DNA of 64,000 nt, from the NCBI RefSeq assembly GCF_900090315.1, contig NZ_FMHZ01000002.1:5922501-5986500 (forward strand), given 5' to 3'. The notes below the pieces were generated by a model that saw only the letters and a list, made by a program, of their open reading frames with translations, searched no databases and was not told where the DNA came from. Shown here one piece after another: positions 1 to 64,000 of this stretch (the first letter of the stretch is position 1; every line of letters starts with the position of its first letter). Source of the DNA: Micromonospora citrea. Its GTDB lineage: Bacteria > Actinomycetota > Actinomycetes > Mycobacteriales > Micromonosporaceae. Made by a program: the position numbers and the translations under genes.

Positions 1-94
1 GAAACGAACGACATCAATTCGACGGGTGTGGGCGCGGCGCCCGCCTCTTGCCTGCCGTGGTCCAGCATGTTCTACCTTGTACGTGACGCGAGCA

Positions 95-123
95 TTGTGG
101 ACCTTCGGGTCTCCTGCTAGGGT
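95..123 (+). promoter_or_regulatory. Leaderless promoter of the DUF6236-like gene
   Basis: A TTGTGG box (95-100) lies exactly 17 bp before a TAGGGT box (118-123). The ATG at 130 follows six bases later, so transcription would begin at or next to the start codon. No ribosome binding site is seen. Inferred from spacing only. Confidence 0.5.
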
Positions 124-129
124 GCCCGG

Positions 130-1254
130 ATGCAGGCCGCCCTGTATTTTCCGTTCATCAACGTTCCACCGACCGCTTGGTGGACTCGAACTCTGCTGTA
201 CTGGGATCGTGTCGGCACCATCGTTCCGCGGTCGTACTGGCATGATCCTGACAGGCTCGGCCGGTTCACCCTCGAGCTCGTTCGCGAGGGCTTAGTCGAC
301 CAGTTTCGCCCTGAATGGGCGGGCAGATCCCTCGGAGATAACTTCGCGCGCTATCTAGATCGGCTGGGCGCGGAGGAAATTGATGAACGCCGACGGCGCC
401 TTCGTAATGGCCAAGTCGTCTTCGTTCACCGAGACAAGTGGCTCATGTACGCTTCAGGGCTGCGCGAGGTTCGGCAAATGGGTCTAGCCCTGGGCGGCGA
501 CCATTTCATGCATCGCGGCGATGAGTGGGTAGCGCTCGAGCAGTTGACGGCCAACGAGTTCATGGCTGCGCTCACATTGGCACTCTGTCAAAGGGCCAGC
601 GCCGCTGGCGAGGGCTCCGGGAGGGGCGCAATGCCGACGGGGACCTGGGTGCCGACGACTGACTTGGTCGAAGCTGTCCAAGTTATGCTCTCCGGGCTTG
701 AACCCAAAGCGGCGTGCGGTGAAAGTCGGAAAATGAATCTCCGGGTTCGAGGCGAGGTTGCCGCAGCAGAGATCCGAACGGAGTTGCTGAGCGAACTACT
801 GCCGGTGCCGACCACCCCACTCGATGTTAACCAGATTGTCGCCTTCCGCAGAAGGCATGGCGACCTTCTGCCAAACCTTCGTCGGCACCTGGAGTCGAAG
901 ATCGACGAAGCGCTCACTGTTGAAGATGAAGTTCTCCGGTTCCGCCTGCTGGACCGCATAAGGGATGAACTGGAGGATCGAATTGCAGAAGCGGAAGCGT
1001 ACCTGCGCGAGCTTCCATTGAAGTCCGTATCCCGATCCTCAATTCTCAAACTGTTGAAATTCGTGCCGTTCTTGAAGGATCCGATCGAAGCGGGCCAGGA
1101 TGCTGCGGAGAGCTTCCGGTCCAATCCGAATTTCGAATCCGAACCGCTTGCGTACCTCGCCTTCGCGCGGGCCACTTTCGCGTCCGCGCGACGCTTCACT
1201 CCCAAGCAAGAGGGAGATGTTCCCTTCGTTGAAGCGATCTCGGGTATGGCTTGA
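130..1254 (+). CDS. DUF6236-like protein of unknown function
   Basis: 374 residues. The N-terminus (ALYFPFINVPPTAWWTRTLL, then YWDRVGTIVP) resembles the start of the DUF6236 family, whose members begin with an ALYYP-type motif followed by LLYWD and IVP. The function of that family is not known to me. The second half is charged and helical, with no transmembrane segment or known catalytic motif. G+C is visibly lower than in neighbouring genes and codon use is less biased, and decayed transposase genes follow directly, so acquisition by transfer is likely. The ATG at 130 is favoured by a promoter ending six bases upstream. Family assignment is from memory of the motif. Confidence 0.6.
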   Translation: MQAALYFPFINVPPTAWWTRTLLYWDRVGTIVPRSYWHDPDRLGRFTLELVREGLVDQFRPEWAGRSLGDNFARYLDRLGAEEIDERRRRLRNGQVVFVHRDKWLMYASGLREVRQMGLALGGDHFMHRGDEWVALEQLTANEFMAALTLALCQRASAAGEGSGRGAMPTGTWVPTTDLVEAVQVMLSGLEPKAACGESRKMNLRVRGEVAAAEIRTELLSELLPVPTTPLDVNQIVAFRRRHGDLLPNLRRHLESKIDEALTVEDEVLRFRLLDRIRDELEDRIAEAEAYLRELPLKSVSRSSILKLLKFVPFLKDPIEAGQDAAESFRSNPNFESEPLAYLAFARATFASARRFTPKQEGDVPFVEAISGMA

Positions 1255-1297
1255 CCAGGTAAGCGCGAGGTGCAGGCACGCCTGGTAGCGCCAGAAC

Positions 1298-1473
1298 GCC
1301 ACCCGCGACACCGACCGCCGTCACGGTCGCCGCGAGATCCGCACTCTCAAGATCCTGACGATCTCCACCGCCGCGGCGCGCTGCGCACCGCCGGAATCAC
1401 CAGCATCGCCGCCGGCACCCGCCACCACGCCCGCGACAGCACCCGCCCACTGGCACTCCTCGGCGTCACCTGA
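1298..1473 (+). pseudogene. ISAs1-like transposase remnant
   Basis: Two short conserved blocks of an ISAs1-type transposase survive in different frames. The first (from 1298) reads DTDRRHGRREIRTLKILTIS, the 'GHGR-E-R' block of the family. The second ends at the TGA at 1471-1473 and reads AAGTRHHARDSTRPLALLGV, matching the family C-terminus. The sequence between the blocks, including the catalytic core, is deleted. Non-functional. Confidence 0.65.
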
Positions 1474-1479
1474 CAACTT

Positions 1480-1886
1480 TGCCCGGGCCCGGTTGGTGGC
1501 CGGGTAGTCGGCGAGCTTGCGCACGCTCCAATGCGTGAAGGGACGACCCAGCGTCCTCGGTCGGGTCGTGGCCGTCGCGACGATGAACTGCCGGTCATCA
1601 TCGGTGATCAGGCGGGGAGGCCTCCCGCCCCCTGAGGGTCCAGAGCGCGTAGTCCGATCTCGTTGAACCGGTGGATCACATCCCGGACGGTGTCCTTGTG
1701 CACAGCGACCAGGCGGGCGATCGCCGGCACCGGGGTACCCGACGCCGACGCCACGACGATCAACGCTCGGCGGACCCGGATCGATTCGTGCTTGCCACGC
1801 CGCACGATCTGCTGCAGCCTGCGGCCTCCGACGTCCACCACGACGGCGCCCTCGGCGGCGAAGCCCGCCAAGTTCACCTCTCGCAT
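1480..1886 (-). pseudogene. IS630-family transposase remnant (N-terminal part)
   Basis: The minus strand encodes the helix-turn-helix part of an IS630 transposase: VPAIARLVAVHKDTVRDVIH and HRFNEIGLRALDPQ, starting near 1886. A frameshift near 1620-1640 moves the reading frame to PRLITDDDRQFIVATATTRP followed by LGRPFTHWSVRKLADYPA, the next conserved block of the same family. Homology stops near 1480, right against the end of the ISAs1 remnant, so the DDE catalytic domain is missing. The region is an insertion-sequence graveyard separating the DUF6236-like gene from the lysR gene. Confidence 0.7.
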
Positions 1887-1926
1887 GTCCGCGCAAGCCT
1901 TCCCGCTGGGAAACTGGCCGAACCCG

Positions 1927-2850
1927 CTATCGCCGGGTGGCAGGAGCGGCGGCGATCGCCAGCAGTTCCGTCGCGAGGGCGGTCGGGCTACGACCCAGCC
2001 ACAGGGCGTGCAGCGGGCGTGTCAGCGGGAGGCCCTCGACGCGGAGCTCGACCAGTTCTCCCGCTGCCACGGCGGGCGCGGCCGCACGCGAGCTGACCAC
2101 ACCGATGCCACCCCCGGCACGGACCGTGGAGAGGATCGTGGTGGTCGAGCCGAGGCTGATGGCATGCGGCAGCGACGGTGCGAAGCCGAAGGCGCACTCG
2201 ACCGCGTTCAGGAACGTGTCGCGGGTGCCGGAGCCGGGCTCGCGCAGCAACAGGGGCTGATCGGCGAGGTCGGTCGGCCGCAACGCGCGCCAGGCGTGCG
2301 CGGCGAGCGGGTAGTCGGCGGCGACGACCAGGGCGAGCCGGTCGTCGCCCACGAGGCGGGCGCCCAGGTCGGGCGGAATGTCGGGTGACTCGACGAACCC
2401 CACGTCCACCGCGCCCGAGCGGACGGCCTCGACGACGCCGTGGCTGTTCGCGACGTCGGCCGAGATGCCCAGTTCGGGATGGATGCGGCGCAGCGTCAGC
2501 AGCCAGGTGGGCAGCAGGTACTCGGCGACGGTGAGGCTCGCCGAGATACGCAGTCGCGCCTGCCGGTCGGCGCGCAGCGTCAGAACTCCGTCGGCCAGGT
2601 TCTGCGCGGCGTCGATGACGGTACGCGACCAGGCGACGACCGTCTCACCAGCGGGCGTGAGAAGGCTGCCGCGCCGCGTACGCACCAGCAGCGGTACGCC
2701 GAGCCGGCGCTCCAGCCTGGCAAGCCGAGCACTGGCGCTTGGCTGGGTGATCCCGTGGGCCCGCGCCGCGCGTCCGACGCTCCCCGTCTCGGCGACGGAC
2801 AGCAGCAGGTCGAGCGCCGGCAGGTCGCTTATCCAGGGAGGCAGTGGCAT
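1927..2850 (-). CDS. LysR family transcriptional regulator
   Basis: 307 residues. Residues about 10-68 form a LysR winged helix-turn-helix (ETGSVGRAARAHGITQPSAS, then ARLARLERRLGVPLLVRT). The rest is a periplasmic-binding-protein-like effector domain with the usual LRISASLTVAEYLLP start. It sits 43 bp downstream of the YeiH-like exporter gene on the same strand, so the two are probably co-transcribed. Its ligand is unknown. A plausible target is the CATAG-N7-CTATG inverted repeat at the exporter start, which fits the T-N11-A pattern of LysR sites. Length is normal for the family. Confidence 0.9.
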   Translation of the reverse strand: MPLPPWISDLPALDLLLSVAETGSVGRAARAHGITQPSASARLARLERRLGVPLLVRTRRGSLLTPAGETVVAWSRTVIDAAQNLADGVLTLRADRQARLRISASLTVAEYLLPTWLLTLRRIHPELGISADVANSHGVVEAVRSGAVDVGFVESPDIPPDLGARLVGDDRLALVVAADYPLAAHAWRALRPTDLADQPLLLREPGSGTRDTFLNAVECAFGFAPSLPHAISLGSTTTILSTVRAGGGIGVVSSRAAAPAVAAGELVELRVEGLPLTRPLHALWLGRSPTALATELLAIAAAPATRR

Positions 2851-2893
2851 CCCGCGCAGTCTGTCACAGGCAGCTCGCCGTACCGCCCTCTCG

Positions 2894-3976
2894 TCAGCGG
2901 GTCAGCAGATGTTGCGACGCCAGGCTGGTCGAGCTGACCGCGACCCAGAGCATCAGGCCAAGCAGCAGCGGCCGGGCACCGGTGCGCCGCAGGGCGACCA
3001 CGTCGGTGGAGAGACCGACGGCGGCGAGGGCGATCGCGATGAGCAGCAGCGCCACCTGGTGCACGGCGGCCTGGACGGCGGCGGGGATGAGCCCACCCGT
3101 GTTCAGCGCGGCCACGACGAGGAACGCGACCAGAAACCAGGGCACGAGAGAGACCGCGAGCCGGACCCTCGACGTCTCCGGCCGGACCTCGCGGCGGTGG
3201 TTCAGGATCGCGAGGACCAGGACGATCGGGATGATCATCAGGGTACGGGCGAGCTTGACGACCACCGCGTATTCCGTGGCGTCCTGGTGGTACGCGCTCG
3301 CCGCGGCGACCACCGAGCTCGTGTCGTTGACGGCGGTGCCCGCGAAGAGACCGAACGCGTGCGCGCTCATCCCCAGCGCGTGCCCGAGCGGCGGAAAGAT
3401 CAGCACGGCGGCCACGTTGAAGAGGAAGATCGTCGAGATCGCGTACGCCACGTCGTTGCTCTTCGCCCGGATCACCGGGGTCGTCGCCGCGATGGCGGAG
3501 GCGCCGCAGATGCCGGTGCCGACACCGATCAGGGTGCGCAGATCGCGGGGAACGCCGAGCACCCGGCCCGCCAACCAGGCCAACAGCAGGCACGGCCCGA
3601 GCGTGCCCAGCATCACCGGCAACGATCCCGCGCTCACCGACAGCACCTCGGCGAGCGACAACTGAGCGCCGAGCAACACGACTGACACCTGAAGCAGCGA
3701 GCCCCTGGCCAGGTGCAGCCCCGGCGCCATCGCCTCGGACCGGCGCCGCGCAAGCGGGCTCAGCAGGACCCCGGCCACAACGGCGAAGACGGGCGCGCCG
3801 ACCACGGGGACCAACGTGCCGGCTACCGTCGCGGCAAGCCCCAGCGACACCGCCGCGCCGAGCCCGGCGGCTCTGGGTGCGCGGCGACGGCCGGGCAGGT
3901 CAGCGAGAACGATCACCCTCTCAGGCTTCGCGTACGCTGCGCCTCCCGGTAGTGAGCATTCCCGGACTTCCGTCAT
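2894..3976 (-). CDS. YeiH/YadS-type putative anion exporter (UPF0324)
   Basis: About 360 residues with roughly ten predicted membrane helices. The signature LIGVGTGICGASAIAA (mid-protein) and GTAVNDTSSVVAAA are hallmarks of the YeiH family, described as putative sulfate/sulfonate exporters; substrate evidence is thin across the family. The ATG at 3976 is chosen over a TTG two codons upstream. In many bacteria yeiH is divergent from a lysR gene; here lysR follows in tandem. A 17-bp inverted repeat overlaps the start codon. Confidence 0.85.
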   Translation of the reverse strand: MTEVRECSLPGGAAYAKPERVIVLADLPGRRRAPRAAGLGAAVSLGLAATVAGTLVPVVGAPVFAVVAGVLLSPLARRRSEAMAPGLHLARGSLLQVSVVLLGAQLSLAEVLSVSAGSLPVMLGTLGPCLLLAWLAGRVLGVPRDLRTLIGVGTGICGASAIAATTPVIRAKSNDVAYAISTIFLFNVAAVLIFPPLGHALGMSAHAFGLFAGTAVNDTSSVVAAASAYHQDATEYAVVVKLARTLMIIPIVLVLAILNHRREVRPETSRVRLAVSLVPWFLVAFLVVAALNTGGLIPAAVQAAVHQVALLLIAIALAAVGLSTDVVALRRTGARPLLLGLMLWVAVSSTSLASQHLLTR

Positions 3977-3990
3977 AGCCAACGCCTATG
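3974..3990. promoter_or_regulatory. Candidate LysR-type operator over the exporter start
   Basis: Perfect inverted repeat CATAG-N7-CTATG, 17 bp, of the T-N11-A type bound by LysR regulators. It covers the start codon of the YeiH-like gene. Binding by the LysR protein encoded downstream is inferred. Confidence 0.4.
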
Positions 3991-4630
3991 GCTTGCCTCG
4001 CTTGCCGACGGGTCACGTCCGCGCGAGTGGTGTGAGGAGACGGCCATCGCGGGATCCGGTTTGACGTCGGGTGGCGATCGGGGGCGGCTCTGGGTTGTCG
4101 GTGTCCTGTTGGTCGTTGTAAATGGTGATCAGGCGGGCTGCGGCGAGGAGTTCCAGCCCATGTAGCGGCTCTGGCCCCGGCGCGTCGACGAAGCTGACGC
4201 TGGCCGGCCGCTACACCGGGAGCAACACGCTGCCTGTGGAGTTCACGCTCGGCGACAGCACCCGCGGCGTGCAGGTCTCCGGCGTCGCCGGGGCGGCGTC
4301 GACACAGTGCCGCCGGTCAAGACGCCGGCCGAACCGGCCACCACGACGCGGGACAACGTGAGGAACGATGGACTGCGGAGCAACTCTCGGCCGCACCACC
4401 GGCACGATGGGGAGGAAGATGATCAGGGGGACGACGACTGAGAGTCTTCGGAACGGCTGGATCGACATCGCCGTCGGCTGCCGGCCCGTCCAGCGGTAAC
4501 GGCGTTACGGTCGTCCGGTGGTTCCGTTTTCGAGAGCCGCGCGGGTTGTTCCAGGTGACGAAAGAGGCCGTCTGCGGTTGCCCACCGACCGCGGTCCCGT
4601 CCCATCTCGCTGGCGGGGGAACGGAGAAGC
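3991..4630. other. Intergenic region without a supported gene
   Basis: About 640 bp between the exporter start and the hairpin near 4631. A plus-strand stretch near 4185-4320 (KLTLAGRYTGSNTLPVEFTL, then GDSTRGVQVSGV) reads like a scrap of a secreted beta-sandwich domain but has no start or complete frame. A minus-strand stretch near 4080-4140 (RLITIYNDQQDTDN) may also be debris. No complete gene is supported. Confidence 0.4.
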
Positions 4631-4671
4631 CCGTGGCGGGGGCGGGCCGGTTATGCCCACCCCCGCCACGG
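4631..4671 (-). terminator. Hairpin at the end of the peptide-utilisation operon
   Basis: Arms at 4631-4647 and 4655-4671 pair over 17 bp with one mismatch, around a 7-nt loop (4648-4654). The hairpin lies downstream of the F420 oxidoreductase gene at the end of the ten-gene minus-strand operon. There is no U-tract, as is common for actinomycete terminators. The 4655-4671 arm is also the edge of the tandem repeat array. Confidence 0.55.
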
Positions 4672-4816
4672 CGTCACCCCCGCCACGGCGTCACCCCCGC
4701 CACGGCGTCACCCCCGCCACGGCGTCACCCCCGCCACGGCGTCACCCCCGCCACGGCGTCACCCCCGCCACGGCGTCACCCCCGCCACGGCGTCACCCCC
4801 GCCACGGCGTCACCCC
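4664..4816. repeat. Nine perfect tandem copies of a 17-bp unit
   Basis: Nine identical head-to-tail copies of CGCCACGGCGTCACCCC occupy 4664-4816 without interruption. The stop codon of the F420 oxidoreductase gene (4810-4812) lies in the last copy, so the array is in the 3' untranslated region. Part of each copy equals one arm of the hairpin at 4631-4671, suggesting that replication slippage amplified the arm. Confidence 0.95.
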
Positions 4817-5820
4817 CGCAGCAGCGGCAGCACCCGGCGGCCGAGCAGGTCGACACCGCCCGCCGGGTTCAGACCGTGCGGGGTGCCGAACTCCACCCGG
4901 GTGGCCCCGGCATCGAACACCGCCGCGGCCTGCGCCGCGACGTGTTCCGGGGTGCCGGAGAAGGCGAACAGGTCGAGCAGGTCCCCGCCGATCAGCGCGC
5001 CGGCGAGGTCGTGTTCATGGCGGGCGACGTGCTGCTGGATCCGCGACAGCAGCTCCGGATCGATGTCGACGTTCGGGTCGAGGGCGGCGACCACGGCGAG
5101 GTACATGGCCACCTCCGTACGGGCCACCCGACGGGCCAGCGCGCCGTCCTCGTCCACCACGGTCACGGCGCCGAGCACCACGCCGACCTGGTCACCGGCC
5201 CGACCGGCGGGCGCGGCGTCGTCCAGCCAGGCCCGCATCGTCTTGGCCATCGCCGGGTTGGCCGAACCGCCGACCTTGATCTCCGAGGCGAACGCGGCGG
5301 CCGTCCGGGCGGTCTGCTGACCCCACGTCCCCACCAGGACGGGCACGTCGGCGCGGACCGGGGTGTAGCGCAGGGCGGTACCGGGCGCCACGGTGAACTC
5401 CCGGCCCTGGAAGCCCCCGTCGTCGCGGGACAACAGCAGCCGGACCACGTCGACGGTTTCGGTGATCCGCCGCAGCGGCCGGGCCTGCGGCACCGCGATC
5501 TGATCCAGCCAGGTGCCTCGGGCCAGCCCGAGGTAGGCCCGCCCGTTCGACGCCAGGTCCAGCGCCGCGACCTGCCCGGCGATCTCCACCGGGTGCATGG
5601 TGAACGGGTTGAGGCAGGCCGACCCGAGCCGGATCCGTCGGGTGTGCCGCGCGGCCACCAGCAGCGGGAAGAACGGCGGCTGGTACATCAGGTCACCGAA
5701 GACCGACAGCACGTCGAAGCCGTGCCTTTCGGCGAGCTCGGCCAGCGCGGCGTACTCGTCGGCGCTCTTGTCGGACTGGAGTCCGATGCCGACCAGCCGG
5801 CGTCCTTCGTCGGTGCTCAC
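4810..5820 (-). CDS. LLM-class (F420-dependent) oxidoreductase
   Basis: 336 residues from a GTG at 5820 that overlaps the upstream stop as GTGA. It shows the luciferase-like TIM-barrel pattern: VGIGLQSDKSADEYAALAEL at the N-terminus, then RIRLGSACLNPFTMHPVEIA, NGRAYLGLARGTWLD and RADVPVLVGTWG. These are typical of F420-dependent TIGR03557/TIGR03619-like enzymes; cofactor choice between F420 and FMN cannot be settled here. It is the last gene of the ten-gene operon and translationally coupled to the TIGR04076 gene. Its role in the pathway is unknown; oxidation or reduction of a late intermediate is a guess. Confidence 0.85.
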   Translation of the reverse strand: MSTDEGRRLVGIGLQSDKSADEYAALAELAERHGFDVLSVFGDLMYQPPFFPLLVAARHTRRIRLGSACLNPFTMHPVEIAGQVAALDLASNGRAYLGLARGTWLDQIAVPQARPLRRITETVDVVRLLLSRDDGGFQGREFTVAPGTALRYTPVRADVPVLVGTWGQQTARTAAAFASEIKVGGSANPAMAKTMRAWLDDAAPAGRAGDQVGVVLGAVTVVDEDGALARRVARTEVAMYLAVVAALDPNVDIDPELLSRIQQHVARHEHDLAGALIGGDLLDLFAFSGTPEHVAAQAAAVFDAGATRVEFGTPHGLNPAGGVDLLGRRVLPLLRG

Positions 5821-6143
5821 GTGAGTTCTCCAGTCGGGATCTGTCGCCGGGCGGTCCGCTCGATCCGCAGGATGACCCGCTCGTCCGGATCCGGGCAGGC
5901 CACGTGGCAGTCCCGGGCCAGCCAGTCCTCCGGCGGCAACGGACGTTGCTTGGCCGGCAGCAGCGGTAGGCACGCCGCGAGGGCGTAGAGGCAGAAGTGC
6001 CGGCCGGTGGGGATGGTGAGCCGGCTCGACTCGGTCAGGTCGATGTGGTCGCCCGGCTGGAGGCCGCAGACGGAGCGGCCCTCGATCCGTTCCACCACGA
6101 CCCGCAGGTCGTACAGGTCGGTGACCGGTTCCTCGGCGCTCAT
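5817..6143 (-). CDS. TIGR04076 family protein
   Basis: 108 residues. The pattern YDLRVVVERIEGRSVCGLQP, then HFCLYALAACLPLLPAKQR and CPDPDERVILRIERT, matches the small TIGR04076 family, of unknown function. Three conserved cysteines (in SVCG, HFCL and VACPDP) are visible and could bind metal. It overlaps the genes on both sides by 4 nt, so its expression is tied to the NTF2-like and F420 oxidoreductase genes. In other genomes, this family often sits beside metabolic operons; that alone does not give a function. Confidence 0.75.
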   Translation of the reverse strand: MSAEEPVTDLYDLRVVVERIEGRSVCGLQPGDHIDLTESSRLTIPTGRHFCLYALAACLPLLPAKQRPLPPEDWLARDCHVACPDPDERVILRIERTARRQIPTGELT

Positions 6144-6517
6144 CGAAGGGCCTCAGCGTGATGGTGCACGATCCGCCAGCCCTGTTCGTCGCGGCGCAGC
6201 ACGTCCGTCACCCGGAAACAGTCGTCCGGCTGCCCGGCCGCGTACCGGGCCCGCAGCACGTAGCGGACCAGGCCCGTGTCCTCCCACGCCTCGGCCCGGA
6301 ACTGCTCGGGGGCGACCGAGATCGGGGGCGCGGCCGGTCCCCGGGCCGCCGCCCGGCGGGACCGCAGGTCGTCCAGGGCGGCCAGGCCGTCGAGCAGGTC
6401 GGGTGCGTCGGACTCCCAGATCGTCAGGTCGGGGTGCAGCCGGACGTCGAACGCCGCCCGGTCGCCCAACGACCGGTACATGTCGGTGATGGCGGCGGTG
6501 AGATCGTCAACGGTCAT
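6140..6517 (-). CDS. NTF2/SnoaL-like (DUF4440-type) protein
   Basis: 125 residues from the ATG at 6517. It begins with helix ITDMYRSLGDRAAFDVRLHP, then DLTIWESD and ends RVTDVLRRDEQGWRIVHHHA, the standard layout of the cone-shaped NTF2-like/SnoaL fold in which the final strand reads 'W-I-H-H'. Members are either small enzymes or binding proteins; no catalytic residue can be named. It follows the DUF885 gene by 44 bp and overlaps the TIGR04076 gene by 4 nt, so it belongs to the same operon. Confidence 0.75.
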   Translation of the reverse strand: MTVDDLTAAITDMYRSLGDRAAFDVRLHPDLTIWESDAPDLLDGLAALDDLRSRRAAARGPAAPPISVAPEQFRAEAWEDTGLVRYVLRARYAAGQPDDCFRVTDVLRRDEQGWRIVHHHAEALR

Positions 6518-6561
6518 CGGGGCTCGCTTCCGGTCGGGGCGGACAGGGGTGTCGGGGTGGA

Positions 6562-8208
6562 TCAGGAGAGTTCGGCGAGGCGGGCGCGCAGCGGATCGAG
6601 TCCCATCGGCCCGAGCCGCAGGGCCCGCTCGTGGAACCGCTTGCGGTCGAACCCGGCGCCCTCGCGGCGCTCGACCTCCCGGCGGGCCTGCTGCCACAGC
6701 CGCGCCCCGGCCTTGAAGGCCAACGCCTGCGCCGGCCAGCCGAGGTAGCGGTCGACCTCGAACCGCGCCGTCGCCGCGTCCAGTCCGGCAACCCGGACCA
6801 GGAAGTCCACGGCCAGCTCGGGGGTCCACCGGCGCGCGTCGGTGACGCCGTTCCCGGCCGGGATCGGCACGTCCAGGTGCAGGCCGAGGTCGATGACCAC
6901 CCGGGCCGCGCGCCACATCTGCCCGTCGAGCATGCCGAGCCGCTCGGCGGGGCCGGCGTAGAGGCCGAGTTCGTCGGCGAGGCGTTCGGCGTAGTGCGCC
7001 CAGCCCTCGGCGTAGCCGTGCACCTGGCACAGCGACCGCTGCCACGGGTGCAGCTCGGCGGTGGTGAGGGTGATCGCGTGCTGGAGGTGGTGCCCGGGCA
7101 GCCCCTCGTGGCAGAGCGTGCCGACGTGCCGCCACACCGGCACCGTCGACTCGCCGGGGGGCGTCGACCACCAGATCCCGCCCGGCCGGGTCAACCCGGC
7201 GTCGGGCGGGGTGTAGTACATGACGCCGGAGGCGGCGGGGCTGATCCGGCACACCACGCGGCGGGTGGCGGCCGGGATGTCGAAGTGCGCACCGTCCAGG
7301 GCGTCGGTGAGCCGCTCGGTGCGCTCGCGCAGCCACCGCTCCAGGTCGGGCCCGACCGGCACCCGGCCGGCGGGGTCGGCGTCCAGCGCGGTCCGCGCCG
7401 ACGCCACGTCCGGGTGGCCCAGCTCGGCGGCGACCGCCCGCTGCTCGGCGGCGGTGCGGGCCAGCTCCTCCCAGCCGTACGCGTACAGCTCGTCCAGGTC
7501 GACGGTCGCGCCGAGGAAGCTGCGCGCGGTGACGGCGTACAGGTCGCGGCCGACGCCGTCGACCTCGCTCGCCCGGGGCGCCAGCTCGGTACGCAGGAAC
7601 GCGGCGAAGTCCGCCGTCGCGGCGGCGGCCGAGCGGGCCCCGGCGGCCAGCTCGCCGGTCAGCGGCCCGTCCGGACACCCGGCCACCAGCCGGCCGTAGA
7701 AGTCGTCGGAGGTGACCCAGGCGGTGCACTGGTCGGCGACCGCCAGCACCTGCCGGCGGGCGACGAGCTGCCCCCGCTGGGCCGACCAGCGCAGCGTCTC
7801 GGCGTACTGGCCGAGGGCCGTGGGCACCCGGCGCAGGTGCGCGGCGAGGACCGCCCAGTCCCGCTCGCTGTCGCGTGGCAGGTTGTCGAAGACCTGCCGG
7901 ACCAGGTGCACCGGCGTCGCCAGCGGGGCGAGCAGCCGGGTGGTGAAGCCCGCGTCGTAGAGGTCGACCTCGCTGGCCAGCCGGTCGGTCAGCGCGCCGG
8001 CGAGGGCCCGCTGGGCCGTGCCGTCGACAGCGGCGCCGGCCGCCGCCGCGGCGGTGCGGCGGGCCAGCTCCGCGCGGGCGGCGAAGCCGTCGGGGGAGAG
8101 GTCCGCGAAGTGCGACTCGGGCGTACGCCCCGCCGCCTCGGCGGCCTCCGGATCCAGCCCGGCGAGCACGTCGAGGTACCTGTCGGCGACCTCGACGATC
8201 GTGGTCAT
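6562..8208 (-). CDS. DUF885 family putative zinc metallopeptidase
   Basis: 548 residues from the ATG at 8208. The motif HEGLPGHHLQ (about 367-376) is the HExxPGHH-type metal site of the DUF885 family, with a downstream EGWAHYAERL block giving a further acidic ligand. No signal peptide is seen, so it should be cytoplasmic. DUF885 proteins are thought to be metal-dependent peptidases. The start overlaps the stop of the amidohydrolase gene by 4 nt, and a dipeptide-type transporter is encoded upstream, so cleavage of imported peptides is a fitting role. Substrate unknown. Confidence 0.85.
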   Translation of the reverse strand: MTTIVEVADRYLDVLAGLDPEAAEAAGRTPESHFADLSPDGFAARAELARRTAAAAAGAAVDGTAQRALAGALTDRLASEVDLYDAGFTTRLLAPLATPVHLVRQVFDNLPRDSERDWAVLAAHLRRVPTALGQYAETLRWSAQRGQLVARRQVLAVADQCTAWVTSDDFYGRLVAGCPDGPLTGELAAGARSAAAATADFAAFLRTELAPRASEVDGVGRDLYAVTARSFLGATVDLDELYAYGWEELARTAAEQRAVAAELGHPDVASARTALDADPAGRVPVGPDLERWLRERTERLTDALDGAHFDIPAATRRVVCRISPAASGVMYYTPPDAGLTRPGGIWWSTPPGESTVPVWRHVGTLCHEGLPGHHLQHAITLTTAELHPWQRSLCQVHGYAEGWAHYAERLADELGLYAGPAERLGMLDGQMWRAARVVIDLGLHLDVPIPAGNGVTDARRWTPELAVDFLVRVAGLDAATARFEVDRYLGWPAQALAFKAGARLWQQARREVERREGAGFDRKRFHERALRLGPMGLDPLRARLAELS

Positions 8209-9443
8209 CGCGCGTCCCGCAGGCGGCCGTGGTCGTCGCGGTACGACACCCCGCCCTTGAGTACGGCGTGCAGGGTGCGCAGCGCGGACACCGAGCGGGT
8301 GGGGTCGTCGCGCAGGACCAGCAGGTCGGCGTGCTTGCCGACCTCGACGCTGCCGAGCGTGTCGGCCTGACCCAGCCACTGTGCGGGGCGGATGGTGGCG
8401 GACTTCAGCGCGTCGGCGACGGGCATCCCGGCGTCCACCATGAACTCCAGCTCCCGCACGGTGGCGGTCGTCTCGTCGTAGCCGGCGTGCGGCGGCATGT
8501 CGCTGCCCAGCGCGATCGGCACGCCGTTGCGGATGGCGTGCTGGAGGCTCTCCCAGTGCCGGGGCCCGGCCGACAGGGCGCGGTCCATCAGCCAGCCCGG
8601 CACGCCGGCGTCGCGGAAGAACTGCTCGCAGCGGCTGACCACGATGGTCGGCACGTACCAGACGCCGCGCTCGGCCATCAGCCGGGTCACCTCGTCGGTC
8701 AGCTCGTAGCCGTGCTCGACGCAGTCCAGGCCGAGTTCCACGGCACGGCGCACCGACTCGGCCGGGCCGGCGTGCGCGGTGACCTTGCGGCCCCAGTCGT
8801 GCGCCACCCGGATGACGGCCGCCAGCTCGTCGTCGAGCAGTTGGGGGGTGTCGATCGACTCGAACTCGCCGGCGATGCCGCCGGAGATGCACACCTTGAT
8901 CAGGTCGGCGCCGGCGCGGATCTGCTGCCGGGTGAGCCGGCGGAACCCGTCCGCCCCGTCGGCCTCCAGGGCGTCGGCCTCCCAGCCGTGCCCGCCGGTG
9001 CAGCAGAGGGCGTGCCCGGCGGTGAAGATCCGTGGGCCGTCCACCGCGCCGCGCTCGATGCCCTTGCGCAGGGCGAAGTCGGCGTAGCGGCTCTCGCCGA
9101 CGAGCCGGGCGGTGGTGACCCCGGAGTGCAGGGTCCGGCGCGCCGAGTCGGCCATCAGCAGCACCAGCTCGGCCAGGTTCGACCGGTGCACCTCGTCGCC
9201 GAAGTGGCCGGGCAGCCCGAGCGAGAGGTGCACGTGCATGTTGGTCAGGCCGGGCATGACGTGGTCGCCGTGCAGGTCGACCACCCGGGCGTCGCCCGCC
9301 TCGGTGAGGACGTCGTCGACCGGCCCGACGGCGCGGATCGTGCCGTCGGCGCCGACCCAGATGCCCTGGTCGCGCTGGAGGTCGTCCCGGACGCCGTCGT
9401 AGAGCGCGAGGTTGACCAGGACCTGTTCGGTGGGGATGTGCAT
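8205..9443 (-). CDS. COG1228-type amidohydrolase (possible prolidase)
   Basis: 412 residues. It is a metal-dependent amidohydrolase: HVH at 70-72 following VMPGLTNM, a lysine in LIKVCISGG, histidines in VTAHAG and CVEHGYEL, and the aspartate in ALGSDMPPH. This is the imidazolonepropionase-like COG1228 branch, which includes characterised Xaa-Pro dipeptidases as well as deaminases and imidazolonases. Being between a peptide ABC transporter and a DUF885 peptidase favours peptide cleavage over ring opening. It lies 10 bp after the DppF-like gene. Prolidase activity is inferred, not shown. Confidence 0.85.
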   Translation of the reverse strand: MHIPTEQVLVNLALYDGVRDDLQRDQGIWVGADGTIRAVGPVDDVLTEAGDARVVDLHGDHVMPGLTNMHVHLSLGLPGHFGDEVHRSNLAELVLLMADSARRTLHSGVTTARLVGESRYADFALRKGIERGAVDGPRIFTAGHALCCTGGHGWEADALEADGADGFRRLTRQQIRAGADLIKVCISGGIAGEFESIDTPQLLDDELAAVIRVAHDWGRKVTAHAGPAESVRRAVELGLDCVEHGYELTDEVTRLMAERGVWYVPTIVVSRCEQFFRDAGVPGWLMDRALSAGPRHWESLQHAIRNGVPIALGSDMPPHAGYDETTATVRELEFMVDAGMPVADALKSATIRPAQWLGQADTLGSVEVGKHADLLVLRDDPTRSVSALRTLHAVLKGGVSYRDDHGRLRDAR

Positions 9444-9453
9444 GCGGAGTCCT

Positions 9454-10437
9454 CTACGCGGCGGGCACGGTGGTCGGCGCCACCGTGGGGTCGTTGAGCC
9501 AGCAGGCGGCGGTGCGGCCGCCGAGGTCGAGCGTGGGCGGCTGCTCGCCGCACGGCGCGAAGGCGTGCGGGCAGCGCGGCCGGAAGCGGCATCCGACCGG
9601 CGCGCTCGCCGGGTCGGGCACCTCCCCGGCGAGCGTCCTGGGCAGCTGCGGCTGCGCCGAGATCTGCGGCACCGCGTCGATCAGCGCCCGGCTGTACGGG
9701 TGCCGGGGTGCGCGCCACAGCTCGCGGGTGGGCGCGGTCTCGACGATGCGGCCCAGGTACATCACGGCCGTGACGTCGGCGATCTCGTGTACCAGGGAGA
9801 GGTCGTGCGAGATGAACAGCATGCCCATGTCCAGGTCCCGGACCAGCCCGACGAGCAGGTTGACCACCTGCGCCTGGGAGGAGGCGTCCAGCGCGGTGAC
9901 CGGCTCGTCCGCGATGATCATCCGGGGTTCCGGCGCCAGCGCCCGGGCGATGGCGAGCCGCTGCCGCTGGCCGCCGGAGAACTGGTGCGGGTACCGCTCC
10001 GCGGCCCCGGCCGGCATGCCGACCCGGTCCAGCAGGTCGGCGACCCTCGCCCGGCGGGCGGCGCCGGTCACCGTGTCCGGCACCCCGTCGAGGAGCTGGG
10101 CGCCGATGGTGCGCCGGGGGTTCAGCGACGCGTACGGATTCTGGAAGACCATCTGGAGCCCGACCTCCGGCAGCGGCCGGCGCCGCCAGCCGAGCGGGGT
10201 GATCGGGCGGCCGGCGAACCGGATCGTCCCGGCGCTCGGCGCGGCCAGCCCGACCGCCACCCGGGCCAGCGACGACTTGCCGCAGCCGGACTCGCCGACC
10301 AGGCCGACGATCTGGCCGGGCGCCACCTCCAGGCTCACCCCGGCCACGGCCCGGACCGGCCCCCGGCCGCGCGGCTTGTACTCGACCTCGACGTCGCTGA
10401 TCTCGAGCAGGTTGCCCGACCCGACCGGCTCGTTCAT
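9454..10437 (-). CDS. Peptide ABC transporter ATP-binding protein (DppF/OppF-like)
   Basis: 327 residues from the ATG at 10437. Walker A GESGCGKS (48-55), Q-loop FQNPYASLNPRRT, signature FSGGQRQRLAIARALA, Walker B MIIADEPV and the C-terminal oligopeptide/dipeptide block with CRFRPRCPHA and a later cysteine are all present. It is the second of two ATPases expected for an Opp/Dpp-type importer and overlaps the first by 4 nt. It acts on the cytoplasmic face with the permeases encoded upstream. Confidence 0.93.
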   Translation of the reverse strand: MNEPVGSGNLLEISDVEVEYKPRGRGPVRAVAGVSLEVAPGQIVGLVGESGCGKSSLARVAVGLAAPSAGTIRFAGRPITPLGWRRRPLPEVGLQMVFQNPYASLNPRRTIGAQLLDGVPDTVTGAARRARVADLLDRVGMPAGAAERYPHQFSGGQRQRLAIARALAPEPRMIIADEPVTALDASSQAQVVNLLVGLVRDLDMGMLFISHDLSLVHEIADVTAVMYLGRIVETAPTRELWRAPRHPYSRALIDAVPQISAQPQLPRTLAGEVPDPASAPVGCRFRPRCPHAFAPCGEQPPTLDLGGRTAACWLNDPTVAPTTVPAA

Positions 10438-11411
10438 GCCGCCACCTCCAGGTGCGGACGGACCACGCAGGCCACCGACCGGTCGGTGCCGGCGGGGGAC
10501 AGCGGGGGAGGCGCGGTGCCGCAGGACGGCTCGGCGTACCCGCACCGGGGTTGGAACGGACATCCGGGCGGGGCCTGCCCCGGCGCGGGCGGCCCGCCCG
10601 GGATGGGACGCAGCGTGCCGACGGACTGGGTGCCGTGCGGGCGGGCGCCGAGCAGCGCGGCCGTGTACGGGTGGCGCGGCGCGGTGAGCAGCGCCCCGGT
10701 GGGGCCGGTCTCCACCACGCGCCCGGCGTAGAAGACGTAGCCGCGGGTGGTGAGTGCGCTGAGCACCCCGAGGTCGTGGGTGATGAACGCGACGGCCAGC
10801 CCGGTCTCGGCGCGCAACTGCTCCAGCAGCGCCAGGATGCCGGCCTGCACCGTCACGTCGAGCGCGGTGGTCGGCTCGTCGGCGATCAGCAGCCGGGGGC
10901 GGGCGGCGAGGGCGATCGCGATGGCGGCCCGCTGCCGCATGCCGCCGGAGAACTGGTGCGGGTACGCCCGTACCGCCCGCTGCGGGTCGGGGATGCGGAC
11001 CTGCTCGAGCAGCTCCACCGCCCGCCGGTCGGCCGCCCGCCGGTCCAGGCCCAGGTGGACCTGCATGTGTTCGGTGAGCTGCCGGCCGATCGTGAGCATC
11101 GGGTGCAGCGCGGCGGTGGGGTCCTGGAAGACCATCGCGATGCCGGCGCCGCGTACCTTCTGCCAGCGCTTCGTGTCCAGGCCGAGCAGCTCGGTGCCGG
11201 CGAAGCGGGCCGACCCGGTGACCTTGGCGCCGGCGGGCAGCAGCCCGAGCAGGGTCTGCGCGGTGAGGCTCTTGCCGCACCCGCTCTCCCCGGCGATGCC
11301 GACCATCTCGCCCTCGTCGACGGTGAACGACACGTCGTGCAGGATCGGCAGCGGCCCCGTGGGGCCGGGCAGGGTGACGGCCAGGGAGTCGACCTCGAGC
11401 AGGGGTGCCAT
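10434..11411 (-). CDS. Peptide ABC transporter ATP-binding protein (DppD/OppD-like)
   Basis: 325 residues. Walker A GESGCGKS (41-48), Q-loop FQDPTAALHPMLTIG, signature FSGGMRQRAAIAIALA, Walker B LLIADEPTTALD and a C-terminal cysteine-containing block (GCPFQPRCGYAEPSC) identify the OppD/DppD subfamily. It pairs with the DppF-like ATPase whose gene overlaps its end. Only 3 bp separate it from the DppC-like permease gene. The set predicts import of di/oligopeptides or peptide-like compounds driven by ATP. Confidence 0.93.
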   Translation of the reverse strand: MAPLLEVDSLAVTLPGPTGPLPILHDVSFTVDEGEMVGIAGESGCGKSLTAQTLLGLLPAGAKVTGSARFAGTELLGLDTKRWQKVRGAGIAMVFQDPTAALHPMLTIGRQLTEHMQVHLGLDRRAADRRAVELLEQVRIPDPQRAVRAYPHQFSGGMRQRAAIAIALAARPRLLIADEPTTALDVTVQAGILALLEQLRAETGLAVAFITHDLGVLSALTTRGYVFYAGRVVETGPTGALLTAPRHPYTAALLGARPHGTQSVGTLRPIPGGPPAPGQAPPGCPFQPRCGYAEPSCGTAPPPLSPAGTDRSVACVVRPHLEVAA

Positions 11412-11414
11412 CTC

Positions 11415-12332
11415 TCAACGTCCCTTCGCGTAGCGGGGGTCGATCCGGTCGCGCAGGGCGTCGCCGAGCACGTTGAAGGCCATCACCACGGTGAGGATGG
11501 CCAGACCGGGGAACACGCTGACCCACCACATGGAGAGGTCCTGCGAGCCGAGCGCCACCATCGAGCCCCACTCGGCGGCCGGCGGGCGGGGGCCGAGGCC
11601 GAGGAAGGACAGCGCCGACAGCAGCAGCACGGCGTTGCCGAGTTCCAGGGTGGCCAGCACGATGGCCGGGCCCACGCTGTTGGGCAGGACGTCGCGGCGC
11701 AGCGCGCGCAGCGGCCCGATGCCGAGCAGCCGGGCGGCGCTGAGGTAGTCCTCGCCGCGCATGGTCAGCACGGCGCTGCGGATGACCCGGGCGTAGACCG
11801 GCCAGGACACGATGACCAGCGCGAGGACGGCGTTGCGGGTGCTGGGCCCGAACGCGGCGGTCACCGCCATCGCCAGGATGATCTGCGGGAACGCGAAGAC
11901 CAGGTCCGTCAGGCGCATCAGCGCCTCGTCGACGAACCGGCCCACGTAGCCTGCGACCAGGCCGAGCAGGCCGCCGATCAGCAGGGCGAGCGAGACGATG
12001 GCGAGCGCGAGCGGGATCGACAGGCGGGCGCCGTGGACCACCCGGCTAAACACGTCCCGGCCGAGGGAGTCGGTGCCGAACCAGTGCGTGCCCGACGGCG
12101 GGGCATACGCGTCCGGGCTCTGTGCCAACGGGTCGTACGGCGCGACGACCGGGGCGAACAGCGCCACCAGCAGCCACCCGCCGAGGATGACCAGGGCCGC
12201 CACGGCGATCGGCTGCCGCCAGATGGGCCGCCCCGTGGAGCGACCGCGCAGCCGGCCCAGGAACCGGCGTCGAGCCAGCGCGTCGGTCGCCTTCGGGTCG
12301 GGCGCCACGGGATCGGGTGCGAGTGTGGTCAT
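11415..12332 (-). CDS. Peptide ABC transporter permease (DppC-like)
   Basis: 305 residues from the ATG at 12332. After a proline-rich cytoplasmic start it has a first membrane helix (AVAALVILGGWLLVALFAPV), the OppC_N-type PSGTHWFGTDSLGRDVFSR block and five further helices. The EAA loop with GIGPLRALRRDVLPNS contacts the ATPases. Its start overlaps the DppB-like stop as ATGA. Length and layout are normal for the family. Confidence 0.92.
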   Translation of the reverse strand: MTTLAPDPVAPDPKATDALARRRFLGRLRGRSTGRPIWRQPIAVAALVILGGWLLVALFAPVVAPYDPLAQSPDAYAPPSGTHWFGTDSLGRDVFSRVVHGARLSIPLALAIVSLALLIGGLLGLVAGYVGRFVDEALMRLTDLVFAFPQIILAMAVTAAFGPSTRNAVLALVIVSWPVYARVIRSAVLTMRGEDYLSAARLLGIGPLRALRRDVLPNSVGPAIVLATLELGNAVLLLSALSFLGLGPRPPAAEWGSMVALGSQDLSMWWVSVFPGLAILTVVMAFNVLGDALRDRIDPRYAKGR

Positions 12333-13417
12333 GACAGCCGGATCCTCGGGTCGATGAGCCCGTACAGCAGGTCGACGGCGAGGTTGACCAGCGTGTAGAC
12401 CAGCGCCACGAACAGGCTGACGCCGAGGATCGCGGGCAGGTCCAGCGCCGTCGCGCTGCGGTACGCGTACTGGCCGAGGCCCGGCCAGCCGAAGATGTTC
12501 TCCACCAGCACCGTGCCGGAGAGCAGCGAGGCGAAGGCCAGACCGGAGACGGTGATCACCGGGACCAGCCCGGCCCTCAACAGGTGCCGGCGGAACACCA
12601 CCCGGGCGGGCAGGCCCTTGGCGTACGCGGCCCGGATGTAGTCCTGCTGGAGCACCTCCAGCATCGACGAGCGGACGAACCGGACGAGCATCGCCACGGT
12701 CAGGCTGGTCAGCACGAGCACCGGCAGGACCAGGTGCTGGGCGGCGTCCCAGGCGACGTCCCACTGGCCGGCGAGGGCGGCGTCGACGGTGTACATCCCG
12801 GTCACCGTCGGCGGCGGGCTGAAGTCGGTCGACAGCCGTCCGCCGCTGGGCGCCAGGCCGAGCTGGTAGAAGAACACGTAGAGCACGACGAGCGACAGCC
12901 AGAACGGCGGGGTGGACAGGCCGAGCAGCGCGCCGACGCGGATCAGCTGGTCGGTGATCCGGCCGTTGCGGACGGCGGCGAGCATGCCGATCCCGGTGCC
13001 GATCAGCAGCGCCAGCACCATGGTGGGGATGGCCAGTTCCATGGTGGCCGGCACGTACTGCAACAGGTCGTCGGTCACGGTGCGGCCGGTCTGCTGGGAG
13101 ATGCCGAGGTCGCCCGTCAGCAGGTTGCCCAGGTACTGGAGGTACTGCACGTACAGCGGCTGGTCCAGGCCCCACTTCTCGCGGAACGCGGCCACCGTCG
13201 CGGGGTCGTTGAGCGCCTGGTCGGAGAGGTTGGCCGTGACCGGGTCGCCGGGCACCACGGTGACCAGGCCGAACGTCACGATCGTGACGCCCAGCAGCAG
13301 GCCTGCCGTGATCGCCACCCGCTTGGCCAGGAACACCAGCAGCGACCGGTGCGGCCGAGGCCGGGACGCGGTCGTGGTGACCCCGCCCGGCTCGGCGTCG
13401 TCGACTGTCGTCGTCAT
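12329..13417 (-). CDS. Peptide ABC transporter permease (DppB-like)
   Basis: 362 residues with six predicted membrane helices. The N-terminal KRVAITAGLLLGVTIVTFGL and the VVPGDPVTANLSDQALNDPA block are typical of DppB/OppB subunits, as is the C-terminal ENIFGWPGLGQYAYRSA. A short N-terminal extension (about 25 residues, charged) precedes the first helix. It is 7 bp downstream of the substrate-binding protein gene. Confidence 0.92.
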   Translation of the reverse strand: MTTTVDDAEPGGVTTTASRPRPHRSLLVFLAKRVAITAGLLLGVTIVTFGLVTVVPGDPVTANLSDQALNDPATVAAFREKWGLDQPLYVQYLQYLGNLLTGDLGISQQTGRTVTDDLLQYVPATMELAIPTMVLALLIGTGIGMLAAVRNGRITDQLIRVGALLGLSTPPFWLSLVVLYVFFYQLGLAPSGGRLSTDFSPPPTVTGMYTVDAALAGQWDVAWDAAQHLVLPVLVLTSLTVAMLVRFVRSSMLEVLQQDYIRAAYAKGLPARVVFRRHLLRAGLVPVITVSGLAFASLLSGTVLVENIFGWPGLGQYAYRSATALDLPAILGVSLFVALVYTLVNLAVDLLYGLIDPRIRLS

Positions 13418-13424
13418 GAGATGG

Positions 13425-15032
13425 TTACTCCCGGCCGACGGCGGCCAGGTCGACCTGCCAGCCCGCGGCGGTGTAGTCGGTGCCGGTCAGGTCGCCGCTC
13501 GCCACCACGGTGGAGGAGTTGCTGGCCAGGACGATGTACGGCGAGGCGGCGTTCATCGCCCGCTGCCACTCCTGCATGGCGGTGGCCCGGGCGGCCAGGT
13601 CGAGGGTCTCGGTGACCTTCTTGCCGGCGGCCACGACGGCCGGGTCGGCCCGCTCCACCGTCCAGCCCGAGCGCAGCGCGGTGGCCTGGCCGGGGGACAT
13701 GTTGTTGATCAGCGAGTCGGCGACCGGGTAGTTCAGGCTCTGCGGGGTGAACCCGAGCGCCATCTTGCCCGTACGCATCTCGTCGAGGAACGTGGTCAGC
13801 GGCTGCGGGGTCAGCTCCAGCTTGATGCCGGCCTCGGCGGCGTCGCCCTGCACCTTCGTCGCCACCGTGCCCAGGTCGACCCCCTTGTAGGTGATGGCCG
13901 GGTAGTTGAACTTGACGGTGGGGTTGGTCAGCCCCGCCTCCGCGAGCAACGCCTTGGCCTTCGCCACGTCACGCTTGGACTGCTCGGAGGCCGGCAGCGC
14001 GCCCGGGTAGGCGGGGGCCACCAGCCCGGCGCCGGGGGCGGCGCCCTTGCCGTACAGCCCGGCGATGCCCTCGTAGTCGATGGCGGCGCGCAGCGCCTGG
14101 TTGAACTTCGCGTTCGAGGTCACCGGAGAGACGGCCGGGTCGGCGTTGAGGAAGAGGAAGTAGACGGTGTCCTGCATGGCGGAGGTCTTCAGGCTGCCCG
14201 GCAGCCCTTCCAGCAACTTGCCGGAGATGTCCAGCGCGATCTCGGAGCCGCCGGCCCGCTGCATGGTCAGCTTCTGGGTCTGCACGTCCATGTTGCGCAG
14301 CACGACCCGGCCGAACTCTGGCTTGGTGCCCCAGTAGTTGGGGTTGGCCTCCAGCACCACCTGCGCCGACGGGTCGTACGACTTGAGCACGTACGGGCCG
14401 CTGCCGATGGAGTTCTTGTCGAGGTACTGCTGCGCGGTGTCGCTCTTCGCGGCGTCGGCGGCGTCCGTCGCGCCGTTCTCCTTGGCGACCTTGGAGTTGA
14501 CCACGCCGGTCGAGGGCATCGCGAGGACCACGGGGATGTTCGGGTCGGCGGTCGCCGAGGTGACCACCACGGTCCGCTCGTCGGTCTTGGCGACCGTGAG
14601 GCCGCTGACCATGACCGCCGGGCTGGCCTTGACGTTCTTCAGCCGGTTGAGGGAGAAGACCACGTCGTCGGCGGTCAGCGGGCTGCCGTCGGAGAACTTC
14701 ACCCCCTCGCGGAGCTTGAAGGTGAAGGTCTTCGCGTCGGCGGAGGCCTCGTACGACTCGGCCAGCGCCGGGACGGGCTTGCTGACGTCCGAGCCCTTGA
14801 AGGTCAGCAGGGTGTCGTAGAGGGAGTGCACGGCGGTGAGGCCGGTCGCCTCGTAGATCCGGCCGGGGTCGAGCGTCTTGAGGACGAACGAGGTGTTGAT
14901 GGTGAGGGTCTTGGCCGTACCACCGTTACCGTTTCCTCCGCTGCCGCCCGCGCTGCACGCGGTGCTGGAGGCTGTGACCAGCGCCGCCAGAGCGATTGCT
15001 CCGACGCGGAGCCGGCGAGGGGACACCGACAT
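13425..15032 (-). CDS. Peptide ABC transporter substrate-binding lipoprotein (SBP family 5)
   Basis: 535 residues from the ATG at 15032. The N-terminus has basic residues, a hydrophobic stretch and a lipobox ending TASSTAC, with Cys26 as the lipidation site, then a Gly/Asn-rich linker. The body is a family 5 peptide/nickel-binding protein: GVKFSDGSPLTADDVVFSLN, the IGSGPYVLKSYDP block and EANPNYWG are all characteristic. It would be anchored outside the membrane and deliver ligand to DppBC. It is the first gene of the minus-strand operon, divergent from the XRE-cupin regulator. Confidence 0.93.
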   Translation of the reverse strand: MSVSPRRLRVGAIALAALVTASSTACSAGGSGGNGNGGTAKTLTINTSFVLKTLDPGRIYEATGLTAVHSLYDTLLTFKGSDVSKPVPALAESYEASADAKTFTFKLREGVKFSDGSPLTADDVVFSLNRLKNVKASPAVMVSGLTVAKTDERTVVVTSATADPNIPVVLAMPSTGVVNSKVAKENGATDAADAAKSDTAQQYLDKNSIGSGPYVLKSYDPSAQVVLEANPNYWGTKPEFGRVVLRNMDVQTQKLTMQRAGGSEIALDISGKLLEGLPGSLKTSAMQDTVYFLFLNADPAVSPVTSNAKFNQALRAAIDYEGIAGLYGKGAAPGAGLVAPAYPGALPASEQSKRDVAKAKALLAEAGLTNPTVKFNYPAITYKGVDLGTVATKVQGDAAEAGIKLELTPQPLTTFLDEMRTGKMALGFTPQSLNYPVADSLINNMSPGQATALRSGWTVERADPAVVAAGKKVTETLDLAARATAMQEWQRAMNAASPYIVLASNSSTVVASGDLTGTDYTAAGWQVDLAAVGRE

Positions 15033-15224
15033 GCTGTTCCTACCTTCGTGTGGGCCGGCCCGCACGGGACGGGCTCTGGGGGTTGTCGCGCCGACGTCGC
15101 CGGTGACGCCGAGGCCGGGGGCCGGTGCCAACCGATGGCGGCTCGCGGGGCTTCGCCCGTAGACCGTCATGAGGTTGGATGTATCCGGACGGGACTCCTG
15201 TCCGGTTCGTGCCCCGACGTCGCT

Positions 15225-15273
15225 TGTCTAGTTACGCCAAACACGTTCGCCTTGTGTTTGACCATGCTAGACA
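15225..15273. promoter_or_regulatory. Nested palindromic operator between the two catabolic operons
   Basis: A perfect two-layer dyad: TGTCTAG (15225-15231), six bases, CAAACAC (15238-15244), nine bases, GTGTTTG (15254-15260), six bases, CTAGACA (15267-15273). A third, degenerate half-site with the same TAG-N6-CAAACA spacing occurs at 15280-15297. The dyad overlaps the -35 box of the XRE gene. Binding by the XRE-cupin regulator encoded next door is inferred. Confidence 0.8.
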
Positions 15274-15285
15274 GGGGCGTATAGT
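15258..15285 (+). promoter_or_regulatory. Promoter of the XRE-cupin operon
   Basis: TTGACC (15258-15263) and TATAGT (15280-15285) are separated by 16 bp and point to a start near 15292, about 40 bases before the ATG. The -35 box lies inside the nested dyad. On the opposite strand, TTGACG (complement of 15288-15293) and TAGCAT 18 bp on could serve the transporter operon. Confidence 0.6.
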
Positions 15286-15332
15286 TGCGTCAAACATTTC
15301 TAGCCACACTGTTTTGGAACGAGGAAAGACGC

Positions 15333-15869
15333 ATGCTCGGTGACCAGCTCCGCGACCTGCGCCAGCAGCACTCCCTCACGCTGCGCCAGCTCGCGGCCGC
15401 GGCCGACGTCTCGCCCGCCCTGCTCAGCCAGATCGAGAACGGCGCCACAGACCCCAGCCTGGCCACCCTGCGTAAGCTCGCCAAGGTCTTCGACACCTCC
15501 ATCGCGGCGCTGTTCTCCGAGCCGGACGCCCCGCTGGTACACATCAGCCGGCCCGGCTCGCGGTCCCGGCTCGCCGCGCCCCCCGGGCAGATCGCCTATG
15601 ACCGGCTCACCCCGGGGCGGGGCGACCTGGAGGTGCTCGAAGCCGAGCTGGCGCCGGGCGACGCCAGCTCCACCGAGCCGTGGGCACACCCCTCGACCGA
15701 GTGCGCCATCGCCGTCACCGGCGAGGTGGTGGCCGAGATCGGCGGCGAGAAGTACGTGCTGAAGACCGGCGAGGCGATCACCTTCGACTCCCGGCTGCCC
15801 CACCTCTACCGCAACGCCAGCGACCAGCGGGCCCGGCTCATCATCGCGGTCACCCCGCCGACCCCCTGA
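15333..15869 (+). CDS. XRE-family regulator with cupin domain
   Basis: 178 residues. The ATG at 15333 is preceded by GAGGAAAG, a good ribosome binding site, so a possible longer frame from 15285 is not preferred. Residues 4-58 are an XRE helix-turn-helix (LRQLAAAADVSPALLSQIEN), residues about 100-175 a cupin (ECAIAVTGEVVAEIGGEKYV, LKTGEAITFDSRLPHLYRN) that probably senses a small metabolite. Regulators of this layout commonly control amino-acid or polyamine catabolism next door. It heads the plus-strand operon and faces the nested operator at 15225-15273. Confidence 0.92.
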   Translation: MLGDQLRDLRQQHSLTLRQLAAAADVSPALLSQIENGATDPSLATLRKLAKVFDTSIAALFSEPDAPLVHISRPGSRSRLAAPPGQIAYDRLTPGRGDLEVLEAELAPGDASSTEPWAHPSTECAIAVTGEVVAEIGGEKYVLKTGEAITFDSRLPHLYRNASDQRARLIIAVTPPTP

Positions 15870-15942
15870 CCCACCCGGCACGTCACCCGGCCCGCGTCGC
15901 GCACGTGGGCGGTACGACGCCGCCCGTCGAAAGGACCCCGCA

Positions 15943-16863
15943 GTGGACCGCGACAGCGTCGACTGGTTCGGCTACCTGCCGGCCGTCACCACCCCGTTCA
16001 CCGCCACCGGCGAGCTGGACCTCGTCGCCTGGCCCGTCCAACTGGACTGGCTCGCCGCCGAGCGGCTGCACGGGATCATCGTCGGGGGCACCACGGGCGA
16101 GTGGTTCAGTCTCAGCGAACAGGAGCGGGCCGCGCTGTTCCGGGCGGCCGCCGACCGGGTCGGCGACCGGCTCACGGTGCTCGGCGGCTGCAACGCGTAC
16201 ACCCCGGCGGAGGCCATCCGGCACGCCGAGGCCGCTCGCGACGCCGGCCTGCACGGCATCCTGCTCACCCCGCCGCCGTACGTGGTGCCCACCCGGTCGG
16301 AGATCGTGGCCTTCTACCGGACCGTCTCCGAGGCGGTCGACATCCCGCTCTGCGTCTACAACTGGCCCCGCGGCACCGGCGTCGACCTGGACGCCGACCT
16401 GCTGCTGGAGCTGAGCGCGCTGGACACCGTGGTGGCGGTGAAGAACTCCACCCCGGACTTCGGCGGATTCGTCCGTGGCCTCGTCGCCCTGCGCCACCGC
16501 GTGCGCTACTTCGGCATCCCCACCAACGAGGTGGGCATCGAGCTGATGACCACCATCGGCGGCGACGGGCTGATGGGCGCAGGCGCCGTGCTCGGCGCCG
16601 ACCACCCCGACTTCTTCCGCGCCCTGCGCGCCGGCGACCTCGACCGGGCCCGGGTCCTCGGCGCGCGCGACCGGGTGATCATGGAGGACTGGTTCGGGCC
16701 GGACTACGGCGCCAGGTTCGGCAACGCGCAGGCGATCATGAAGTACGCGCTCACCCTGCGCGGCGTGCCGGCCGGGCACGTCCGCGCGCCGCTGCTCCCG
16801 CTGACCCCCGCCGAACAGGACCGTGTCCGGGCCACCATGACCCAGCTCGACCTGCTCCCGTGA
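15943..16863 (+). CDS. DHDPS/N-acetylneuraminate-lyase family protein (possible pyrroline-hydroxycarboxylate deaminase)
   Basis: 306 residues from a GTG at 15943 with GAAAGGA upstream. The class I aldolase barrel is clear: GGTTGE (48-53), catalytic Tyr139 in VYNWPRGTG and Schiff-base Lys167 in VVAVKNSTPD. Family members include dihydrodipicolinate synthase, sugar-acid lyases and the 1-pyrroline-4-hydroxy-2-carboxylate deaminase of hydroxyproline breakdown. It is coupled (GTGA) to a DadA-like oxidoreductase and two further subunits that resemble a D-hydroxyproline dehydrogenase, so the deaminase role is the best fit. Biosynthetic DHDPS is unlikely in this context. Inference only. Confidence 0.85.
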   Translation: MDRDSVDWFGYLPAVTTPFTATGELDLVAWPVQLDWLAAERLHGIIVGGTTGEWFSLSEQERAALFRAAADRVGDRLTVLGGCNAYTPAEAIRHAEAARDAGLHGILLTPPPYVVPTRSEIVAFYRTVSEAVDIPLCVYNWPRGTGVDLDADLLLELSALDTVVAVKNSTPDFGGFVRGLVALRHRVRYFGIPTNEVGIELMTTIGGDGLMGAGAVLGADHPDFFRALRAGDLDRARVLGARDRVIMEDWFGPDYGARFGNAQAIMKYALTLRGVPAGHVRAPLLPLTPAEQDRVRATMTQLDLLP

Positions 16864-18047
16864 CCGCGTACGACACCGCCGTCATCGGCGGCGGCCTGCT
16901 CGGCTGCGCGACCGCCTGGCACCTGGCCCGCGCCGGCAGCCGGGTCCTGCTCGTCGAGAAGGACCAGGTCAACCGGCACGCCTCCGGGCAGAACGCGGGC
17001 AGCCTGCACTTCCAGCTGGAGTTCCGGATGGTCGAGCACGGCGACGACGCGGCCCGCGCGGCGGCCCGCGCGCTCCCGCTGCACCTCGACGCCATGCGGG
17101 CCTGGGCCGGCATCGAGGACGAGCTCGGCGAGCGGTGCGGGGTCTCCCGCACCGGCGGACTGATGCTCGCCGAGACCCCGGCGGAGATCGCCGTGCTCGA
17201 CCGGAAGGCCGCCCTGGAACGCGAGTACGGCCTCGACGTCGCCGTGCTCTCCGGCCCGGAGCTGCGCCGGTTCGCGCCGTACCTGGCGGACACCGTGCTC
17301 GCCGCCGGCCACGTGCCCGGCGAGGGCAAGGCCAACCCCCGGCTGGTCACCCCGGCGCTGGCCCGGGCCGCCGGACGGCACGGCGCCGTGCTGCGCACCG
17401 GCTGCCGGGTCACCGGGCTGCACCGGCGCGGCCGGCACTGGGAGCTGCGCACCGGGACCGGCCCGGGGGACACCGCCGGGGAGACCCACCTCGCCGACAC
17501 GGTGGTGCTCGCGGGCGGGGTGTGGACCGCGGAGCTGGCCGCGATGGCCGACGTGCGGCTGCCGGTCTTCCCGGTCGGGCTGACGATGAGCGCCACCGCC
17601 CGCAGCCGGCCGTTCCTGCCGCACCTGATCCAGCACGTCGGCCGGCGGCTGTCGATGAAGCAGACCGAGGACGGCAACGTGCTGATCGGTGGCGGCTGGC
17701 CGGCCAAGCTGGTCAGCCGGGCTGGACAGGTCGACCTGGAGACCAACCCGGAGTTGCGGTACGAGTCGCTGGTCGGCAACGCCGACGCCGCCCGGGTGGT
17801 TCCGGCGGTGTTCGACCTGCCGGTGATCCGGACGTGGACGGGCATGACCACGCTCACCCCGGACCACCTGCCGTTGCTCGGCGCGATCCCGCGCCGGCCC
17901 GGACTGTTCGTCGCCACCGGCGGCTCGGCCTTCACCCTCGGCCTCACCTACGCCCGGCTCCTCGCCGGCATGGTCGTGACCGGCGAGACCGACCGGTCGA
18001 TCGAGGACTACTCACCCTTCCGCTTCGGAGCGCTGAACTTTGTCTGA
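16860..18047 (+). CDS. DadA/glycine-oxidase-like FAD-dependent oxidoreductase
   Basis: 395 residues from a GTG at 16860. The N-terminus YDTAVIGGGLLGCATAWHLA is the FAD-binding Rossmann motif, and the C-terminal GMTTLTPDHLPLLGAIP plus TGGSAFTLGLTYARLLAG complete the DAO fold. It resembles the small FAD subunit of heteromeric D-hydroxyproline/proline dehydrogenases and opine oxidases. The next two genes encode the matching [2Fe-2S] and large FAD subunits. Electrons would pass to the respiratory chain rather than oxygen. Exact substrate not determined. Confidence 0.88.
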   Translation: MTAYDTAVIGGGLLGCATAWHLARAGSRVLLVEKDQVNRHASGQNAGSLHFQLEFRMVEHGDDAARAAARALPLHLDAMRAWAGIEDELGERCGVSRTGGLMLAETPAEIAVLDRKAALEREYGLDVAVLSGPELRRFAPYLADTVLAAGHVPGEGKANPRLVTPALARAAGRHGAVLRTGCRVTGLHRRGRHWELRTGTGPGDTAGETHLADTVVLAGGVWTAELAAMADVRLPVFPVGLTMSATARSRPFLPHLIQHVGRRLSMKQTEDGNVLIGGGWPAKLVSRAGQVDLETNPELRYESLVGNADAARVVPAVFDLPVIRTWTGMTTLTPDHLPLLGAIPRRPGLFVATGGSAFTLGLTYARLLAGMVVTGETDRSIEDYSPFRFGALNFV

Positions 18048-18351
18048 ACACCGCCCGTCGAGCCCTCCGGACACGCCGAGGCGCACCCCGATGGGCCGAC
18101 CCGAGCCGGTCACCATCGAGGTGGACGGCCGGACCGTTCCCGCCCACCCGGGCGAGTCGCTGGCCACCGCGTTGCTCGCCGCCGGTGAGCGGTCCGTCGG
18201 CACCACGCGCGGCGGTGCCCGCCGGGCGCCCTACTGCAACATGGGGATCTGCTTCGAGTGCGTCGTGACGGTGGACGGCGTGCCCTGCCAGCGTTCCTGC
18301 CTGATCCGGGTGCGGGCCGGCATGCGGGTCCGCACGGCGGTGCCCCGGTGA
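18040..18351 (+). CDS. [2Fe-2S] HcnA/SoxA-like subunit of an amino-acid dehydrogenase
   Basis: 103 residues from a TTG at 18040 that overlaps the upstream stop by 8 nt; an ATG at 18091 would also leave the whole domain. A small ferredoxin-like domain: VTIEVDGRTVPAHPGESLAT, then cysteines in APYCNMGICFECVVTVDG and VPCQRSCL, the C-x4-C-x2-C...C pattern of the HcnA/OoxA-type subunits. It would carry electrons between the two FAD subunits encoded on each side. Confidence 0.85.
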   Translation: MSEHRPSSPPDTPRRTPMGRPEPVTIEVDGRTVPAHPGESLATALLAAGERSVGTTRGGARRAPYCNMGICFECVVTVDGVPCQRSCLIRVRAGMRVRTAVPR

Positions 18352-19814
18352 GCGCGCCCGACGTGGTGGTGGTCGGCGCCGGCCCGGCCGGGCTGGCCGC
18401 CGCCGCCACCCTCGGCCGGCACGGCGCCGCCGTCACCGTCGTCGACGAGCAGGAGCAGCCGGGCGGGCAGATCTACCGCCAACCGCCGGCCGGGTTCACC
18501 CCGCCGGCCGGATCGTCCTCCGCCGGTCGGGCGCTCCTGGCCGAGGCCACCGCCGCTCCCGGGGTCCGGTGGCTCGCCGACACCACGGTGTGGGGCGTCC
18601 TCGGCACCCGGGCCGGCCTCGACGGGTACGCCGGCGACCAGCCCCCGCCGGGCCGCTACCGGGTCGCCACGCACGGCCCGACCGGGGTGCGCCTGCTCGA
18701 ACCCCGGGCGGTGCTGCTCACGGCCGGCGCGTACGACCTGCCGGTGCCGTTTCCGGGCTGGACCCTGCCGGGAGTGCTCACGGCGGGCGGTGTGCAGACG
18801 TTCGTCAAGGCACAGGGCCTGCTGCCGGGCGGCCGGTTCGTGCTGGCCGGGGGCCACCCGCTGCTGCTGGTCGTGGCCGCCCAACTGGTGCGGGCCGGCG
18901 CCCGGGTGGCCGAGGTCGCGCTGGTCCAGCGCCGCCGCGACCTCCTGCCCGGACCGGCCGGGCTGGCCGCCGTGGCGGGCGCGGGAGGCAAGATCGCCGA
19001 GGGCGTCGACGCGCTGCGCGTCCTACACCGGGCGGGCGTGCCCGTCCGGTTCGGCACGGTGGTCCGCCGCGCCGCCGGCGACCCGGACCTGACCACGGTG
19101 ACCCTCGCCGAGGTCGGCCCCACCGGGCTGCCGGTGCCCGGGACCGACCGGGACGTTCCCTGCGACGTGCTGGCGTTGGGGTACGGCTTCGTCCCCTCCG
19201 TCGAGCTGGCCCGGCAGGCCGGGTGCGCGGTGACCTGGGATTCCCCCGCAGGCGGCTGGGTGGTCCGGCACGACGAGTGGCTGCGTACCTCGGTGCCGCG
19301 GATCGCGGTGGCCGGCGAGTTGACCGGCGTCGCGGGCGCCGAGCAGGCGGCGGTCGAGGGCCGGCTGGCCGCCCTCGGCGTGCTGCGCGACCTGGGGCTG
19401 CTCGACGAGCACCGAGCCGTCACGCTGGCCCGCCCGGTCCGCCGGGAACTGCGCCGCCGGCGACGCTTCGTCACACAGGTGCTCGACCGGTTCGCGCCGG
19501 ACCGGGCGGCCCTGGGCAGCCTGGTCACCGACGACACCGTGATCTGCCGGTGCGAGGAGGTGCGGGCCGGCGACGTGCGCCGCGCGCTGCGGGTCAATCC
19601 GCACCTCGGCACCGCGAACGCCGTGAAGCTGGTGACCCGCGCCGGGATGGGCCTGTGCCAGGGGCGGTCCTGCCAGCCGGGCCTCTGCCAGCTCATCTCC
19701 ACGCTGACCGGCCGAGGGCCGGAACAGGTCGGCGCGTTCACCGCTCAGGCGCCGGTCAAGCCCGTCCCCCTGCGCGCCCTCGCGGTCGGCGACAGACCGC
19801 CCGCCGCGGACTGA
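18348..19814 (+). CDS. HcnB/OoxA-like FAD/NAD-binding subunit of an amino-acid dehydrogenase
   Basis: 488 residues from a GTG at 18348. N-terminal dinucleotide fold (VVVGAGPAGLAAAATLGRHG), a second nucleotide-binding region (GGRFVLAGGHPLLLVVAAQL) and a C-terminal BFD-type [2Fe-2S] domain with cysteines in VICRCEEV and GLCQGRSCQPGLC. This domain set is that of HcnB, opine oxidase A and the large subunit of D-hydroxyproline/proline dehydrogenases. It is the last gene of the plus-strand operon and is coupled to the [2Fe-2S] gene by a 4-nt overlap. Confidence 0.88.
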   Translation: MSAPDVVVVGAGPAGLAAAATLGRHGAAVTVVDEQEQPGGQIYRQPPAGFTPPAGSSSAGRALLAEATAAPGVRWLADTTVWGVLGTRAGLDGYAGDQPPPGRYRVATHGPTGVRLLEPRAVLLTAGAYDLPVPFPGWTLPGVLTAGGVQTFVKAQGLLPGGRFVLAGGHPLLLVVAAQLVRAGARVAEVALVQRRRDLLPGPAGLAAVAGAGGKIAEGVDALRVLHRAGVPVRFGTVVRRAAGDPDLTTVTLAEVGPTGLPVPGTDRDVPCDVLALGYGFVPSVELARQAGCAVTWDSPAGGWVVRHDEWLRTSVPRIAVAGELTGVAGAEQAAVEGRLAALGVLRDLGLLDEHRAVTLARPVRRELRRRRRFVTQVLDRFAPDRAALGSLVTDDTVICRCEEVRAGDVRRALRVNPHLGTANAVKLVTRAGMGLCQGRSCQPGLCQLISTLTGRGPEQVGAFTAQAPVKPVPLRALAVGDRPPAAD

Positions 19815-19845
19815 CCGAGGATCAACCCAAGTCGAAGAAGGGACG

Positions 19846-20139
19846 GAAATCCGGCTCTGGCGAACCTCCTGGCCGCAGTTCGTGCCGTTCATCGACCACG
19901 ACCACGAGGTCCGCACGGTCCTCCACACCACCAACATCATCGAGTCCCTCGACGCCCGGTTCCGCCAAGCCGCCCGCCGACGCGGGCACTTCCCGACCGA
20001 GCAGGCCGCGATGAAGGTCCTCTACCTCGTCGTCCAGCCAAGACGTAAGGACGGCGGGAGCATCACCGGCCGGGTCTACGGTTGGGTCAAGGCCCGCAAC
20101 GCCCTGATCCTCGCCTACGGCTACCGGATCACCATCTGA
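19846..20139 (+). pseudogene. IS256-family transposase remnant (C-terminal end)
   Basis: About 97 codons match the end of Mutator-type IS256 transposases: VRTVLHTTNIIESLDARFRQ, RRRGHFPTEQAAMKVLYLVV and GWVKARNALILAYGYRI. The N-terminal and catalytic parts are absent, so it cannot transpose. It marks the boundary between the catabolic operon and the accessory region downstream. Confidence 0.8.
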
Positions 20140-20265
20140 CGACATCGATCACACCGCAGGCCCGAATGCGGAAATCGACACACTCCCCGCCTCGACGGCA
20201 TCGTCTAGTTTGGCCAGTGTTCCTTTGCGATGTCGTGTCGGGCGGCCGAGCCGAGGGGGCAGGAG

Positions 20266-22602
20266 ATGTGGCGGTCCAGAGCCGTGTGGTGGATGTGGTC
20301 ACGGCTGGCGGTGCTCACCGTTGCCGCCGGTGCCTTCTGGCTGGCGTACGTCCTGGCGAAGGCATGGCTTGATGATGCCCTGACATGGATAGACGGTCAC
20401 CTTCAGTTCGCGATGGGCCGTGACGTCACAGAGGCGATCCGGCAGGCGGGCGCGGTCAGCGTCGCAGCAAGTATCGGCGGATGGCTACTCCTTCAGGGCT
20501 TGCGGCAGATCAAGGCCGCGGAGGCACGATATGCGTCGGCGCGCACCGGCAACACGTCCTCCGGCGTGAACAGCGTGCAGAGGCGGACCATCCCCAGGCA
20601 GCTACCACCCGCACCGCGGCAGTTCGCCGGGCGGTCGGCCGAACTGGCGATGCTGACCGATGCCCTGGACCATGCGACGCGAGCTGGCACGACCGTGGTG
20701 ATCTCGGCGATCGGCGGAGCAGGCGGAATAGGCAAGACCTCGCTGTCGGTGAGCTGGGCCAGACAGCACCTCGATCGTTTTCCGGACGGCCAGCTCATGG
20801 TCGACCTGCGGGGATTCGCACCGACCGGCGAGCCGATGTCTGTCGCCGAAGCCGTCCGCGGCTTCCTGTACGCGCTCGGCGAGGATCCGACCAAACTTCC
20901 CGCTGACCTCGACACCCAGATCGGTCTGTACCGGAGCCTGGTGGAGGACCGACGCATCCTGATCGTGCTCGACAACGCCCGCGACACCGCGCAGGTCGCA
21001 CCGTTGCTGCCCGGCGGGCCCGGTTGCACCGTACTGATCACGAGCCGACGCCGGCTGGCAGGCCTGGTGACCCAGCATGGCGCCCAGCTTGTAAACCTTG
21101 CACCCCTCTCCGAGCCGGAGGCACGCCAGTTGCTCGCCGGCCACCTCGGAGACAGGAGGCTCACGGCTGAGCCGGAAGCCACCGCGGCGTTGCTCGCCAT
21201 GTGCGGAGGGTTGCCCCTCGCGCTGAGCATCGTCGCCGCCCGGGTGATCGCCCAACCGGCCCTCCCACTGTCTGGATTGGCCGACGAACTGGCCGATCAG
21301 AGGACCCGGCTCGGGGGGTTCGACGCCGGCGAGATCCCGCTGAACCTCGAGTGCGTCTTCTCCTGGTCGCATCAGGCATTGACGGGATCCGCCGCCCGGA
21401 TGTTCGGGTTGCTCGGGCTGTCTCCCGGGCCAGACATCAGTCTGCCGGCCGCGGCCGAGTTGGCCGGGTTGCCGACGACGCAGGCGAGGCTCCTGCTGCA
21501 CGAGCTGGAAACCGCCCATCTCGTCGTGCAGCAGGTCGCCGGTCGCCATCGCATGCACGACCTGCTCCGGCTCTATGCGACCAAGCAGGCTCACGAACAC
21601 CTCTCCGACAGCGACCGCGAGGAGGCAGCCCGCCGGGTCATCGACTTCTACCGGCACACGGCTCACCGCGCCGAGCGTCTGCTCGACCCGCACCGGCACC
21701 CGGTCGAGATCGACGCGCCTGCATCCGGCTGCCACCCGCTGCCTCTGGCCGACCCGGCTGAAGCGGTGGCGTGGCTCGAGGCTGAGCACGCGAACCTGAT
21801 GGCCGCGCAGCAGCTCGCGGCCGAGCTCGGCATGCATGACCACGTGTGGCAGTTGGCGTGGTGTCTGGATACCTTCCACTACCGGCGCGGCCACCTGCGC
21901 GAGTGGCGTACGGTCTGGCGGACCGGCCTGGAGTCGGCCCTGCGGGTCGGAGACCCCGCCGTCATCTCCCTGGCGCACCGGCTGCTTGGCGACGCCAACC
22001 TCAACCTCGACGACCACGAGGAGGCACTGGCACAGCTCACGCGCTCCTTGCAGGTGGCGGAGAAAGCCGGCGACCTGTCCGCTCAAGCGCATGCGCACCG
22101 GATCCTCACGTGGGCTAACGGGCGGGCCGGCAGGGACCGGGCCGCGCACGGGCACGCCACCGAGGCACTCCGGCTCTACAAGGAGCTGGGCCTGCGGGTG
22201 CGGGAGGCGGCGATGCTCAACGCCGTCGGCTGGTTCGAGGCGCGGGCCGGCGACTACGACCAGGCCCGGGCCCGCTGTGAGGCGGCGCTGGCGTTGTGTC
22301 GACAGCACGACTATCGCGTGGGTGAGGCGAACACGTTGGCCAGCTTGGGATACATCGCTCAGCACACCGGGCGGCTGGATGACGCGCTGACCCACTATCA
22401 CCGCGCCCTCGCCCTCTTCCGAGGGTTGAACAGCGTCTACTACCAGGCGAACACCCTCGACCGGCTCGGTCAGGTCCATGTCGCGGCCGGCCGGGCCGGG
22501 CAGGCCCGAGAGGTCTGGTCTCAGGCGATCCAGTTGTACCGCGGGAAAGGGCGCCCGGTCGACGCGGACCGGGTCCAGCAGGAACTGGACGCCCTGGGCT
22601 GA
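20266..22602 (+). CDS. Membrane-anchored STAND protein (NB-ARC plus TPR)
   Basis: 778 residues from the ATG at 20266, chosen because GAGGGGG lies six bases upstream; an ATG at 20230 is in frame but has no such site. Two hydrophobic segments (about 14-34 and 60-80) come first. Then an NB-ARC domain with P-loop GGAGGIGKTS (150-159), Walker B ILIVLDNARD and GLPLAL, and about eight TPR-like repeats over the last 300 residues. AfsR/SARP proteins share the NB-ARC-TPR core but carry a DNA-binding BTAD region instead of membrane helices. Here, that region is absent. Probable role: sensing or signalling at the membrane; ligand unknown. Confidence 0.88.
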   Translation: MWRSRAVWWMWSRLAVLTVAAGAFWLAYVLAKAWLDDALTWIDGHLQFAMGRDVTEAIRQAGAVSVAASIGGWLLLQGLRQIKAAEARYASARTGNTSSGVNSVQRRTIPRQLPPAPRQFAGRSAELAMLTDALDHATRAGTTVVISAIGGAGGIGKTSLSVSWARQHLDRFPDGQLMVDLRGFAPTGEPMSVAEAVRGFLYALGEDPTKLPADLDTQIGLYRSLVEDRRILIVLDNARDTAQVAPLLPGGPGCTVLITSRRRLAGLVTQHGAQLVNLAPLSEPEARQLLAGHLGDRRLTAEPEATAALLAMCGGLPLALSIVAARVIAQPALPLSGLADELADQRTRLGGFDAGEIPLNLECVFSWSHQALTGSAARMFGLLGLSPGPDISLPAAAELAGLPTTQARLLLHELETAHLVVQQVAGRHRMHDLLRLYATKQAHEHLSDSDREEAARRVIDFYRHTAHRAERLLDPHRHPVEIDAPASGCHPLPLADPAEAVAWLEAEHANLMAAQQLAAELGMHDHVWQLAWCLDTFHYRRGHLREWRTVWRTGLESALRVGDPAVISLAHRLLGDANLNLDDHEEALAQLTRSLQVAEKAGDLSAQAHAHRILTWANGRAGRDRAAHGHATEALRLYKELGLRVREAAMLNAVGWFEARAGDYDQARARCEAALALCRQHDYRVGEANTLASLGYIAQHTGRLDDALTHYHRALALFRGLNSVYYQANTLDRLGQVHVAAGRAGQAREVWSQAIQLYRGKGRPVDADRVQQELDALG

Positions 22603-22608
22603 GCGGGG

Positions 22609-23589
22609 TCAGACGCGGATCACCCGGTCGCTGGCCGAGCCACGGAGATGCCGTGACCGCTTGAGGTCCGAGGTGATGTTGACACGCTTCACCCATCTCT
22701 CGGTCCCGACATAGGTGGCCTGGAACGAGGCCCGCCCGTGGACGGCCCGCCTGTTGTCGAGGAACAGGAAGTCTCCCGAGCGTAGGGAGAGATGGATCAG
22801 GTTGACCTCGATCGCGCGGCGCAGGCAGGCAACCGCGTCTTCGACTCCCGCCACGTCGGCCGGCAGGTCGATGTAGTCCTGGTCGAACCGCAGGTACGGG
22901 TCAGCGGAGTCGCCGTACAGGATGCTTCCCCTGTCGGGCCCGGGGAAGGGCTCGGCGTCGGAGACGAAGTAGGAAGGGTCGGGCTTGAATGTGAACACCG
23001 GCTCAGCGAGCATCCGCCGGTCGGCGTCGCTCAGCAGGCTGATGTCGAGGAACCCGATCGTCGTCGGCACCTGCGCGGGATTGCGGACGCACAGAAGGCC
23101 GACATAGTCGGCCCGGCACGGGTGGAACGAGTCCTCGGTGTGCCAGTTGATGTGCTGTCGGCTGCCCGTGCCAAGACCCGTGTCCTCGTGCTCAGGTCGC
23201 GGCGCCAGGTCGTGTATCAGGAGACCGTCGTGCTGCAAGCGCCAGCCGAAGACATCGCCGAGGCATGAGCTCAACAGAACGGCGACAAGCTCTGCGCGGA
23301 TCTCGCTGGCTGCCTTCGACCGCCGACGGCCGGCGACCACGGGCGTGGGTCCCATGCGTTCGCTGTCGACCGGCAAGCCTGCGACGCGGCAAGCTGGGGA
23401 ACCCTCGGTGGCCCGGAAGTCCTCGAGGAACGCACGGAGGTTACGTGGCAGCTCGCCGGCCCAAACCGCCGCCCGGGTCAGGAACCGTTCATCGTCCACG
23501 CTTCCCACGTCGAGCGATTCGGCCAGGCTCTGAATGTGCTCGGCCTCGGTCGACGACAGCGTGTACTCGGCTACCACCGGAGGGCGCAT
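22609..23589 (-). CDS. TauD/clavaminate-synthase-like Fe(II)/2-oxoglutarate hydroxylase
   Basis: 326 residues. NWHTEDSFHPCRADYVGLLC carries the His-x-Glu iron ligands, and RAVHGRASFQ the distal His; the arginine for 2-oxoglutarate follows in RWVKRVN. The HTED-F-P-RADY pattern is that of beta-hydroxylases of free amino acids such as VioC (arginine) and AsnO (asparagine). It ends 7 bp from the STAND gene stop (convergent) and is 12 bp downstream of a cupin gene in the same operon. Likely product: a beta-hydroxy amino acid; substrate not predictable. Confidence 0.85.
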   Translation of the reverse strand: MRPPVVAEYTLSSTEAEHIQSLAESLDVGSVDDERFLTRAAVWAGELPRNLRAFLEDFRATEGSPACRVAGLPVDSERMGPTPVVAGRRRSKAASEIRAELVAVLLSSCLGDVFGWRLQHDGLLIHDLAPRPEHEDTGLGTGSRQHINWHTEDSFHPCRADYVGLLCVRNPAQVPTTIGFLDISLLSDADRRMLAEPVFTFKPDPSYFVSDAEPFPGPDRGSILYGDSADPYLRFDQDYIDLPADVAGVEDAVACLRRAIEVNLIHLSLRSGDFLFLDNRRAVHGRASFQATYVGTERWVKRVNITSDLKRSRHLRGSASDRVIRV

Positions 23590-23601
23590 GATGTCTCCGT
23601 C

Positions 23602-23964
23602 TCAGCCGTCGTCCGCATTGTCGTGTGGCTCCTCCCGCGGCCACCAGACGGAGAAGAAGGCGAAATCCCGGTCAGGGTCGGCGTTGCTGAAGGTGTGCTC
23701 GACATTGCGCGGTATGAAAACCACATCGCCCTGGCTTACGTGCCACGCCTCCCCGCCGACGATGATCTGTCCGTCGCCGCGGTAGATGAATGCGATCTCG
23801 TGTTGGTTGTGCTGGTCGGGCTCGCACTCCTCGCCGGGTGAGATGCAGCAGGTCATCGCCCCGAAAGGGGGAACCGCGGCCTCCGGCCAGGGGAAGACGT
23901 AGCCCTCGGCGAAGGGCCCTGTCGGGCTCTCGTTCACGAGTCTCTTTCGTGCGACCGGAGTCAT
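23602..23964 (-). CDS. Small cupin protein
   Basis: 120 residues, one cupin domain. Metal ligands are visible in PDQHNQHEIAFIYRGDG (two His and a Glu) and in PRNVEHTF. It could be an enzyme or a metabolite-binding protein. The gene is 12 bp upstream of the TauD-like hydroxylase and shares its promoter. A -10-like box ends six bases before the ATG, so the transcript is probably leaderless. The adjacent divergent PLP enzyme suggests a shared pathway. Confidence 0.8.
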   Translation of the reverse strand: MTPVARKRLVNESPTGPFAEGYVFPWPEAAVPPFGAMTCCISPGEECEPDQHNQHEIAFIYRGDGQIIVGGEAWHVSQGDVVFIPRNVEHTFSNADPDRDFAFFSVWWPREEPHDNADDG

Positions 23965-23970
23965 GTACGG

Positions 23971-23999
23971 ATTCTGGCTATCCGATCGGTACGCGTCAA
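23971..23999 (-). promoter_or_regulatory. Leaderless promoter of the cupin-hydroxylase operon
   Basis: On the minus strand TTGACG (complement of 23994-23999) is followed after 17 bp by CAGAAT (complement of 23971-23976), and the ATG begins six bases later at 23964. Both boxes and both spacings fit a leaderless sigma-70-type promoter. Confidence 0.6.
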
Positions 24000-24001
24000 T
24001 A

Positions 24002-24032
24002 TTGCTGTGGGCTCTGCCTCCTGGGCTATCCT
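24002..24032 (+). promoter_or_regulatory. Probable promoter of the PLP enzyme gene
   Basis: TTGCTG (24002-24007) and TATCCT (24027-24032) are 19 bp apart. Transcription would start about 25 bases before the ATG at 24064. Divergent from the cupin promoter, with only a few bases between them. Confidence 0.4.
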
Positions 24033-24063
24033 CAGTGCACGCTCAATACCCAGGGAGGCGGCG

Positions 24064-25107
24064 ATGCCCCGTCCGGTCGTTGACTTGTCATGCTTTCCCA
24101 GGGTCGCGCTGGGCCATTGGCCGACGCCGTTGGAGGCGTGCCATCGCCTGACCGAGGAGATCGGTGGGCCGCGGATTCTGGTCAAGCGAGATGACATCAA
24201 CGGACTGGGCGTCGGCGGGAACAAGCTGCGAAAGCTCGAGTTCCTTCTCGGTGCCGCCGTTGCCGGCGGTGCTGACACGATCATCACGTTCGGCGGCCTG
24301 CAGAGCAACCACGGCCGACAGACCGCGGCGGCCTGTGCCCGGCTCGGCCTTCGCTGCGAACTGGTCCTCACCAAGCAGGTGACCCACATCGCCGGATCCT
24401 CCGCCCCGGCCGCGCCACGGTCCGACGAGGCGTACGAACGATCGGGAAACGTCGCGCTCGATCTTCTCTACGGCGCCCGAGTCCACGTCTGCGAACGCGA
24501 TGAAGAAGCGATCACCACTCACCGACAGATCGTCGCTGAGGCAGCGAAAGAAGACCGGCGTGTCGTCACCCTTCCGGTGGGCGGATCCAACCCTCTCGGG
24601 GTGCTCGGCTACCTGACCGCCGCCGCAGAGCTCAAGGAGCAGAACGAAGGCGTCGACCGGATAGTCCTCCCGATCGGGAGCGCGGGCACCGCCGCCGGCC
24701 TGGCGATCGGCGCGGCCCTGCTGGACTGGCCGGTGAGGATCGACGCCGCTTCGGTGTCCGAGTCGGCGGCAGACGCGTCAGCCGCCGTCCACAAGCTCGT
24801 CGGTGAGGCGGCGACGATGCTGGGCGTCCCGACGCCAGCACTGACACGCGTCCACGTGACTGAAAGAGCTCTGGGCTTCGGTTACGGACTGCCGTCGCCG
24901 GCGGTATGGGAAGCCATTCGCCTGTTCGGGCGCACGGAGGGCATCACCCTCGATCCCGTCTACACGGGCAAGGCTGCGGCAGCGCTCATCGACGCGGCGC
25001 GCTCGGGCGACATCGCCGCGACAGAGACGGTGGTGTTCCTGCACACCGGAGGGCTTCCCGGCCTTTTCGGCTATGCACCCGAGTTGATCAAGGAAGCCGA
25101 GGGCTGA
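24064..25107 (+). CDS. PLP-dependent D-cysteine desulfhydrase/ACC deaminase-like enzyme
   Basis: 347 residues from the ATG at 24064 with GGGAGG eight bases before it. ILVKRDDINGLGVGGNKLRK contains the PLP-binding lysine, GGLQSNHGRQTAAACARLGL is the substrate loop and LPIGSAGTAAGLAIG the phosphate-binding loop. The family covers D-cysteine desulfhydrase, ACC deaminase and related beta-eliminating lyases; a beta-substituted amino acid is the likely substrate. It is divergent from a probable amino-acid beta-hydroxylase, so it may act on that product or on an analogue. Confidence 0.85.
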   Translation: MPRPVVDLSCFPRVALGHWPTPLEACHRLTEEIGGPRILVKRDDINGLGVGGNKLRKLEFLLGAAVAGGADTIITFGGLQSNHGRQTAAACARLGLRCELVLTKQVTHIAGSSAPAAPRSDEAYERSGNVALDLLYGARVHVCERDEEAITTHRQIVAEAAKEDRRVVTLPVGGSNPLGVLGYLTAAAELKEQNEGVDRIVLPIGSAGTAAGLAIGAALLDWPVRIDAASVSESAADASAAVHKLVGEAATMLGVPTPALTRVHVTERALGFGYGLPSPAVWEAIRLFGRTEGITLDPVYTGKAAAALIDAARSGDIAATETVVFLHTGGLPGLFGYAPELIKEAEG

Positions 25108-25253
25108 TCGATCCGTTGATGACCGGTGAGAGGAAACCAAATGGGCAACTGCCGGTGTGCGGTGGCGGTCCTTCCCGAGCCTGAGTTGCCGCGTATCACG
25201 ACCAAGCAGGGAGCACCGCGGGAAGTCACGTTCGGTGCGCGACGAGTCGGTGG

Positions 25254-26492
25254 TCACCGCGGTTCCCCTGCGTCGGGCCAGGCGATGCAGACCGTGGCGT
25301 GGCGGCGGGTGACGAGCAGGTGGGGTCGGTCTGGTACGGGCGAATGTGTGCCGGTGGGGTGCACGGTGATCTTCGGGCCGGGGCCGTGCCGGTGTTCGCG
25401 GTCCCAGACGGTGATGAGGTCGAGCATGTCGGCGGTGAGGGTGTGGGCAGCGGGTCCGAAGCCGTGGGCGCCGAACTGCCAGGTGGTGTCGTCGAGCCTC
25501 CGTACGGCGAGGTAGGCGAAGCTGTCGGCGATGAGCAGGGTCGGGCAGACAAACCGGTCTTGAGGGTCGAGCAGGCCGACGGTGCGCTCGCGGTCTACGG
25601 CGAGAACGCCGAAGGGGCGGGACTGACTGGCTAACCACAGGTGCAGTGACTCGAACGCGGAGCCTTCCTGCATCGTGATGGTGGCCGGCGACCAGGCTTC
25701 CAGCCGTACTGAGCGCAGCGCCGAGGCCAGTGCGTCCGGATTCACCTCGGTGGTGGTGTCGTCCAGGAACAAGACGACGTCGTCGCCGCGTAGCGCCAGA
25801 CGGCGGGTGGGAGTGCACCCGTCGCCCCGCATCGGCACGAACCCGCACTGCAGCGCCGTGGTGGCGCGAAGGTGATCCTCGTGGCGTCGCAGGGTGAGGC
25901 AGCGGGTCATGTTGCGGATCCGCAGCGGCACGATGAGAACACCGGCCGGGGCGAGTTGAGCGAGCCAGGCCGGCGGAAGGTCTGCTGCCTCGACGGTGAC
26001 GATGATCGCGTCGTACGGGGCCCTGGGCTGGTATCCGTACTCGCCGTCGCCGTGCACCACCGTCACCTGCCGGTAGCCGGCACGGTCGAGGCCGGTACGT
26101 GCGCGGTCGACGACGTCGGCGTCGATGTCGACAGTGACGACGGTCCCGTCCGGGCCGACGACCTCGGCGATCAGCGCCGCGTTGTAGCCGCCGGAGCCGA
26201 TCTCGAGGACCCTGGCGCCGGGCCGCAGGGCAGCCTGCTCCAGCATGTGGGCCTGCAGCCAGGGCGCCGACACCGAGCTGGTGGCTCTCCCGCCCGGATC
26301 GCGCTCGGTGATCACGACATCGTCGGCGTACGCCGCTGCGAGGGCGACGGTGGCCGGCACGAACAGATGCCGCGGCACGGTGCGGAACGCCGCGCGCGCC
26401 GCCGGCGTCCGGATCCATCCCGTCTCCGACAGGTGCGTCGCCAGGGCGGCGCGCAGTTGCTCCGGCGACGTGCTCGCGACAGCAGAATCCAT
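25254..26492 (-). CDS. PIMT-like methyltransferase (FxLD/RiPP type)
   Basis: 412 residues. The SAM-binding core reads LRPGARVLEIGSGGYNAALI, with GTVVTVDIDADVV and DAIIVTVEAADLPPAWLAQL, as in protein-L-isoaspartate O-methyltransferases. The long C-terminal extension (about residues 230-412) is that of RiPP-associated 'methyltransferase, FxLD system' proteins of actinomycetes. No lanthipeptide synthetase or FxLD precursor was found within the window, so it is an orphan or acts on a distant substrate. It is 34 bp after a second methyltransferase of the same superfamily. Confidence 0.8.
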   Translation of the reverse strand: MDSAVASTSPEQLRAALATHLSETGWIRTPAARAAFRTVPRHLFVPATVALAAAYADDVVITERDPGGRATSSVSAPWLQAHMLEQAALRPGARVLEIGSGGYNAALIAEVVGPDGTVVTVDIDADVVDRARTGLDRAGYRQVTVVHGDGEYGYQPRAPYDAIIVTVEAADLPPAWLAQLAPAGVLIVPLRIRNMTRCLTLRRHEDHLRATTALQCGFVPMRGDGCTPTRRLALRGDDVVLFLDDTTTEVNPDALASALRSVRLEAWSPATITMQEGSAFESLHLWLASQSRPFGVLAVDRERTVGLLDPQDRFVCPTLLIADSFAYLAVRRLDDTTWQFGAHGFGPAAHTLTADMLDLITVWDREHRHGPGPKITVHPTGTHSPVPDRPHLLVTRRHATVCIAWPDAGEPR

Positions 26493-26526
26493 GAAAGCTC
26501 CTTCTCGCCTTCTGACGGTTCATCGT

Positions 26527-27552
26527 TCAGCAGGACGCCCGCAGGTCCCAGCCGGGAAGGTCGACGCCCTGGTGGGGGACGAGGGCGGTGGTGAAGGCGT
26601 CGACAGCGGGACGGCCGGCGCGTTCCCATCGATCGAGCCAGCCCCGCAGGACGCTCAGCGACGGTGAGTCGGGGCTGTCGGCGACGAGGGTGGCGTCGGT
26701 CATGATCACGGCGGCCGAGGTGGCGGTGGTGTGGCCGAGACCGCGGATCTGGTTGCGCAGGGATGTGAAGCTCAGGTGCGGGTCGCCGAGAGCGGCCGCG
26801 AATGTGTGCCACGACCGCCAGTCCAACGGTTGCCGCCTGTAGATTTCGGTGTGTCCGGGGCGCAACAGTTGGTCCAGCGCTGACCGGGCGCCGGTGCGTT
26901 GGGCGTCATCGTCGGCGCGCCAGCCGATGGCGATCCAGGACGGATCCGGCTGGTTGTCGCACCAGTCGACCCAGCGGCCGGGGACGGTCAGGGCGTCGTC
27001 GACCGCCGTGGTGGTGCTCTGGGCGTAGCCGCCGTCGGTGACAGCCTCGACGCGGGGCTGCCCGGCCTCGACGGTGATGGTGGCGATCAGCGTGGTGGAC
27101 GGCAGTCGCGCGATCGGCAGGCAGGCGACGATCCGCCCACCGTCGACAACCTGCTCTGTCCACGTTCGTGGAAGCCGTGGGGGCGCGCACCAGGCCACGG
27201 CACGGTGGTAGGGCTCCCTGGCCGGGTAGCCGGCGAGGCCGTCGGCGACGTGGCAGTCGACACCGGTGACGCCGCGTTCGGCGTGGATCGCCGTAGCGCG
27301 GCGGACGAGATCATCGCTGATGTCGATGCTGGTGACCCGTCCGCGCGGCCCGCAGAGCTCGGCGAGAATGGCGCCGCTGTAGCCGGAGCCGGTCCCGATC
27401 TCCAACACGCGGTCGCCCGCACGTACCTGCAAGGCGGCCAGTTCACGACGGATGGACTCCGGCTGGGATCGGTGCACGGTCTCCCCGTACCGCTCGTGGT
27501 GGGTGTAGACCGCGACTGGCACGGCGTCGAAGGCGTCATCGAGATCGGTCAC
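26527..27552 (-). CDS. PIMT-like methyltransferase
   Basis: 341 residues. AVYTHHERYGETVHRSQPES, then VRAGDRVLEIGTGSGYSGAI and VTSIDISDDLVRRATAIHA are the start and SAM site of PIMT-type enzymes used in peptide maturation systems (FxLD and ATP-grasp types). The C-terminal half has no domain I recognise. It is the first of two such genes in a probable operon. The absence of a precursor peptide and an ATP-grasp or LanB enzyme leaves its target open. Confidence 0.8.
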   Translation of the reverse strand: MTDLDDAFDAVPVAVYTHHERYGETVHRSQPESIRRELAALQVRAGDRVLEIGTGSGYSGAILAELCGPRGRVTSIDISDDLVRRATAIHAERGVTGVDCHVADGLAGYPAREPYHRAVAWCAPPRLPRTWTEQVVDGGRIVACLPIARLPSTTLIATITVEAGQPRVEAVTDGGYAQSTTTAVDDALTVPGRWVDWCDNQPDPSWIAIGWRADDDAQRTGARSALDQLLRPGHTEIYRRQPLDWRSWHTFAAALGDPHLSFTSLRNQIRGLGHTTATSAAVIMTDATLVADSPDSPSLSVLRGWLDRWERAGRPAVDAFTTALVPHQGVDLPGWDLRASC

Positions 27553-27561
27553 GGCTCCTTG

Positions 27562-27965
27562 TCACCGGTCGGGCCGCCGTGAGGCGGCTGTACAGAGGCG
27601 GGTACGGGCTGTGCCGCGCGCACCGGTATCGAGCGCGGCGGCATCGGCCGGCCGCTCGACCGTGCTGACACTCACACCGATCTGCTCGGACTGATAATGC
27701 GCGAAGTACTGCCGGGCGTCGGGGAGCCACGCCGGCGGATGCAGGTAGCGGAATCGGGACAATGCGGCTGCGATGCAGTCGACGTCGGTTCGTCGGGCGA
27801 CCAGGATGTCGATGTCACCTGCGGAAAGTTCGACGCCCTGTAACAGGGCGGCGCTGATGCCGACCAACCGGTAGTGCAGTCCTGTGGCGTCCGGATCGAG
27901 CTGGTCGAGAGGATCTCCGGCAGCTCTGCCTTGTCTCGTAGTGGTCGTAGCTGGCTTTCGTCCAT
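27562..27965 (-). pseudogene. Frameshifted nucleotidyltransferase-fold gene
   Basis: A start at 27965 reads MDESQLRPLRDKAELPEIL and then leaves frame; the next frame continues DQLDPDATGLHYRLVGISAA, LLQGVELSAGDIDILVARRT, RFRYLHPPAWLPDARQYFAH and ends at 27562. The GDIDIL block is the metal-binding motif of a nucleotidyltransferase fold. One indel near 27910 separates the two parts, and the C-terminus seems short. Either a real pseudogene or a sequencing error. Confidence 0.55.
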
Positions 27966-28090
27966 GGTGGGACAGTGCCTCAGCGGTCCGACAGCGACAC
28001 CGAACGACACTGGCGCCTCCGAATGCGGGAATCACGTAGGGACCGCTGACGAAGTTCCGCCAGCGACTTCATCGAGATCGGCGACTGGCC

Positions 28091-28119
28091 TTGATCGCTT
28101 CGCCGGCATGCCATACAAA
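28091..28119 (+). promoter_or_regulatory. Leaderless promoter of the PLD-like gene
   Basis: TTGATC (28091-28096), 17 bp, TACAAA (28114-28119), then six bases to the ATG at 28126. No Shine-Dalgarno sequence precedes that ATG. Confidence 0.5.
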
Positions 28120-28125
28120 CCATGA

Positions 28126-29388
28126 ATGAACCTCCGACGGTGCCTGCTCGCCGCTGCGCTTGCGTTCCCCATCCTCGCCGTCGCCCCCGCTGCGCCGGTG
28201 GTGGCCGTGCCGGGGGCGGGAAGCGCCGTGTCGGCCCCCGACCTGACCGACGACACGACCGTGACGTCGACGTTCCCGGCGTACACGCGGTTCAACGTGC
28301 CGGCGGAGGACGGCAGCCGCGACCGGGTCATCGAGGACGAGATCGTGGCGCTGGCCGACGGGGTGCCGGCCGGCTCCTACATTCGCGGCGCGATGTACAG
28401 CTGGACCTCCCCGGTGGTGGCCGACGCCCTGGCCCGGGCCGCGGCCCGGGGCGTGGTGGTGCGGGTCGTGGTGGATCGGGAGGGCGAGGGCGGAGTCAAC
28501 CTCGACTCGGCCAATGCGGCGATCAGGAAACTGCGCGTCGCCAACCTCGACAACCTGGTCTTCTGCGGCGCCTCGTCGGCCTCGGTCGCCGGATCGAGTG
28601 CCTGCATCGCCAACCAGTCGAACTCGATCAACCACAACAAGTTCTTCACTTTCTCCACTTCGGGCACGATGAAGCGGGTCGTGCTGATCACCTCGCAGAA
28701 CCTGACGTTCTCGCAGAACAACCTGTTCAACAACGCGTTGGTCGTGCACGAGGACTACGACCTGTACGACCACTTCACGCGCTACTTCAACCTGATGCGC
28801 GCCGAGGACAAGGACAACGACTTCTTCGCCGCCCCGGACGGCTACTACAAGTCGCCGAACACGGGGGTGACCGTCTACCACTCGCCCCGATCCAGCGGCG
28901 ACACGGTGAAGAACGTGCTCAGCTACGTCACCAGGTACGAGAGCGGATGCGTGGTGGAGGTGGCGCAGGCAGCGTTCACGAATCCGCGTACGGCGGTCGC
29001 GAGCGAACTGCTGCGCATCGCCAAGCTCGGCTGTCAGGTCCGTGTCGTCTTCGGCGAGATGGGCGACCGGGTGTACGGCATTCTGCGCGGATCATCGAAC
29101 GTCCAGATGAAGAAGTACTGGGACGCGGAGGCCAGCAACTACGACGGCCGGGTCGTCACCGTGCACTCGAAGTACCTGGTGGTGAAGGGCAACTACAACG
29201 GCACCGGCGGACGGAACATCGTCTTCACCGGATCACACAATCTGACCGGGCCGTCCCTGCTCGCCCACGACGAGACCTTCGTCAAGATCGAACACCCGAC
29301 CATCTCGGCGAACTACCGGGCCAACTTCGCCACCCTGTGGAGCCGGGCGAAGTGCGTCAACCCGGACAACGGCACCTGCGCGTACTGA
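28126..29388 (+). CDS. Secreted phospholipase D-like protein
   Basis: 420 residues. A signal peptide (RRCLLAAALAFPILAVAPAA, likely cleavage near residue 29) precedes two HKD half-sites: NSINHNKFFTFS and VTVHSKYLVVKG, each with H-x-K and downstream Asn/Ser. The second also has the GSHNLT block. Two cysteine pairs may form disulfides. The family includes phospholipases and endonucleases; being exported favours a lipid or extracellular phosphodiester substrate. Nothing around it suggests an operon. Confidence 0.85.
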   Translation: MNLRRCLLAAALAFPILAVAPAAPVVAVPGAGSAVSAPDLTDDTTVTSTFPAYTRFNVPAEDGSRDRVIEDEIVALADGVPAGSYIRGAMYSWTSPVVADALARAAARGVVVRVVVDREGEGGVNLDSANAAIRKLRVANLDNLVFCGASSASVAGSSACIANQSNSINHNKFFTFSTSGTMKRVVLITSQNLTFSQNNLFNNALVVHEDYDLYDHFTRYFNLMRAEDKDNDFFAAPDGYYKSPNTGVTVYHSPRSSGDTVKNVLSYVTRYESGCVVEVAQAAFTNPRTAVASELLRIAKLGCQVRVVFGEMGDRVYGILRGSSNVQMKKYWDAEASNYDGRVVTVHSKYLVVKGNYNGTGGRNIVFTGSHNLTGPSLLAHDETFVKIEHPTISANYRANFATLWSRAKCVNPDNGTCAY

Positions 29389-29729
29389 CACTCGAACGTC
29401 ACCTGACCCCGGCGTGGGGCGTGGCGCGGGTGTGCGGACGGCCACCGCATGATCATCGATAATTGGTGAGGACATCCGAAGATCGTGCGGTGGCCGTGGG
29501 CCACAGGGTTGACGCGGAGCGGGCCGACAGCGCATCCGTTCGTCACCCGCACGCGCCTGGCTGTGCTACGACGAGAGCCGTGCCCCGCTGAGCCGACAGA
29601 TCCTCAGCCGGTCAGTCGTGGGCCAACCCGAGGCCCGCCGTCTCCTGTCTCCGCCACCACGACCGTCGACGACGAGCCCGGCCACGCAGCGCGCAGCCGG
29701 GCTCGTCGATCTACTCAGGGCGGAAGTAG
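29389..29729. other. Intergenic region with an inverted repeat
   Basis: No gene is supported in these 341 bp. CGGCCACCGCA (29439-29449) is repeated inverted as TGCGGTGGCCG (29486-29496) around a 36-nt spacer; it lies between the convergent PLD and DUF418 genes and could be a bidirectional terminator or a small element end. Confidence 0.4.
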
Positions 29730-30923
29730 CTATCGCCGCATGACGGGCCACCTCCGGTGGGTCCATGCGCGCAACGCCCATTCGAAGGGGCCGTACCGGA
29801 ACCGTCGAATCCACCACGCGCTGGCCGCCATCTGCACCGCGAAGATCGTCAGTGCGATCAGCAGCGTCTGCGCCGGCGAGGTGCGGCCGGCCAGGCCCAG
29901 CCCGACGCCGGTGAAGACGAGCAGGCACATGAGCGACTGGCCCAGATAGTTTGTCAGCGCCATGCGTCCGGCAGGCGCCAAGGCGTCCGCGACGCGCGGT
30001 CGCCGTGCGAACAGGCGCAGCAGGGTCGCGGCGTAGGCCGCCGCGAGGAACGGCGCGGTGACGGCGCTGACCATCAGTCCGGTCATGCTCGCTGATCCGC
30101 CGCCGATCGCGAACACGGCGGCGCCCGCGAGACCGACCGGATAGCCGACCCGCTCGCATCGGCGCAGCATGTACTCGTGGTTGTGCGCGGCGGCGAGCAT
30201 CCGGCGCTTGCCGGCGGCGAGACCGACCAGGAACGCGGCGAAGGCCAGCGGCCCTTGTACCGCCAGCGCGCCGAGCATTGCCGGCAACGAGCGCAGGTGC
30301 TCCAGGACGACGTCACCGAACCCGCCGCGCAGGGCCTCCGTCGAACGCGCACCGGCGGCGATCGCGGCGGCCTCGTCCGGGACCACCGTGGCGCCGAGGA
30401 CCGCGGCCAGACCGATCACGGTCGCGATCACGCCCACGATGACCGCCGCTGCGAGCAGGGCGGCGCGCGGTTCGATCCGCCGAACGGCGAGCAGCACGAG
30501 CCCGAGCAACGCGTACGTGGTGAGGATGTCGCCGTGGTACAGCAGTACCGCGTGCAGCGCCCCGAGCACGAACAGCCCGGACAGCCGGCGCAGGAACGAC
30601 CAGCCGAAGGCCACCCCACGCCGGGCCGCCGAGTCGAGTTGCAGGGTGAAGCTGTAGCCGAACAGGAATGAGAACAGCAGGTACGCCTTCATCGCGAACA
30701 GCAGTTCCGCCGCGCCTGCGACCAGCCGGTCGACCGTGCCGTGCGCCGGATGGTCGACCAGGTGGAACTCGTATCCGGAGCTGAAGTACCACACGTTGGC
30801 CAGCAGGATGAGCAGCAGCGCACTTCCGCGCAACGCGTCCACGACGTTGATCCGGTCGTCGCCGTCGTTCTGAGCGGCCATGTCCAGGGCAGGGCCCCGC
30901 CGATCAGGTCGGAGCGCGCTCAT
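29730..30923 (-). CDS. DUF418 (YeiB-like) membrane protein
   Basis: 397 residues with about nine predicted membrane helices. INVVDALRGSALLLILLANV near the N-terminus and the C-terminal GRMALTNYLGQSLMCLLVF followed by FRYGPFEWALRAWT are the conserved blocks of the DUF418/YeiB family. Function is unknown; possibly transport. It overlaps the decayed ABC ATPase gene upstream by 4 nt, so the pair was once an operon. An in-frame ATG at 30881 may be the true start. Confidence 0.85.
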   Translation of the reverse strand: MSALRPDRRGPALDMAAQNDGDDRINVVDALRGSALLLILLANVWYFSSGYEFHLVDHPAHGTVDRLVAGAAELLFAMKAYLLFSFLFGYSFTLQLDSAARRGVAFGWSFLRRLSGLFVLGALHAVLLYHGDILTTYALLGLVLLAVRRIEPRAALLAAAVIVGVIATVIGLAAVLGATVVPDEAAAIAAGARSTEALRGGFGDVVLEHLRSLPAMLGALAVQGPLAFAAFLVGLAAGKRRMLAAAHNHEYMLRRCERVGYPVGLAGAAVFAIGGGSASMTGLMVSAVTAPFLAAAYAATLLRLFARRPRVADALAPAGRMALTNYLGQSLMCLLVFTGVGLGLAGRTSPAQTLLIALTIFAVQMAASAWWIRRFRYGPFEWALRAWTHRRWPVMRR

Positions 30924-31285
30924 GGCATCGATCCTCGGGAGACCACGGTGTGGGCGTCCGAGGCGGCGACCGGTCCGTGGGTCACCATGACCAGGGCGCG
31001 GCCGTGCCGGTCGACGACCGAGCGCAGGAGGGTGGGCACGCGGCTCTTGATGGCGGCGTCCCGGTGGCGGTCAGCTCGGTGCCGTCGACGAACACCCGCC
31101 CGGCGGCGGGCCGTTCCGGGCCGGCCGCGCACCGCGGCAGGGATGCTCGTGCCCGAGCCCGAGCCCGAGGGACCTATGACCGCCGTGAGACTACCCGGGG
31201 CGAAGCCGATGGTGACGCCGCCGAGTGCGGTCACCGGGCCATCGTAGGTTCTGAGAAGCGACTCCAGACGAATGACGTTTGTCAT
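30920..31285 (-). pseudogene. Decayed ABC transporter ATPase
   Basis: 121 residues in one frame but clearly a wreck. It starts like an ATPase of the LolD/MacB type (TYDGPVTALGGVTIGFAPGS) and reaches a damaged Walker A, GPSGSGSGTS, where the lysine is gone. A second frame then reads ERPAAGRVFVDGTELT, the following conserved block, and the first frame resumes at the D/H-loop, VVDRHGRALVMVTHGPVAAS. The signature and Walker B are deleted. Normal length would be about 230 residues. No FtsX-type permease gene remains beside it. Confidence 0.75.
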
Positions 31286-31301
31286 GCTGTACAGCGTACG
31301 A

Positions 31302-31373
31302 GTGCACTATCCATCCGCGATAGTAGTGCTGTCCACCGTATTCGTCCTCGGGGTATCGTCACCGCACTAGTGC
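31302..31373. promoter_or_regulatory. Dyad repeats upstream of the GntR-TetR regulator
   Basis: GTGCACTATC (31302-31311) faces GATAGTAGTGC (31319-31329) with one extra base, and the perfect palindrome GCACTAGTGC lies at 31364-31373, just before the ribosome binding site. Both share the GTGCACTA core, so they are likely sites for the regulator encoded downstream. They also cover the promoter of the decayed ABC ATPase gene. Confidence 0.5.
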
Positions 31374-31386
31374 ACGGGAGGCTGCT

Positions 31387-32274
31387 GTGGAGGAACCGCC
31401 ATACCGCCGGATCGCCGCCGATCTCGCAGACCGGATCGCGTCGGGCGAGTTCGCGCCCGGGACGAGGATCCCGTCGACCCGGCAGCTCATGGCCGAGTAC
31501 GGGGTGGCGATGGCGACCGCGACGAAGGTCCTGGCAACTCTGCGCGAGCGAGGCCTTGTCGAGCCCGTGCGGGGCGTCGGCACCGTGGTCGCCGCGGCCG
31601 GTGTGGGTAGAGCACCCAGCCCGGACCGTGAGCAGGTGGTCGCCACAGCGGTGGCCACCGCCGACGCCGAAGGGCTGCACGGCCTGTCGATGCGCCGGCT
31701 CGCCGGCCAGCTCGGCATCCCGACGATGGCGATCTACCGGTACGTGGCCGACCGCGATGAGCTGGTGATGTCCATGATTGACAGGGTCATGGCCGACAAC
31801 CCGCCCCCGGACCTGACCCCGGAGCGCGACGGCTGGCGGGCCTGCCTCGAGGCCATCGCCCGGCTGCACTGGGCGATGTACCGTCGGCACACCTGGCTGG
31901 CCCAGGCGGTCTCCTTCACCCGGCCGCTGCCGGCCCCGCACGCGATGGCCCACACCGAATGGATGTTGCGGGCCCTGGACGGGTGCGGGCTCGACCTGGA
32001 CGCACAGTTCACGGCGGCGGTGACGGTGGCCAACTACGTGCGCGGCACGGCGGTGAACCGTGCCGAGGAGGCGCAGGCCGAGCAGGACAGCGGCCTGACC
32101 GACGCCCAGTGGTTGGAGGCCCAGGAAGGGCGGATCGTCGCAGTCCTGGCCGACGGACGGCTCCCGCTGATGGCCCGCTTCATCGCCGCCGACGACGGGA
32201 CCTGGAATCTGGACATGCTCTTCGAGTTCGGCCTCCAGCGCCTCCTCGACGGCCTCGCCCCGCTCCTGCGATGA
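31387..32274 (+). CDS. GntR-TetR fusion transcriptional regulator
   Basis: 295 residues from a GTG at 31387 with GGGAGG before it. Residues about 5-70 are a GntR winged helix (PSTRQLMAEYGVAMATATKV, GLVEPVRGVGTVV). A second helix-turn-helix of TetR type follows (LSMRRLAGQLGIPTMAIYRY, VADRDELVMSMIDRV), with a TetR_C-like ligand-binding domain to the end. Such two-headed regulators occur in actinomycetes. The divergent target genes are a DUF418 protein and a decayed ATPase, so its former regulon is partly lost. Confidence 0.88.
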   Translation: MEEPPYRRIAADLADRIASGEFAPGTRIPSTRQLMAEYGVAMATATKVLATLRERGLVEPVRGVGTVVAAAGVGRAPSPDREQVVATAVATADAEGLHGLSMRRLAGQLGIPTMAIYRYVADRDELVMSMIDRVMADNPPPDLTPERDGWRACLEAIARLHWAMYRRHTWLAQAVSFTRPLPAPHAMAHTEWMLRALDGCGLDLDAQFTAAVTVANYVRGTAVNRAEEAQAEQDSGLTDAQWLEAQEGRIVAVLADGRLPLMARFIAADDGTWNLDMLFEFGLQRLLDGLAPLLR

Positions 32275-32639
32275 CGCACTCCGCTCGCGCTGTCCACCAT
32301 GGCCCGTCGGACGAGAGGGCTCGTGGAGCCCTCCATATGCATCCGTACTCATGTCCGTCGAGCGTCCGGACGGACGGCAGCCACACCGTCCGCACGCCGA
32401 ACTCGGTGATCGCTGGGCACTGCTCGGCCCACGTGCCTCGGCTGCCGGGGCGGAGCTGCTGGCCGTCGCTCGCACGACTCTCGGTGAACGCGTCGCGATG
32501 CTGCACCCGGCCGACGAAGGCGCTGGGGAGGTGACGATGCTCGTCGGCCCGGACGACACCTCGTCCGCGGTTGGTCACGGTCGTGCGTACCGTGCCCGTC
32601 GACGACCAGCCGGGCGTACCCCGGCTGGTCCAGGCCCCG
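32275..32639. other. Intergenic region without a supported gene
   Basis: 365 bp between the regulator and the CrtO-like gene. Long open frames run through it on both strands, but none has a start signal or a recognisable domain, and they overlap one another. A minus-strand stretch (TVRTTVTNRGRGVV) could be debris of a secreted protein. Confidence 0.35.
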
Positions 32640-33212
32640 TCAGATCCGCTCGGCGGCGGTGGCGGCGGCCCGCTCGACCCGAGCCCGCAGGGCCCGCTGA
32701 AGCAGCACCGGGTAGACGTGCAGCAACACGGTGAGGACCGCGAGCCACCCCGCCGCGCCGCGGGCCCCCAACAGCAGGGCGGCGCCGGCCAGGCCCAGCC
32801 CGAGGAAGGCGAGCATCTGGTGGGCGAACTCGGAGCGCCGGGTGTCGCGCGCCAGCGCCGCGAGACCCGAGCGGCCGCCGTCGAAGGAGCGCTGGTCGCG
32901 GACGACCCGTTCCCAGCCCAGCCGGCGCAGCAGGCGCGCGTACCACCAGACACCGAGCCGTCGGTAGAGCGCAGGCTCCCAGGGGCGGACCCGCCAGTGA
33001 CCGCCCGACAGCGCGGGCTGCGCCTGCCGGATCCACCCGGTGATCCAGGCCATCGACGCGAAGTGGACGACCCAGGCGAACGCGAACCCGTAGCCGAAGA
33101 GGGCCCCGGCGGCCGCGCCGGCACCGATCACGGCCACCGCTCCGAGCAACAGCAGCAGCGTCGCCCGACGGTTGCGGGGTTTCACCCCGGCGAGCCTACC
33201 GTTCAGCTCCAT
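32640..33212 (-). CDS. Small membrane protein, CrtO acyltransferase-like (tentative)
   Basis: 190 residues from the ATG at 33212. Two hydrophobic pairs: ATLLLLLGAVAVIGAGAAAG with a second helix near residue 45, and HQMLAFLGLGLAGAALLLGA with LAVLTVLLHVYPVLLQR. The centre reads YRRLGVWWYARLLRRLGWER. That order resembles the glycosyl-4,4'-diaponeurosporenoate acyltransferase (CrtO) family, but the match is weak. Its start overlaps the stop of the CoA-transferase gene by 10 nt, so both are probably translated together. Confidence 0.6.
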   Translation of the reverse strand: MELNGRLAGVKPRNRRATLLLLLGAVAVIGAGAAAGALFGYGFAFAWVVHFASMAWITGWIRQAQPALSGGHWRVRPWEPALYRRLGVWWYARLLRRLGWERVVRDQRSFDGGRSGLAALARDTRRSEFAHQMLAFLGLGLAGAALLLGARGAAGWLAVLTVLLHVYPVLLQRALRARVERAAATAAERI

Positions 33213-34579
33213 TCGGGCGGCGCCGAGGCGTAGGCCGGCGGCAGGTGCGGCCAGCTCAGCGGGCGGCCGTCGAGTTGACCCGGCGGGCTGATCGCGCTCC
33301 ACCCGTTTCCGAGAGCCGTCCGGTAGGCGTCGGCCCTGCGCTTCTGGTCGTCGTCGGCGCGGTGCCCGGCCGCCGTGCTGCCCTGATCGAGCAGCCACTG
33401 TGCCGTCCTGGCGAGGGATACGGAGACATGGGTGGCGTCGCCGGTGCGGGCGCGTCGGCGCAGTGCGGCCAGTGCGCCAGCGGCGACGAGATAGCCGGTG
33501 GCGTGGTCGAGCAGTTGGCAGGGCAGCGCCCCGGGTCTGCCGCCGTCCGTGCTCGTGGCCCAGCCGATGCCGGTGGCGACCTGCACCAGGCTGTCGAAAC
33601 CGCGCCGGGTGCCCCAGGCCCCCTCCGTTCCCCAGGCCGACAGCGTGACGACGATGGTGCCGGGGTGCTTGTCGGCGACCTGGTCGGGCTCCAGACCGAG
33701 CCGGCGCAGCGCCCCGGGCCGGTAGCCGGTGACGAGGACGTCGGCCTGGTCGAGAAGGCGGTGCAGAGCCTGCCGGTCGCTCTCCGTGCGGGCATCCAGG
33801 CTCGTGCTCGCCTTGCCGATCACTCCCTCGACGGCGTGCAGCGGCAACTCCGGGCGATGCGGATCGTCGACCCGCAGCACGTCGGCGCCGAGCGCGCCGA
33901 GCATGCGGGTGCCGACGGGGCCGGCGATGACCCGTGTCAGGTCGAGCACCTTCACCCCCGACGCGGGAAGCCGGCCCGGTGCGGACAGCGGCAGGGACCC
34001 GCGACCGAGCGGCGCCATGCCCACGAGCGGGGCCGTTCCGGTCGCGGCGGGCTGGCCGTCTGCCCGCCACTGGGCTTGCGTACGCGCCGCCACGGCCAGC
34101 CCGCCCGCGGCGTACACGATGCGCTCGACCTCCACCGCCGGGCGCGCGGAGATGGCGTCGGCCAACTGCCCCTGGACGTCGGCATCACGGCCGTCGGGCA
34201 CACCGAGGGCCGCCAGCAGTGCCGCCCGATGCCACGGGTAGTTCCCGTGTGTGCGCACCCAACCGTCGGCGGCTTGCCACAGGCGCGACAGCGGAGCGAA
34301 GCCGTCGATGCCCCGCCCGTCCGCGTCGCGAAGCCAGACCTCGCTGCGCATCGCCGCCGCCACGTGTTCGGTGTCGAGCGCGATGTCGGGCCGGCGACCG
34401 GTGCGCACGAACGCCAGCTCGGCGGCAGCCGCGAGACAGGCCGCCACGGACCCGATCGCGCATTCGGCGACCGCGAGCGGCGACGCCAGCACCGCCGGCT
34501 GCGGATCTCCGACCAGCCGGGGCCCGGCGACGTCCCCCAGCCCGAGGTCCGCCAGCACGCCGTCCAACAGAGTCAGCAT
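33203..34579 (-). CDS. CaiB/BaiF family CoA-transferase
   Basis: 458 residues from the ATG at 34579. The family III CoA-transferase core begins after a weakly conserved N-terminal half: GVKVLDLTRVIAGPVGTRML, LGALGADVLRVDDPHRPELP, QADVLVTGYRPGALRRLGLE and DATHVSVSLARTAQWLLD. Two half-domains appear to be joined, as the N-terminal 200 residues also look CaiB-like but degenerate. The catalytic Asp normally found near residue 170 cannot be placed with certainty. CoA acceptor and donor unknown. Confidence 0.85.
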   Translation of the reverse strand: MLTLLDGVLADLGLGDVAGPRLVGDPQPAVLASPLAVAECAIGSVAACLAAAAELAFVRTGRRPDIALDTEHVAAAMRSEVWLRDADGRGIDGFAPLSRLWQAADGWVRTHGNYPWHRAALLAALGVPDGRDADVQGQLADAISARPAVEVERIVYAAGGLAVAARTQAQWRADGQPAATGTAPLVGMAPLGRGSLPLSAPGRLPASGVKVLDLTRVIAGPVGTRMLGALGADVLRVDDPHRPELPLHAVEGVIGKASTSLDARTESDRQALHRLLDQADVLVTGYRPGALRRLGLEPDQVADKHPGTIVVTLSAWGTEGAWGTRRGFDSLVQVATGIGWATSTDGGRPGALPCQLLDHATGYLVAAGALAALRRRARTGDATHVSVSLARTAQWLLDQGSTAAGHRADDDQKRRADAYRTALGNGWSAISPPGQLDGRPLSWPHLPPAYASAPPEWS

Positions 34580-34711
34580 GCACACATCCTCCCCGCCTCC
34601 GCCGACCCGCATCGACCCGCCCGGCGGACAGGTCCGAGAGGTACGGGTCAGGCTGCCGAAGCCGTCGGAGCATCGCGGCCGGCCCACCCTCGCAGGTACG
34701 GTGCGGAGGCG

Positions 34712-35236
34712 ATGACCGGCATCACCAACGTCCCCCTGCTCTTCCTCGACGTCGACGGGCCGCTGATCCCGTTCCGCGCCCGACCGGCCGGTCGGGCGCG
34801 CTTCCGGGGCGGTGGCGTCGCGCGGGTGCGGGACAGGGCCGGCAACCCCCTGCTCGATCGCCTCGACCCGGACGACGGGCGGAGGCTGTCGGCGCTGGGC
34901 TGCCAGTTGGTCTGGGCGACGACCTGGATGGCGGAGGCGAACGAGGTCGTCTCGCCACGGCTCGGGCTTCCGGACCTGCCGGTCGTCGGCTGGCCGGACG
35001 ACGACGAGGATTCGGGGCCCGGCCTGCACTGGAAGACCAGGTTCCTCACCGGGTGGGCGGCCGGCCGTCCCTTCGCCTGGCTCGACGACGAGGTGACCGA
35101 CGCCGACCGGCGATGGGTGGCGGCGCACCACCCGGCGCCGGCGCTGCTGCACCGTGTCGACCCGTACGTGGGCCTGACCGAAGCGGATCTCTCAGCCGTC
35201 CGTCGATGGCTCGGGCGGATCGCCGACACCGCGTGA
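34712..35236 (+). CDS. HAD-like hydrolase domain protein
   Basis: 174 residues from the ATG at 34712, with GCGGAGG upstream. LLFLDVDGPLIPF is HAD motif I (DxDG), LVWATTWMAEANEVV motif II (T), and FAWLDDEVTDADRRW motif IV (DDE). The third-motif lysine is probably in LHWKTRFLT. Small stand-alone proteins of this kind are common in actinomycetes and lack a cap domain. Substrate unknown; no operon partner. Confidence 0.8.
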   Translation: MTGITNVPLLFLDVDGPLIPFRARPAGRARFRGGGVARVRDRAGNPLLDRLDPDDGRRLSALGCQLVWATTWMAEANEVVSPRLGLPDLPVVGWPDDDEDSGPGLHWKTRFLTGWAAGRPFAWLDDEVTDADRRWVAAHHPAPALLHRVDPYVGLTEADLSAVRRWLGRIADTA

Positions 35237-35340
35237 AGATCCGCCCGGTCGACCGGGTCCCGCGTGGTCGCGGCCCGTGCCGGTCAGCCCGGCCGTCGCC
35301 CGGTCACGACTGCGCTGGGTCACCCGACGTTGGCGGCCGG

Positions 35341-36423
35341 CTATCGCTTCTTGATGAGGCGGACGCTGCCCCGCGGGGTGTTCTCGTCGTTGGCGAGGGC
35401 GTAGCCGGCGCGTTCGTACCGCTTGATGTTGCCGGTGCTGCCCTCGCCGGTGAACAGCTCGTAGTGCGTGGTCTCCTGGGGGGCCTGCTGCTCGACGTGG
35501 GAGAGGAGCCAGCCGCCGATGCCCTGCCCGGCCTGGTCGGGGGCCACCATGAGGCGGCCGATCAGCCACGCGCCCTCGTGCAACCGGGCCCGGACCGCCG
35601 CCACGAGACGCCCGTGCCGGCGTACGCACCACACCTGCCAGGTCGACAGCGACTCGCGCAGCTCGTCGAGGGTCTCCCGCAGCGGCGGCAGGTCGAGGGT
35701 GTCGTTGGCGATCGCCTCCTGCACCCAGCAGCACCGCTGGAGCACGAGCAGCTCGGCGAGGTCGTCAGGCTGGGCTGCGGCCAGCTTGAGTCCGTCGACC
35801 GGCCCGGTCGTGACGGCGGCCTCGCCCTCGGGTGCGGTGCGCAGGGGCCGCATCGCGGTGGCCACCCGGGTCAGCTCGAGCAGCATGCCGCGGGCCGTGT
35901 CGTCGAGCCTGGTGGAGCGCAACACCTGCCCGTCCTGGACGCTGTCGGCGAGGCGCAGGGCGACGGTGGCGCCGATGGGCATCATCTTCAGGGTGGTGAC
36001 GACCTGCTTGGCCATCTGCACCGAGCGGGTGCCGGCCGAGGTGTTGCCGTAGCTGACGAACGCCACCGGCTTCCACGCCCACTCGTGGTAGAGGAAGTCG
36101 AAGGCGTTCTTCAGCACCGCCGGCATGCCGAAGTTGTATTCGGGGGTCACCACGACGAAGGCGTCGGCTGCGGCGACCCGTCGGCTCCACGCCCGGGTGT
36201 GCTCGTGTGCGTAGACGCCGCTGGAGGGGTGCTCGGGCTCGTCGAGCAGCGGCAGCCCGATGTCGGCCAGGTCCGCGACGTCGAGGGTGACCCCGCTTGC
36301 CGCGGCTGCCGGGAGGGCTGCCTGGACGAACCAGTCGGCGATTGCCGGCCCCAGCCGGCCGGGGCGGGTGCTTCCGACGATGACCAGCACGTTCAGCGGC
36401 GCGTTCGATGCGTTCGATGACAT
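35341..36423 (-). CDS. NADPH-dependent FMN reductase fused to a GNAT acetyltransferase
   Basis: 360 residues. Residues 1 to about 200 are a flavodoxin-like FMN reductase (VLVIVGSTRPGRLGPAIADW, VVVTPEYNFGMPAVLKNAFD, WKPVAFVSYGNTSAGTRSVQ). From about 215 a GNAT domain follows, with LMVAPDQAGQGIGGWLLSHV as the acetyl-CoA site and NIKRYERAGY near the end. Each domain is normally an independent protein; a loss of a stop between two genes could explain it. The promoter (TTGACA-18-TAAGGT) ends seven bases before the ATG, so the mRNA is leaderless. Divergent from a marR gene that probably represses it. Confidence 0.88.
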   Translation of the reverse strand: MSSNASNAPLNVLVIVGSTRPGRLGPAIADWFVQAALPAAAASGVTLDVADLADIGLPLLDEPEHPSSGVYAHEHTRAWSRRVAAADAFVVVTPEYNFGMPAVLKNAFDFLYHEWAWKPVAFVSYGNTSAGTRSVQMAKQVVTTLKMMPIGATVALRLADSVQDGQVLRSTRLDDTARGMLLELTRVATAMRPLRTAPEGEAAVTTGPVDGLKLAAAQPDDLAELLVLQRCCWVQEAIANDTLDLPPLRETLDELRESLSTWQVWCVRRHGRLVAAVRARLHEGAWLIGRLMVAPDQAGQGIGGWLLSHVEQQAPQETTHYELFTGEGSTGNIKRYERAGYALANDENTPRGSVRLIKKR

Positions 36424-36459
36424 GTCACATACCTTAGGCGAGGCTTCTGTGACGTGTCA
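36418..36459. promoter_or_regulatory. Paired operator between the FMN reductase and marR genes
   Basis: TGACATGTCACA (36418-36429) and TGTGACGTGTCA (36448-36459) are inverted copies with 11 of 12 matches; each also contains a smaller palindrome. One covers the start of the reductase gene and the other its -35 box and the upstream end of the marR promoter. This is typical for auto-repressing MarR proteins. Confidence 0.7.
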
Positions 36460-36460
36460 A
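36431..36460 (-). promoter_or_regulatory. Leaderless promoter of the FMN reductase fusion gene
   Basis: Consensus TTGACA (complement of 36455-36460), 18 bp, TAAGGT (complement of 36431-36436), seven bases, ATG at 36423. Confidence 0.65.
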
Positions 36461-36467
36461 CGAGGGG

Positions 36468-36473
36468 TAGAGT
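36468..36473 (+). promoter_or_regulatory. -10 box of the marR gene (leaderless)
   Basis: TAGAGT lies six bases before the GTG at 36480. The matching -35 (TTCTGT, 36445-36450, 17 bp away) is weak and is covered by the operator. Confidence 0.45.
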
Positions 36474-36479
36474 GATCGT

Positions 36480-36929
36480 GTGGACACTCCCTGGCTACGT
36501 GAAGACGAAGAGCACGCGTGGCGTGCGTTCCGGCGCCTGCTGATCGCGCTGCCGGCCCGGCTCAGCCGGGACCTGGCCCGCGACTCAGGGCTGTCGCCGG
36601 CCGACTACGAGGTGCTGAGCACGCTGTCGGAGAAGCCGAACCGGCGGTGGGCGCTCAAGGACCTCGCCGCCAAGATGGAGTGGTCGCGCAGCCGGCTGTC
36701 CCACCACGCGTCCCGCATGCAGGCTCGGGGCCTCGTCGACAAGGAGCCCGACCCCCAGGACGCCCGGGGCTGCATCCTGTGCCTGACCGACGCCGGCTTC
36801 ACCGTGCTCGCCGAAGCCGCCCCGCACCACGTCGTCTCCGTACGACAGCGCTTCCTCGACCACCTGACCCCCGACGAACTCGCGGTGCTCCGCACGATCT
36901 CGACCCGGATCGCCGACCTGCCCGACTGA
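36480..36929 (+). CDS. MarR family transcriptional regulator
   Basis: 149 residues from a GTG at 36480. The winged helix spans about 45-115: LSPADYEVLSTLSEKPNRRW, LKDLAAKMEWSRSRLSHHAS and RGLVDKEPDPQDARGCILCL, with the DxR wing residues. The single Cys pair in GCILCL could make it thiol-sensitive, but that is speculative. The paired operator between it and the FMN reductase fusion gene suggests it represses both genes and is released by a small ligand or oxidant. Confidence 0.9.
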   Translation: MDTPWLREDEEHAWRAFRRLLIALPARLSRDLARDSGLSPADYEVLSTLSEKPNRRWALKDLAAKMEWSRSRLSHHASRMQARGLVDKEPDPQDARGCILCLTDAGFTVLAEAAPHHVVSVRQRFLDHLTPDELAVLRTISTRIADLPD

Positions 36930-36930
36930 C

Positions 36931-36953
36931 ACCGACGACCAGCGGGCCAGGGC
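36931..36953 (+). repeat. 23-bp direct repeat, left copy
   Basis: Starts ACCGACGACCAGCGG and matches 38195-38217 at 21 of 23 positions. The two copies flank the HAD-IB gene and the IS5 remnant. The left copy lies directly after the marR stop, the right one runs into the 3' end of the response regulator gene. Confidence 0.75.
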
Positions 36954-37019
36954 CTGTATCGGACGTGCGCGGGGCGCTCCCGTATCTGGCGTCTAGCGTG
37001 ACGGTGACATCCTTGGCCG

Positions 37020-37682
37020 GTGTTCTCATCCGATCATGTGGGCGTCGTGTTCTTCGATGTCGATGGCACCCTCGTTCCAGCCACGAGTTCGTCGCTCTTT
37101 CTGGCTGACTTCCTTGGCCATCGGGACGAGCTGGTTAAGGCCGAGGACGCCTACGCCTCTGGCGACCTGGACAATCGGCAGGTCTCCGAGCTGGACGCCA
37201 GGGGCTGGGCAGGCGTGCGCGAAGAACAGGTCTCTGGCTGGCTCGATGGGCTGCCCTTGGTCTCGGGCATCGCGGAAACCGTGGGGTGGTGCCGGCGGAA
37301 CGGTTTGGTGCCCGTGCTGGCAACTCTCGCCTGGTCACCGGTCGGCAGCTACCTGGCTGACCGATTCGGCTTCCACGCGTTCAGCGGGCCCCGGCTGGAG
37401 ACCACCAGCGGCCGGTTCACGGGCCGCGTCGCCTGCCACTTCGACGAGTACAGCAAACGAGACTTCGCCCTCGCGAAGGCGCGGGAGTCGGGGGTGGCTC
37501 CCGGCTCGTGCGGGGCCGTCGGAGACAGTCGCTCCGATCTACCCCTGTTCGCTTCCGTTGGGCTGAGCGTGGCGTTCAACGCCTCGGCAGGAGCGCGGGC
37601 GGCTGCAACCGTAACGGTGGACGGCGGCGACCTACGAGGCGTGCTCCCTGCGCTGAGTCGCCTGGTCACAGCCACTCGTTGA
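37020..37682 (+). CDS. HAD-IB family hydrolase (SerB-like)
   Basis: 220 residues from a GTG at 37020; a GTG at 37038 is an alternative. VVFFDVDGTLVPATSSSLFL is motif I, LVPVLATLAWSPVGSYLADR motif II (with Thr/Ala in place of the usual Ser), KRDFALAKA carries the Lys and CGAVGDSRSDLPLFA motif IV. HAD-IB members act as phosphoserine or other phosphate-ester phosphatases. The last five codons lie in the 3' end of the IS5 remnant, so the original C-terminus may have been replaced. Confidence 0.8.
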   Translation: MFSSDHVGVVFFDVDGTLVPATSSSLFLADFLGHRDELVKAEDAYASGDLDNRQVSELDARGWAGVREEQVSGWLDGLPLVSGIAETVGWCRRNGLVPVLATLAWSPVGSYLADRFGFHAFSGPRLETTSGRFTGRVACHFDEYSKRDFALAKARESGVAPGSCGAVGDSRSDLPLFASVGLSVAFNASAGARAAATVTVDGGDLRGVLPALSRLVTATR

Positions 37683-38176
37683 TGGCGGCGACGAGGACGG
37701 TCGCCTTGTAACGGACCGCGAGCTTGTCGTAGTGCGTAGCGACAGCCCGGTGCCTCTTGGGGCGGTTGATCCCGCACTCGACCGCATACCGCTCGCGGTA
37801 GTTCGACCGGGCCGAGGCGCGGTGGCCGGCCGTCACCACGATTGCCATGGGTTGCTGACCCTGCTCGACGGCCAGATGCAGCTTGGTGGTGAACCCGCCG
37901 CGCGAGCGGCCCAACCCGTGATCGCCCGGCTCGGCGAACTGGCGACGGGTCAGGATCCGCTGCCAGGTGCCGTCCCGCTGCCACCGGCGGAACAGGTCGT
38001 AGATCCGGCCCCAGGGCCCGTACTCGACGGGCGCATCCCGCCACGGAACACCGGTCCGGACCCGGAACCGTATGCCGCCGACGAGGCCAGACGGGCGGCC
38101 GTCCTATCCTGGCAGCCTTCGGCAACAGCGGCTCCCGCACCACCCACTGCTCGTCCGTGAGATCTCCCCGCCCCAT
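37666..38176 (-). pseudogene. IS5-family transposase remnant with internal deletions
   Basis: Starts at 38176 with MGRGDLTDEQWVVREPLLPK, the usual beginning of IS5-type transposases in actinomycetes. It then breaks frame and loses about half the protein; blocks GRSRGGFTTKLHLAVEQGQQ and ERYAVECGINRPKRHRAVAT, ending KATVLVAAINEWL at 37666, remain in a second frame. The DDE core is incomplete. Its 3' end overlaps the last 17 bp of the HAD-IB gene. Confidence 0.85.
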
Positions 38177-38194
38177 GAACCGTGATCATTCATA

Positions 38195-38217
38195 ACCGAC
38201 GACCAGCGGACTAGGGC
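38195..38217 (+). repeat. 23-bp direct repeat, right copy
   Basis: Partner of 36931-36953 with two mismatches. It overlaps the last two codons and stop of the response regulator gene. Confidence 0.75.
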
Positions 38218-38885
38218 GACGTCGGGCTGACCAGTCCCGTCCGGTAGGCGAGGACGACGGCCTGGACGCGGTCGCGAAGTCCGAGTTTGGCGAGGATGTG
38301 GGCGACGTGGGTCTTGACGGTCGCCTCGGAGACGGTGAGGCGGCCGGCGATCTCGGCGTTGTTGAGGCCCTCGGCCAGCAGGCGCAGCACCTCGAGCTCG
38401 CGCGCGGTCAGGGCGGCCAGGTCGCGCGGAGCCGTGCGCGTCCCACCGTCGTGACGGCGGGCGAACCGCTCGACGAGGCGGCGGGTGATCGCGGGCGCGA
38501 GGAGCGCGTCGCCGGTGCGGACCAGCCGGACGGCGGCGAGCAGGTGTTCGGGGCTGACGTCCTTGAGGAGGAATCCGCTGGCTCCGGCGGTCAGCGCCGC
38601 GTACACGTACTCGTCGAGGTCGAAGGTCGTCAGCATGATCACGCTCGGCTGGTGGGCGTCGGCGGCGGTGAGGATGCGCCGGGTGGCCTCCAGGCCGTCG
38701 AGTTCGGGCATGCGGACGTCCATGAGGACCACGTCGGGGCGGGTGCGCCGGACGGCGTCGACCGCCTCGCTGCCGTTGGTGACCTCGGCGACCACGTCGA
38801 TGCCGTCGCTGTTGAGGATCATCCGGAAGCCGGCCCGGACCAACGCCTGATCGTCCGCGATCACGACGCGCAGCGGCGAGGTCAC
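38211..38885 (-). CDS. NarL/LuxR-type response regulator
   Basis: 224 residues from a GTG at 38885. Receiver domain with acidic pair in VVIADDQALVRAG and phosphoacceptor Asp56 in DVVLMDVRMPELDG, Lys in GFLLKDVSPE. C-terminal LuxR helix-turn-helix: LTARELEVLRLLAEGLNNAE, IAGRLTVSEATVKTHVAHIL. The start overlaps the histidine kinase stop by 4 nt, so this is its partner. Probable target is the divergent ABC transporter operon at 40429. Confidence 0.93.
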   Translation of the reverse strand: MTSPLRVVIADDQALVRAGFRMILNSDGIDVVAEVTNGSEAVDAVRRTRPDVVLMDVRMPELDGLEATRRILTAADAHQPSVIMLTTFDLDEYVYAALTAGASGFLLKDVSPEHLLAAVRLVRTGDALLAPAITRRLVERFARRHDGGTRTAPRDLAALTARELEVLRLLAEGLNNAEIAGRLTVSEATVKTHVAHILAKLGLRDRVQAVVLAYRTGLVSPTSP

Positions 38886-40231
38886 CAGGCCTCCAGGGGA
38901 ATTCTCACGTGGACGCGGTAGCCGCCGGTGGCCAGTGGCCCGGCGTGCAGGATTCCACCGTAGACGGCCAGCCGTTCCCGGAGCCCGACCAACCCGCGTC
39001 CGCTGCCGGTCGCTGCCGGCGCCTGCTCCGCGCCGCCGGTGTCGACCACCTCCACGCCCAGGTGCGCGGACTGGTAGTCGACGACGACGCTCGCGGACGC
39101 GCCGGGCGCGTGCCTGACCGTGTTCGTCAACGCCTCCTGCACCACCCGGTAGGCCGCCAGCTGGATTCCCGACGGCACGGGTCGTGGCTGCCCGGCCACG
39201 CGCAGTTGGACCGGCACGCCGCTGGCCCGTACGCCCGCGACGAGCGCGTCCAGGCGATCGAGGCCGGGCTGGGGTGCGAGATCGGCGGCGCCGGCCGGGT
39301 CGGAGCCGTCGGTGCCCATCGTCAGCAGCCCCATCACGTGACGCAGCTCGGACATCGCCGCCCGGCCGCCGGCCTCGACCGCGAGCAGCGCCTCGCGGGC
39401 CTGCTCCTGGTCGGCGGCCATCACCCGGCGGGCGGCGCCGGCCTGGATGACCATCATGCTCACGTTGTGGGTCACCACGTCGTGCAGTTCCCGCGCGATG
39501 CGGGCGCGTTCCTGTTCGGCGGCGCGGCGTAGCGCCTCCTGCCGTTCGCGTCGCAGCGCGGCCGCCCGCGCGCGTTCCTCCTCCGCCCGGCGTCGCCACC
39601 TGCGCAGTCCGTCCGTCGCGATGGCGATGGGGATCAGCACCAGGAACGGGACGGCGTCGGTGGAGACGGTGGGCAGCGTCGACGACGACTGGAGCTTGCT
39701 GTACAGCAGGGCCGCCGCGGCCTGGCTGGCCAGCGCGGGCAGCCGGTACGGGCTGTAGACCGCGGCGCTGTACGCGGCGAGGACGCAGGCGTAGAACGAG
39801 AATCGCAGCGTGGCCCGGTCGTCGGTCACCGCGGCCACCGCCGCGGCCGTGCCGATGACGATCCACAGCGCCGCCAACGGATAGCGGCGCCGTACCGCCA
39901 GTGGCGCCGCGATGAGCAGCATGACGACCGCCCAGACGAGGTGGTGCTGGGCCAGCGCCGGCGCGAGCGTCTCGACGGTCTCCGCCGGCCCCGACGACAC
40001 GGGCGGTTGCGGGGGATCCGGCCGGTGCGGCACCGCGAAGTCGCCGGCCGGAGCGGGGAAGGGGACGCCGTAGCCGGCCTGGATCGCGACGAGGGCGAGG
40101 CCGAGCGCGAGGACCGCGTCGAGGACGAGGCTGCGCCGGGAGGGTCGGGGCAACGGACCCGACGGTCGCAGCAGCCGGCTCAGCCACGGCCGCGGATGCG
40201 TCGTCGTCGCCGCGTCGGTCACCCGGCCCAT
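38882..40231 (-). CDS. NarL-type sensor histidine kinase
   Basis: 449 residues from the ATG at 40231. About five membrane helices (for example DAVLALGLALVAIQAGYGVP and LVWAVVMLLIAAPLAV) lie before a coiled linker rich in Arg/Glu/Ala. The HisKA_3 site reads ERARIARELHDVVTHNVSMM and the ATPase N-box RVVQEALTNTVRHAPGA, with GRGLVGLRERLAVYGG as the G-box. There is no large extracellular domain, so it probably senses within the membrane or through the adjacent transporter. Pairs with the response regulator. Confidence 0.92.
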   Translation of the reverse strand: MGRVTDAATTTHPRPWLSRLLRPSGPLPRPSRRSLVLDAVLALGLALVAIQAGYGVPFPAPAGDFAVPHRPDPPQPPVSSGPAETVETLAPALAQHHLVWAVVMLLIAAPLAVRRRYPLAALWIVIGTAAAVAAVTDDRATLRFSFYACVLAAYSAAVYSPYRLPALASQAAAALLYSKLQSSSTLPTVSTDAVPFLVLIPIAIATDGLRRWRRRAEEERARAAALRRERQEALRRAAEQERARIARELHDVVTHNVSMMVIQAGAARRVMAADQEQAREALLAVEAGGRAAMSELRHVMGLLTMGTDGSDPAGAADLAPQPGLDRLDALVAGVRASGVPVQLRVAGQPRPVPSGIQLAAYRVVQEALTNTVRHAPGASASVVVDYQSAHLGVEVVDTGGAEQAPAATGSGRGLVGLRERLAVYGGILHAGPLATGGYRVHVRIPLEAW

Positions 40232-40428
40232 TCTGGCCGTGCCCCGAGGCCGACGGCATCGGTCTGAAGATCCAGTGGGCTCACGCCGGAAGCGTAGGCC
40301 GGAAGGATGACGCCCGTCCCCCTCGTCCCCGCCGCGCCGCCGAAGATCGACCACCGGGCCGACGCGTCCGGCCGCCGGCCGCGCCTAGCGTCGTCCACCA
40401 GCGAAACAGCACGCCGAGGGGGACGACC

Positions 40429-41133
40429 ATGAACACGCCAGCCATCGAGCTGCGCAGCGTGACGCGCCGGTACGACGACGGGCCGCCGGCGCTGCACGAG
40501 ACGACGCTGAGCATCGCGCCCGGTGAGGCCGTCGCCATCCTCGGGCCGTCCGGCAGCGGCAAGTCCACGCTGCTCAACCTGATCGCGGGCCTGGACCGGC
40601 CCAGCGGCGGCACCGTGACGGTGGACGGCGTACGCGTCGACAAGCTCAACGAGGCGGGCTCGGCCCGCTACCGCCGCGACAAGATCGGCATGGTGTTCCA
40701 GTTCTTCAACCTGCTCGACGACCTGACCGTCATCGACAACGTCGTCCTGCCCGCGCAGCTGTCCGGCACGGCGCGCGGCGCGGCCCGCCGCCGCGCCGGG
40801 CAGTTGCTGGACTCGCTCGGCGTCGCCCGGCACGCCGCCGCCTATCCCGGCCGGCTCTCCGGCGGCGAACGGCAGCGCGTGGCGGTGGCCAGGGCGCTGA
40901 TGAACCGGCCGGCGCTGCTGCTGGCCGACGAGCCGACCGGCGCGCTGGACACCGCCTCCGGCGCGGAGGTCAAACGGTTGCTCAACGACCTGCACGCCGA
41001 CGGCCAGACCATCGTGCTGGTCACCCACGACCTCGCCCTGGCGCAGGCGTGCGCGACCCGCACGATCCGGCTCGTCGACGGCCGGGTCGTCGCCGACGAC
41101 ACCCGGGCCGTCGCGGCGGGGCGGGCCCGATGA
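40429..41133 (+). CDS. MacB/LolD-type ABC transporter ATP-binding protein
   Basis: 234 residues. Walker A GPSGSGKS (39-46), Q-loop MVFQFFNLLDDLTVIDNVVL, signature RLSGGERQRVAVARALM, Walker B LLLADEPTGALD and H-loop VTHD are all intact. It belongs to the antimicrobial-peptide/lipoprotein exporter ATPases. It overlaps the FtsX-type permease gene by 3-4 nt and is divergent from the two-component system, which probably controls it. A TAGCGT box at about 40386 may be its -10. Confidence 0.93.
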   Translation: MNTPAIELRSVTRRYDDGPPALHETTLSIAPGEAVAILGPSGSGKSTLLNLIAGLDRPSGGTVTVDGVRVDKLNEAGSARYRRDKIGMVFQFFNLLDDLTVIDNVVLPAQLSGTARGAARRRAGQLLDSLGVARHAAAYPGRLSGGERQRVAVARALMNRPALLLADEPTGALDTASGAEVKRLLNDLHADGQTIVLVTHDLALAQACATRTIRLVDGRVVADDTRAVAAGRAR

Positions 41134-43490
41134 GCGCGATGGGTCGCGTGGTGCGCTCGGGCGTGACACGCCGACGGGTACAGACCGTGGTGATCGGGCT
41201 GGCCACGATGATGGCGGTGACCGCGTCGGTGCTCGGCGGGTCGCTGGTGGCCGCCTCCAGCGGACCGTTCGACCGCGCGTTCGCCCAGCAGGACGGCGCG
41301 CACCTCACGGCGCAGTTCGACGCCGACGAGACGACGGCCGCGCGGCTGACCGCCTCCGCGCGGGCGGACGGCGTCGCCGCGTCCGCCGGCCCGTTCCCGA
41401 CCGTGACCGCCACGCCGCGCAGTACCGCCGACGTCGACCTGCCGCCGCTGACGGTCGTCGGGCGCGCGACGCCCGACGGAGACGTCGACCGGGTGCCGCT
41501 GAGCCAGGGACGGTGGGTCAGCGGCCCCGGCCAGATCGTGCTCTCCGCCGACCATCCCGCCGCGGCGTCCCCGCTGAACACCGTCCTGCGCTTTCCCGAC
41601 CTGCCGGGGCAGCCGACGCTGACGGTGGTCGGCGTCGCCCGGTCGGTCAGCCGCACCGCCGACGCCTGGGTGTCGCCGTCCGACGTCACCACGTTGACCG
41701 GGCCCGGCGCGGCCGGCGGCTACCAGATGCTCTACCGCTTCGCCGAGGCGGACACCGCCGCGCACGTCGACCGGGGCCGGGCGGCGGTGGTCGCGCTCGT
41801 CGGACCGCGGGCGCTGGTCGGCGCGCAGTCGTGGCTCACCGTCAAGGACGCCAACGAGCGCGAGACCGCGTTGTTCGTGCCGTTCCTGGTCGCGTTCGGG
41901 GCGCTGGGGCTGGTGATGTCCGTGCTCGTCGTCGGCACCGTGATCGCCGGCGCCGTCGGCACCGCGACGCGACGGATCGGCATCCTCAAGGCCGTCGGGT
42001 TCACCCCCGCGCAGGTCGTGCGGGCGTACGTGGCCCAGGCGCTCGTTCCGGCCGGGGTGGGTGTCGCGGCCGGGGTCGTGGCCGGCAATCTCCTGGCCAT
42101 CCCGGTGCTGGCCGACGCCGACCAGCTCTACGGCACGACCGACACCGGCGTCACCTGGTGGGTCGACGCCGTCGTGGTCGTCGGCGCGCTGGGCATGGTG
42201 GCGCTGACCGCGTGGGCCGCGGCGCTGCGGGCCGGCCGGCTCCGCACCGTCGACGCGATCGCCGTCGGCCGTACGCCCCGCCCTGGCCGTGGGCAGTGGG
42301 CCGCCCGGCTGACCGCCCGACTCCCGCTGCCGCGGCCGGTCAGCCTCGGACTGGCCCACCCGTTCGCCCGGCCCGGCCGCGCCGCCGCGGTGCTCGCCGC
42401 GATCACGTTCGGCGCCACCACGGTCACCTTCGCCGTCGGCGCGGCGGCCTCACTGGACCGGGTGCAGACCGCCAAGGACCACGCCGCCGCCGACGTCGTC
42501 ATCGACACCTTCGCGCCGCCGCCCGGAACCGCACCTGCCCCCAACGCCGCGCCGCGCGCGTTGAGCGCCGACGAGGCCGCGACGATCACCGCGGCGATCG
42601 AGGCGCAACCCGGGACGGGCGGCTACTACAGCGTCGCCACCACCCAGGTCGCCGTCGCCGGGACGACCGGCTTCGCCCGCCTCGACGCCTTCACCGGCGA
42701 CGCCTCCTGGGGCGGCTACGAGATCGTCTCCGGCCGGTGGTTCGCCCGCCCCGGGGAGGCGGCGGTGCCCAGCACGTTCCTGACCGCGACCGGCACCCGG
42801 ATCGGCGACAGCGTCGTGGTGACCGACCGCGGCAGGGCGGTGTCGGTCCGGATCGTCGGCGAGGTGTTCCACCCGACCAACAACCTGCTGATGTTCGCCG
42901 ACGCCGCGACGTTCGCCGCCACGAAGCCGAACCTGACCGCCGCGAGCTATCACATCCGCCTGGCCGACGGCGCCGACGTGACCGGGTACGTCGCCGGCCT
43001 GAACGAGACGCTGGCGACCTCGGGCTTCACCGCGGCGCCGCAAGGGCCCACCGACAGCAGCGGCACCATCGTGCTCCTCGACGCGTTGGCTGCCCTGCTC
43101 ACCCTGATGCTGGTGGCGGTCGCCGCCATGGGCGTGCTGAACATGGTCGTGCTCGACACCCGCGAACGGGTCCGCGACCTCGGTATCCACAAGGCGTTGG
43201 GCATGACACCCCGGCAGACCGTCGCGATGGTCGTCGCGTCGGTGGCCGTGACCGGGCTGGCCGGCGGCGCGATCGGGGTCGCGGTCGGCGTCGCCGTGCA
43301 CCGGGCGGTCATCCCCGCGATGGGCCACCGCGCCGGCGTCAACCTGCCCGCCTCCGTCACCGACGTCCACCAGCCGACCACGCTGCTGCTCCTCGGTCTC
43401 GGCGGCCTGCTCATCGCCGTCGCCGGCGCGCTCCTGCCGGCCGGTTGGGCCGCCCGCACCCGCACCGCCGTCGCCCTGCGCACCGAGTAG
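41130..43490 (+). CDS. FtsX-type ABC transporter permease
   Basis: 786 residues. The layout is an N-terminal helix (TVVIGLATMMAVTASVLGGS), a large extracellular MacB-like domain, three helices, a second extracellular domain and three helices at the C-terminus, i.e. two FtsX cores in one protein. Conserved blocks: RIGILKAVGFTPAQVVRAYV and RVRDLGIHKALGMTPRQTVA. With the ATPase it should form a mechanotransmission-type transporter for lipids, peptides or antibiotics. The adjacent kinase-regulator pair resembles antibiotic-sensing modules in organisation. Confidence 0.9.
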   Translation: MSAMGRVVRSGVTRRRVQTVVIGLATMMAVTASVLGGSLVAASSGPFDRAFAQQDGAHLTAQFDADETTAARLTASARADGVAASAGPFPTVTATPRSTADVDLPPLTVVGRATPDGDVDRVPLSQGRWVSGPGQIVLSADHPAAASPLNTVLRFPDLPGQPTLTVVGVARSVSRTADAWVSPSDVTTLTGPGAAGGYQMLYRFAEADTAAHVDRGRAAVVALVGPRALVGAQSWLTVKDANERETALFVPFLVAFGALGLVMSVLVVGTVIAGAVGTATRRIGILKAVGFTPAQVVRAYVAQALVPAGVGVAAGVVAGNLLAIPVLADADQLYGTTDTGVTWWVDAVVVVGALGMVALTAWAAALRAGRLRTVDAIAVGRTPRPGRGQWAARLTARLPLPRPVSLGLAHPFARPGRAAAVLAAITFGATTVTFAVGAAASLDRVQTAKDHAAADVVIDTFAPPPGTAPAPNAAPRALSADEAATITAAIEAQPGTGGYYSVATTQVAVAGTTGFARLDAFTGDASWGGYEIVSGRWFARPGEAAVPSTFLTATGTRIGDSVVVTDRGRAVSVRIVGEVFHPTNNLLMFADAATFAATKPNLTAASYHIRLADGADVTGYVAGLNETLATSGFTAAPQGPTDSSGTIVLLDALAALLTLMLVAVAAMGVLNMVVLDTRERVRDLGIHKALGMTPRQTVAMVVASVAVTGLAGGAIGVAVGVAVHRAVIPAMGHRAGVNLPASVTDVHQPTTLLLLGLGGLLIAVAGALLPAGWAARTRTAVALRTE

Positions 43491-43570
43491 TCGCCTCGTC
43501 GCGGCGGCGGGAGGGGGAACGCGGGCACGGCTCCCGCGTCGAGGGCGCCCTTCCGCCGCCGCCGGTCGCG

Positions 43571-44485
43571 CTACGCGGCCCGGCCGCGCGCGGGAAGCCG
43601 GGCCGAGCGGGGCGGCTCGGTGCGGGGCCGGCCGACCCGGAACACCGCGAGCGGCTGGCCACCCACCCGCCCGGCGAGCCGGGCGGCGGTCACCGGGCAG
43701 TCGATGAGCTGGCTGAGCGGATGGACCGCCAGGCCGTGCCGGGCCAGGGTCAGCCAGGCGCGCAGGAGGCGCCGTCCCGCGGTGACGTGGTCCTCGCCCT
43801 CCGCCCGCATCACCAGGACGCTGCCGTCGTACCGCAGGAGGTTCCGGCCGCTGGCGGCCAGCAGCGCCGCGAGCCCCAGCCGTCGGGTGACCGGATACGC
43901 GCGCAGCGCGGCGGCCAGGAACCGCGCCTCGAACCGGGACAGGACGAGGGCCCGGTCGGTGAGACCGTCGAGGTGGTAGCGCGGATGGCGCGGGTCGAGG
44001 CGCAGCCAGTCGCGCAGCTCGACCGCGACGGCCGGGGTGTCGAACTGCCAGCGGTCGGCGACCGCGAGGTCGCGCGCGAGCTCCCGGGCCGGCAGGTGGA
44101 CGAAGCCGGATTCGAGGTCGGCGAGCGCGGCCGCGTCGAGTGGCCCGGCCGCGTACGGGCCGCGGGCGACCCGCCGGGCCTCGATGTCGGCGATCGTGAA
44201 CGGGGTCGGGTACCGGTGCGTCGCGGCGACCAGGCGGGGACCGGGCACCGCCGTGACGTCGAGGCCGAGGTCGGCGGCGACGACGAGGCACGTTTCGACG
44301 AACGCGCCGATCCCGAGGCCGAGGTCGCGCCCGGTCGGGTCGGAGTCGGGCAGCGAGCGGGCCGGGTCGACGTCGATGACGATCTGGTCGGCCTCGTACC
44401 CGGGCCGCCACGGCTGCGTGTTGTGCGCGCTCGGCGCCCGGCGGCAGACCGCCTCGTGCGCCCGTAGCCGCTCGACCCAGGTCAT
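43571..44485 (-). CDS. Acg-like nitroreductase family protein
   Basis: 304 residues. APSAHNTQPWRP (17-28) is the FMN-phosphate motif of the Acg/Rv2032 subgroup. Two degenerate nitroreductase halves follow, with LGLGIGAFVETCLVVAADLG and HGLAVHPLSQLIDCPVTAAR. Acg-type proteins are often poor in classical nitroreductase activity and may store flavin. It is the last gene of a four-gene coupled cassette with a CapK-like ligase and a GNAT protein, which suggests an oxidation step on a bound intermediate. Specific reaction unknown. Confidence 0.85.
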   Translation of the reverse strand: MTWVERLRAHEAVCRRAPSAHNTQPWRPGYEADQIVIDVDPARSLPDSDPTGRDLGLGIGAFVETCLVVAADLGLDVTAVPGPRLVAATHRYPTPFTIADIEARRVARGPYAAGPLDAAALADLESGFVHLPARELARDLAVADRWQFDTPAVAVELRDWLRLDPRHPRYHLDGLTDRALVLSRFEARFLAAALRAYPVTRRLGLAALLAASGRNLLRYDGSVLVMRAEGEDHVTAGRRLLRAWLTLARHGLAVHPLSQLIDCPVTAARLAGRVGGQPLAVFRVGRPRTEPPRSARLPARGRAA

Positions 44486-45651
44486 GCCGGCGCCCGCTCG
44501 TAGAACGTGTACCCGTGCAGCGGCCGTCCGCCGGCGCGCCGGTACTGGGCGGCCGAGGCGGCGTTCTCGCGCTCGACGAAGGTGCTGCGCAGCGTCCGGT
44601 AGCCACCGGCGGCGAGGTTGCGGTGCAACTGCCGCGACAGCAGGGTCAGGTATCCCTTGCCCTGTTCCTCGGGCACGGTGCCCTTGATGATCAGCACGGC
44701 GTCGCGGCGGTACCGGGCGCGGGTGGCCAGCAGACGAAGCTGGTTGAGCGGGCCGAGCCGGCCACCGACCGCCATGAGGAACTCGGAGATGTCCGGCACC
44801 GCCACGACGAACGCGATCGGCCGGCCGGCCTTCTCCAGCCAGAGCAGCAACCCCTCGTCGAGCAGGTACGCGAGGCCGTCGGTCTGCTCGGCCAGCTGCG
44901 CGGCGGAGATCTCCGTGTAGTAGCCGAGCTGCGCGAAGCTGGCGTTGAGCAGCTGCCGCAGGATCGGCAGCTGCCGGCGGAAGTGCCGCCGCGAGCCGTG
45001 CCGGACGACGAGCCGTTCCGCGGCGATGCGGGCGTCGTCGAAGCGGAACCCGTGATCACGGTCGGCGGGATCCGGGGCCGGTGTTGGGGCGGTGACCGGC
45101 GCCGACGCCGGGGCGGGGGCCACGGGGAGCGCGGCGGCGGTCGAGCCCGGCGCGAAAATCCCGCCGCGCAGGTCGACCAGCCAGGTGTCGGACTCGAAGC
45201 GGCGCCGGAAACCGTGCCGCTCGTACGTCGCGGGATAGTAGGCGGGGTTCCAGGCCGAATCCACGAAGCCGCGCTCGGCGAAGCCGGAGGTGATCACCCC
45301 GCCGGTCTGGTTGGGCAGCAACGCCACCGGGCCGAACAGCGGCCGGCCGTCGGCCCTGGCCTCGACCGTGTCCAGGATGGCGGCGAAGACCGCGTCGTCG
45401 TCGACGAACTCGGTGTGCCCGAACAGTTGCCGCGGCCCGACCTTGGCGTCGAAGGCGGCGCTGCGGTGCACGCTGGTCCGCCCGACCACCGCGCCGCGCG
45501 CGTCGCGGACCAGGAACAGCTCGGCGGTACGGCGGTGCGCGGCGATCACCGACGACAGCAGCGGCACGTACCGGTCGCTCGGGTGCAGGCGGAGCGGGAG
45601 GTCGACGAACGCCCGCAGGTCGGCCCGCGACCGCACCGGGGTCACCCTCAT
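44482..45651 (-). CDS. Large GNAT-type acyltransferase
   Basis: 389 residues from the ATG at 45651. The first part (VTPVRSRADLRAFVDLPLRL, then FLVRDARGAVVGRTSVHRSA) is an atypical GNAT domain. A low-complexity Ala/Pro linker follows near residue 165. The C-terminal part has GTVPEEQGKGYLTLLSRQLH and the NAASAAQYRRAGGRPLHGYT block, as in amino-acid N-acyltransferases. Proteins with this two-part layout often work beside acyl-activating enzymes. Overlaps by 4 nt with genes on both sides. Confidence 0.8.
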   Translation of the reverse strand: MRVTPVRSRADLRAFVDLPLRLHPSDRYVPLLSSVIAAHRRTAELFLVRDARGAVVGRTSVHRSAAFDAKVGPRQLFGHTEFVDDDAVFAAILDTVEARADGRPLFGPVALLPNQTGGVITSGFAERGFVDSAWNPAYYPATYERHGFRRRFESDTWLVDLRGGIFAPGSTAAALPVAPAPASAPVTAPTPAPDPADRDHGFRFDDARIAAERLVVRHGSRRHFRRQLPILRQLLNASFAQLGYYTEISAAQLAEQTDGLAYLLDEGLLLWLEKAGRPIAFVVAVPDISEFLMAVGGRLGPLNQLRLLATRARYRRDAVLIIKGTVPEEQGKGYLTLLSRQLHRNLAAGGYRTLRSTFVERENAASAAQYRRAGGRPLHGYTFYERAPA

Positions 45652-46094
45652 CGGCGGTGCACCGGCGGGCCGGCCGTCTCGGTGGACAGCGGGGTGAAGG
45701 TCGGGATGTGCGCCATCGCGTCGCCCTCGGCGCGCCAGACGCCGTTGCTGTAGCCCTCGGGCTCGGCGTTGTAGAGCCGGATGTAGCCGCCGGTCGCGTT
45801 GCGCGTGCCGTGGTCGGTGACCCAGCACATGAGGTCGCGGTGGTGGCGGCTGCGGGCGAACTTCAGCAGCGCGTCGCGGTCGCTGAAGAACGCGATGGTG
45901 CCGAGCGTGAACGGGAACTGGTAGTACACGGTGTGCCAGCGGTATCCGTCCATCCGCTTCATCTGCCGCACCATCCGGAACCAGGTGCGGGTGAGGGTGA
46001 GGATCGAGCGTGGCCCCCGGTAGCGGGTGGCGCCGACGAACATGGCGGTCGCCTGGCCGACGGGCGGCGCGGCGGAGAAATCGGAGGTCCTCAC
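45648..46094 (-). CDS. Small protein of unknown function (dimeric alpha-beta barrel-like, tentative)
   Basis: 148 residues from a GTG at 46094 that overlaps the upstream stop as GTGA. YRWHTVYYQFPFTLGTIAFF, then HHRDLMCWVTDHGTRNATGG suggest a heme-monooxygenase/DUF4188-like dimeric barrel, where strand 'TIAFFSD' is followed by a helix with paired His residues. I cannot assign a family with certainty. It lies between the CapK-like ligase and the GNAT gene, coupled to both. Confidence 0.65.
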   Translation of the reverse strand: MRTSDFSAAPPVGQATAMFVGATRYRGPRSILTLTRTWFRMVRQMKRMDGYRWHTVYYQFPFTLGTIAFFSDRDALLKFARSRHHRDLMCWVTDHGTRNATGGYIRLYNAEPEGYSNGVWRAEGDAMAHIPTFTPLSTETAGPPVHRR

Positions 46095-47635
46095 GTCGTC
46101 GCACCCTTCACCAGGTACACATTCTTGATCTTGGATGCCGTGCCGGCGAACGGCCCGGTGCCGTGGTCGTGGACCCGGACCCGCAGGTCGGCCGCGGACG
46201 GGTCCTCGGCGAGGGACTCGGCGAAGTCCCGGCTGGCCTGGGAGAGGTGGCGCAGCACCCCGGCCCGGCAGGTCTCGGCGAGGGCCAGCCGCTCGTCGGG
46301 GCCGAGCGCGGCGTCCTCGCGCAGTTGCAGGTTGACCACCGGCCGGCTCTCCAGGTCGGCGTGCTCCGCCAGCTCCAGGCAGAAGCTCTGCAGCAGGTGC
46401 GCGAGGGGATTGCCGGCGTAGAGGCCGTACTCGACGTCCTGCGGGTAGATGTTGGCGCCCATGTAGGAGATCGTGCTGTCCTTGCGGCCGAACAGGAACA
46501 GCAGCGGCAGCCGCATCCGGTCGGTCCGCGCGGCGCGTTCGGCGTCGCGCCGCGCGGCCGGGTCGCCGATCGCGGCCAGCACGTCCGGGTACGCGACCAG
46601 CCGGCCCTCGTCGCCGATGTTGTAGCGCACCTTGGGGTTGAGCACCGCCGTCGAGTTGATCGTGCAGATCACCTCGTGCTCGGCGTTGGTCTCCAGGTAC
46701 GTCTCGAGCGGGTTGTACTGGAACACCATCGGCAGCCGGTGCTCGTCGGGGCCGAGCAGGGCGGCCCGCAGGGCGGCGTCGGTGCGCAGCCGGCGGCGGA
46801 CCCAGACGGTGAGGTCGGTCTCCCCGGCGATGCCGATGGTCAGGTCGCTGGCGCCGTAGCCGGAGCGCACCTTCAGGAAGCGTTCCTCCAGGTAGTCGCG
46901 CAGCGCCTCGGTCATCCCCTCGCCGCCGACCAGACCGCTGATCCGGTACTCGCCCCAGGGGAAGTCCTCGGCGTCGAGCTTGTCGCGCAGGTGCTTCAGG
47001 AACGGCGGGTACGCGGTGACGATGTACTCGAAGCCGGGCCCGAAGTAGCGCAGCGTGTCGGCGATCTTCTGCAGGTCCGGGCCGGTGTTCTTCACCATGG
47101 CGATCTGGGCCATCGCGATGCCGGTGTTGGTGCCGGTGGCCCAGGCGCCCATCGAGTACGCGTTGATGACGAAGCGCCGCTTCGACGGGAACACCATCGT
47201 CGCGTAGCCGGCCAGGTTCTTGTGCACCGAGCGCAACTCGCGGCGGCTGCGGATCCAGTTGAACGGCTGACCGGACGAGCCCGACGACTCGTCGACCACG
47301 CTGCCGGCGATCTCGATCTCGCCGTGCCAGCAGCGCTGGGCCTCCGGGTACGCCTTCACGTACGACTGCTTGTCCGTCGGCGGGTACGACGACAGGTCGA
47401 ACCAGCGGAACCGCCACCCGTTGCGCCGCAGGAAGTCGCCGTACGCGGGCACGTCGATAGCGGCGAACTGGCAGGTCATCCACGCGTGCAGGCGCGCGAA
47501 GCGACCCATGTACGGACGGTAGTTGCGCGCCATGAACCGCCACACCGCCGGATGGACCTGGTGCAGCGAATAGAGGCCGGTCAGCGAGAAGCTCGCGAAC
47601 CGCAGCGTCCACTGGCGCAGGAAGGTCATCACCAC
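46091..47635 (-). CDS. PaaK/CapK-like adenylate-forming protein
   Basis: 514 residues. SSGSSGQP (117-124) is the P-loop of phenylacetate-CoA ligase/CapK-type enzymes, followed by SMGAWATGTNTGIAM, SGLVGGEGMTEALRDYL and YGASDLTIGIAGE; the hinge region is FLFGRKDSTISYMGANIYPQ. It probably activates a carboxylic acid as an adenylate and passes it to CoA or a partner acceptor. It is the first gene of a cassette of four genes with 4-nt overlaps throughout. Substrate unknown. Confidence 0.85.
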   Translation of the reverse strand: MVMTFLRQWTLRFASFSLTGLYSLHQVHPAVWRFMARNYRPYMGRFARLHAWMTCQFAAIDVPAYGDFLRRNGWRFRWFDLSSYPPTDKQSYVKAYPEAQRCWHGEIEIAGSVVDESSGSSGQPFNWIRSRRELRSVHKNLAGYATMVFPSKRRFVINAYSMGAWATGTNTGIAMAQIAMVKNTGPDLQKIADTLRYFGPGFEYIVTAYPPFLKHLRDKLDAEDFPWGEYRISGLVGGEGMTEALRDYLEERFLKVRSGYGASDLTIGIAGETDLTVWVRRRLRTDAALRAALLGPDEHRLPMVFQYNPLETYLETNAEHEVICTINSTAVLNPKVRYNIGDEGRLVAYPDVLAAIGDPAARRDAERAARTDRMRLPLLFLFGRKDSTISYMGANIYPQDVEYGLYAGNPLAHLLQSFCLELAEHADLESRPVVNLQLREDAALGPDERLALAETCRAGVLRHLSQASRDFAESLAEDPSAADLRVRVHDHGTGPFAGTASKIKNVYLVKGATT

Positions 47636-47789
47636 GCGTCAAGGGTAGGAACGTCCGCAAGTCGTCACCTGGTCACGGATACTCAGCGGCCCTGGGTACC
47701 CCGGCCCACGAACGTCCGCCGGGGGCCGGGCGACGGCCGCCGTCCCGCACCTGCCGGCCGGAACCCGCCCGGCGTCCAGCCCGACCGTC

Positions 47790-48497
47790 TCACCCGGGCC
47801 GGCGCGACGACGTCCAGCCCTGGCGGTGCAGCCGTTCGATGCCGTCCAGCAGCAGGTCCAGCGCGAACTCGAACTCGAACTGGTCGTCGCAGCCCTGCCC
47901 CACGACCGACTCGTCGTCGTGGGACGCCGCGGCGGCGATCTCGGCGAGGCGCGGGAACCGGGCGGCGACCTCCGCCGGCAGGGCCGCCGGAGGACCGGGA
48001 TCGGTCCCGCCGGACCGGCCGGCGCGCCGGGACGCGTCGAACAACTCCTGACTGAAGCCCAGGATCCGACTGCCCATCGCGTGCATCACGTGGTGTGCGA
48101 GATCGGTGGAGAACCCGCCGGCCAGGAGCGTGCCGACCGTCGAGTCGAGGTAGGAGAGGATGGCCGGCGTCGCCATGTTCCGCGACTCGATCGCGAGCGG
48201 CGCCCAGGGGTGGCGCCGCAGCACCTGCCGCGCCGAGAGGACGCGCCGGCGGAGGGTGTGCTTCCAGTCGGCGTCGGCGGCGGGCGGGTCGATCTCGCCG
48301 ACGACCACGTCGATCATGCCGTCGAGCAGCTCGTCCTTGTTGGCCACGTGCTTGTAGAGGGCCATCGGCACGACACCCAGATCCTGGGCGAGGTTGCGCA
48401 TGCTGAGGGACTCGATCCCGGCCTCGTCGGCGAGCGCCACGGCCGCGTGCAGGATCCGGTCCCTGCTCAGCGGTGCCCGGCGCAGCGTCTCGGCCAT
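47790..48497 (-). CDS. TetR family transcriptional regulator (TetR_C type)
   Basis: 235 residues from the ATG at 48497; upstream in-frame codons belong to the promoter region. The helix-turn-helix reads LSMRNLAQDLGVVPMALYKH, VANKDELLDGMIDVV, as in tetracycline-repressor-like proteins with a C-terminal TetR_C domain. Two 17-bp palindromes lie between it and the divergent oxidoreductase gene and are its obvious sites. The first also overlaps its own promoter region, implying autoregulation. Confidence 0.9.
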   Translation of the reverse strand: MAETLRRAPLSRDRILHAAVALADEAGIESLSMRNLAQDLGVVPMALYKHVANKDELLDGMIDVVVGEIDPPAADADWKHTLRRRVLSARQVLRRHPWAPLAIESRNMATPAILSYLDSTVGTLLAGGFSTDLAHHVMHAMGSRILGFSQELFDASRRAGRSGGTDPGPPAALPAEVAARFPRLAEIAAAASHDDESVVGQGCDDQFEFEFALDLLLDGIERLHRQGWTSSRRPG

Positions 48498-48538
48498 CTC
48501 GTCCCCGTCTCTCGGCAGCGGATTGAACCCTATCCGCC

Positions 48539-48567
48539 TTGACGGGTGTACGCCGTACACCTACCCT
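48539..48567 (+). promoter_or_regulatory. Promoter of the quinone oxidoreductase-like gene
   Basis: TTGACG (48539-48544), a 17-bp spacer, TACCCT (48562-48567); start expected near 48574. The spacer is exactly the first operator palindrome, and the second operator covers the expected transcription start. Confidence 0.65.
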
Positions 48568-48586
48568 CAGGTGTACGGCGTACACC
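48545..48586. promoter_or_regulatory. Two perfect 17-bp TetR operators
   Basis: GGTGTACGCCGTACACC (48545-48561) and GGTGTACGGCGTACACC (48570-48586) differ only at the central base. Both are perfect palindromes and lie 25 bp centre to centre. Binding by the TetR protein encoded at 47790-48497 is strongly suggested by position. Confidence 0.85.
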
Positions 48587-48597
48587 AGGGAGGGATC

Positions 48598-49581
48598 ATG
48601 AAGGCGATCGTCCAGGACCGGTACGGCCCGCCGGAGACCCTCGCACTCGCGGACGTCCCCACGCCGGCGCCCGCCGCCGACGAGGTGCTCGTGCGGGTCG
48701 AGGCGGCGGCGCTGAACGCGTACGACTGGCATGCCATGCGGGGCGACCCCCGACTCGCCCGGCTGACGATGGGCCTGTCGAGGCCCCGGGCCCGCATCCG
48801 CGGCCGCGACTTCGCCGGCCGGGTCGAGGCCGTCGGCGCCCACGTCCGACGACTGCGCCCGGGCGACCCCGTCTTCGGCGACCTCGGCGACGCCAACGGC
48901 GCCTTCGCCGAGTACGTGTGCGTGCCCGAGACCACGGTCGCGCCGATGCCGGCGAACCTGACACCGCAGCAGGCCGCCGCCCTGCCGTTGGCCGGCACCA
49001 CCGCACTGACGGGACTGTGCGACGTCGGGCGGGTCGGGGCTGGGGACCGCGTCCTCGTCAACGGCGCCTCCGGCGGCGTCGGCACCCTGGCGGTGCAACT
49101 GGCCAAGGCGCTCGGCGCGACCGTGACCGGGGTGTGCAGCACCCGCAACGTCGACCTGGTCCACTCCCTCGGCGCCGACCACGTCGTCGACTACACCCGC
49201 GAGGACTTCGCCCGCGACACGCGCCGCCACGACGTCGTGTTCGACCTCGTCGGCAACCGTTCCCTCACCGCGCTCCGGCGGGCGCTGACCCCGACCGGGA
49301 CGCTGGTGCTCTCCGGCGGCGGCGTGTACCGCGGCGGCAGCCTCATCGGACCGGTCTGGCTGCTCGCACGCGGCCGGCTGATGGCGCCCCTCGCCCGGCA
49401 CCGCATCGTCACCCTCACGGCGACACCCGACCGGCAGCACCTCGACACGCTTCGCGCCCACGCCGAGGCCGGCCGGCTCACCCCGGTCATCGACCGGACC
49501 TATCCGCTCCACGAGGTGCCTCGGGCCATCCGCTACCTCGAAGCCGAACACGCACGGGCGAAGGTGGTCATCACCGTCTGA
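48598..49581 (+). CDS. Zinc-free MDR quinone oxidoreductase-like protein
   Basis: 327 residues from the ATG at 48598 with GGGAGG eight bases before it. GroES-like N-terminal domain (EVLVRVEAAALNAYDWHAMR, RGRDFAGRVEAVG) and Rossmann domain with RVLVNGASGGVGTLAVQLAK. No zinc-ligand cysteines are present, so it belongs to the quinone-reductase branch of MDR proteins using NADPH. The TetR operators in its promoter suggest induction by a small, perhaps toxic, substrate such as a reactive quinone or enone. Confidence 0.9.
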   Translation: MKAIVQDRYGPPETLALADVPTPAPAADEVLVRVEAAALNAYDWHAMRGDPRLARLTMGLSRPRARIRGRDFAGRVEAVGAHVRRLRPGDPVFGDLGDANGAFAEYVCVPETTVAPMPANLTPQQAAALPLAGTTALTGLCDVGRVGAGDRVLVNGASGGVGTLAVQLAKALGATVTGVCSTRNVDLVHSLGADHVVDYTREDFARDTRRHDVVFDLVGNRSLTALRRALTPTGTLVLSGGGVYRGGSLIGPVWLLARGRLMAPLARHRIVTLTATPDRQHLDTLRAHAEAGRLTPVIDRTYPLHEVPRAIRYLEAEHARAKVVITV

Positions 49582-49779
49582 CGTCGCGGCCACGCCCGCC
49601 GGCCGGCCCGCTGCGGCGCGACACGGACGGCGCTGGCCGGAGCGTGCGCGGGCCGGCCGGCCGGCTCCGGCGCCCGCGCCGGAGCCACCCTGCCCGCCCC
49701 GGGTCGTGGGGCGGCCCGCCGGAACCGCGTGGTGCGGCGGCGACCACCTCGCCACCCTGACCCTCTCCAGGACGAGGAG

Positions 49780-50020
<241 letters not shown>

Positions 50021-50056
50021 GGGAGAGTGTCCGGGGTGGGCGATATCGTCGCCGCC

Positions 50057-51151
50057 ATGAGCACGCTCGACCGCCGCGCCCTCAACCGGGCGCTCCTGGC
50101 CCGCCAGCTCCTGCTGCGGCGGCACGACATGCCGGTCACCGACGCCCTCGAGCACCTCGTGGGGTTGCAGGCGCAGGAGCCGCTGGAGCCGTACGTCGGG
50201 TTGTGGAGCCGTCTGGCCGGCTTCCAGCCGCCGGCACTGGCCGAGCTGCTGGTGAGCCGGCGGGCGGTCCGCACGCTGCTGATGCGTCGCACCCTTCACC
50301 TGGTCACCGCCCGCGACTGTCTCGCCCTGCGGCCGGTGCACCAGGCGATGCTGGTCAAACGCATGTGGTCCACGCTGCGTCGGATGCTGCCCGGCGTCGA
50401 CCTCGACGAGCTGGCGAAACTGGGCCGGCCGGTGTTCGAGGAGCGGCCGCGGATGCTGACCGAGGCGGCCCGCGAGATCGCCGACCGCTGGCCGGGAGTG
50501 GAGCCGCGCTGGCTCGGCGACGCGCTCAGCACACTGGTGCCGCTCGTGCAGGTGCCACCCCGCGGCGTCTGGGGCCAGCGCGGCGCCGCGCACAACACGA
50601 CGGTCGAGGCGTGGTTGGGCCGCCCGTTGGAACCCGAGTCGCCGGCCACCGTCGACGCGCTGGTCCTGCGCTACCTCGCCGCTCACGGCCCGGCGGCCGC
50701 CGCCGACATCCGTGCCTGGTCGGGGCTGAGCGGGCTGCGGGAGTCCGTCCAACGGTTGCGCCCGCGGCTGCGGACCTTCCGCGACGAACGCGGCCGCGAG
50801 CTGCTCGACGTGCCCGACGGCGCGCTGCCCGACCCCGAGACCCCGGCGCCGCCGCGATTCCTGCCGGCTTTCGACAACGCGGTGCTCGGCTACGACGACC
50901 GCAGTCGCGTCATCGACGACGAGCATCGCGGGCTGAGCGTCACGGGCGCCCGCTTCCTGCTGGTCGACGGCCGGGTCGCGGGCACCTGGGCGGTCACCGC
51001 CGACGACGGCGCCGCGACGTTGCGGATCACGCCGCTGCGCGCGCTGACGACGGGCGAACGCGACGCCGTCGTCGCCGAGGGCGAGGACATGCTGGGCATG
51101 TTCCAGCCGGAGCCGCGCCGCGGCGACCGCGTCCTGATCGCCGACGCCTGA
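50057..51151 (+). CDS. AlkZ/YcaQ-like winged-helix DNA-binding protein
   Basis: 364 residues from the ATG at 50057. The family QxQ motif is present in HLVGLQAQEPLEPYVGLWSR (QAQ at 38-40). Three winged-helix units are predicted, with RRTLHLVTARDCLALRP after the first and the C-terminal FLPAFDNAVLGYDDRSRV block. AlkZ is a DNA glycosylase that unhooks interstrand crosslinks and YcaQ is a related enzyme. Whether this one repairs a self-made genotoxin cannot be judged; no such cluster is visible near it. Confidence 0.85.
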   Translation: MSTLDRRALNRALLARQLLLRRHDMPVTDALEHLVGLQAQEPLEPYVGLWSRLAGFQPPALAELLVSRRAVRTLLMRRTLHLVTARDCLALRPVHQAMLVKRMWSTLRRMLPGVDLDELAKLGRPVFEERPRMLTEAAREIADRWPGVEPRWLGDALSTLVPLVQVPPRGVWGQRGAAHNTTVEAWLGRPLEPESPATVDALVLRYLAAHGPAAAADIRAWSGLSGLRESVQRLRPRLRTFRDERGRELLDVPDGALPDPETPAPPRFLPAFDNAVLGYDDRSRVIDDEHRGLSVTGARFLLVDGRVAGTWAVTADDGAATLRITPLRALTTGERDAVVAEGEDMLGMFQPEPRRGDRVLIADA

Positions 51152-51177
51152 CGCAGGTGGGCGCCGTGGCAGATCCG

Positions 51178-52615
51178 GAAATGGCGTTCTCCCGCCCGCG
51201 TGCCGAGCCATGGACTCCGCCGATGCCTGAGGTGTCGGGGGACTTCGAGATCCACATCACGGCTCACGCCGCACAGGCCGACAAGCTGTCGGCGTTCGCC
51301 GCCGATCGTGGGATGAAGTTCGTCCACATCGTGCTCGACCGCGGCGCGTACGTCTCGCAACCGATGCTCACCCCGACCGGGCGAGGCACCCTGACCGAGC
51401 AGCACGCCGCGGTGCGGCGCTGGCAGGGCGAACTGCGCGAGGCCGACATCCACCCGTGCCGCTCGAAGATCGAGGCCGCGCCGTGGTGCGCCGGCGTGCC
51501 GCAGTCGGACGAGCAGGCCGCCACCGAGCCGGGCGACCGGTACTTCGAGCATCACGTCAAACTGCTGCTGTTCCGCCCGGCGGTGGCGGATCTGCTGGCC
51601 TCACCGACCTGGTCGCGGCGCACGGCGCGCGGCTGTCCCGCAACGCCCGCCGGGAGCTGGCCGACGGCGCGCAGGAACGGTTCGTCAACCAACGCTGCCA
51701 CGGCGTCGGCCTGGCCACGGCGAGGAAGCGGCTGGACGAGCTCGTCGACACCCTCCGCGCCGCGGGCCACGAGCCCACGGCGGTGGAGCAGGAGTACGTC
51801 GTGTTCGACAGCGACCGCCACCACGACCATGGCTGGCTCGACTCGCCCACGCCGACGGCGAGCGGTTGGGCCCGGGACCGCGAGACCCGGATGAGGTCCG
51901 CGCCGGCCGGCACCCCGCACTACCCGCCGACCTACCGGCCGCTGCCCGCCGGCCCGACGGTCCGCCAGCGGGCGGCCTTCGACCCGGCCCTCAAGCAGTA
52001 CCCGAACGCCTACCGGGCCGGCGAGCCCGACTTCCTCGTGGCGGCCACCGGCCGCTCTGGACCGACGCCCGGCGCGCCGCCATGCGCCACGTCCTGACGG
52101 CCGTCGCCGCGAGCGACTGGGGTCGGCACCTGGTCCTGCGGGGCAGCGTCACGATGGCGGCCTGGGTCGGCGACGCCGCCCGCGAGCCGGGCGACCTCGA
52201 CTTCGTCGTCACCCCGCACACCATCACCAGCGACAGCGCCGACGCCCGGGCGCTGCTCGACGAGATCAGGACCGCCGTCCGCGCCACGCCCGGCGCCGGC
52301 CTGCGACCAGACGCGATCACCGAGTCCGCCATCTGGACGTACGAACGAGCGGACGGACGCCGCCCCGTCATCCCGTTCAGCGCGCCGCAGGCGCCGGACG
52401 GCCACGTGCAGGTCGACATCACCGTCGACCAGGCCCTCGTCCGGCAGCTCATGAGGCCGGAACTCGGCGCCGAAGCCGACACGTTCACCGCCGAGACCGT
52501 GCTGTCCCGGCAGGTCGACTGGACCAACTGCACCGACGAGTATCCCGGCGTCACGGGCACCGCCGAGCAGTGGAGCAGGCGGCTGGCGCTCGCCCTCGAC
52601 CGCGCCTGGGCCTGA
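51178..52615 (+). pseudogene. Decayed AbiEii-type nucleotidyltransferase gene
   Basis: The reading frame changes twice. Part 1 (51178 to about 51595) reads FEIHITAHAAQADKLSAFAA and GDRYFEHHVKLLL; part 2 (to about 52050) LSRNARRELADGAQERFVNQ and VEQEYVVFDSDRHHDHGWLD, then DPALKQYPNAYRAGEPDF; part 3 (to 52615) RRAAMRHVLTAVAASDWGRH, LVLRGSVTMAAWVGDAAREP, GDLDFVVTPHTITSD. The GDLDFV block is the nucleotidyltransferase metal site of AbiEii/AbiGii-type proteins. About 60 codons seem deleted after HVQVDI, where an ALVRQLM block follows directly. Intact relatives of this three-part layout exist in actinomycetes, from memory. Confidence 0.65.
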
Positions 52616-52630
52616 CCCTGCCGGGGCGGA

Positions 52631-52828
52631 TCATTCGCAGCGGTCCTCGGCGCCCCGGCCGTACGGCTCGCAGCAGTCGGGGCGGTGGCGGTAGATTCGC
52701 AGGTCACGGCCGCGCCGGTGGCCGTACTCGGTGGTGATCTCGTACAGGCAGGTCTGCCAGACGACGGTCTCCCCGCCGCCGGGCACGACCTGGCCGTCGC
52801 CCGGCCCGCCGCGCAGCAGCACGTCCAC
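52631..52828 (-). CDS. Small hypothetical protein
   Basis: 65 residues from a GTG at 52828. It starts MDVLLRGGPGDGQVVPGGGE, similar to short actinomycete proteins that begin with a 'RGGPADG' motif followed by a beta-rich body, and ends with RPDCCEPYGRGAED. Cysteines in DCCEP and at the terminus might bind metal. No partner gene. It is 16 bp from the end of the decayed AbiEii-type gene (convergent). Confidence 0.45.
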   Translation of the reverse strand: MDVLLRGGPGDGQVVPGGGETVVWQTCLYEITTEYGHRRGRDLRIYRHRPDCCEPYGRGAEDRCE

Positions 52829-53016
52829 GTTCCGACGGTACGCACACCACGGGCGGGCGGGGCCGGGTATCGGATTCTGCCGTTCGCGCGAGGCCGCGGC
52901 CGGCCCTGTCGACCGGAAGGCCGTGGCCGCGGACCGCCGTCGTCAGCCACGGCCGACGGCTCGTCACCGCCGCCCGCTCGTCGCGGGGTCCGTCGGCCGG
53001 GCCCGCCCGGGCGCGC

Positions 53017-53496
53017 TCACCTGGCGGCGGGGTGCAGGCCGCCGACGAACGCGGCGAACGTGGCCCGCTCCTCCTCGGTCATCGGCGCCTTCGGAATCAT
53101 GATCGCCTGAAGCTTGCCGAACATGACGTACCAGACCTCGGACGTCTCGACGACGCGGCCGAGACCGCTCCACCGGAACCGCGACTCGGCAAGCGGGTAG
53201 GTCAGGGTGAGCCACTCGTCGTCCAACGTGATGTGCAGCCCGTCCCTGATGACGTCGGACTGCATACGCACCGACTGCGCCACCGTGATCGGCGGGATCG
53301 CCACCACGAACAGCAGCCCGAGGACCAGGACACCGTAGGCGAGCGGCGCCGACGGCTTCAGGGCCACCAGGGCGACGCCGAGGACGATCAGCACCCAGCC
53401 CATGACGCGGAGGGGTCTCAGCTGCGGCCGGAGGACGAAGTGGAGCGTCCGCCGCAGCTGTTTCTCGTCGTAGGGGACCAGCATGGAGATCCGCAT
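53017..53496 (-). CDS. YcxB-like membrane protein
   Basis: 159 residues. Two adjacent membrane helices (VMGWVLIVLGVALVALKP and YGVLVLGLLFVVAIPPITVA) followed by a soluble YcxB-type domain: ITLDDEWLTLTYPLAESRFR, WSGLGRVVETSEVWYVMF, AIMIPKAPM. Members are small membrane proteins of unknown role. No operon partner; it ends 188 bp from the small hypothetical gene. Confidence 0.75.
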   Translation of the reverse strand: MRISMLVPYDEKQLRRTLHFVLRPQLRPLRVMGWVLIVLGVALVALKPSAPLAYGVLVLGLLFVVAIPPITVAQSVRMQSDVIRDGLHITLDDEWLTLTYPLAESRFRWSGLGRVVETSEVWYVMFGKLQAIMIPKAPMTEEERATFAAFVGGLHPAAR

Positions 53497-53581
53497 CGCC
53501 GCATCCTTCCAGCCCTCGGCGGTCCCGCGCCGGCCGGCCGTCGAGCAGGGCCCTGCCGTCGCCGGTACCCGACACGCCGCG

Positions 53582-54382
53582 TCATCGGTGTCGCTTCCCG
53601 GCCGGATCCGGTGCCGGGTCCACCCGTTTGAGTTCGGTCCAGCCGCTCCAGCCCCGCGCCCGCAACAGCTCGATCAACCGACGGGCCGGCGGTACCGCCT
53701 CGAACGCCAGCCTGTCCATCAGCCCGGCCAGCGGCGGCTCGATGTCGGTGTCGTCGACGTAGTCCTCACCCCGCTCGTCGGCCATTCGCGTGACGTAGGC
53801 CGCCAGTCGGTCGGCGAGTTCCACCAGCCGGGGGTCGTCGTCGGTGCGGTCCAGCGCCTCGCTAAGAGTGTGGAAGAAGTCGATGAGCTGCGGGTCGGTG
53901 ATCTGCTCGCGCTTGCGTTCCATCCACTCCGAAACCCGCTCGGGCGAGTGCGCGGCCAGCAGGATCCAGCCGTCGCGCTCGACGCGGACGATCCGCTCGT
54001 CGACGCCGAGCGCGCGCAGCCGGTCGAGATACCCGACCACCTCCGGGGGCAGCGCCAGGCTGTCCCCGGAGGCGAGCCGGGCGATCCGCTCCCGGTGCCG
54101 CTGCCGCTGCCGGATCTGCTCCCGCAGCCGCCTGTCGATGTCCGCGACCGCCGCCGCGAACTGCTCCTCGTCGGCCCGCAGCAGCTCCCCGACGCGGGCC
54201 AGCGGAACCCCGGCCTCGGCGAGGGTGCGGATCTTGATCAGCTGCACCACGGCTCCGGCGTCGTACCTGCGGTAGCCGGAGTGGTCCCGCTCCGGCTCCG
54301 GCAGCAGCCCCTTGGCGTGGTAGTGCCGCACCGCGCGCACCGTCACTCCGGCGTACGACGCCAGCTCACCGATGGTCAGCAT
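53582..54382 (-). CDS. MerR family transcriptional regulator
   Basis: 266 residues from the ATG at 54382. Residues 1-70 are a MerR winged helix (MLTIGELASYAGVTVRAVRH, YHAKGLLPEPERDHSGYRRY). A coiled dimer helix follows, then a C-terminal helical domain (about 130-266) of the type found in TipAL-like or larger MerR proteins. It overlaps the hydrolase gene by 17 nt and is co-transcribed from the promoter with the perfect 25-bp operator at 55326-55350, so it should control its own operon. Confidence 0.9.
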   Translation of the reverse strand: MLTIGELASYAGVTVRAVRHYHAKGLLPEPERDHSGYRRYDAGAVVQLIKIRTLAEAGVPLARVGELLRADEEQFAAAVADIDRRLREQIRQRQRHRERIARLASGDSLALPPEVVGYLDRLRALGVDERIVRVERDGWILLAAHSPERVSEWMERKREQITDPQLIDFFHTLSEALDRTDDDPRLVELADRLAAYVTRMADERGEDYVDDTDIEPPLAGLMDRLAFEAVPPARRLIELLRARGWSGWTELKRVDPAPDPAGKRHR

Positions 54383-55310
54383 CCTGCCGGTCTCCTCGTC
54401 GGGGTGGATTCGCGCAGGCCGCCTGCCCGGCTGCGCCCTGCGCCCCGCGGATGATCTGGGCGATCTCCGGGGCGTGGGTGAAGACCAGCCCGTGGTCGGC
54501 GGCGAGCCAGAACGTGGCGGTCTGCGGCCGCTCGCGGACCAGCCGTTCGACGCCGGCCCGCCAGTTCCGGTTGAGCCGCGGGGCGTGCTCGCCGCCGCTG
54601 TCGCCGGCCATCGACATCGACATGACCATGCTGACGGGCCCGACGACCTTGCGGTGCAGGTCGAGGATTCCGGACCGAACCGCGTCGATCTCGATGTTGA
54701 GGTCGAGGGTCTCCTGCGCGGTGAGCAGCACCTGGCGTTCCGTGCCTCGCAGGGTCTCGTGCTGTATCGCCAGGCCCTCCCACAGCGCGAGGAACTCCGC
54801 CCTGTCGGCGTCGGTGACGAACGGTTCGGGCACCGGGTTCGCGCCGTCGATGAGGACGAGCCCGGCGACGCTCCCAGGGTGCTCGCAGGCGTGGTGCAGG
54901 GCCAGGTCCGCACCCAGCGAGTAACCCACGAGCACCGGCGCCGAGGGCAGATCGAGGCGTTCCAGCTCCGCCATCACGGCGGCGAGGTCGCTGCGGAACG
55001 CCTCGAACGAGTACCGGTCGGCGGCCGAGGCGAAGCCGTGACCCCGCAGGTCGAAGGTGATGACGTCGTGGTCGCTCCGCAGCAGCCCGATCAGCTCGTG
55101 CAGGTCCGCCTGTGTCGAGTTCAGCCCGGGGCACAGGACCAGCGGTCGTCCCCGGCCACCGCGGGACACCGGGATCGTGACGCCGTCGTGGTGGATCGTG
55201 AAGTGCCGCACGGCCGTCTCGCTCCTCTCGGGCTGCCTCCCGCCGTCGCCTTGGTTCGCGTACGCCTCGGGCACTCCGGCGACCTCGGTCGCACCGGTCT
55301 TCGTGGTCAT
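54366..55310 (-). CDS. Alpha/beta hydrolase
   Basis: 314 residues. The nucleophile elbow GYSLG (129-133, Ser131), oxyanion segment VLCPGLNST and ITFDLRGHGFASAADR are typical. The catalytic His is probably in the WLAADHGLVFTHAPE block. The first 33 residues are polar and poorly conserved; a GTG at codon 34 might be an alternative start, but a -10-like box six bases before the ATG at 55310 favours a leaderless transcript from there. Controlled by the MerR protein of the same operon. Substrate unknown. Confidence 0.85.
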   Translation of the reverse strand: MTTKTGATEVAGVPEAYANQGDGGRQPERSETAVRHFTIHHDGVTIPVSRGGRGRPLVLCPGLNSTQADLHELIGLLRSDHDVITFDLRGHGFASAADRYSFEAFRSDLAAVMAELERLDLPSAPVLVGYSLGADLALHHACEHPGSVAGLVLIDGANPVPEPFVTDADRAEFLALWEGLAIQHETLRGTERQVLLTAQETLDLNIEIDAVRSGILDLHRKVVGPVSMVMSMSMAGDSGGEHAPRLNRNWRAGVERLVRERPQTATFWLAADHGLVFTHAPEIAQIIRGAQGAAGQAACANPPRRGDRQDADHR

Positions 55311-55325
55311 GTCACCATGCTCGCC

Positions 55326-55350
55326 GGTTGACCCTGCGTCAGGGTCAACC
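55326..55350. promoter_or_regulatory. MerR-type operator and promoter of the hydrolase-merR operon
   Basis: GGTTGACCCTG-CGT-CAGGGTCAACC is a perfect palindrome with 11-bp arms. On the minus strand it contains the -35 TTGACC; 20 bp further is GAGCAT (complement of 55317-55322), ending six bases before the ATG at 55310. The long 20-bp spacer with the dyad inside it is the mark of MerR-activated promoters. Confidence 0.75.
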
Positions 55351-55582
55351 GCCGGGCGTCCCCGCCCCGGTGCGCAGCGCGGTCGTCACCGGGCACGAGG
55401 CCGTCCCGGAATTGCCGGAACGACGACCGGCCGGGCCGCTCGACGAGATTCTTCCCCGGGAAGGTCGCGCCCGCGTGGGCGTGCCGACCTGGGCCGCTCA
55501 CCGCATTGAGGGTCTCGCCGCCGCGCTCCGGCGAAATCGCGGAAAAGTTTCAACCGGCCGTTCAGCGATACCGTTTCATGGC

Positions 55583-56143
55583 ATGGTGGCTGACCAGAAT
55601 TCCACGATCGAACTCGGCATGGCAGAGCTTCGCGCCGTCGCCGGATACGCGGCGCAGTGTGCGCGGCCCGCACTGGCGATCTTCGAACGCTCCCGTCCCG
55701 ACGATGGGCGCCCGCGAGCGGCGATCGACGCCGCGCAGGCGTTCGCGGACGGAGCCAGACGGAGCAAGGCGATCCGTGACAGCGCGTGGGCGGCGAACCG
55801 GGCGTACCAGGAGACGCGCGACGCGGGCCAGACTGCGGCGAGCGACGCCGCCCGCGCGGCCGTCGCCGCCGCCAGCGCCGCATTCCTTCACCCGCTGGCG
55901 AAGGCCACCCAGGTCAAGCACATCCTCGGAGCGGCCGCTCACGCGGCCCGAGCCCTCGAACTCGACGCCGGCGACGACCCGGACGTCGGCATCGACCACA
56001 TCGAGCGGGCCGCAGGGCTGGCCGCCCCCGTCGTGGTGAGCGTGCTGGCGCGTTACCCGAACGCCCCGGGCGGCGGCGGCCGTGCGGGAGAGTTGCTGCG
56101 GCGACTCGACGCGTCGCTGCGCCGACCGCCGACCGGCCGCTGA
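55583..56143 (+). CDS. Imm-5-like putative immunity protein
   Basis: 186 residues from the ATG at 55583; the frame is open further upstream but enters the operator region. It is all-alpha and Ala-rich, with IELGMAELRAVAGYAAQCAR, LAIFERSRPDDGRPRAAIDA, AQAFADGARRSKAIRDSAWA and ATQVKHILGAAAHAARALEL. This pattern fits the Imm-5 family, proposed to neutralise toxins of polymorphic systems. No toxin gene is adjacent, so the role is uncertain. Confidence 0.6.
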   Translation: MVADQNSTIELGMAELRAVAGYAAQCARPALAIFERSRPDDGRPRAAIDAAQAFADGARRSKAIRDSAWAANRAYQETRDAGQTAASDAARAAVAAASAAFLHPLAKATQVKHILGAAAHAARALELDAGDDPDVGIDHIERAAGLAAPVVVSVLARYPNAPGGGGRAGELLRRLDASLRRPPTGR

Positions 56144-56278
56144 CCGGGACGCCCCGCACCGCGCCCTGTGCCCCGGCACGTCCGAGACGCCCCGGGCGTA
56201 CGCCGGTTCACGGCGCACGCCCGGGGCGGGAAGCAGGACGTACCGGAAGGCCCTGCCGGCCCTCGCGGTGGTCGTCGG

Positions 56279-56620
56279 TCAGCGCGACCTCTTCGTCGTC
56301 CGCTTGCGGGGTGGCGTCAACAGGTCGGCGATCGCGTTGATCGTCGACGGCACCAGGCGGTAGTAGGCCCAGACGCCGCGCTTCTCGCGTTCCAGCAGGC
56401 CGGCCTCGGTGAGGATCCGCAGGTGATGACTCACGGTCGGCTGGGACAGGCCCAGCGGCGCGGTGAGGTCACTGACGGACGCCTCGCCCTCCGGAGCGGA
56501 CTGGATCAGGCTGAGCAACCGGAGTCGGGCCGGATCGGCGAACGCCTTCAGCACTCCCGCCAGTCGCTCGGCGTCGGCACGTTTGATCGGCTCGCCGGCA
56601 AGCGGCGAGACGGCAGGCAT
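56279..56620 (-). CDS. ArsR-family regulator without metal-binding cysteines
   Basis: 113 residues from the ATG at 56620. The winged helix is intact: GVLKAFADPARLRLLSLIQS, LTAPLGLSQPTVSHHLRILT, EREKRGVWAYYRLVPS. In arsenic or cadmium sensors, the alpha-3 helix has an ELCVCDL or ACVCDL motif; here it is EASVSDL (46-52) and no other Cys is present in the protein. So it cannot sense metal in the classical way. An inverted repeat TGCGAA-N11-TTCGCA lies 46 bp before the start. Confidence 0.85.
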   Translation of the reverse strand: MPAVSPLAGEPIKRADAERLAGVLKAFADPARLRLLSLIQSAPEGEASVSDLTAPLGLSQPTVSHHLRILTEAGLLEREKRGVWAYYRLVPSTINAIADLLTPPRKRTTKRSR

Positions 56621-56665
56621 GGCAGTCCTCGCAGTTCCCACGCCCTGCATCGTTCCACCAATACC

Positions 56666-56688
56666 TGCGAAAGACTGGCAGATTCGCA
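56666..56688. promoter_or_regulatory. Candidate ArsR operator
   Basis: TGCGAA (56666-56671), 11 bp, TTCGCA (56683-56688): a perfect 6-bp dyad upstream of the arsR-like gene, where the regulator could bind its own promoter. Confidence 0.45.
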
Positions 56689-56810
56689 TCAGTACCCGAT
56701 GGCGGTCGCCAGGACAGCGGGATCCGGGCGACGGCCGGCGGAGCAACCCGCTGATGTAACGCCCCGCGACCCGTGGGCGCATACCCAACCAGACGCCAGT
56801 CGATGGCGTC

Positions 56811-56874
56811 GGGTGACAGGGACGGTGCACCCGACCATCCCCCGCCATCCGGAAGGGGCCCGTCCCTGTCACCC
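56811..56874 (-). terminator. Long inverted repeat downstream of rph
   Basis: GGGTGACAGGGACGG (56811-56825) and its perfect complement (56860-56874) enclose 34 nt that can fold further (GGTGCACC). It lies 60 bp after the rph stop in a 313-bp gap that otherwise holds only the ArsR promoter region. Probably a transcription terminator. Confidence 0.5.
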
Positions 56875-56933
56875 TGCGAGATCCTCGTCGCCGGCCCGCC
56901 GGCCACGGACAACCGCTCCCGGCCGCTGGTGGA

Positions 56934-59627
56934 TCAGGCCAGGATCTCGACGTACCCGCCGGCGCCGTGCACGCGAATCCGCTGCCCGTCCCGGATCAGC
57001 CTGGTCGCGTGCTCCACGCCGACGAGGGCGGGCAGCCCGTACTCCCTGGCGATCACCGCCCCGTGGGTCATGAGGCCGCCGATCTCCGTCACCAACCCCG
57101 CGATCGCGACGAACAGGGGCGACCAGCTCGGGTCGGTGTAGGCGGTGACCAGGATGTCGCCCGGTTCGAGACTCGCCTCCGCCATGTCCAGGACGACCCG
57201 GGCCCGACCCTCGACGATCCCGCCGGAGACCGGGAGGCCGACCAGCGCGCCGGCCGGTACGTCGTCGCGCCGGTACGCCCCGGCGACGCCCTCACCGTCC
57301 GACGTGAGCACCCGGGGCGGCGTCAGCGACTGGTACGACCTGAACTCGTCCTTCCGCCGGCGGATGAGCCGGTCGTCCGCCCGGTTCGTGCGCGCGACGT
57401 CGTGGAATTCCTGGAACGTGAGATAGAAGACGTCCTCCCTCTCGCGGAGCACGTCGGCCCGAACGAGGCGCTCGGCCTCCGCCAGCAGGGCCTGCTTGTA
57501 GACGAAGTAGCGGCTGATGATGGCGTACTTCGGGTACTCCCGGTATCCGATGAAGGTTCGGACCCGGTCGATCATCCGCTTCGTCTCCTCCGCCTTCCGC
57601 TCCCCGTCGGGCAGGGCCCGCAAGCGCTCCAGCACCTCCCGTTCCTTCTGCTCCGCCTGCCGGCGCCCCTGCGCGAAGCGCCGCTCCCGAGCGCCCGGCT
57701 CGAGGTTCCGGACGTTGTCGAGGATGGCCGGCACGAGCGTGGTGGGGCGCTCGCTCCAGCGCGGCCTCGTGATGTCGATCTCGCCGACGCAGCGCATGCC
57801 GTACGCGTCGAGGTAGGCCGCGATGGCGTCGCGCGCCTCGGCCCCGCCCGGGAGCTTCGGCAGCTCGTCGAGGAAGCCCTCGTCGTCGACGCCCTGCAGG
57901 AACGCCACCACCTCCGGGTGCGGGCGGATCACGTCCGCGACGTCGAGCAGCGCCAGCCCCATCTCCGAGGTGACGTTGCCGGGGGCGGAGAGGGTGAGGG
58001 CGTCGGCCGCGTTCTCCTCACCCAGCCACTCCCGCAGCCGGTCGTTGAGCCACCAGGTGGCCTCCATCCCCGCCATGATCGCCTGCATGCTCAGCGGGTC
58101 GCCGAGCACCCGCTTGTGCTCCTGGAAGGCCTCCAGCAGGAAGTCGAACAGCGCCGGTCCGGTCTTCGTCCGGATGTCGCGGCGCAGGGCGGCGACGGAG
58201 GCCCGGCTGCGCTCGATCAGCTCGGTGACGATGGCCGGGTCGGTCTCGATCGGGGCGGGCGGGCCGCCGACCGGCGGGCCGCCGGGGCCAGCCTCCGAGG
58301 GCGTCAGCACGAAGTCGTCGCGGTCGAGGACGGTCTCCAGCGCGTCCCTGATCAGCGGGTCACCCTTTCCCATCACCTCGAGGAGGCCGGGGCGGCTCGC
58401 GGGTGAGGCCAGGCGCGCGGTGACGTCGACGAACAGCCGCCCGCCGGCCTCGTGCATCGGCGCCATGGCCGTCAGCTGCCACATGGACACGCCCAGCGGC
58501 CTCATGGCGTCGGTCATCATCTGCTGGTGACCGACGGAGAGGTAGACGCGGTTCTCCCGGTCGCGGGCCGCCGGGACGGGGAACAGCGTGGTGATCGGCC
58601 GGCTCTGCACCACCTGGAAGTCGTCGTCGACCAGGCACCATTCGATGTCCTGCGGGCGGCCGAAGTGCGCCTCGATCCGCCGCCCGAGCCGCGCGAGCCG
58701 TACGACCTGCTCGTCCGTCAGCGCCGGCTGCTCCCGCCGCCGCGGGTCGATCGCCATCTCCCGCGTCCCGCCGGCCGGCAGGGCGTGGACGGCACGCTCT
58801 TTGGCGGCGACCGCCCTGGCGACGATCTCGCCGTCGCGCACCCTGTGGACGTCCGGGTTGACCAGGCCGGAGACCAGGGCCTCACCGAGGCCGAAGCTGG
58901 CCTCGATGGTGACGACCTTCCGGTTGCCCGTGACGGGGTCGGCCGTGAACAGGATGCCGGCCGCGTCCGGGAGCACCATCTGCTGCACCACCACGGCCAT
59001 GTGGGCCGCGCGGTGGTCGATGCCGTTGCGCTGGCGGTAGGTGACGGCCCGCTCGGTGAACAGCGACGCCCAGCACCGGCTGACGTGCCCCAGGATCGCC
59101 GCCGGCCCCACCACGTTCAGGTAGGTGTCCTGCTGGCCGGCGAACGAGGCCGTCGGCAGGTCCTCCGCCGTCGCGCTGGAGCGCACGGCGTAGGCGGCCT
59201 GCTCGCCGAGGCGGGCGAGCGCGCCGGTGATCGCCGCCGCCACGTCGTCCGGGACGGCGACACCTTCGATGGTCCGGCGGATCTCCGCGCTGAGCGTGCC
59301 GACCGCCTCCCGGTCGCCCGGGTCCAGGCGGGCCAGCCGGTCGAGCCGATCGTCGATCTGCGGCGCCTCGGCCATGATCCGCCGGAACGCGTCCGTCGTC
59401 ACGCAGAAGCCGGCCGGCACCCGGACGCCGTCGATCCGCGACAACGCGCCCAGGTGCGCGCCCTTGCCGCCGACGGTCGCGACGTGCGTCTCGTCGACCT
59501 CCTGGAGGCCCGCCACGTACTGCCCGACCGTCGTGACACCCCCGGGGCCGCCGTCCTCCGCCGCGCCCCGCCGACCGCCCGGATGACAGGCGTTTTCAGC
59601 TTGGTCGAACCCTTCCGGCGTCCTCAT
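56934..59627 (-). CDS. rph: Rifampin phosphotransferase
   Basis: 897 residues. Three domains as in the known enzymes: N-terminal ATP-binding (VGGKGAHLGALSRIDGVRVP, AYAVRSSATAEDLPTASFAG), rifampin-binding middle and C-terminal swivelling His domain with the catalytic His about residue 855 in GGLMTHGAVIAREYGLPALV. The distance from this His to the C-terminus equals that in Listeria RPH (42 residues). It transfers the beta-phosphate of ATP to the ansa-chain hydroxyl of rifamycins, giving resistance. The ATG at 59627 leaves a 30-residue extension, preceded by GCGGAG. A rifamycin-associated element lies upstream. Confidence 0.92.
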   Translation of the reverse strand: MRTPEGFDQAENACHPGGRRGAAEDGGPGGVTTVGQYVAGLQEVDETHVATVGGKGAHLGALSRIDGVRVPAGFCVTTDAFRRIMAEAPQIDDRLDRLARLDPGDREAVGTLSAEIRRTIEGVAVPDDVAAAITGALARLGEQAAYAVRSSATAEDLPTASFAGQQDTYLNVVGPAAILGHVSRCWASLFTERAVTYRQRNGIDHRAAHMAVVVQQMVLPDAAGILFTADPVTGNRKVVTIEASFGLGEALVSGLVNPDVHRVRDGEIVARAVAAKERAVHALPAGGTREMAIDPRRREQPALTDEQVVRLARLGRRIEAHFGRPQDIEWCLVDDDFQVVQSRPITTLFPVPAARDRENRVYLSVGHQQMMTDAMRPLGVSMWQLTAMAPMHEAGGRLFVDVTARLASPASRPGLLEVMGKGDPLIRDALETVLDRDDFVLTPSEAGPGGPPVGGPPAPIETDPAIVTELIERSRASVAALRRDIRTKTGPALFDFLLEAFQEHKRVLGDPLSMQAIMAGMEATWWLNDRLREWLGEENAADALTLSAPGNVTSEMGLALLDVADVIRPHPEVVAFLQGVDDEGFLDELPKLPGGAEARDAIAAYLDAYGMRCVGEIDITRPRWSERPTTLVPAILDNVRNLEPGARERRFAQGRRQAEQKEREVLERLRALPDGERKAEETKRMIDRVRTFIGYREYPKYAIISRYFVYKQALLAEAERLVRADVLREREDVFYLTFQEFHDVARTNRADDRLIRRRKDEFRSYQSLTPPRVLTSDGEGVAGAYRRDDVPAGALVGLPVSGGIVEGRARVVLDMAEASLEPGDILVTAYTDPSWSPLFVAIAGLVTEIGGLMTHGAVIAREYGLPALVGVEHATRLIRDGQRIRVHGAGGYVEILA

Positions 59628-59752
59628 TCTCCGCTCGCCGCCCCTCTGCCGTCGACCGGTCGCTCCACCCGGCCGGGCGATTTCGACCCGACCTGGCGGC
59701 CAGTTTCCTCGCCCCGTTTCCGGGTCCGGCCGACGATTCTGCGGCAGGGCCC

Positions 59753-59771
59753 GGGTCTTGTGGCAAGCCCC
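59753..59771 (-). promoter_or_regulatory. Rifamycin-associated element (RAE)
   Basis: GGGTCTTGTGGCAAGCCCC matches the published RAE inverted repeat GGGGCTTGCGGCAAGGCCC at 16 of 19 positions. It lies 126-144 bp upstream of rph. RAE is known to precede rifamycin-inactivation genes in actinomycetes and is needed for their induction by rifamycins. Confidence 0.8.
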
Positions 59772-59965
59772 GGGGTGGGATATACGTTTAAGTGGGGCGA
59801 AAGCCCGTCGTCCACCACCGCGAAATCGAATTCAGATTCGCGATTATGACGCGGCTCGTATCGCGCCCCCGTCGTCAGTCAGCAGGGTGAGTGACGCGGC
59901 CGGCAGCGTCGGCCGTGTTCCCGGGCTGTGCGCTCCGCTGCTGACGGTGCTCGACGTGGCAGGGG

Positions 59966-60003
59966 CCGGGCGCAGGCCGAGGTCCCGATCGGCCTGCGCC
60001 CGG
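59966..60003 (-). terminator. Terminator hairpin of the ABC operon
   Basis: CCGGGCGCAGGCCGA (59966-59980) and its perfect complement (59989-60003) form a 15-bp stem with an 8-nt loop, 33 bp after the stop of the ABC permease gene. This would insulate rph from the upstream operon. The remaining 400 bp of this gap hold only the RAE and the rph promoter region. Confidence 0.75.
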
Positions 60004-60036
60004 TTCGTGCTCCCGTTCCCGATGCCGAGACCTCGA

Positions 60037-60867
60037 TCAGCTGGGCCGGGGCTCCCAGCGGAAGTACCGGCGTGCCACGAGAAGCGACACCGTCAGCCAG
60101 CCCAACAGCACGCCGAGGGAAGGCAGCACGGCGACGAAGGTCTCGGCGAGAGTCAACGCCTGGCCCTCGTCGGTGTCGGCGAGCCAGCCGACCCGCATCA
60201 TCTCGGTGAACGGCCCGCTGGGCAGGAACCAGAGCACCCGCTCCAGCGACTCCGGCAGCGCGCCGAGGGGCAGCATCGCACCTGGCGTGGCCAGGAAGAT
60301 CACCACGGTCGGCAGGGTGGTCAGCATGGCCGCTTCGGACGTGCGGGTGACCGCGGAGAGCGCGGCCGAGAACGCCGCCATGATCGCGGATCCCAGCAGC
60401 AGCGCCACCGCGATGACCAGCGGGTTCGCCGGCGGAGGCAGACCGAGCACCACTACGGCGTAGCAGGCCAGCACGACGAACTGGGCGAGGAAGATCAGGA
60501 TGGTGCTGCTGGCCGTGCCGAACAGGATGACGCGGTCCGAGGCGAGCCCGGCACGCAGGCGCTTGAGCACCAGCTCCTGGCGGCGCGAGGCGTACACGGT
60601 CGTCAGGTGATGGTGCACCAGGAAGACCATGACCAGGGTGGTGACGCTGACGACCCTGCGGACGCCGGGCACTGTCTGACCCGCGTGGCCGCCGACGAGC
60701 AGGATGGCGATGACCAGGGGCGAACCCACGGACATGGCGGTGGCCGTCCAGTTGCGGCGCAGGGCCAACAGTTCCATCCTCAGCAGCGCGGTCGTCTGCC
60801 AGAACGGCCGGGTGGCCCGGTCGCCGGGTGCGGTGGCCGGGGTCCGCGTCGTCGTCGTCTCACTCAT
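60037..60867 (-). CDS. ABC-2 type transporter permease
   Basis: 276 residues, about six membrane helices. The start TTALLRMELLALRRNWTATA is a cytoplasmic lead-in; SRRQELVLKRLRAGLASDRV is the conserved ABC-2 loop, and FLPSGPFTEMMRVGWL follows near the end. It is coupled (4-nt overlap) to the ATPase gene. The pair resembles drug-export systems such as DrrAB. No evidence ties it to rifamycin. Confidence 0.88.
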   Translation of the reverse strand: MSETTTTRTPATAPGDRATRPFWQTTALLRMELLALRRNWTATAMSVGSPLVIAILLVGGHAGQTVPGVRRVVSVTTLVMVFLVHHHLTTVYASRRQELVLKRLRAGLASDRVILFGTASSTILIFLAQFVVLACYAVVVLGLPPPANPLVIAVALLLGSAIMAAFSAALSAVTRTSEAAMLTTLPTVVIFLATPGAMLPLGALPESLERVLWFLPSGPFTEMMRVGWLADTDEGQALTLAETFVAVLPSLGVLLGWLTVSLLVARRYFRWEPRPS

Positions 60868-61796
60868 CGGGCGGTCTCCGGATCCGCGTACCGGTTGGTC
60901 GGGTCGTGGTCGGCGGCGATGTCCAGGAAGACATCCTCCAGGGTGGCCGGTCGCGCCGACAGCGCGGAGAGCTGGACGCCGCGCGTGTTGGCCCAGTCGA
61001 GCAGCCGGGTCAGGTCGGCCTGGAGCTGACGCGACTCGTACGTGACCCGGTCGCCCTCGACCGAGCGCGTGGCGTGCGGCAGGCGGGGGAGCGCGTCCGC
61101 CTCCGACAGCCGGAAGGTGATCCGGGCGGGCAGGGTGCGGACGACGTCGTGGGGGGTTCCCGTGGCCACGATGTGCCCACGGCGCATGATCGCCACCCGG
61201 TCGGCGAGCACCTCCGCCTCCTCCAGGTAGTGCGTGGTGAGCAGCACCGTCGTGCCGTCCCGCCGGAGTTCCCGCACGACGTCCCAGGTGCGCCGCCGGG
61301 AGGCCGGGTCCATGCCGGTGGTCGGCTCGTCGAGGAAGAGCACCTGCGGCCGGCCGAGTACGGCCAGGGCCAGCTCCAGCCGTCGCCCCTCGCCTCCGGA
61401 GAGCTGCTCGACCGCCACGTCCCTCCGATGGGTCAGCTCCACCAGTTCCAGCACCTGCTGCGAGGTGTGCGGCCGGACGGTGAGCGAGCGCCAGGTCTCC
61501 ACCGTTTCCCGGACCGTCAGCGAGCCGGTGAATCCGCCGTGCTGGAGCATCACCCCCGTCTGTGGGCGCAGCGCGGCCCGGTCCCGCACCGGGTCCAGCC
61601 CGAGCACCCGGACCCGGCCGGAGGTGGCGGGCCGCAGCCCCTCCAACACCTCGACAGTGGTGGTCTTTCCCGCTCCGTTGGTGCCGAGCAGGGCGAACAG
61701 CTCACCACGGTGGACCTGCAGCGACACCCCCCGGACCGCCTCGAACCGCCCGTAGTGGCGGCGCAGGCCGTCCACTTCGATCACGATGTCATCCAT
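60864..61796 (-). CDS. ABC transporter ATP-binding protein (DrrA-like)
   Basis: 310 residues from the ATG at 61796. Walker A GTNGAGKT (38-45), signature QLSGGEGRRLELALAVL, Walker B VLFLDEPTTGMD, H-loop TTHY and a C-terminal region (about 225-300) like those of DrrA/NatA-type exporters. Note the signature has SGGEGRR instead of SGGQ-RR. Paired with the downstream permease. Confidence 0.9.
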   Translation of the reverse strand: MDDIVIEVDGLRRHYGRFEAVRGVSLQVHRGELFALLGTNGAGKTTTVEVLEGLRPATSGRVRVLGLDPVRDRAALRPQTGVMLQHGGFTGSLTVRETVETWRSLTVRPHTSQQVLELVELTHRRDVAVEQLSGGEGRRLELALAVLGRPQVLFLDEPTTGMDPASRRRTWDVVRELRRDGTTVLLTTHYLEEAEVLADRVAIMRRGHIVATGTPHDVVRTLPARITFRLSEADALPRLPHATRSVEGDRVTYESRQLQADLTRLLDWANTRGVQLSALSARPATLEDVFLDIAADHDPTNRYADPETAR

Positions 61797-61933
61797 GCCT
61801 CCGAGGCTGCCGGTGCCCGGCGACAGGGCCAACCCACGCCGCGTCATGTCCCGGGCGTGCGGTACGCACGCGTCGTCCGTGCGTTCCGCACGCCGAGCCC
61901 GCGATGTCGCCGCGGGTGGGCGAGAATGACGGG

Positions 61934-62302
61934 ATGCCGAGCCGCCTTGCCGTCATCGCGATCGACGCCGTCCGACCACGACTGGTCGCCGACTTCTGGT
62001 GCGCGGTCCTCGGCTGGCGGGTCGTCGACGAGGATGGTGAGGTGATCACCATCGCGGCCTCCGACCGATCCTGGCCGATGATCGACGTGGCGGCCGTGCC
62101 CGAGGGCAAGACCGGCAAGAACCGGTTGCATTTCGACCTGCGCGCCGACGGCGTGTCCACCGCGGAGGAGCTTGACCGGTTGCTCGCCCTCGGTGCGCGA
62201 CGCGTCGACGTGGGGCAGACCCCCGACGCGAGCTGGGTCGTGCTCGCCGACCCCGAAGGCAACGAGTTCTGTCTGCTGTCACGTCCTGTGCAGGAGCTCT
62301 AG
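61934..62302 (+). CDS. VOC/glyoxalase-like protein
   Basis: 122 residues from the ATG at 61934. A single VOC module: DAVRPRLVADFWCAVLGWRV, KNRLHFDLRADGVSTAEELD and ASWVVLADPEGNEFCLLSRP. The His and Glu ligands of the first and last strand are visible (RLHFD, NEFC). Members range from glyoxalases to antibiotic-binding proteins. It is convergent with, and overlaps by 4 bp, the ABC permease gene at 62299. Confidence 0.85.
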   Translation: MPSRLAVIAIDAVRPRLVADFWCAVLGWRVVDEDGEVITIAASDRSWPMIDVAAVPEGKTGKNRLHFDLRADGVSTAEELDRLLALGARRVDVGQTPDASWVVLADPEGNEFCLLSRPVQEL

Positions 62303-63270
62303 GCGGCCCGACGCTGGACGCGCCACAGGCCGACCGCGGCGAGCAGCGCGCTGAGGCCGAGATAGATCGCCAGTTCGGTCCACTGGAACGGCCAGAACCG
62401 CTCGTCGGGCTGGTAGGCGATGTCGACGTGGAGACCCAGTTCGCCGAGGCAGACCGCGGTGTCACCGAACCTGCCGGTGGCGCCGGTCTTCGGTGCGTCG
62501 TCGAGGCACCGGTCGAAGGCGGCGTCGGAAAGCTGCCGGCCGTCGGACGTCAGGAGCCGGCTGGTGTCCGTGACCCAGGAGTCCGGTACCTCCATCCCGC
62601 CGACCACCGGTCCGCCGCTGATGCTGCCCAGCGAGCGGGCCTGGTTGACGGCGTCGGCGGTCATCGGCACGGTGATCCGCTCGGCGGGCAGGTAGTGCGG
62701 TCGCAGCAGGTTCGGTACGGCGAACTGCACCGCGATCACCGCCAGGAACACCAACGCCATCGCCGGCAGGGTGCGGCGTGCCAGCAGGCCGGTGACAGCG
62801 CCGAACACGAGACCGAAGACGGCACACCCGATGGGCGCGACACCTCGCGCGCCGAACAGGAGCCCGCTGAACCGGTCGCCGGTCGCCTGGTCGACCGGGC
62901 CCGCCGCCCAGGTCAGCAGCGCGCTGAGTGCACCCGCGACGGCCACGGCGGCAAGGCCGACGACCACCAGCTTGACCGCGAACCACCGGCGACGGGGCAC
63001 GCTCTGGTTCCACACCAGTCGGTGGGTGCCGGACTCCAGCTCACGGGCGACGAGCGGCGCGCCCCAGAACGCGCCGACGAGCGCGGGCACCAGACCGAAG
63101 CCGGCGGCGAGGAACAGCATCGTCTGCCCGTAACGGTCCGGCAGTTGGGAGGCGTCGGCCACCGCCCGGACGTCCCAGCCCAGGCGCAGCAGACAGCCGG
63201 CGGCCAGCAGCACCAGGACCGCTCCGACGATCCCTTGGGCACGGAACTGCCGCAGGCTCATCCGGATCAT
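62299..63270 (-). CDS. ABC transporter permease (ABC-2-like)
   Basis: 323 residues with about six helices. QGIVGAVLVLLAAGCLLRLG is the first helix. After FWGAPLVARELESGTHRLVW comes a conserved NQSVPRRRWFAVKLVVVG loop, then a large loop outside (SLGSISGGPVVGGMEVP) before the last helix (WTELAIYLGLSALLAAVGLW). Coupled to the ATPase gene by 4 nt. This type is common next to GntR regulators in actinomycetes, which would lie beyond the window edge. Confidence 0.85.
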   Translation of the reverse strand: MIRMSLRQFRAQGIVGAVLVLLAAGCLLRLGWDVRAVADASQLPDRYGQTMLFLAAGFGLVPALVGAFWGAPLVARELESGTHRLVWNQSVPRRRWFAVKLVVVGLAAVAVAGALSALLTWAAGPVDQATGDRFSGLLFGARGVAPIGCAVFGLVFGAVTGLLARRTLPAMALVFLAVIAVQFAVPNLLRPHYLPAERITVPMTADAVNQARSLGSISGGPVVGGMEVPDSWVTDTSRLLTSDGRQLSDAAFDRCLDDAPKTGATGRFGDTAVCLGELGLHVDIAYQPDERFWPFQWTELAIYLGLSALLAAVGLWRVQRRAA

Positions 63271-64000
63271 CGCGCCACCGCCGCGTCCGCACCGGGCCGG
63301 GCACCGGTTCCCGCAGCCCGCGACATGTAGGCGAGGACCAGCTCCGCCAGCGTGACCGGCTCGACGTGCCCGGTCGTCGCGTCGCCACGAACCACGGCGC
63401 GGCCGTGCTCCGCCCAGATGACCTCGGCCCCGGCCGGCGCGACCGGATGGCCGGCGATCCGGTGATGCGCCGCGAGCAGATCGGGCACCGGACCGGCGAC
63501 CTGGACGCGCGAGTCGCAGAGTACGACGAGGTAGTCACAGACCTGCTCGACGTCGTCCAGCAGGTGCGAGGAGAGCACGGCGCTGGCACCCAACTCACGG
63601 ACGAACTCCACGAGGTTGCGCATGAAGCCCCGACGCGCGAGAGGATCCAGCGCGGCGGCGGGCTCGTCGAAGATGAGCAACTCCGGTCGCTTCGCCGCGG
63701 CGATGGTCATCGCGAGCTGCGCCCGCTGGCCGCCGGACAGCCGGCCCGCCTTCTGCGCCGGGTCGAGGCCGACCTCTCCGATCCGGCGCTCGGCCAGCGT
63801 CGGGTCCCAGGCCGGGTTCAGCCAGGAGCCCATCCTCAGGTGGTCGGCGACGCTGAACGAGGCGTACACGGGGGTGTCCTGGGCGACGAAGCCCACCCGG
63901 GCCAGGTGCGAGGCGTCGGCTGCCGGCGTCGCACCGAGGACCGACAGCGTCCCCGAGGTCGGTCGGACGAGGCCGCACGCCAGCTGGAGGAGCGTGGACT
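63267..64000 (-). CDS. ABC transporter ATP-binding protein, 5' end outside the window
   Basis: Partial: the first visible codons read STLLQLACGLVRPTSGTLSV, so the Walker A lysine lies just beyond position 64000. Signature RLSGGQRAQLAMTIAAA, Walker B LLIFDEPAAALD, H-loop SSHL are present; the C-terminal 80 residues are variable. The 4-nt overlap with the permease gene identifies its partner. Confidence 0.9.
   Translation of the reverse strand, partial: STLLQLACGLVRPTSGTLSVLGATPAADASHLARVGFVAQDTPVYASFSVADHLRMGSWLNPAWDPTLAERRIGEVGLDPAQKAGRLSGGQRAQLAMTIAAAKRPELLIFDEPAAALDPLARRGFMRNLVEFVRELGASAVLSSHLLDDVEQVCDYLVVLCDSRVQVAGPVPDLLAAHHRIAGHPVAPAGAEVIWAEHGRAVVRGDATTGHVEPVTLAELVLAYMSRAAGTGARPGADAAVAR

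Follow-up and report, generated by a model that had tools for sequence, protein, structure and literature searches.

The question raised by this locus is which compound a divergent set of 15 genes takes up and oxidises. The genes lie at positions 4810..19814 of the window, that is, the whole 64,000-nucleotide stretch of Micromonospora citrea DNA analysed. A sequence-only reading had proposed that Xaa-(hydroxy)proline peptides are imported, cleaved and oxidised by the D-hydroxyproline route. The uptake, hydrolysis and imine-forming oxidation of that proposal gained support from the linkage of Dpp-type transporters with hydrolases, from a Xaa-Pro dipeptidyl-peptidase in relatives and from sequence motifs; the D-hydroxyproline route, however, gained no such support. 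We see about an even chance that two modules stand here under one divergent putative operator, one for the import and cleavage of Xaa-Pro-type dipeptides and the other for the oxidation of the released amino acid, the catalytic steps, the regulator's binding and the substrate being the parts that we infer.

Regarding the gene layout, all 15 frames and their families, assigned by Pfam/NCBIfam profile searches, agreed with the earlier description of ten minus-strand and five plus-strand genes in tight spacing, and the arrangement is conserved. Spacing was measured in the sequence between neighbouring genes (nine minus-strand and four plus-strand pairs), with start codons chosen among candidates. 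Overlaps of 4 nt join LLM/TIGR04076, TIGR04076/NTF2, DUF885/amidohydrolase, DppF/DppD, DppC/DppB, DHDPS/beta and gamma/alpha, and the gaps are 3 nt for DppD/DppC, 7 for DppB/solute-binding protein, 10 for amidohydrolase/DppF, 43 for beta/gamma, 44 for NTF2/DUF885 and 73 for XRE/DHDPS. The divergent starts of the two operons are 300 nt apart.

The minus-strand operon carries a complete Dpp-type peptide ABC importer set by Pfam: a peptide-type solute-binding protein (SBP_bac_5, 13425..15032, PF00496, 249.4 bits), two permeases, DppB-like (12329..13417, BPD_transp_1, PF00528) and DppC-like (11415..12332, PF00528 with OppC_N), and two ATPases, DppD-like (10434..11411) and DppF-like (9454..10437), both with ABC_tran and oligo_HPY domains (PF00005 and PF08352). 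The closest solved chains of the solute-binding protein are peptide/dipeptide-binding proteins, and its N-terminus looks lipoprotein-like by eye. It is followed by a COG1228 amidohydrolase of the dipeptidase/carboxypeptidase type, as judged also from its PDB relatives (8205..9443; Amidohydro_1, PF01979, 138.5 bits), with the motifs HVH at 70, DLIK at 180, AHA, EHG and GSD, which we take to be metal ligands. The DUF885 protein (6562..8208; PF05960, 443.5 bits; solved relative 3iuk, 407.9 bits) appears metal-hydrolase-like from its HEGLPGH motif, inspected by eye. Three further minus-strand genes encode a small NTF2/SnoaL-like protein (SnoaL_3/DUF4440, 6140..6517, PF13474, 38.4 bits), a TIGR04076 family protein (5817..6143; 62.2 bits by NCBIfam, cut-off 33) and an LLM-class (F420/FMN) oxidoreductase that is Mer-like (Bac_luciferase, 4810..5820, PF00296, 143.4 bits; best NCBIfam match PRK02271, 153.7 bits, under its cut-off of 276). 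The AF2 model of the TIGR04076 protein has a pLDDT of 91.2, and a fold search with it gave no PDB match at E<=0.001. For TIGR04076 and DUF885 we found no paper bearing on their role here, DUF885 papers being judged by title and start of abstract.

The plus-strand operon begins with an XRE-cupin regulator (15333..15869; HTH_3 and Cupin_2; PuuR-like, 74.6 bits, under the cut-off of 211), followed by the four genes that we call the core. The first encodes a DHDPS-family Schiff-base enzyme (15943..16863; DHDPS Pfam family) that keeps K167 and Y139 and has a signature of two tryptophans, W54 and W141, which vary little or not at all among the core-locus enzymes compared. The other three encode the subunits of an alpha-beta-gamma dehydrogenase: beta, DAO-type with FAD (16860..18047, PF01266, 218.1 bits, GxGxxG at 10, RTW at 324), gamma, a [2Fe-2S] protein (18091..18351, Fer2_4, 93.8 bits, Cx4Cx2Cx12C at 49), and alpha, an HcnB/SoxA-like flavoprotein with a BFD [2Fe-2S] domain (18348..19814, Pyr_redox_2 and Fer2_BFD, GxGxxG at 10, CxC...CxxxxC from 400). 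Thus the FAD/FMN/[2Fe-2S] cofactor motifs given for such dehydrogenases in the accessible part of PMC4575208 are retained (GxGxxG, RxW and Cx4Cx2Cx12C), although the CxC...Cx4C spacing of alpha exceeds the 15-20 quoted there.

Some evidence was set aside as a guide to function. The matches listed for the predicted model of the DHDPS-like enzyme (50 PDB entries) are of DHDPS, YagE, MosA or NAL type with close Z, so the fold tells no function; neither does the GO term 'glyoxylate catabolic process' on these genes, since plasmid annotation gives each DHDPS-family gene examined the same term. Among PDB chains, 1y56_B comes second for the beta subunit (77.6 bits), and the beta subunit of the genome's hydroxyproline operon also matches this chain (88.0 bits), so PDB ranking was rejected for this subunit. 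In core loci the beta subunit is usually annotated as sarcosine oxidase or FAD oxidoreductase.

The core is present in at least three phyla, Actinomycetota, Pseudomonadota and Bacillota. We surveyed 83 core loci (L019-L101, 80 from the search and three plasmid loci) and took all neighbour counts from them; L016-L018 were also scanned and left out of the counts, and among these 86 loci a DHDPS match was found in 82, gamma in 83 and alpha in 82. Several neighbour protein clusters were shadow frames of other genes, with no Pfam match, and were dropped. Because the sequence of many loci stops within 10 kb of the core, the neighbour counts are lower bounds on presence. The peptidase families adjoining the core are unrelated to each other (COG1228, DUF885, M14, M20 and M24), and COG1228 is found in 38 of the 83 loci and DUF885 in 36. 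RidA adjoins the core in 40/83 loci and also adjoins an annotated opine oxidase; both observations point to an imine product. The NTF2-like protein occurs in 13/83 loci, never alongside RidA there, and LLM oxidoreductase together with TIGR04076 in 3/83. Several Pseudomonadota loci adjoin genes of the salicylyl-CoA 5-hydroxylase type, gentisate dioxygenase-like, indolepyruvate oxidoreductase and PF04199 genes, the last type in 10/83 loci; a proline substrate gives no explanation for the aromatic-degradation genes beside some core loci.

Transport and hydrolysis go together. Among the 64 loci flanked on each side by 8 kb or more, a peptidase or amidohydrolase was found in 19/19 peptide-ABC (Dpp) loci and in 22/45 of the others (Fisher 3.4e-5), and in seven tree-independent pairs the link stood at 5.6 to 0 (median p 0.031, range 0.031-0.125). 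By contrast, only 1/10 loci with an NhaC transporter had a hydrolase vs 40/54 (2.3e-4, with just three independent pairs, p 0.25). Therefore, the core seems to act on a monomer that some bacteria import as peptides.

Within Micromonospora, TIGR04076 (E<=1e-30) was found in 49/151 genomes and the core in 7/151, and in nine genomes we found the minus-strand operon and the same regulator without the core. Judged by this distribution, the operon is a separate module from the core. In six of the nine, a secreted-looking Xaa-Pro dipeptidyl-peptidase (S15, 717 bits, cut-off 642) lies directly behind the regulator, in the place of the core, and an orthologue (>=80%) is present in 9/9 core-less genomes vs 0/7 core genomes tested. 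This favours Xaa-Pro-type dipeptides, although the neighbour evidence comes from related species of one genus.

An operator-like repeat, GTnTAGnnnyGnCAAACA, occurs three times between the operons (15226..15296), at 15226-15243 on the plus strand, 15255-15272 on the minus strand and 15279-15296 on the plus strand, overlying two face-to-face, overlapping promoter-like sites. With up to 3 mismatches, the pattern lies upstream of the XRE gene in 8/8 Micromonosporaceae core loci (the window and L022-L028) and also in 9/9 core-less relatives. Control of both operons probably falls to the XRE-cupin protein, acting at this putative triple operator.

The identity of the monomer is where the readings part. 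COG1228 had been noted to include prolidases; nevertheless, for all three amidohydrolases searched the two proline dipeptidases of the PDB (3mkv and 3feq) scored lower than 2qs8 and 3mtw. The window's protein scores better with hydrophobic/basic carboxypeptidases and ochratoxin hydrolases, whose specificities we took from the accessible part of PMC11342369, and reaches 252.1 bits against the NCBIfam Xaa-Pro dipeptidase family NF051886, below the curated cut-off of 500. These relatives, together with the near-invariant W54 and W141 and the aromatic-type and PF04199 genes of several Pseudomonadota, speak for a monomer, set free from peptides or N-acyl conjugates, that is either an amino acid with an aromatic, hydrophobic or basic side chain or a secondary amine of opine-like type. 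However, the aromatic genes stand in a minority of loci and none is among the 15 genes here, peptidases of the M24 (prolidase-like) and S15 (Xaa-Pro) families suggest proline, and the grouping with opine oxidases named beforehand as a refutation was not seen, the one annotated OoxB tested falling, on a long branch, outside the window's beta clade. We regard a monomer other than an imino acid as unlikely, yet deserving real weight.

The earlier assignment of the core to D-hydroxyproline breakdown had to be given up in its simple form. No hydroxyproline epimerase lies in the window, as had been noted; the genome's only PF05544 match sits in a canonical hydroxyproline operon elsewhere, separate from the divergent cluster. 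Identities between the two sets are 30% for DHDPS, 30% for beta, 46% for gamma and 39% for alpha. In the beta tree, where branches are long, the window's 27-row clade (96/98) is apart from four epimerase-linked rows (100/100), and the DHDPS-like enzyme has YNWP[RP]G and VK[NQ]ST where three epimerase-linked enzymes have YNNP and VKEF[ST], with the catalytic K and Y kept. A PF05544 proline racemase/epimerase is near 1/83 core loci. Judging from these sequences, the core stands apart from the hydroxyproline pathway already known. It could still duplicate the D-hydroxyproline dehydrogenase and deaminase, with the other operon's epimerase supplying the substrate: the genome has one, the subunit architecture equals that of SCO6289-SCO6293 in the accessible part of PMC6608401, and epimerases are enriched in core genomes of Micromonospora (6/7 vs 28/151 overall, Fisher 1.5e-4, among related species) and of Actinomycetota (9/25 vs 46/296 phylum-wide, p 0.02). 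But a full-length epimerase was found in 24/50 core genomes and 26/50 are without it, among them three Catellatospora whose cluster is almost the same within the 10 kb flanks, and with the separate clade and signature this makes such a second set improbable.

That two unrelated operons stand head to head by coincidence is hard to credit, for although other Micromonospora have the minus-strand operon and no core, the Dpp-amidohydrolase linkage to the core recurs in other families with different gene orders (e.g. Leifsonia, Microbacterium and Agromyces), a single set of operator-like repeats and overlapping promoter-like sites lies between the two, and the same gene sets recur in other genera, so the cluster is not chance.

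Returning to peptide import coupled to oxidation, the Dpp-like transporter would bring in Xaa-Pro-type dipeptides, and the amidohydrolase and the DUF885 protein would cut them. The dehydrogenase would then oxidise one released amino acid at a C-N bond, and the DHDPS-family enzyme would bind the imine or 2-oxo product as a Schiff base, which may be split, dehydrated or deaminated to a central metabolite. The NTF2-like protein and LLM with TIGR04076, or RidA and VOC in other hosts, may play an auxiliary part, perhaps by dealing with the imine. As monomer we favour an imino acid that is hydroxylated or carries another gamma substituent, with no PF05544 epimerase used. A bolder and rather doubtful extension is that the core is an epimerase-free route, in which the dehydrogenase would act on the L-form (e.g. 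L-hydroxyproline or another isomer) and the two-tryptophan lyase would cleave the product; it would be a plug-in core, spread over at least three phyla and joined either to importers of the monomer (NhaC, SSF) or to importers of peptides together with peptidases, alternating in Micromonospora with the secreted Xaa-Pro dipeptidyl-peptidase under one regulator. Gene content, conservation of the core, module exchange, operator-like repeats and distinctness from the hydroxyproline operon are documented at the level of sequence. If the peptide link is true, it would account for the way some bacteria use an imino acid bound in peptides when the known epimerase is not employed, and it places DUF885, TIGR04076 and an NTF2-like family in a functional setting. 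Module exchange also makes the substrate testable, by growth of hosts of NhaC-type minimal loci on the free monomer and of Dpp-type hosts on its dipeptides.

Among the papers that our searches listed, none deals with this cluster and none assigns a substrate to the four-gene core. The nearest known systems are the L-hydroxyproline operons SCO6289-SCO6293 of Streptomyces coelicolor and LhpABEFC of Pseudomonas (PMC6608401, the pathway also in PMC4113996), which, as far as the accessible parts of these papers go, share with our cluster a DHDPS-family enzyme and beta, gamma and alpha subunits of a FAD-[2Fe-2S] dehydrogenase. However, our cluster is without an epimerase, has an XRE-cupin protein in place of the GntR regulator and adds peptide import and hydrolases, and its beta subunit and DHDPS-like enzyme differ from those of epimerase-linked clusters. 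The opine dehydrogenases OdhABC/Oox/Nox have the same alpha-beta-gamma subunits and Arg-X-Trp motif in the accessible part of PMC4575208, and RidA adjoins OoxA in one Ti plasmid as it adjoins many core loci; nevertheless, the 6.1 kb OoxA stretch of that plasmid has no DHDPS-like gene, and OoxB is outside the window's beta group. PH1363/PH1364 is termed L-ProDH, an archaeal L-proline dehydrogenase, in the accessible part of PMC4364671; 1y56 chain A is named PH1363 and chain B is presumably PH1364, the second-best match of our beta subunit, yet distant in sequence and not diagnostic, because the beta subunit of the hydroxyproline operon shares this match. Finally, the amidohydrolase resembles the COG1228 dipeptidases/carboxypeptidases (2qs8, 3mtw, 3mkv and 3feq) and the ochratoxin-hydrolysing amidohydrolases in sequence family and motifs, whereas it stays under the cut-off of the NCBIfam Xaa-Pro dipeptidase family (252 of 500).

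The 15 genes proposed by the sequence-only reading (4810-19814; ten minus-strand, five plus-strand) were confirmed as reading frames, and domain and family searches upheld the family assigned to each. Seven neighbouring pairs overlap by 4 nt and six are separated by gaps of 3-73 nt. The genome is 7.2 Mb long, and the nearest named relatives of the DAO-type beta subunit are from Micromonospora (best match 96%). A perfect 17-bp tandem repeat (4658-4819; 9.5 copies, 100%) overlaps the terminal codons of the LLM gene. A 27-base segment of this repeat was present in 1 of 152 loci, L125, from the same genome as the window, and two relatives showed no such array near the corresponding place. A C-terminal fragment of a Mutator-family transposase (19882-20139) lies immediately behind the alpha-subunit gene, and an open frame at 1321-1896, which matches HTH_32 below threshold, could be what remains of a transposase. 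The TIGR04076 protein (5817-6143) gave a high-confidence model (pLDDT 91.2), for which a PDB fold search returned no match at E<=0.001; Cys and His residues are invariant among the 34 aligned rows.

The proposal that the core (the DHDPS-like protein and the beta, gamma and alpha dehydrogenase subunits) belongs to a D-hydroxyproline route was not supported. The genome has a single match to the PF05544 racemase/epimerase (C2:193568-194536), surrounded by a GntR-like regulator, an aldehyde dehydrogenase and an M24 peptidase, all named by eye, and by DHDPS-like, DAO-type, [2Fe-2S] and HcnB-like paralogues of the core, named by blast. This hydroxyproline-type operon, with its epimerase and M24 peptidase, occupies 5797-14149 of L010 (G000:C2:186001-206000); a collagenase-like frame, judged by eye from its translation, lies nearby (18855-19979). 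Since this canonical operon sits elsewhere and its paralogues are 30% (DHDPS), 30% (beta), 46% (gamma) and 39% (alpha) identical to those of the window, the window core is a paralogous set and not the missing half of the hydroxyproline pathway.

Among the 83 core loci, one had an epimerase nearby, and two had a neighbouring aldehyde dehydrogenase resembling the one in the hydroxyproline operon. In the 50 core genomes searched, which come from 80 loci, the PF05544 cut-off was reached in 26, with a near full-length match in 24 of them. Three Catellatospora have no epimerase, and their cluster is like that of the window as far as the flanks extend. Two counts run against the reading that the core works apart from an epimerase: a full-length epimerase occurs in 6/7 Micromonospora core genomes versus 28/151 overall (Fisher 1.5e-4, the species being close kin), and an epimerase in 9/25 core-bearing Actinomycetota versus 46/296 in the phylum (p 0.02). 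Therefore, the epimerase is enriched among core genomes yet, on these counts, not required. It would be dispensable if the dehydrogenase attacked the L-form directly.

We retained the best 80 of 113 places with beta-subunit relatives from one scan of a genome collection (19-row profile); three further core loci, beyond these 80, are on plasmids. Near the beta subunit, among 86 loci scanned, we found DHDPS in 82, gamma in 83 and alpha in 82, in hosts that include Actinomycetota, Pseudomonadota and Bacillota. A 55-row tree, which has several long branches and whose deeper order is unsure, places the window beta subunit inside a 27-row clade (support 96/98), apart from four epimerase-linked beta subunits that form their own clade (100/100). 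The single annotated OoxB lies elsewhere in the tree. The Schiff-base lysine K167 and the tyrosine Y139 are kept across the 80 core DHDPS-like proteins compared; W54, W141 and YNWP typify these 80, and three epimerase-linked enzymes differ at these positions.

The import operon is a module separate from the core. TIGR04076 homologues (E<=1e-30) occur in 49/151 Micromonospora genomes and the core in 7/151, including the window's own, and nine core-less Micromonospora genomes (L128-L136 plus upstream stretches L143-L151; 77-88% TIGR04076 identity) have the whole operon from SBP to LLM with the divergent XRE gene. The two modules occur together in other genera of the family. In six of the nine, an Xaa-Pro dipeptidyl-peptidase gene (NCBIfam 717 bits, cut-off 642) lies directly behind XRE, the place of the core in the window. 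Peptidase_S15 was found in the three of these proteins scanned, the other three being 93-96% identical to one of them, and the N-terminus, judged by eye, suggests secretion. In the remaining three, an orthologue (80-83%) lies at another place in the genome. The seven core genomes lack the orthologue, three of them holding only a 45-46% paralogue. Of the sequence evidence, this gives the strongest hint that the imported peptides may be Xaa-Pro-like. Nevertheless, the amidohydrolase scores closer to hydrophobic/basic carboxypeptidases and ochratoxin hydrolases than to proline dipeptidases (specificities as outlined in PMC11342369 and PMC11511702), which counts against it. The import, cleavage and oxidation of Xaa-(hydroxy)proline peptides first proposed is partly supported: the dipeptidyl-peptidase neighbours favour the peptide part, and the separate epimerase operon counts against the hydroxyproline route.

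Beside the 83 cores we found amidohydrolase in 38, DUF885 in 36 (both in 30), RidA in 40, VOC in 38, NTF2-like in 13 and LLM with TIGR04076 in 3. RidA never occurred with NTF2 or LLM at these loci, although short flanks may hide further co-occurrence; NTF2 and LLM are together in the window and in the nine core-less relatives. RidA also follows an annotated opine oxidase, and its association is in line with a putative imine product of the core. Inner-membrane importers seldom mix: they were Dpp permeases (22 loci), SSF (23) and NhaC (13), never two of these at one locus. Where at least 8 kb was available on both sides (64 loci), a hydrolase was present at 19/19 Dpp loci versus 22/45 elsewhere, and pairing loci by the tree leaves this link intact (7 pairs, split 5.6 to 0; p 0.031-0.125, median 0.031). 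At NhaC loci it was present in 1/10 (3 independent pairs only, p 0.25), namely L076, a partial exception to the separation of importers, where the amidohydrolase and DppD/DppF-like ATPase matches stand at the cut edge beside NhaC. Our reading is that the core acts on a monomer, which certain hosts import as such and others as its peptides. Amino-acid carriers are known within the NhaC family. Exemplars of amidohydrolase, DUF885, NTF2 and TIGR04076 had no match in 15 core-less comparison loci (L010-L014, L102-L111). Among these, L106 (3336-9749) and L107 (2327-8768) carry operons with a DHDPS-like gene, a long FAD oxidoreductase, an amino-acid ABC transporter, dihydropyrimidinase and DUF3830, which make up a further DHDPS/DAO gene set, and L108 and L110 have gcvPA/gcvPB glycine cleavage genes near DAO-type and DHDPS-like genes. 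In some Pseudomonadota, aromatic-degradation-type genes adjoin the core (L077 13854-21057, L037 12895-21161, L048 1-5388, L093 2943-7382): a salicylyl-CoA 5-hydroxylase type, gentisate dioxygenase-like, indolepyruvate oxidoreductase, PF04199 cyclase and MarR, exemplars being scanned and the rest assigned via blast clusters.

Two promoter-like sites face each other in the 300-nt intergenic region; 16 kb contained no others, against an expectation of 0.2. Three copies of GTnTAGnnnyGnCAAACA overlap these sites. With up to 3 mismatches, this motif is upstream of XRE in 8/8 Micromonosporaceae core loci and 9/9 core-less relatives; it occurs in 18 of 42 XRE loci, being mostly absent outside Micromonosporaceae, at 2.07 per kb upstream versus 0.12 elsewhere. 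Across the window as a whole, matches to the loose pattern do not exceed chance (9 seen, 7.3 by chance), and the three copies with 0-1 mismatches are all in the intergenic region. We infer that the XRE-cupin protein may bind them.

Regarding the substrate, a DHDPS-type lyase requires an imine or 2-oxo acid that bears, further along its chain, a hydroxyl or leaving group, which favours a hydroxylated imino acid as the putative core substrate; proline itself would not fit. Nor would a proline substrate account for the aromatic-degradation genes beside some cores in Pseudomonadota. Pyrroline-type imines are substrates of some LLM reductases. A literature search by titles and abstract starts, with most subscription journals outside its coverage, found no description of the cluster. 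The genome's epimerase operon matches the S. coelicolor operon SCO6289-SCO6293, as outlined in PMC6608401. The window cluster, judged from its sequence, is probably a variant of the known alpha-beta-gamma imine-forming dehydrogenase/DHDPS pathways, with a substrate class that is a candidate only.
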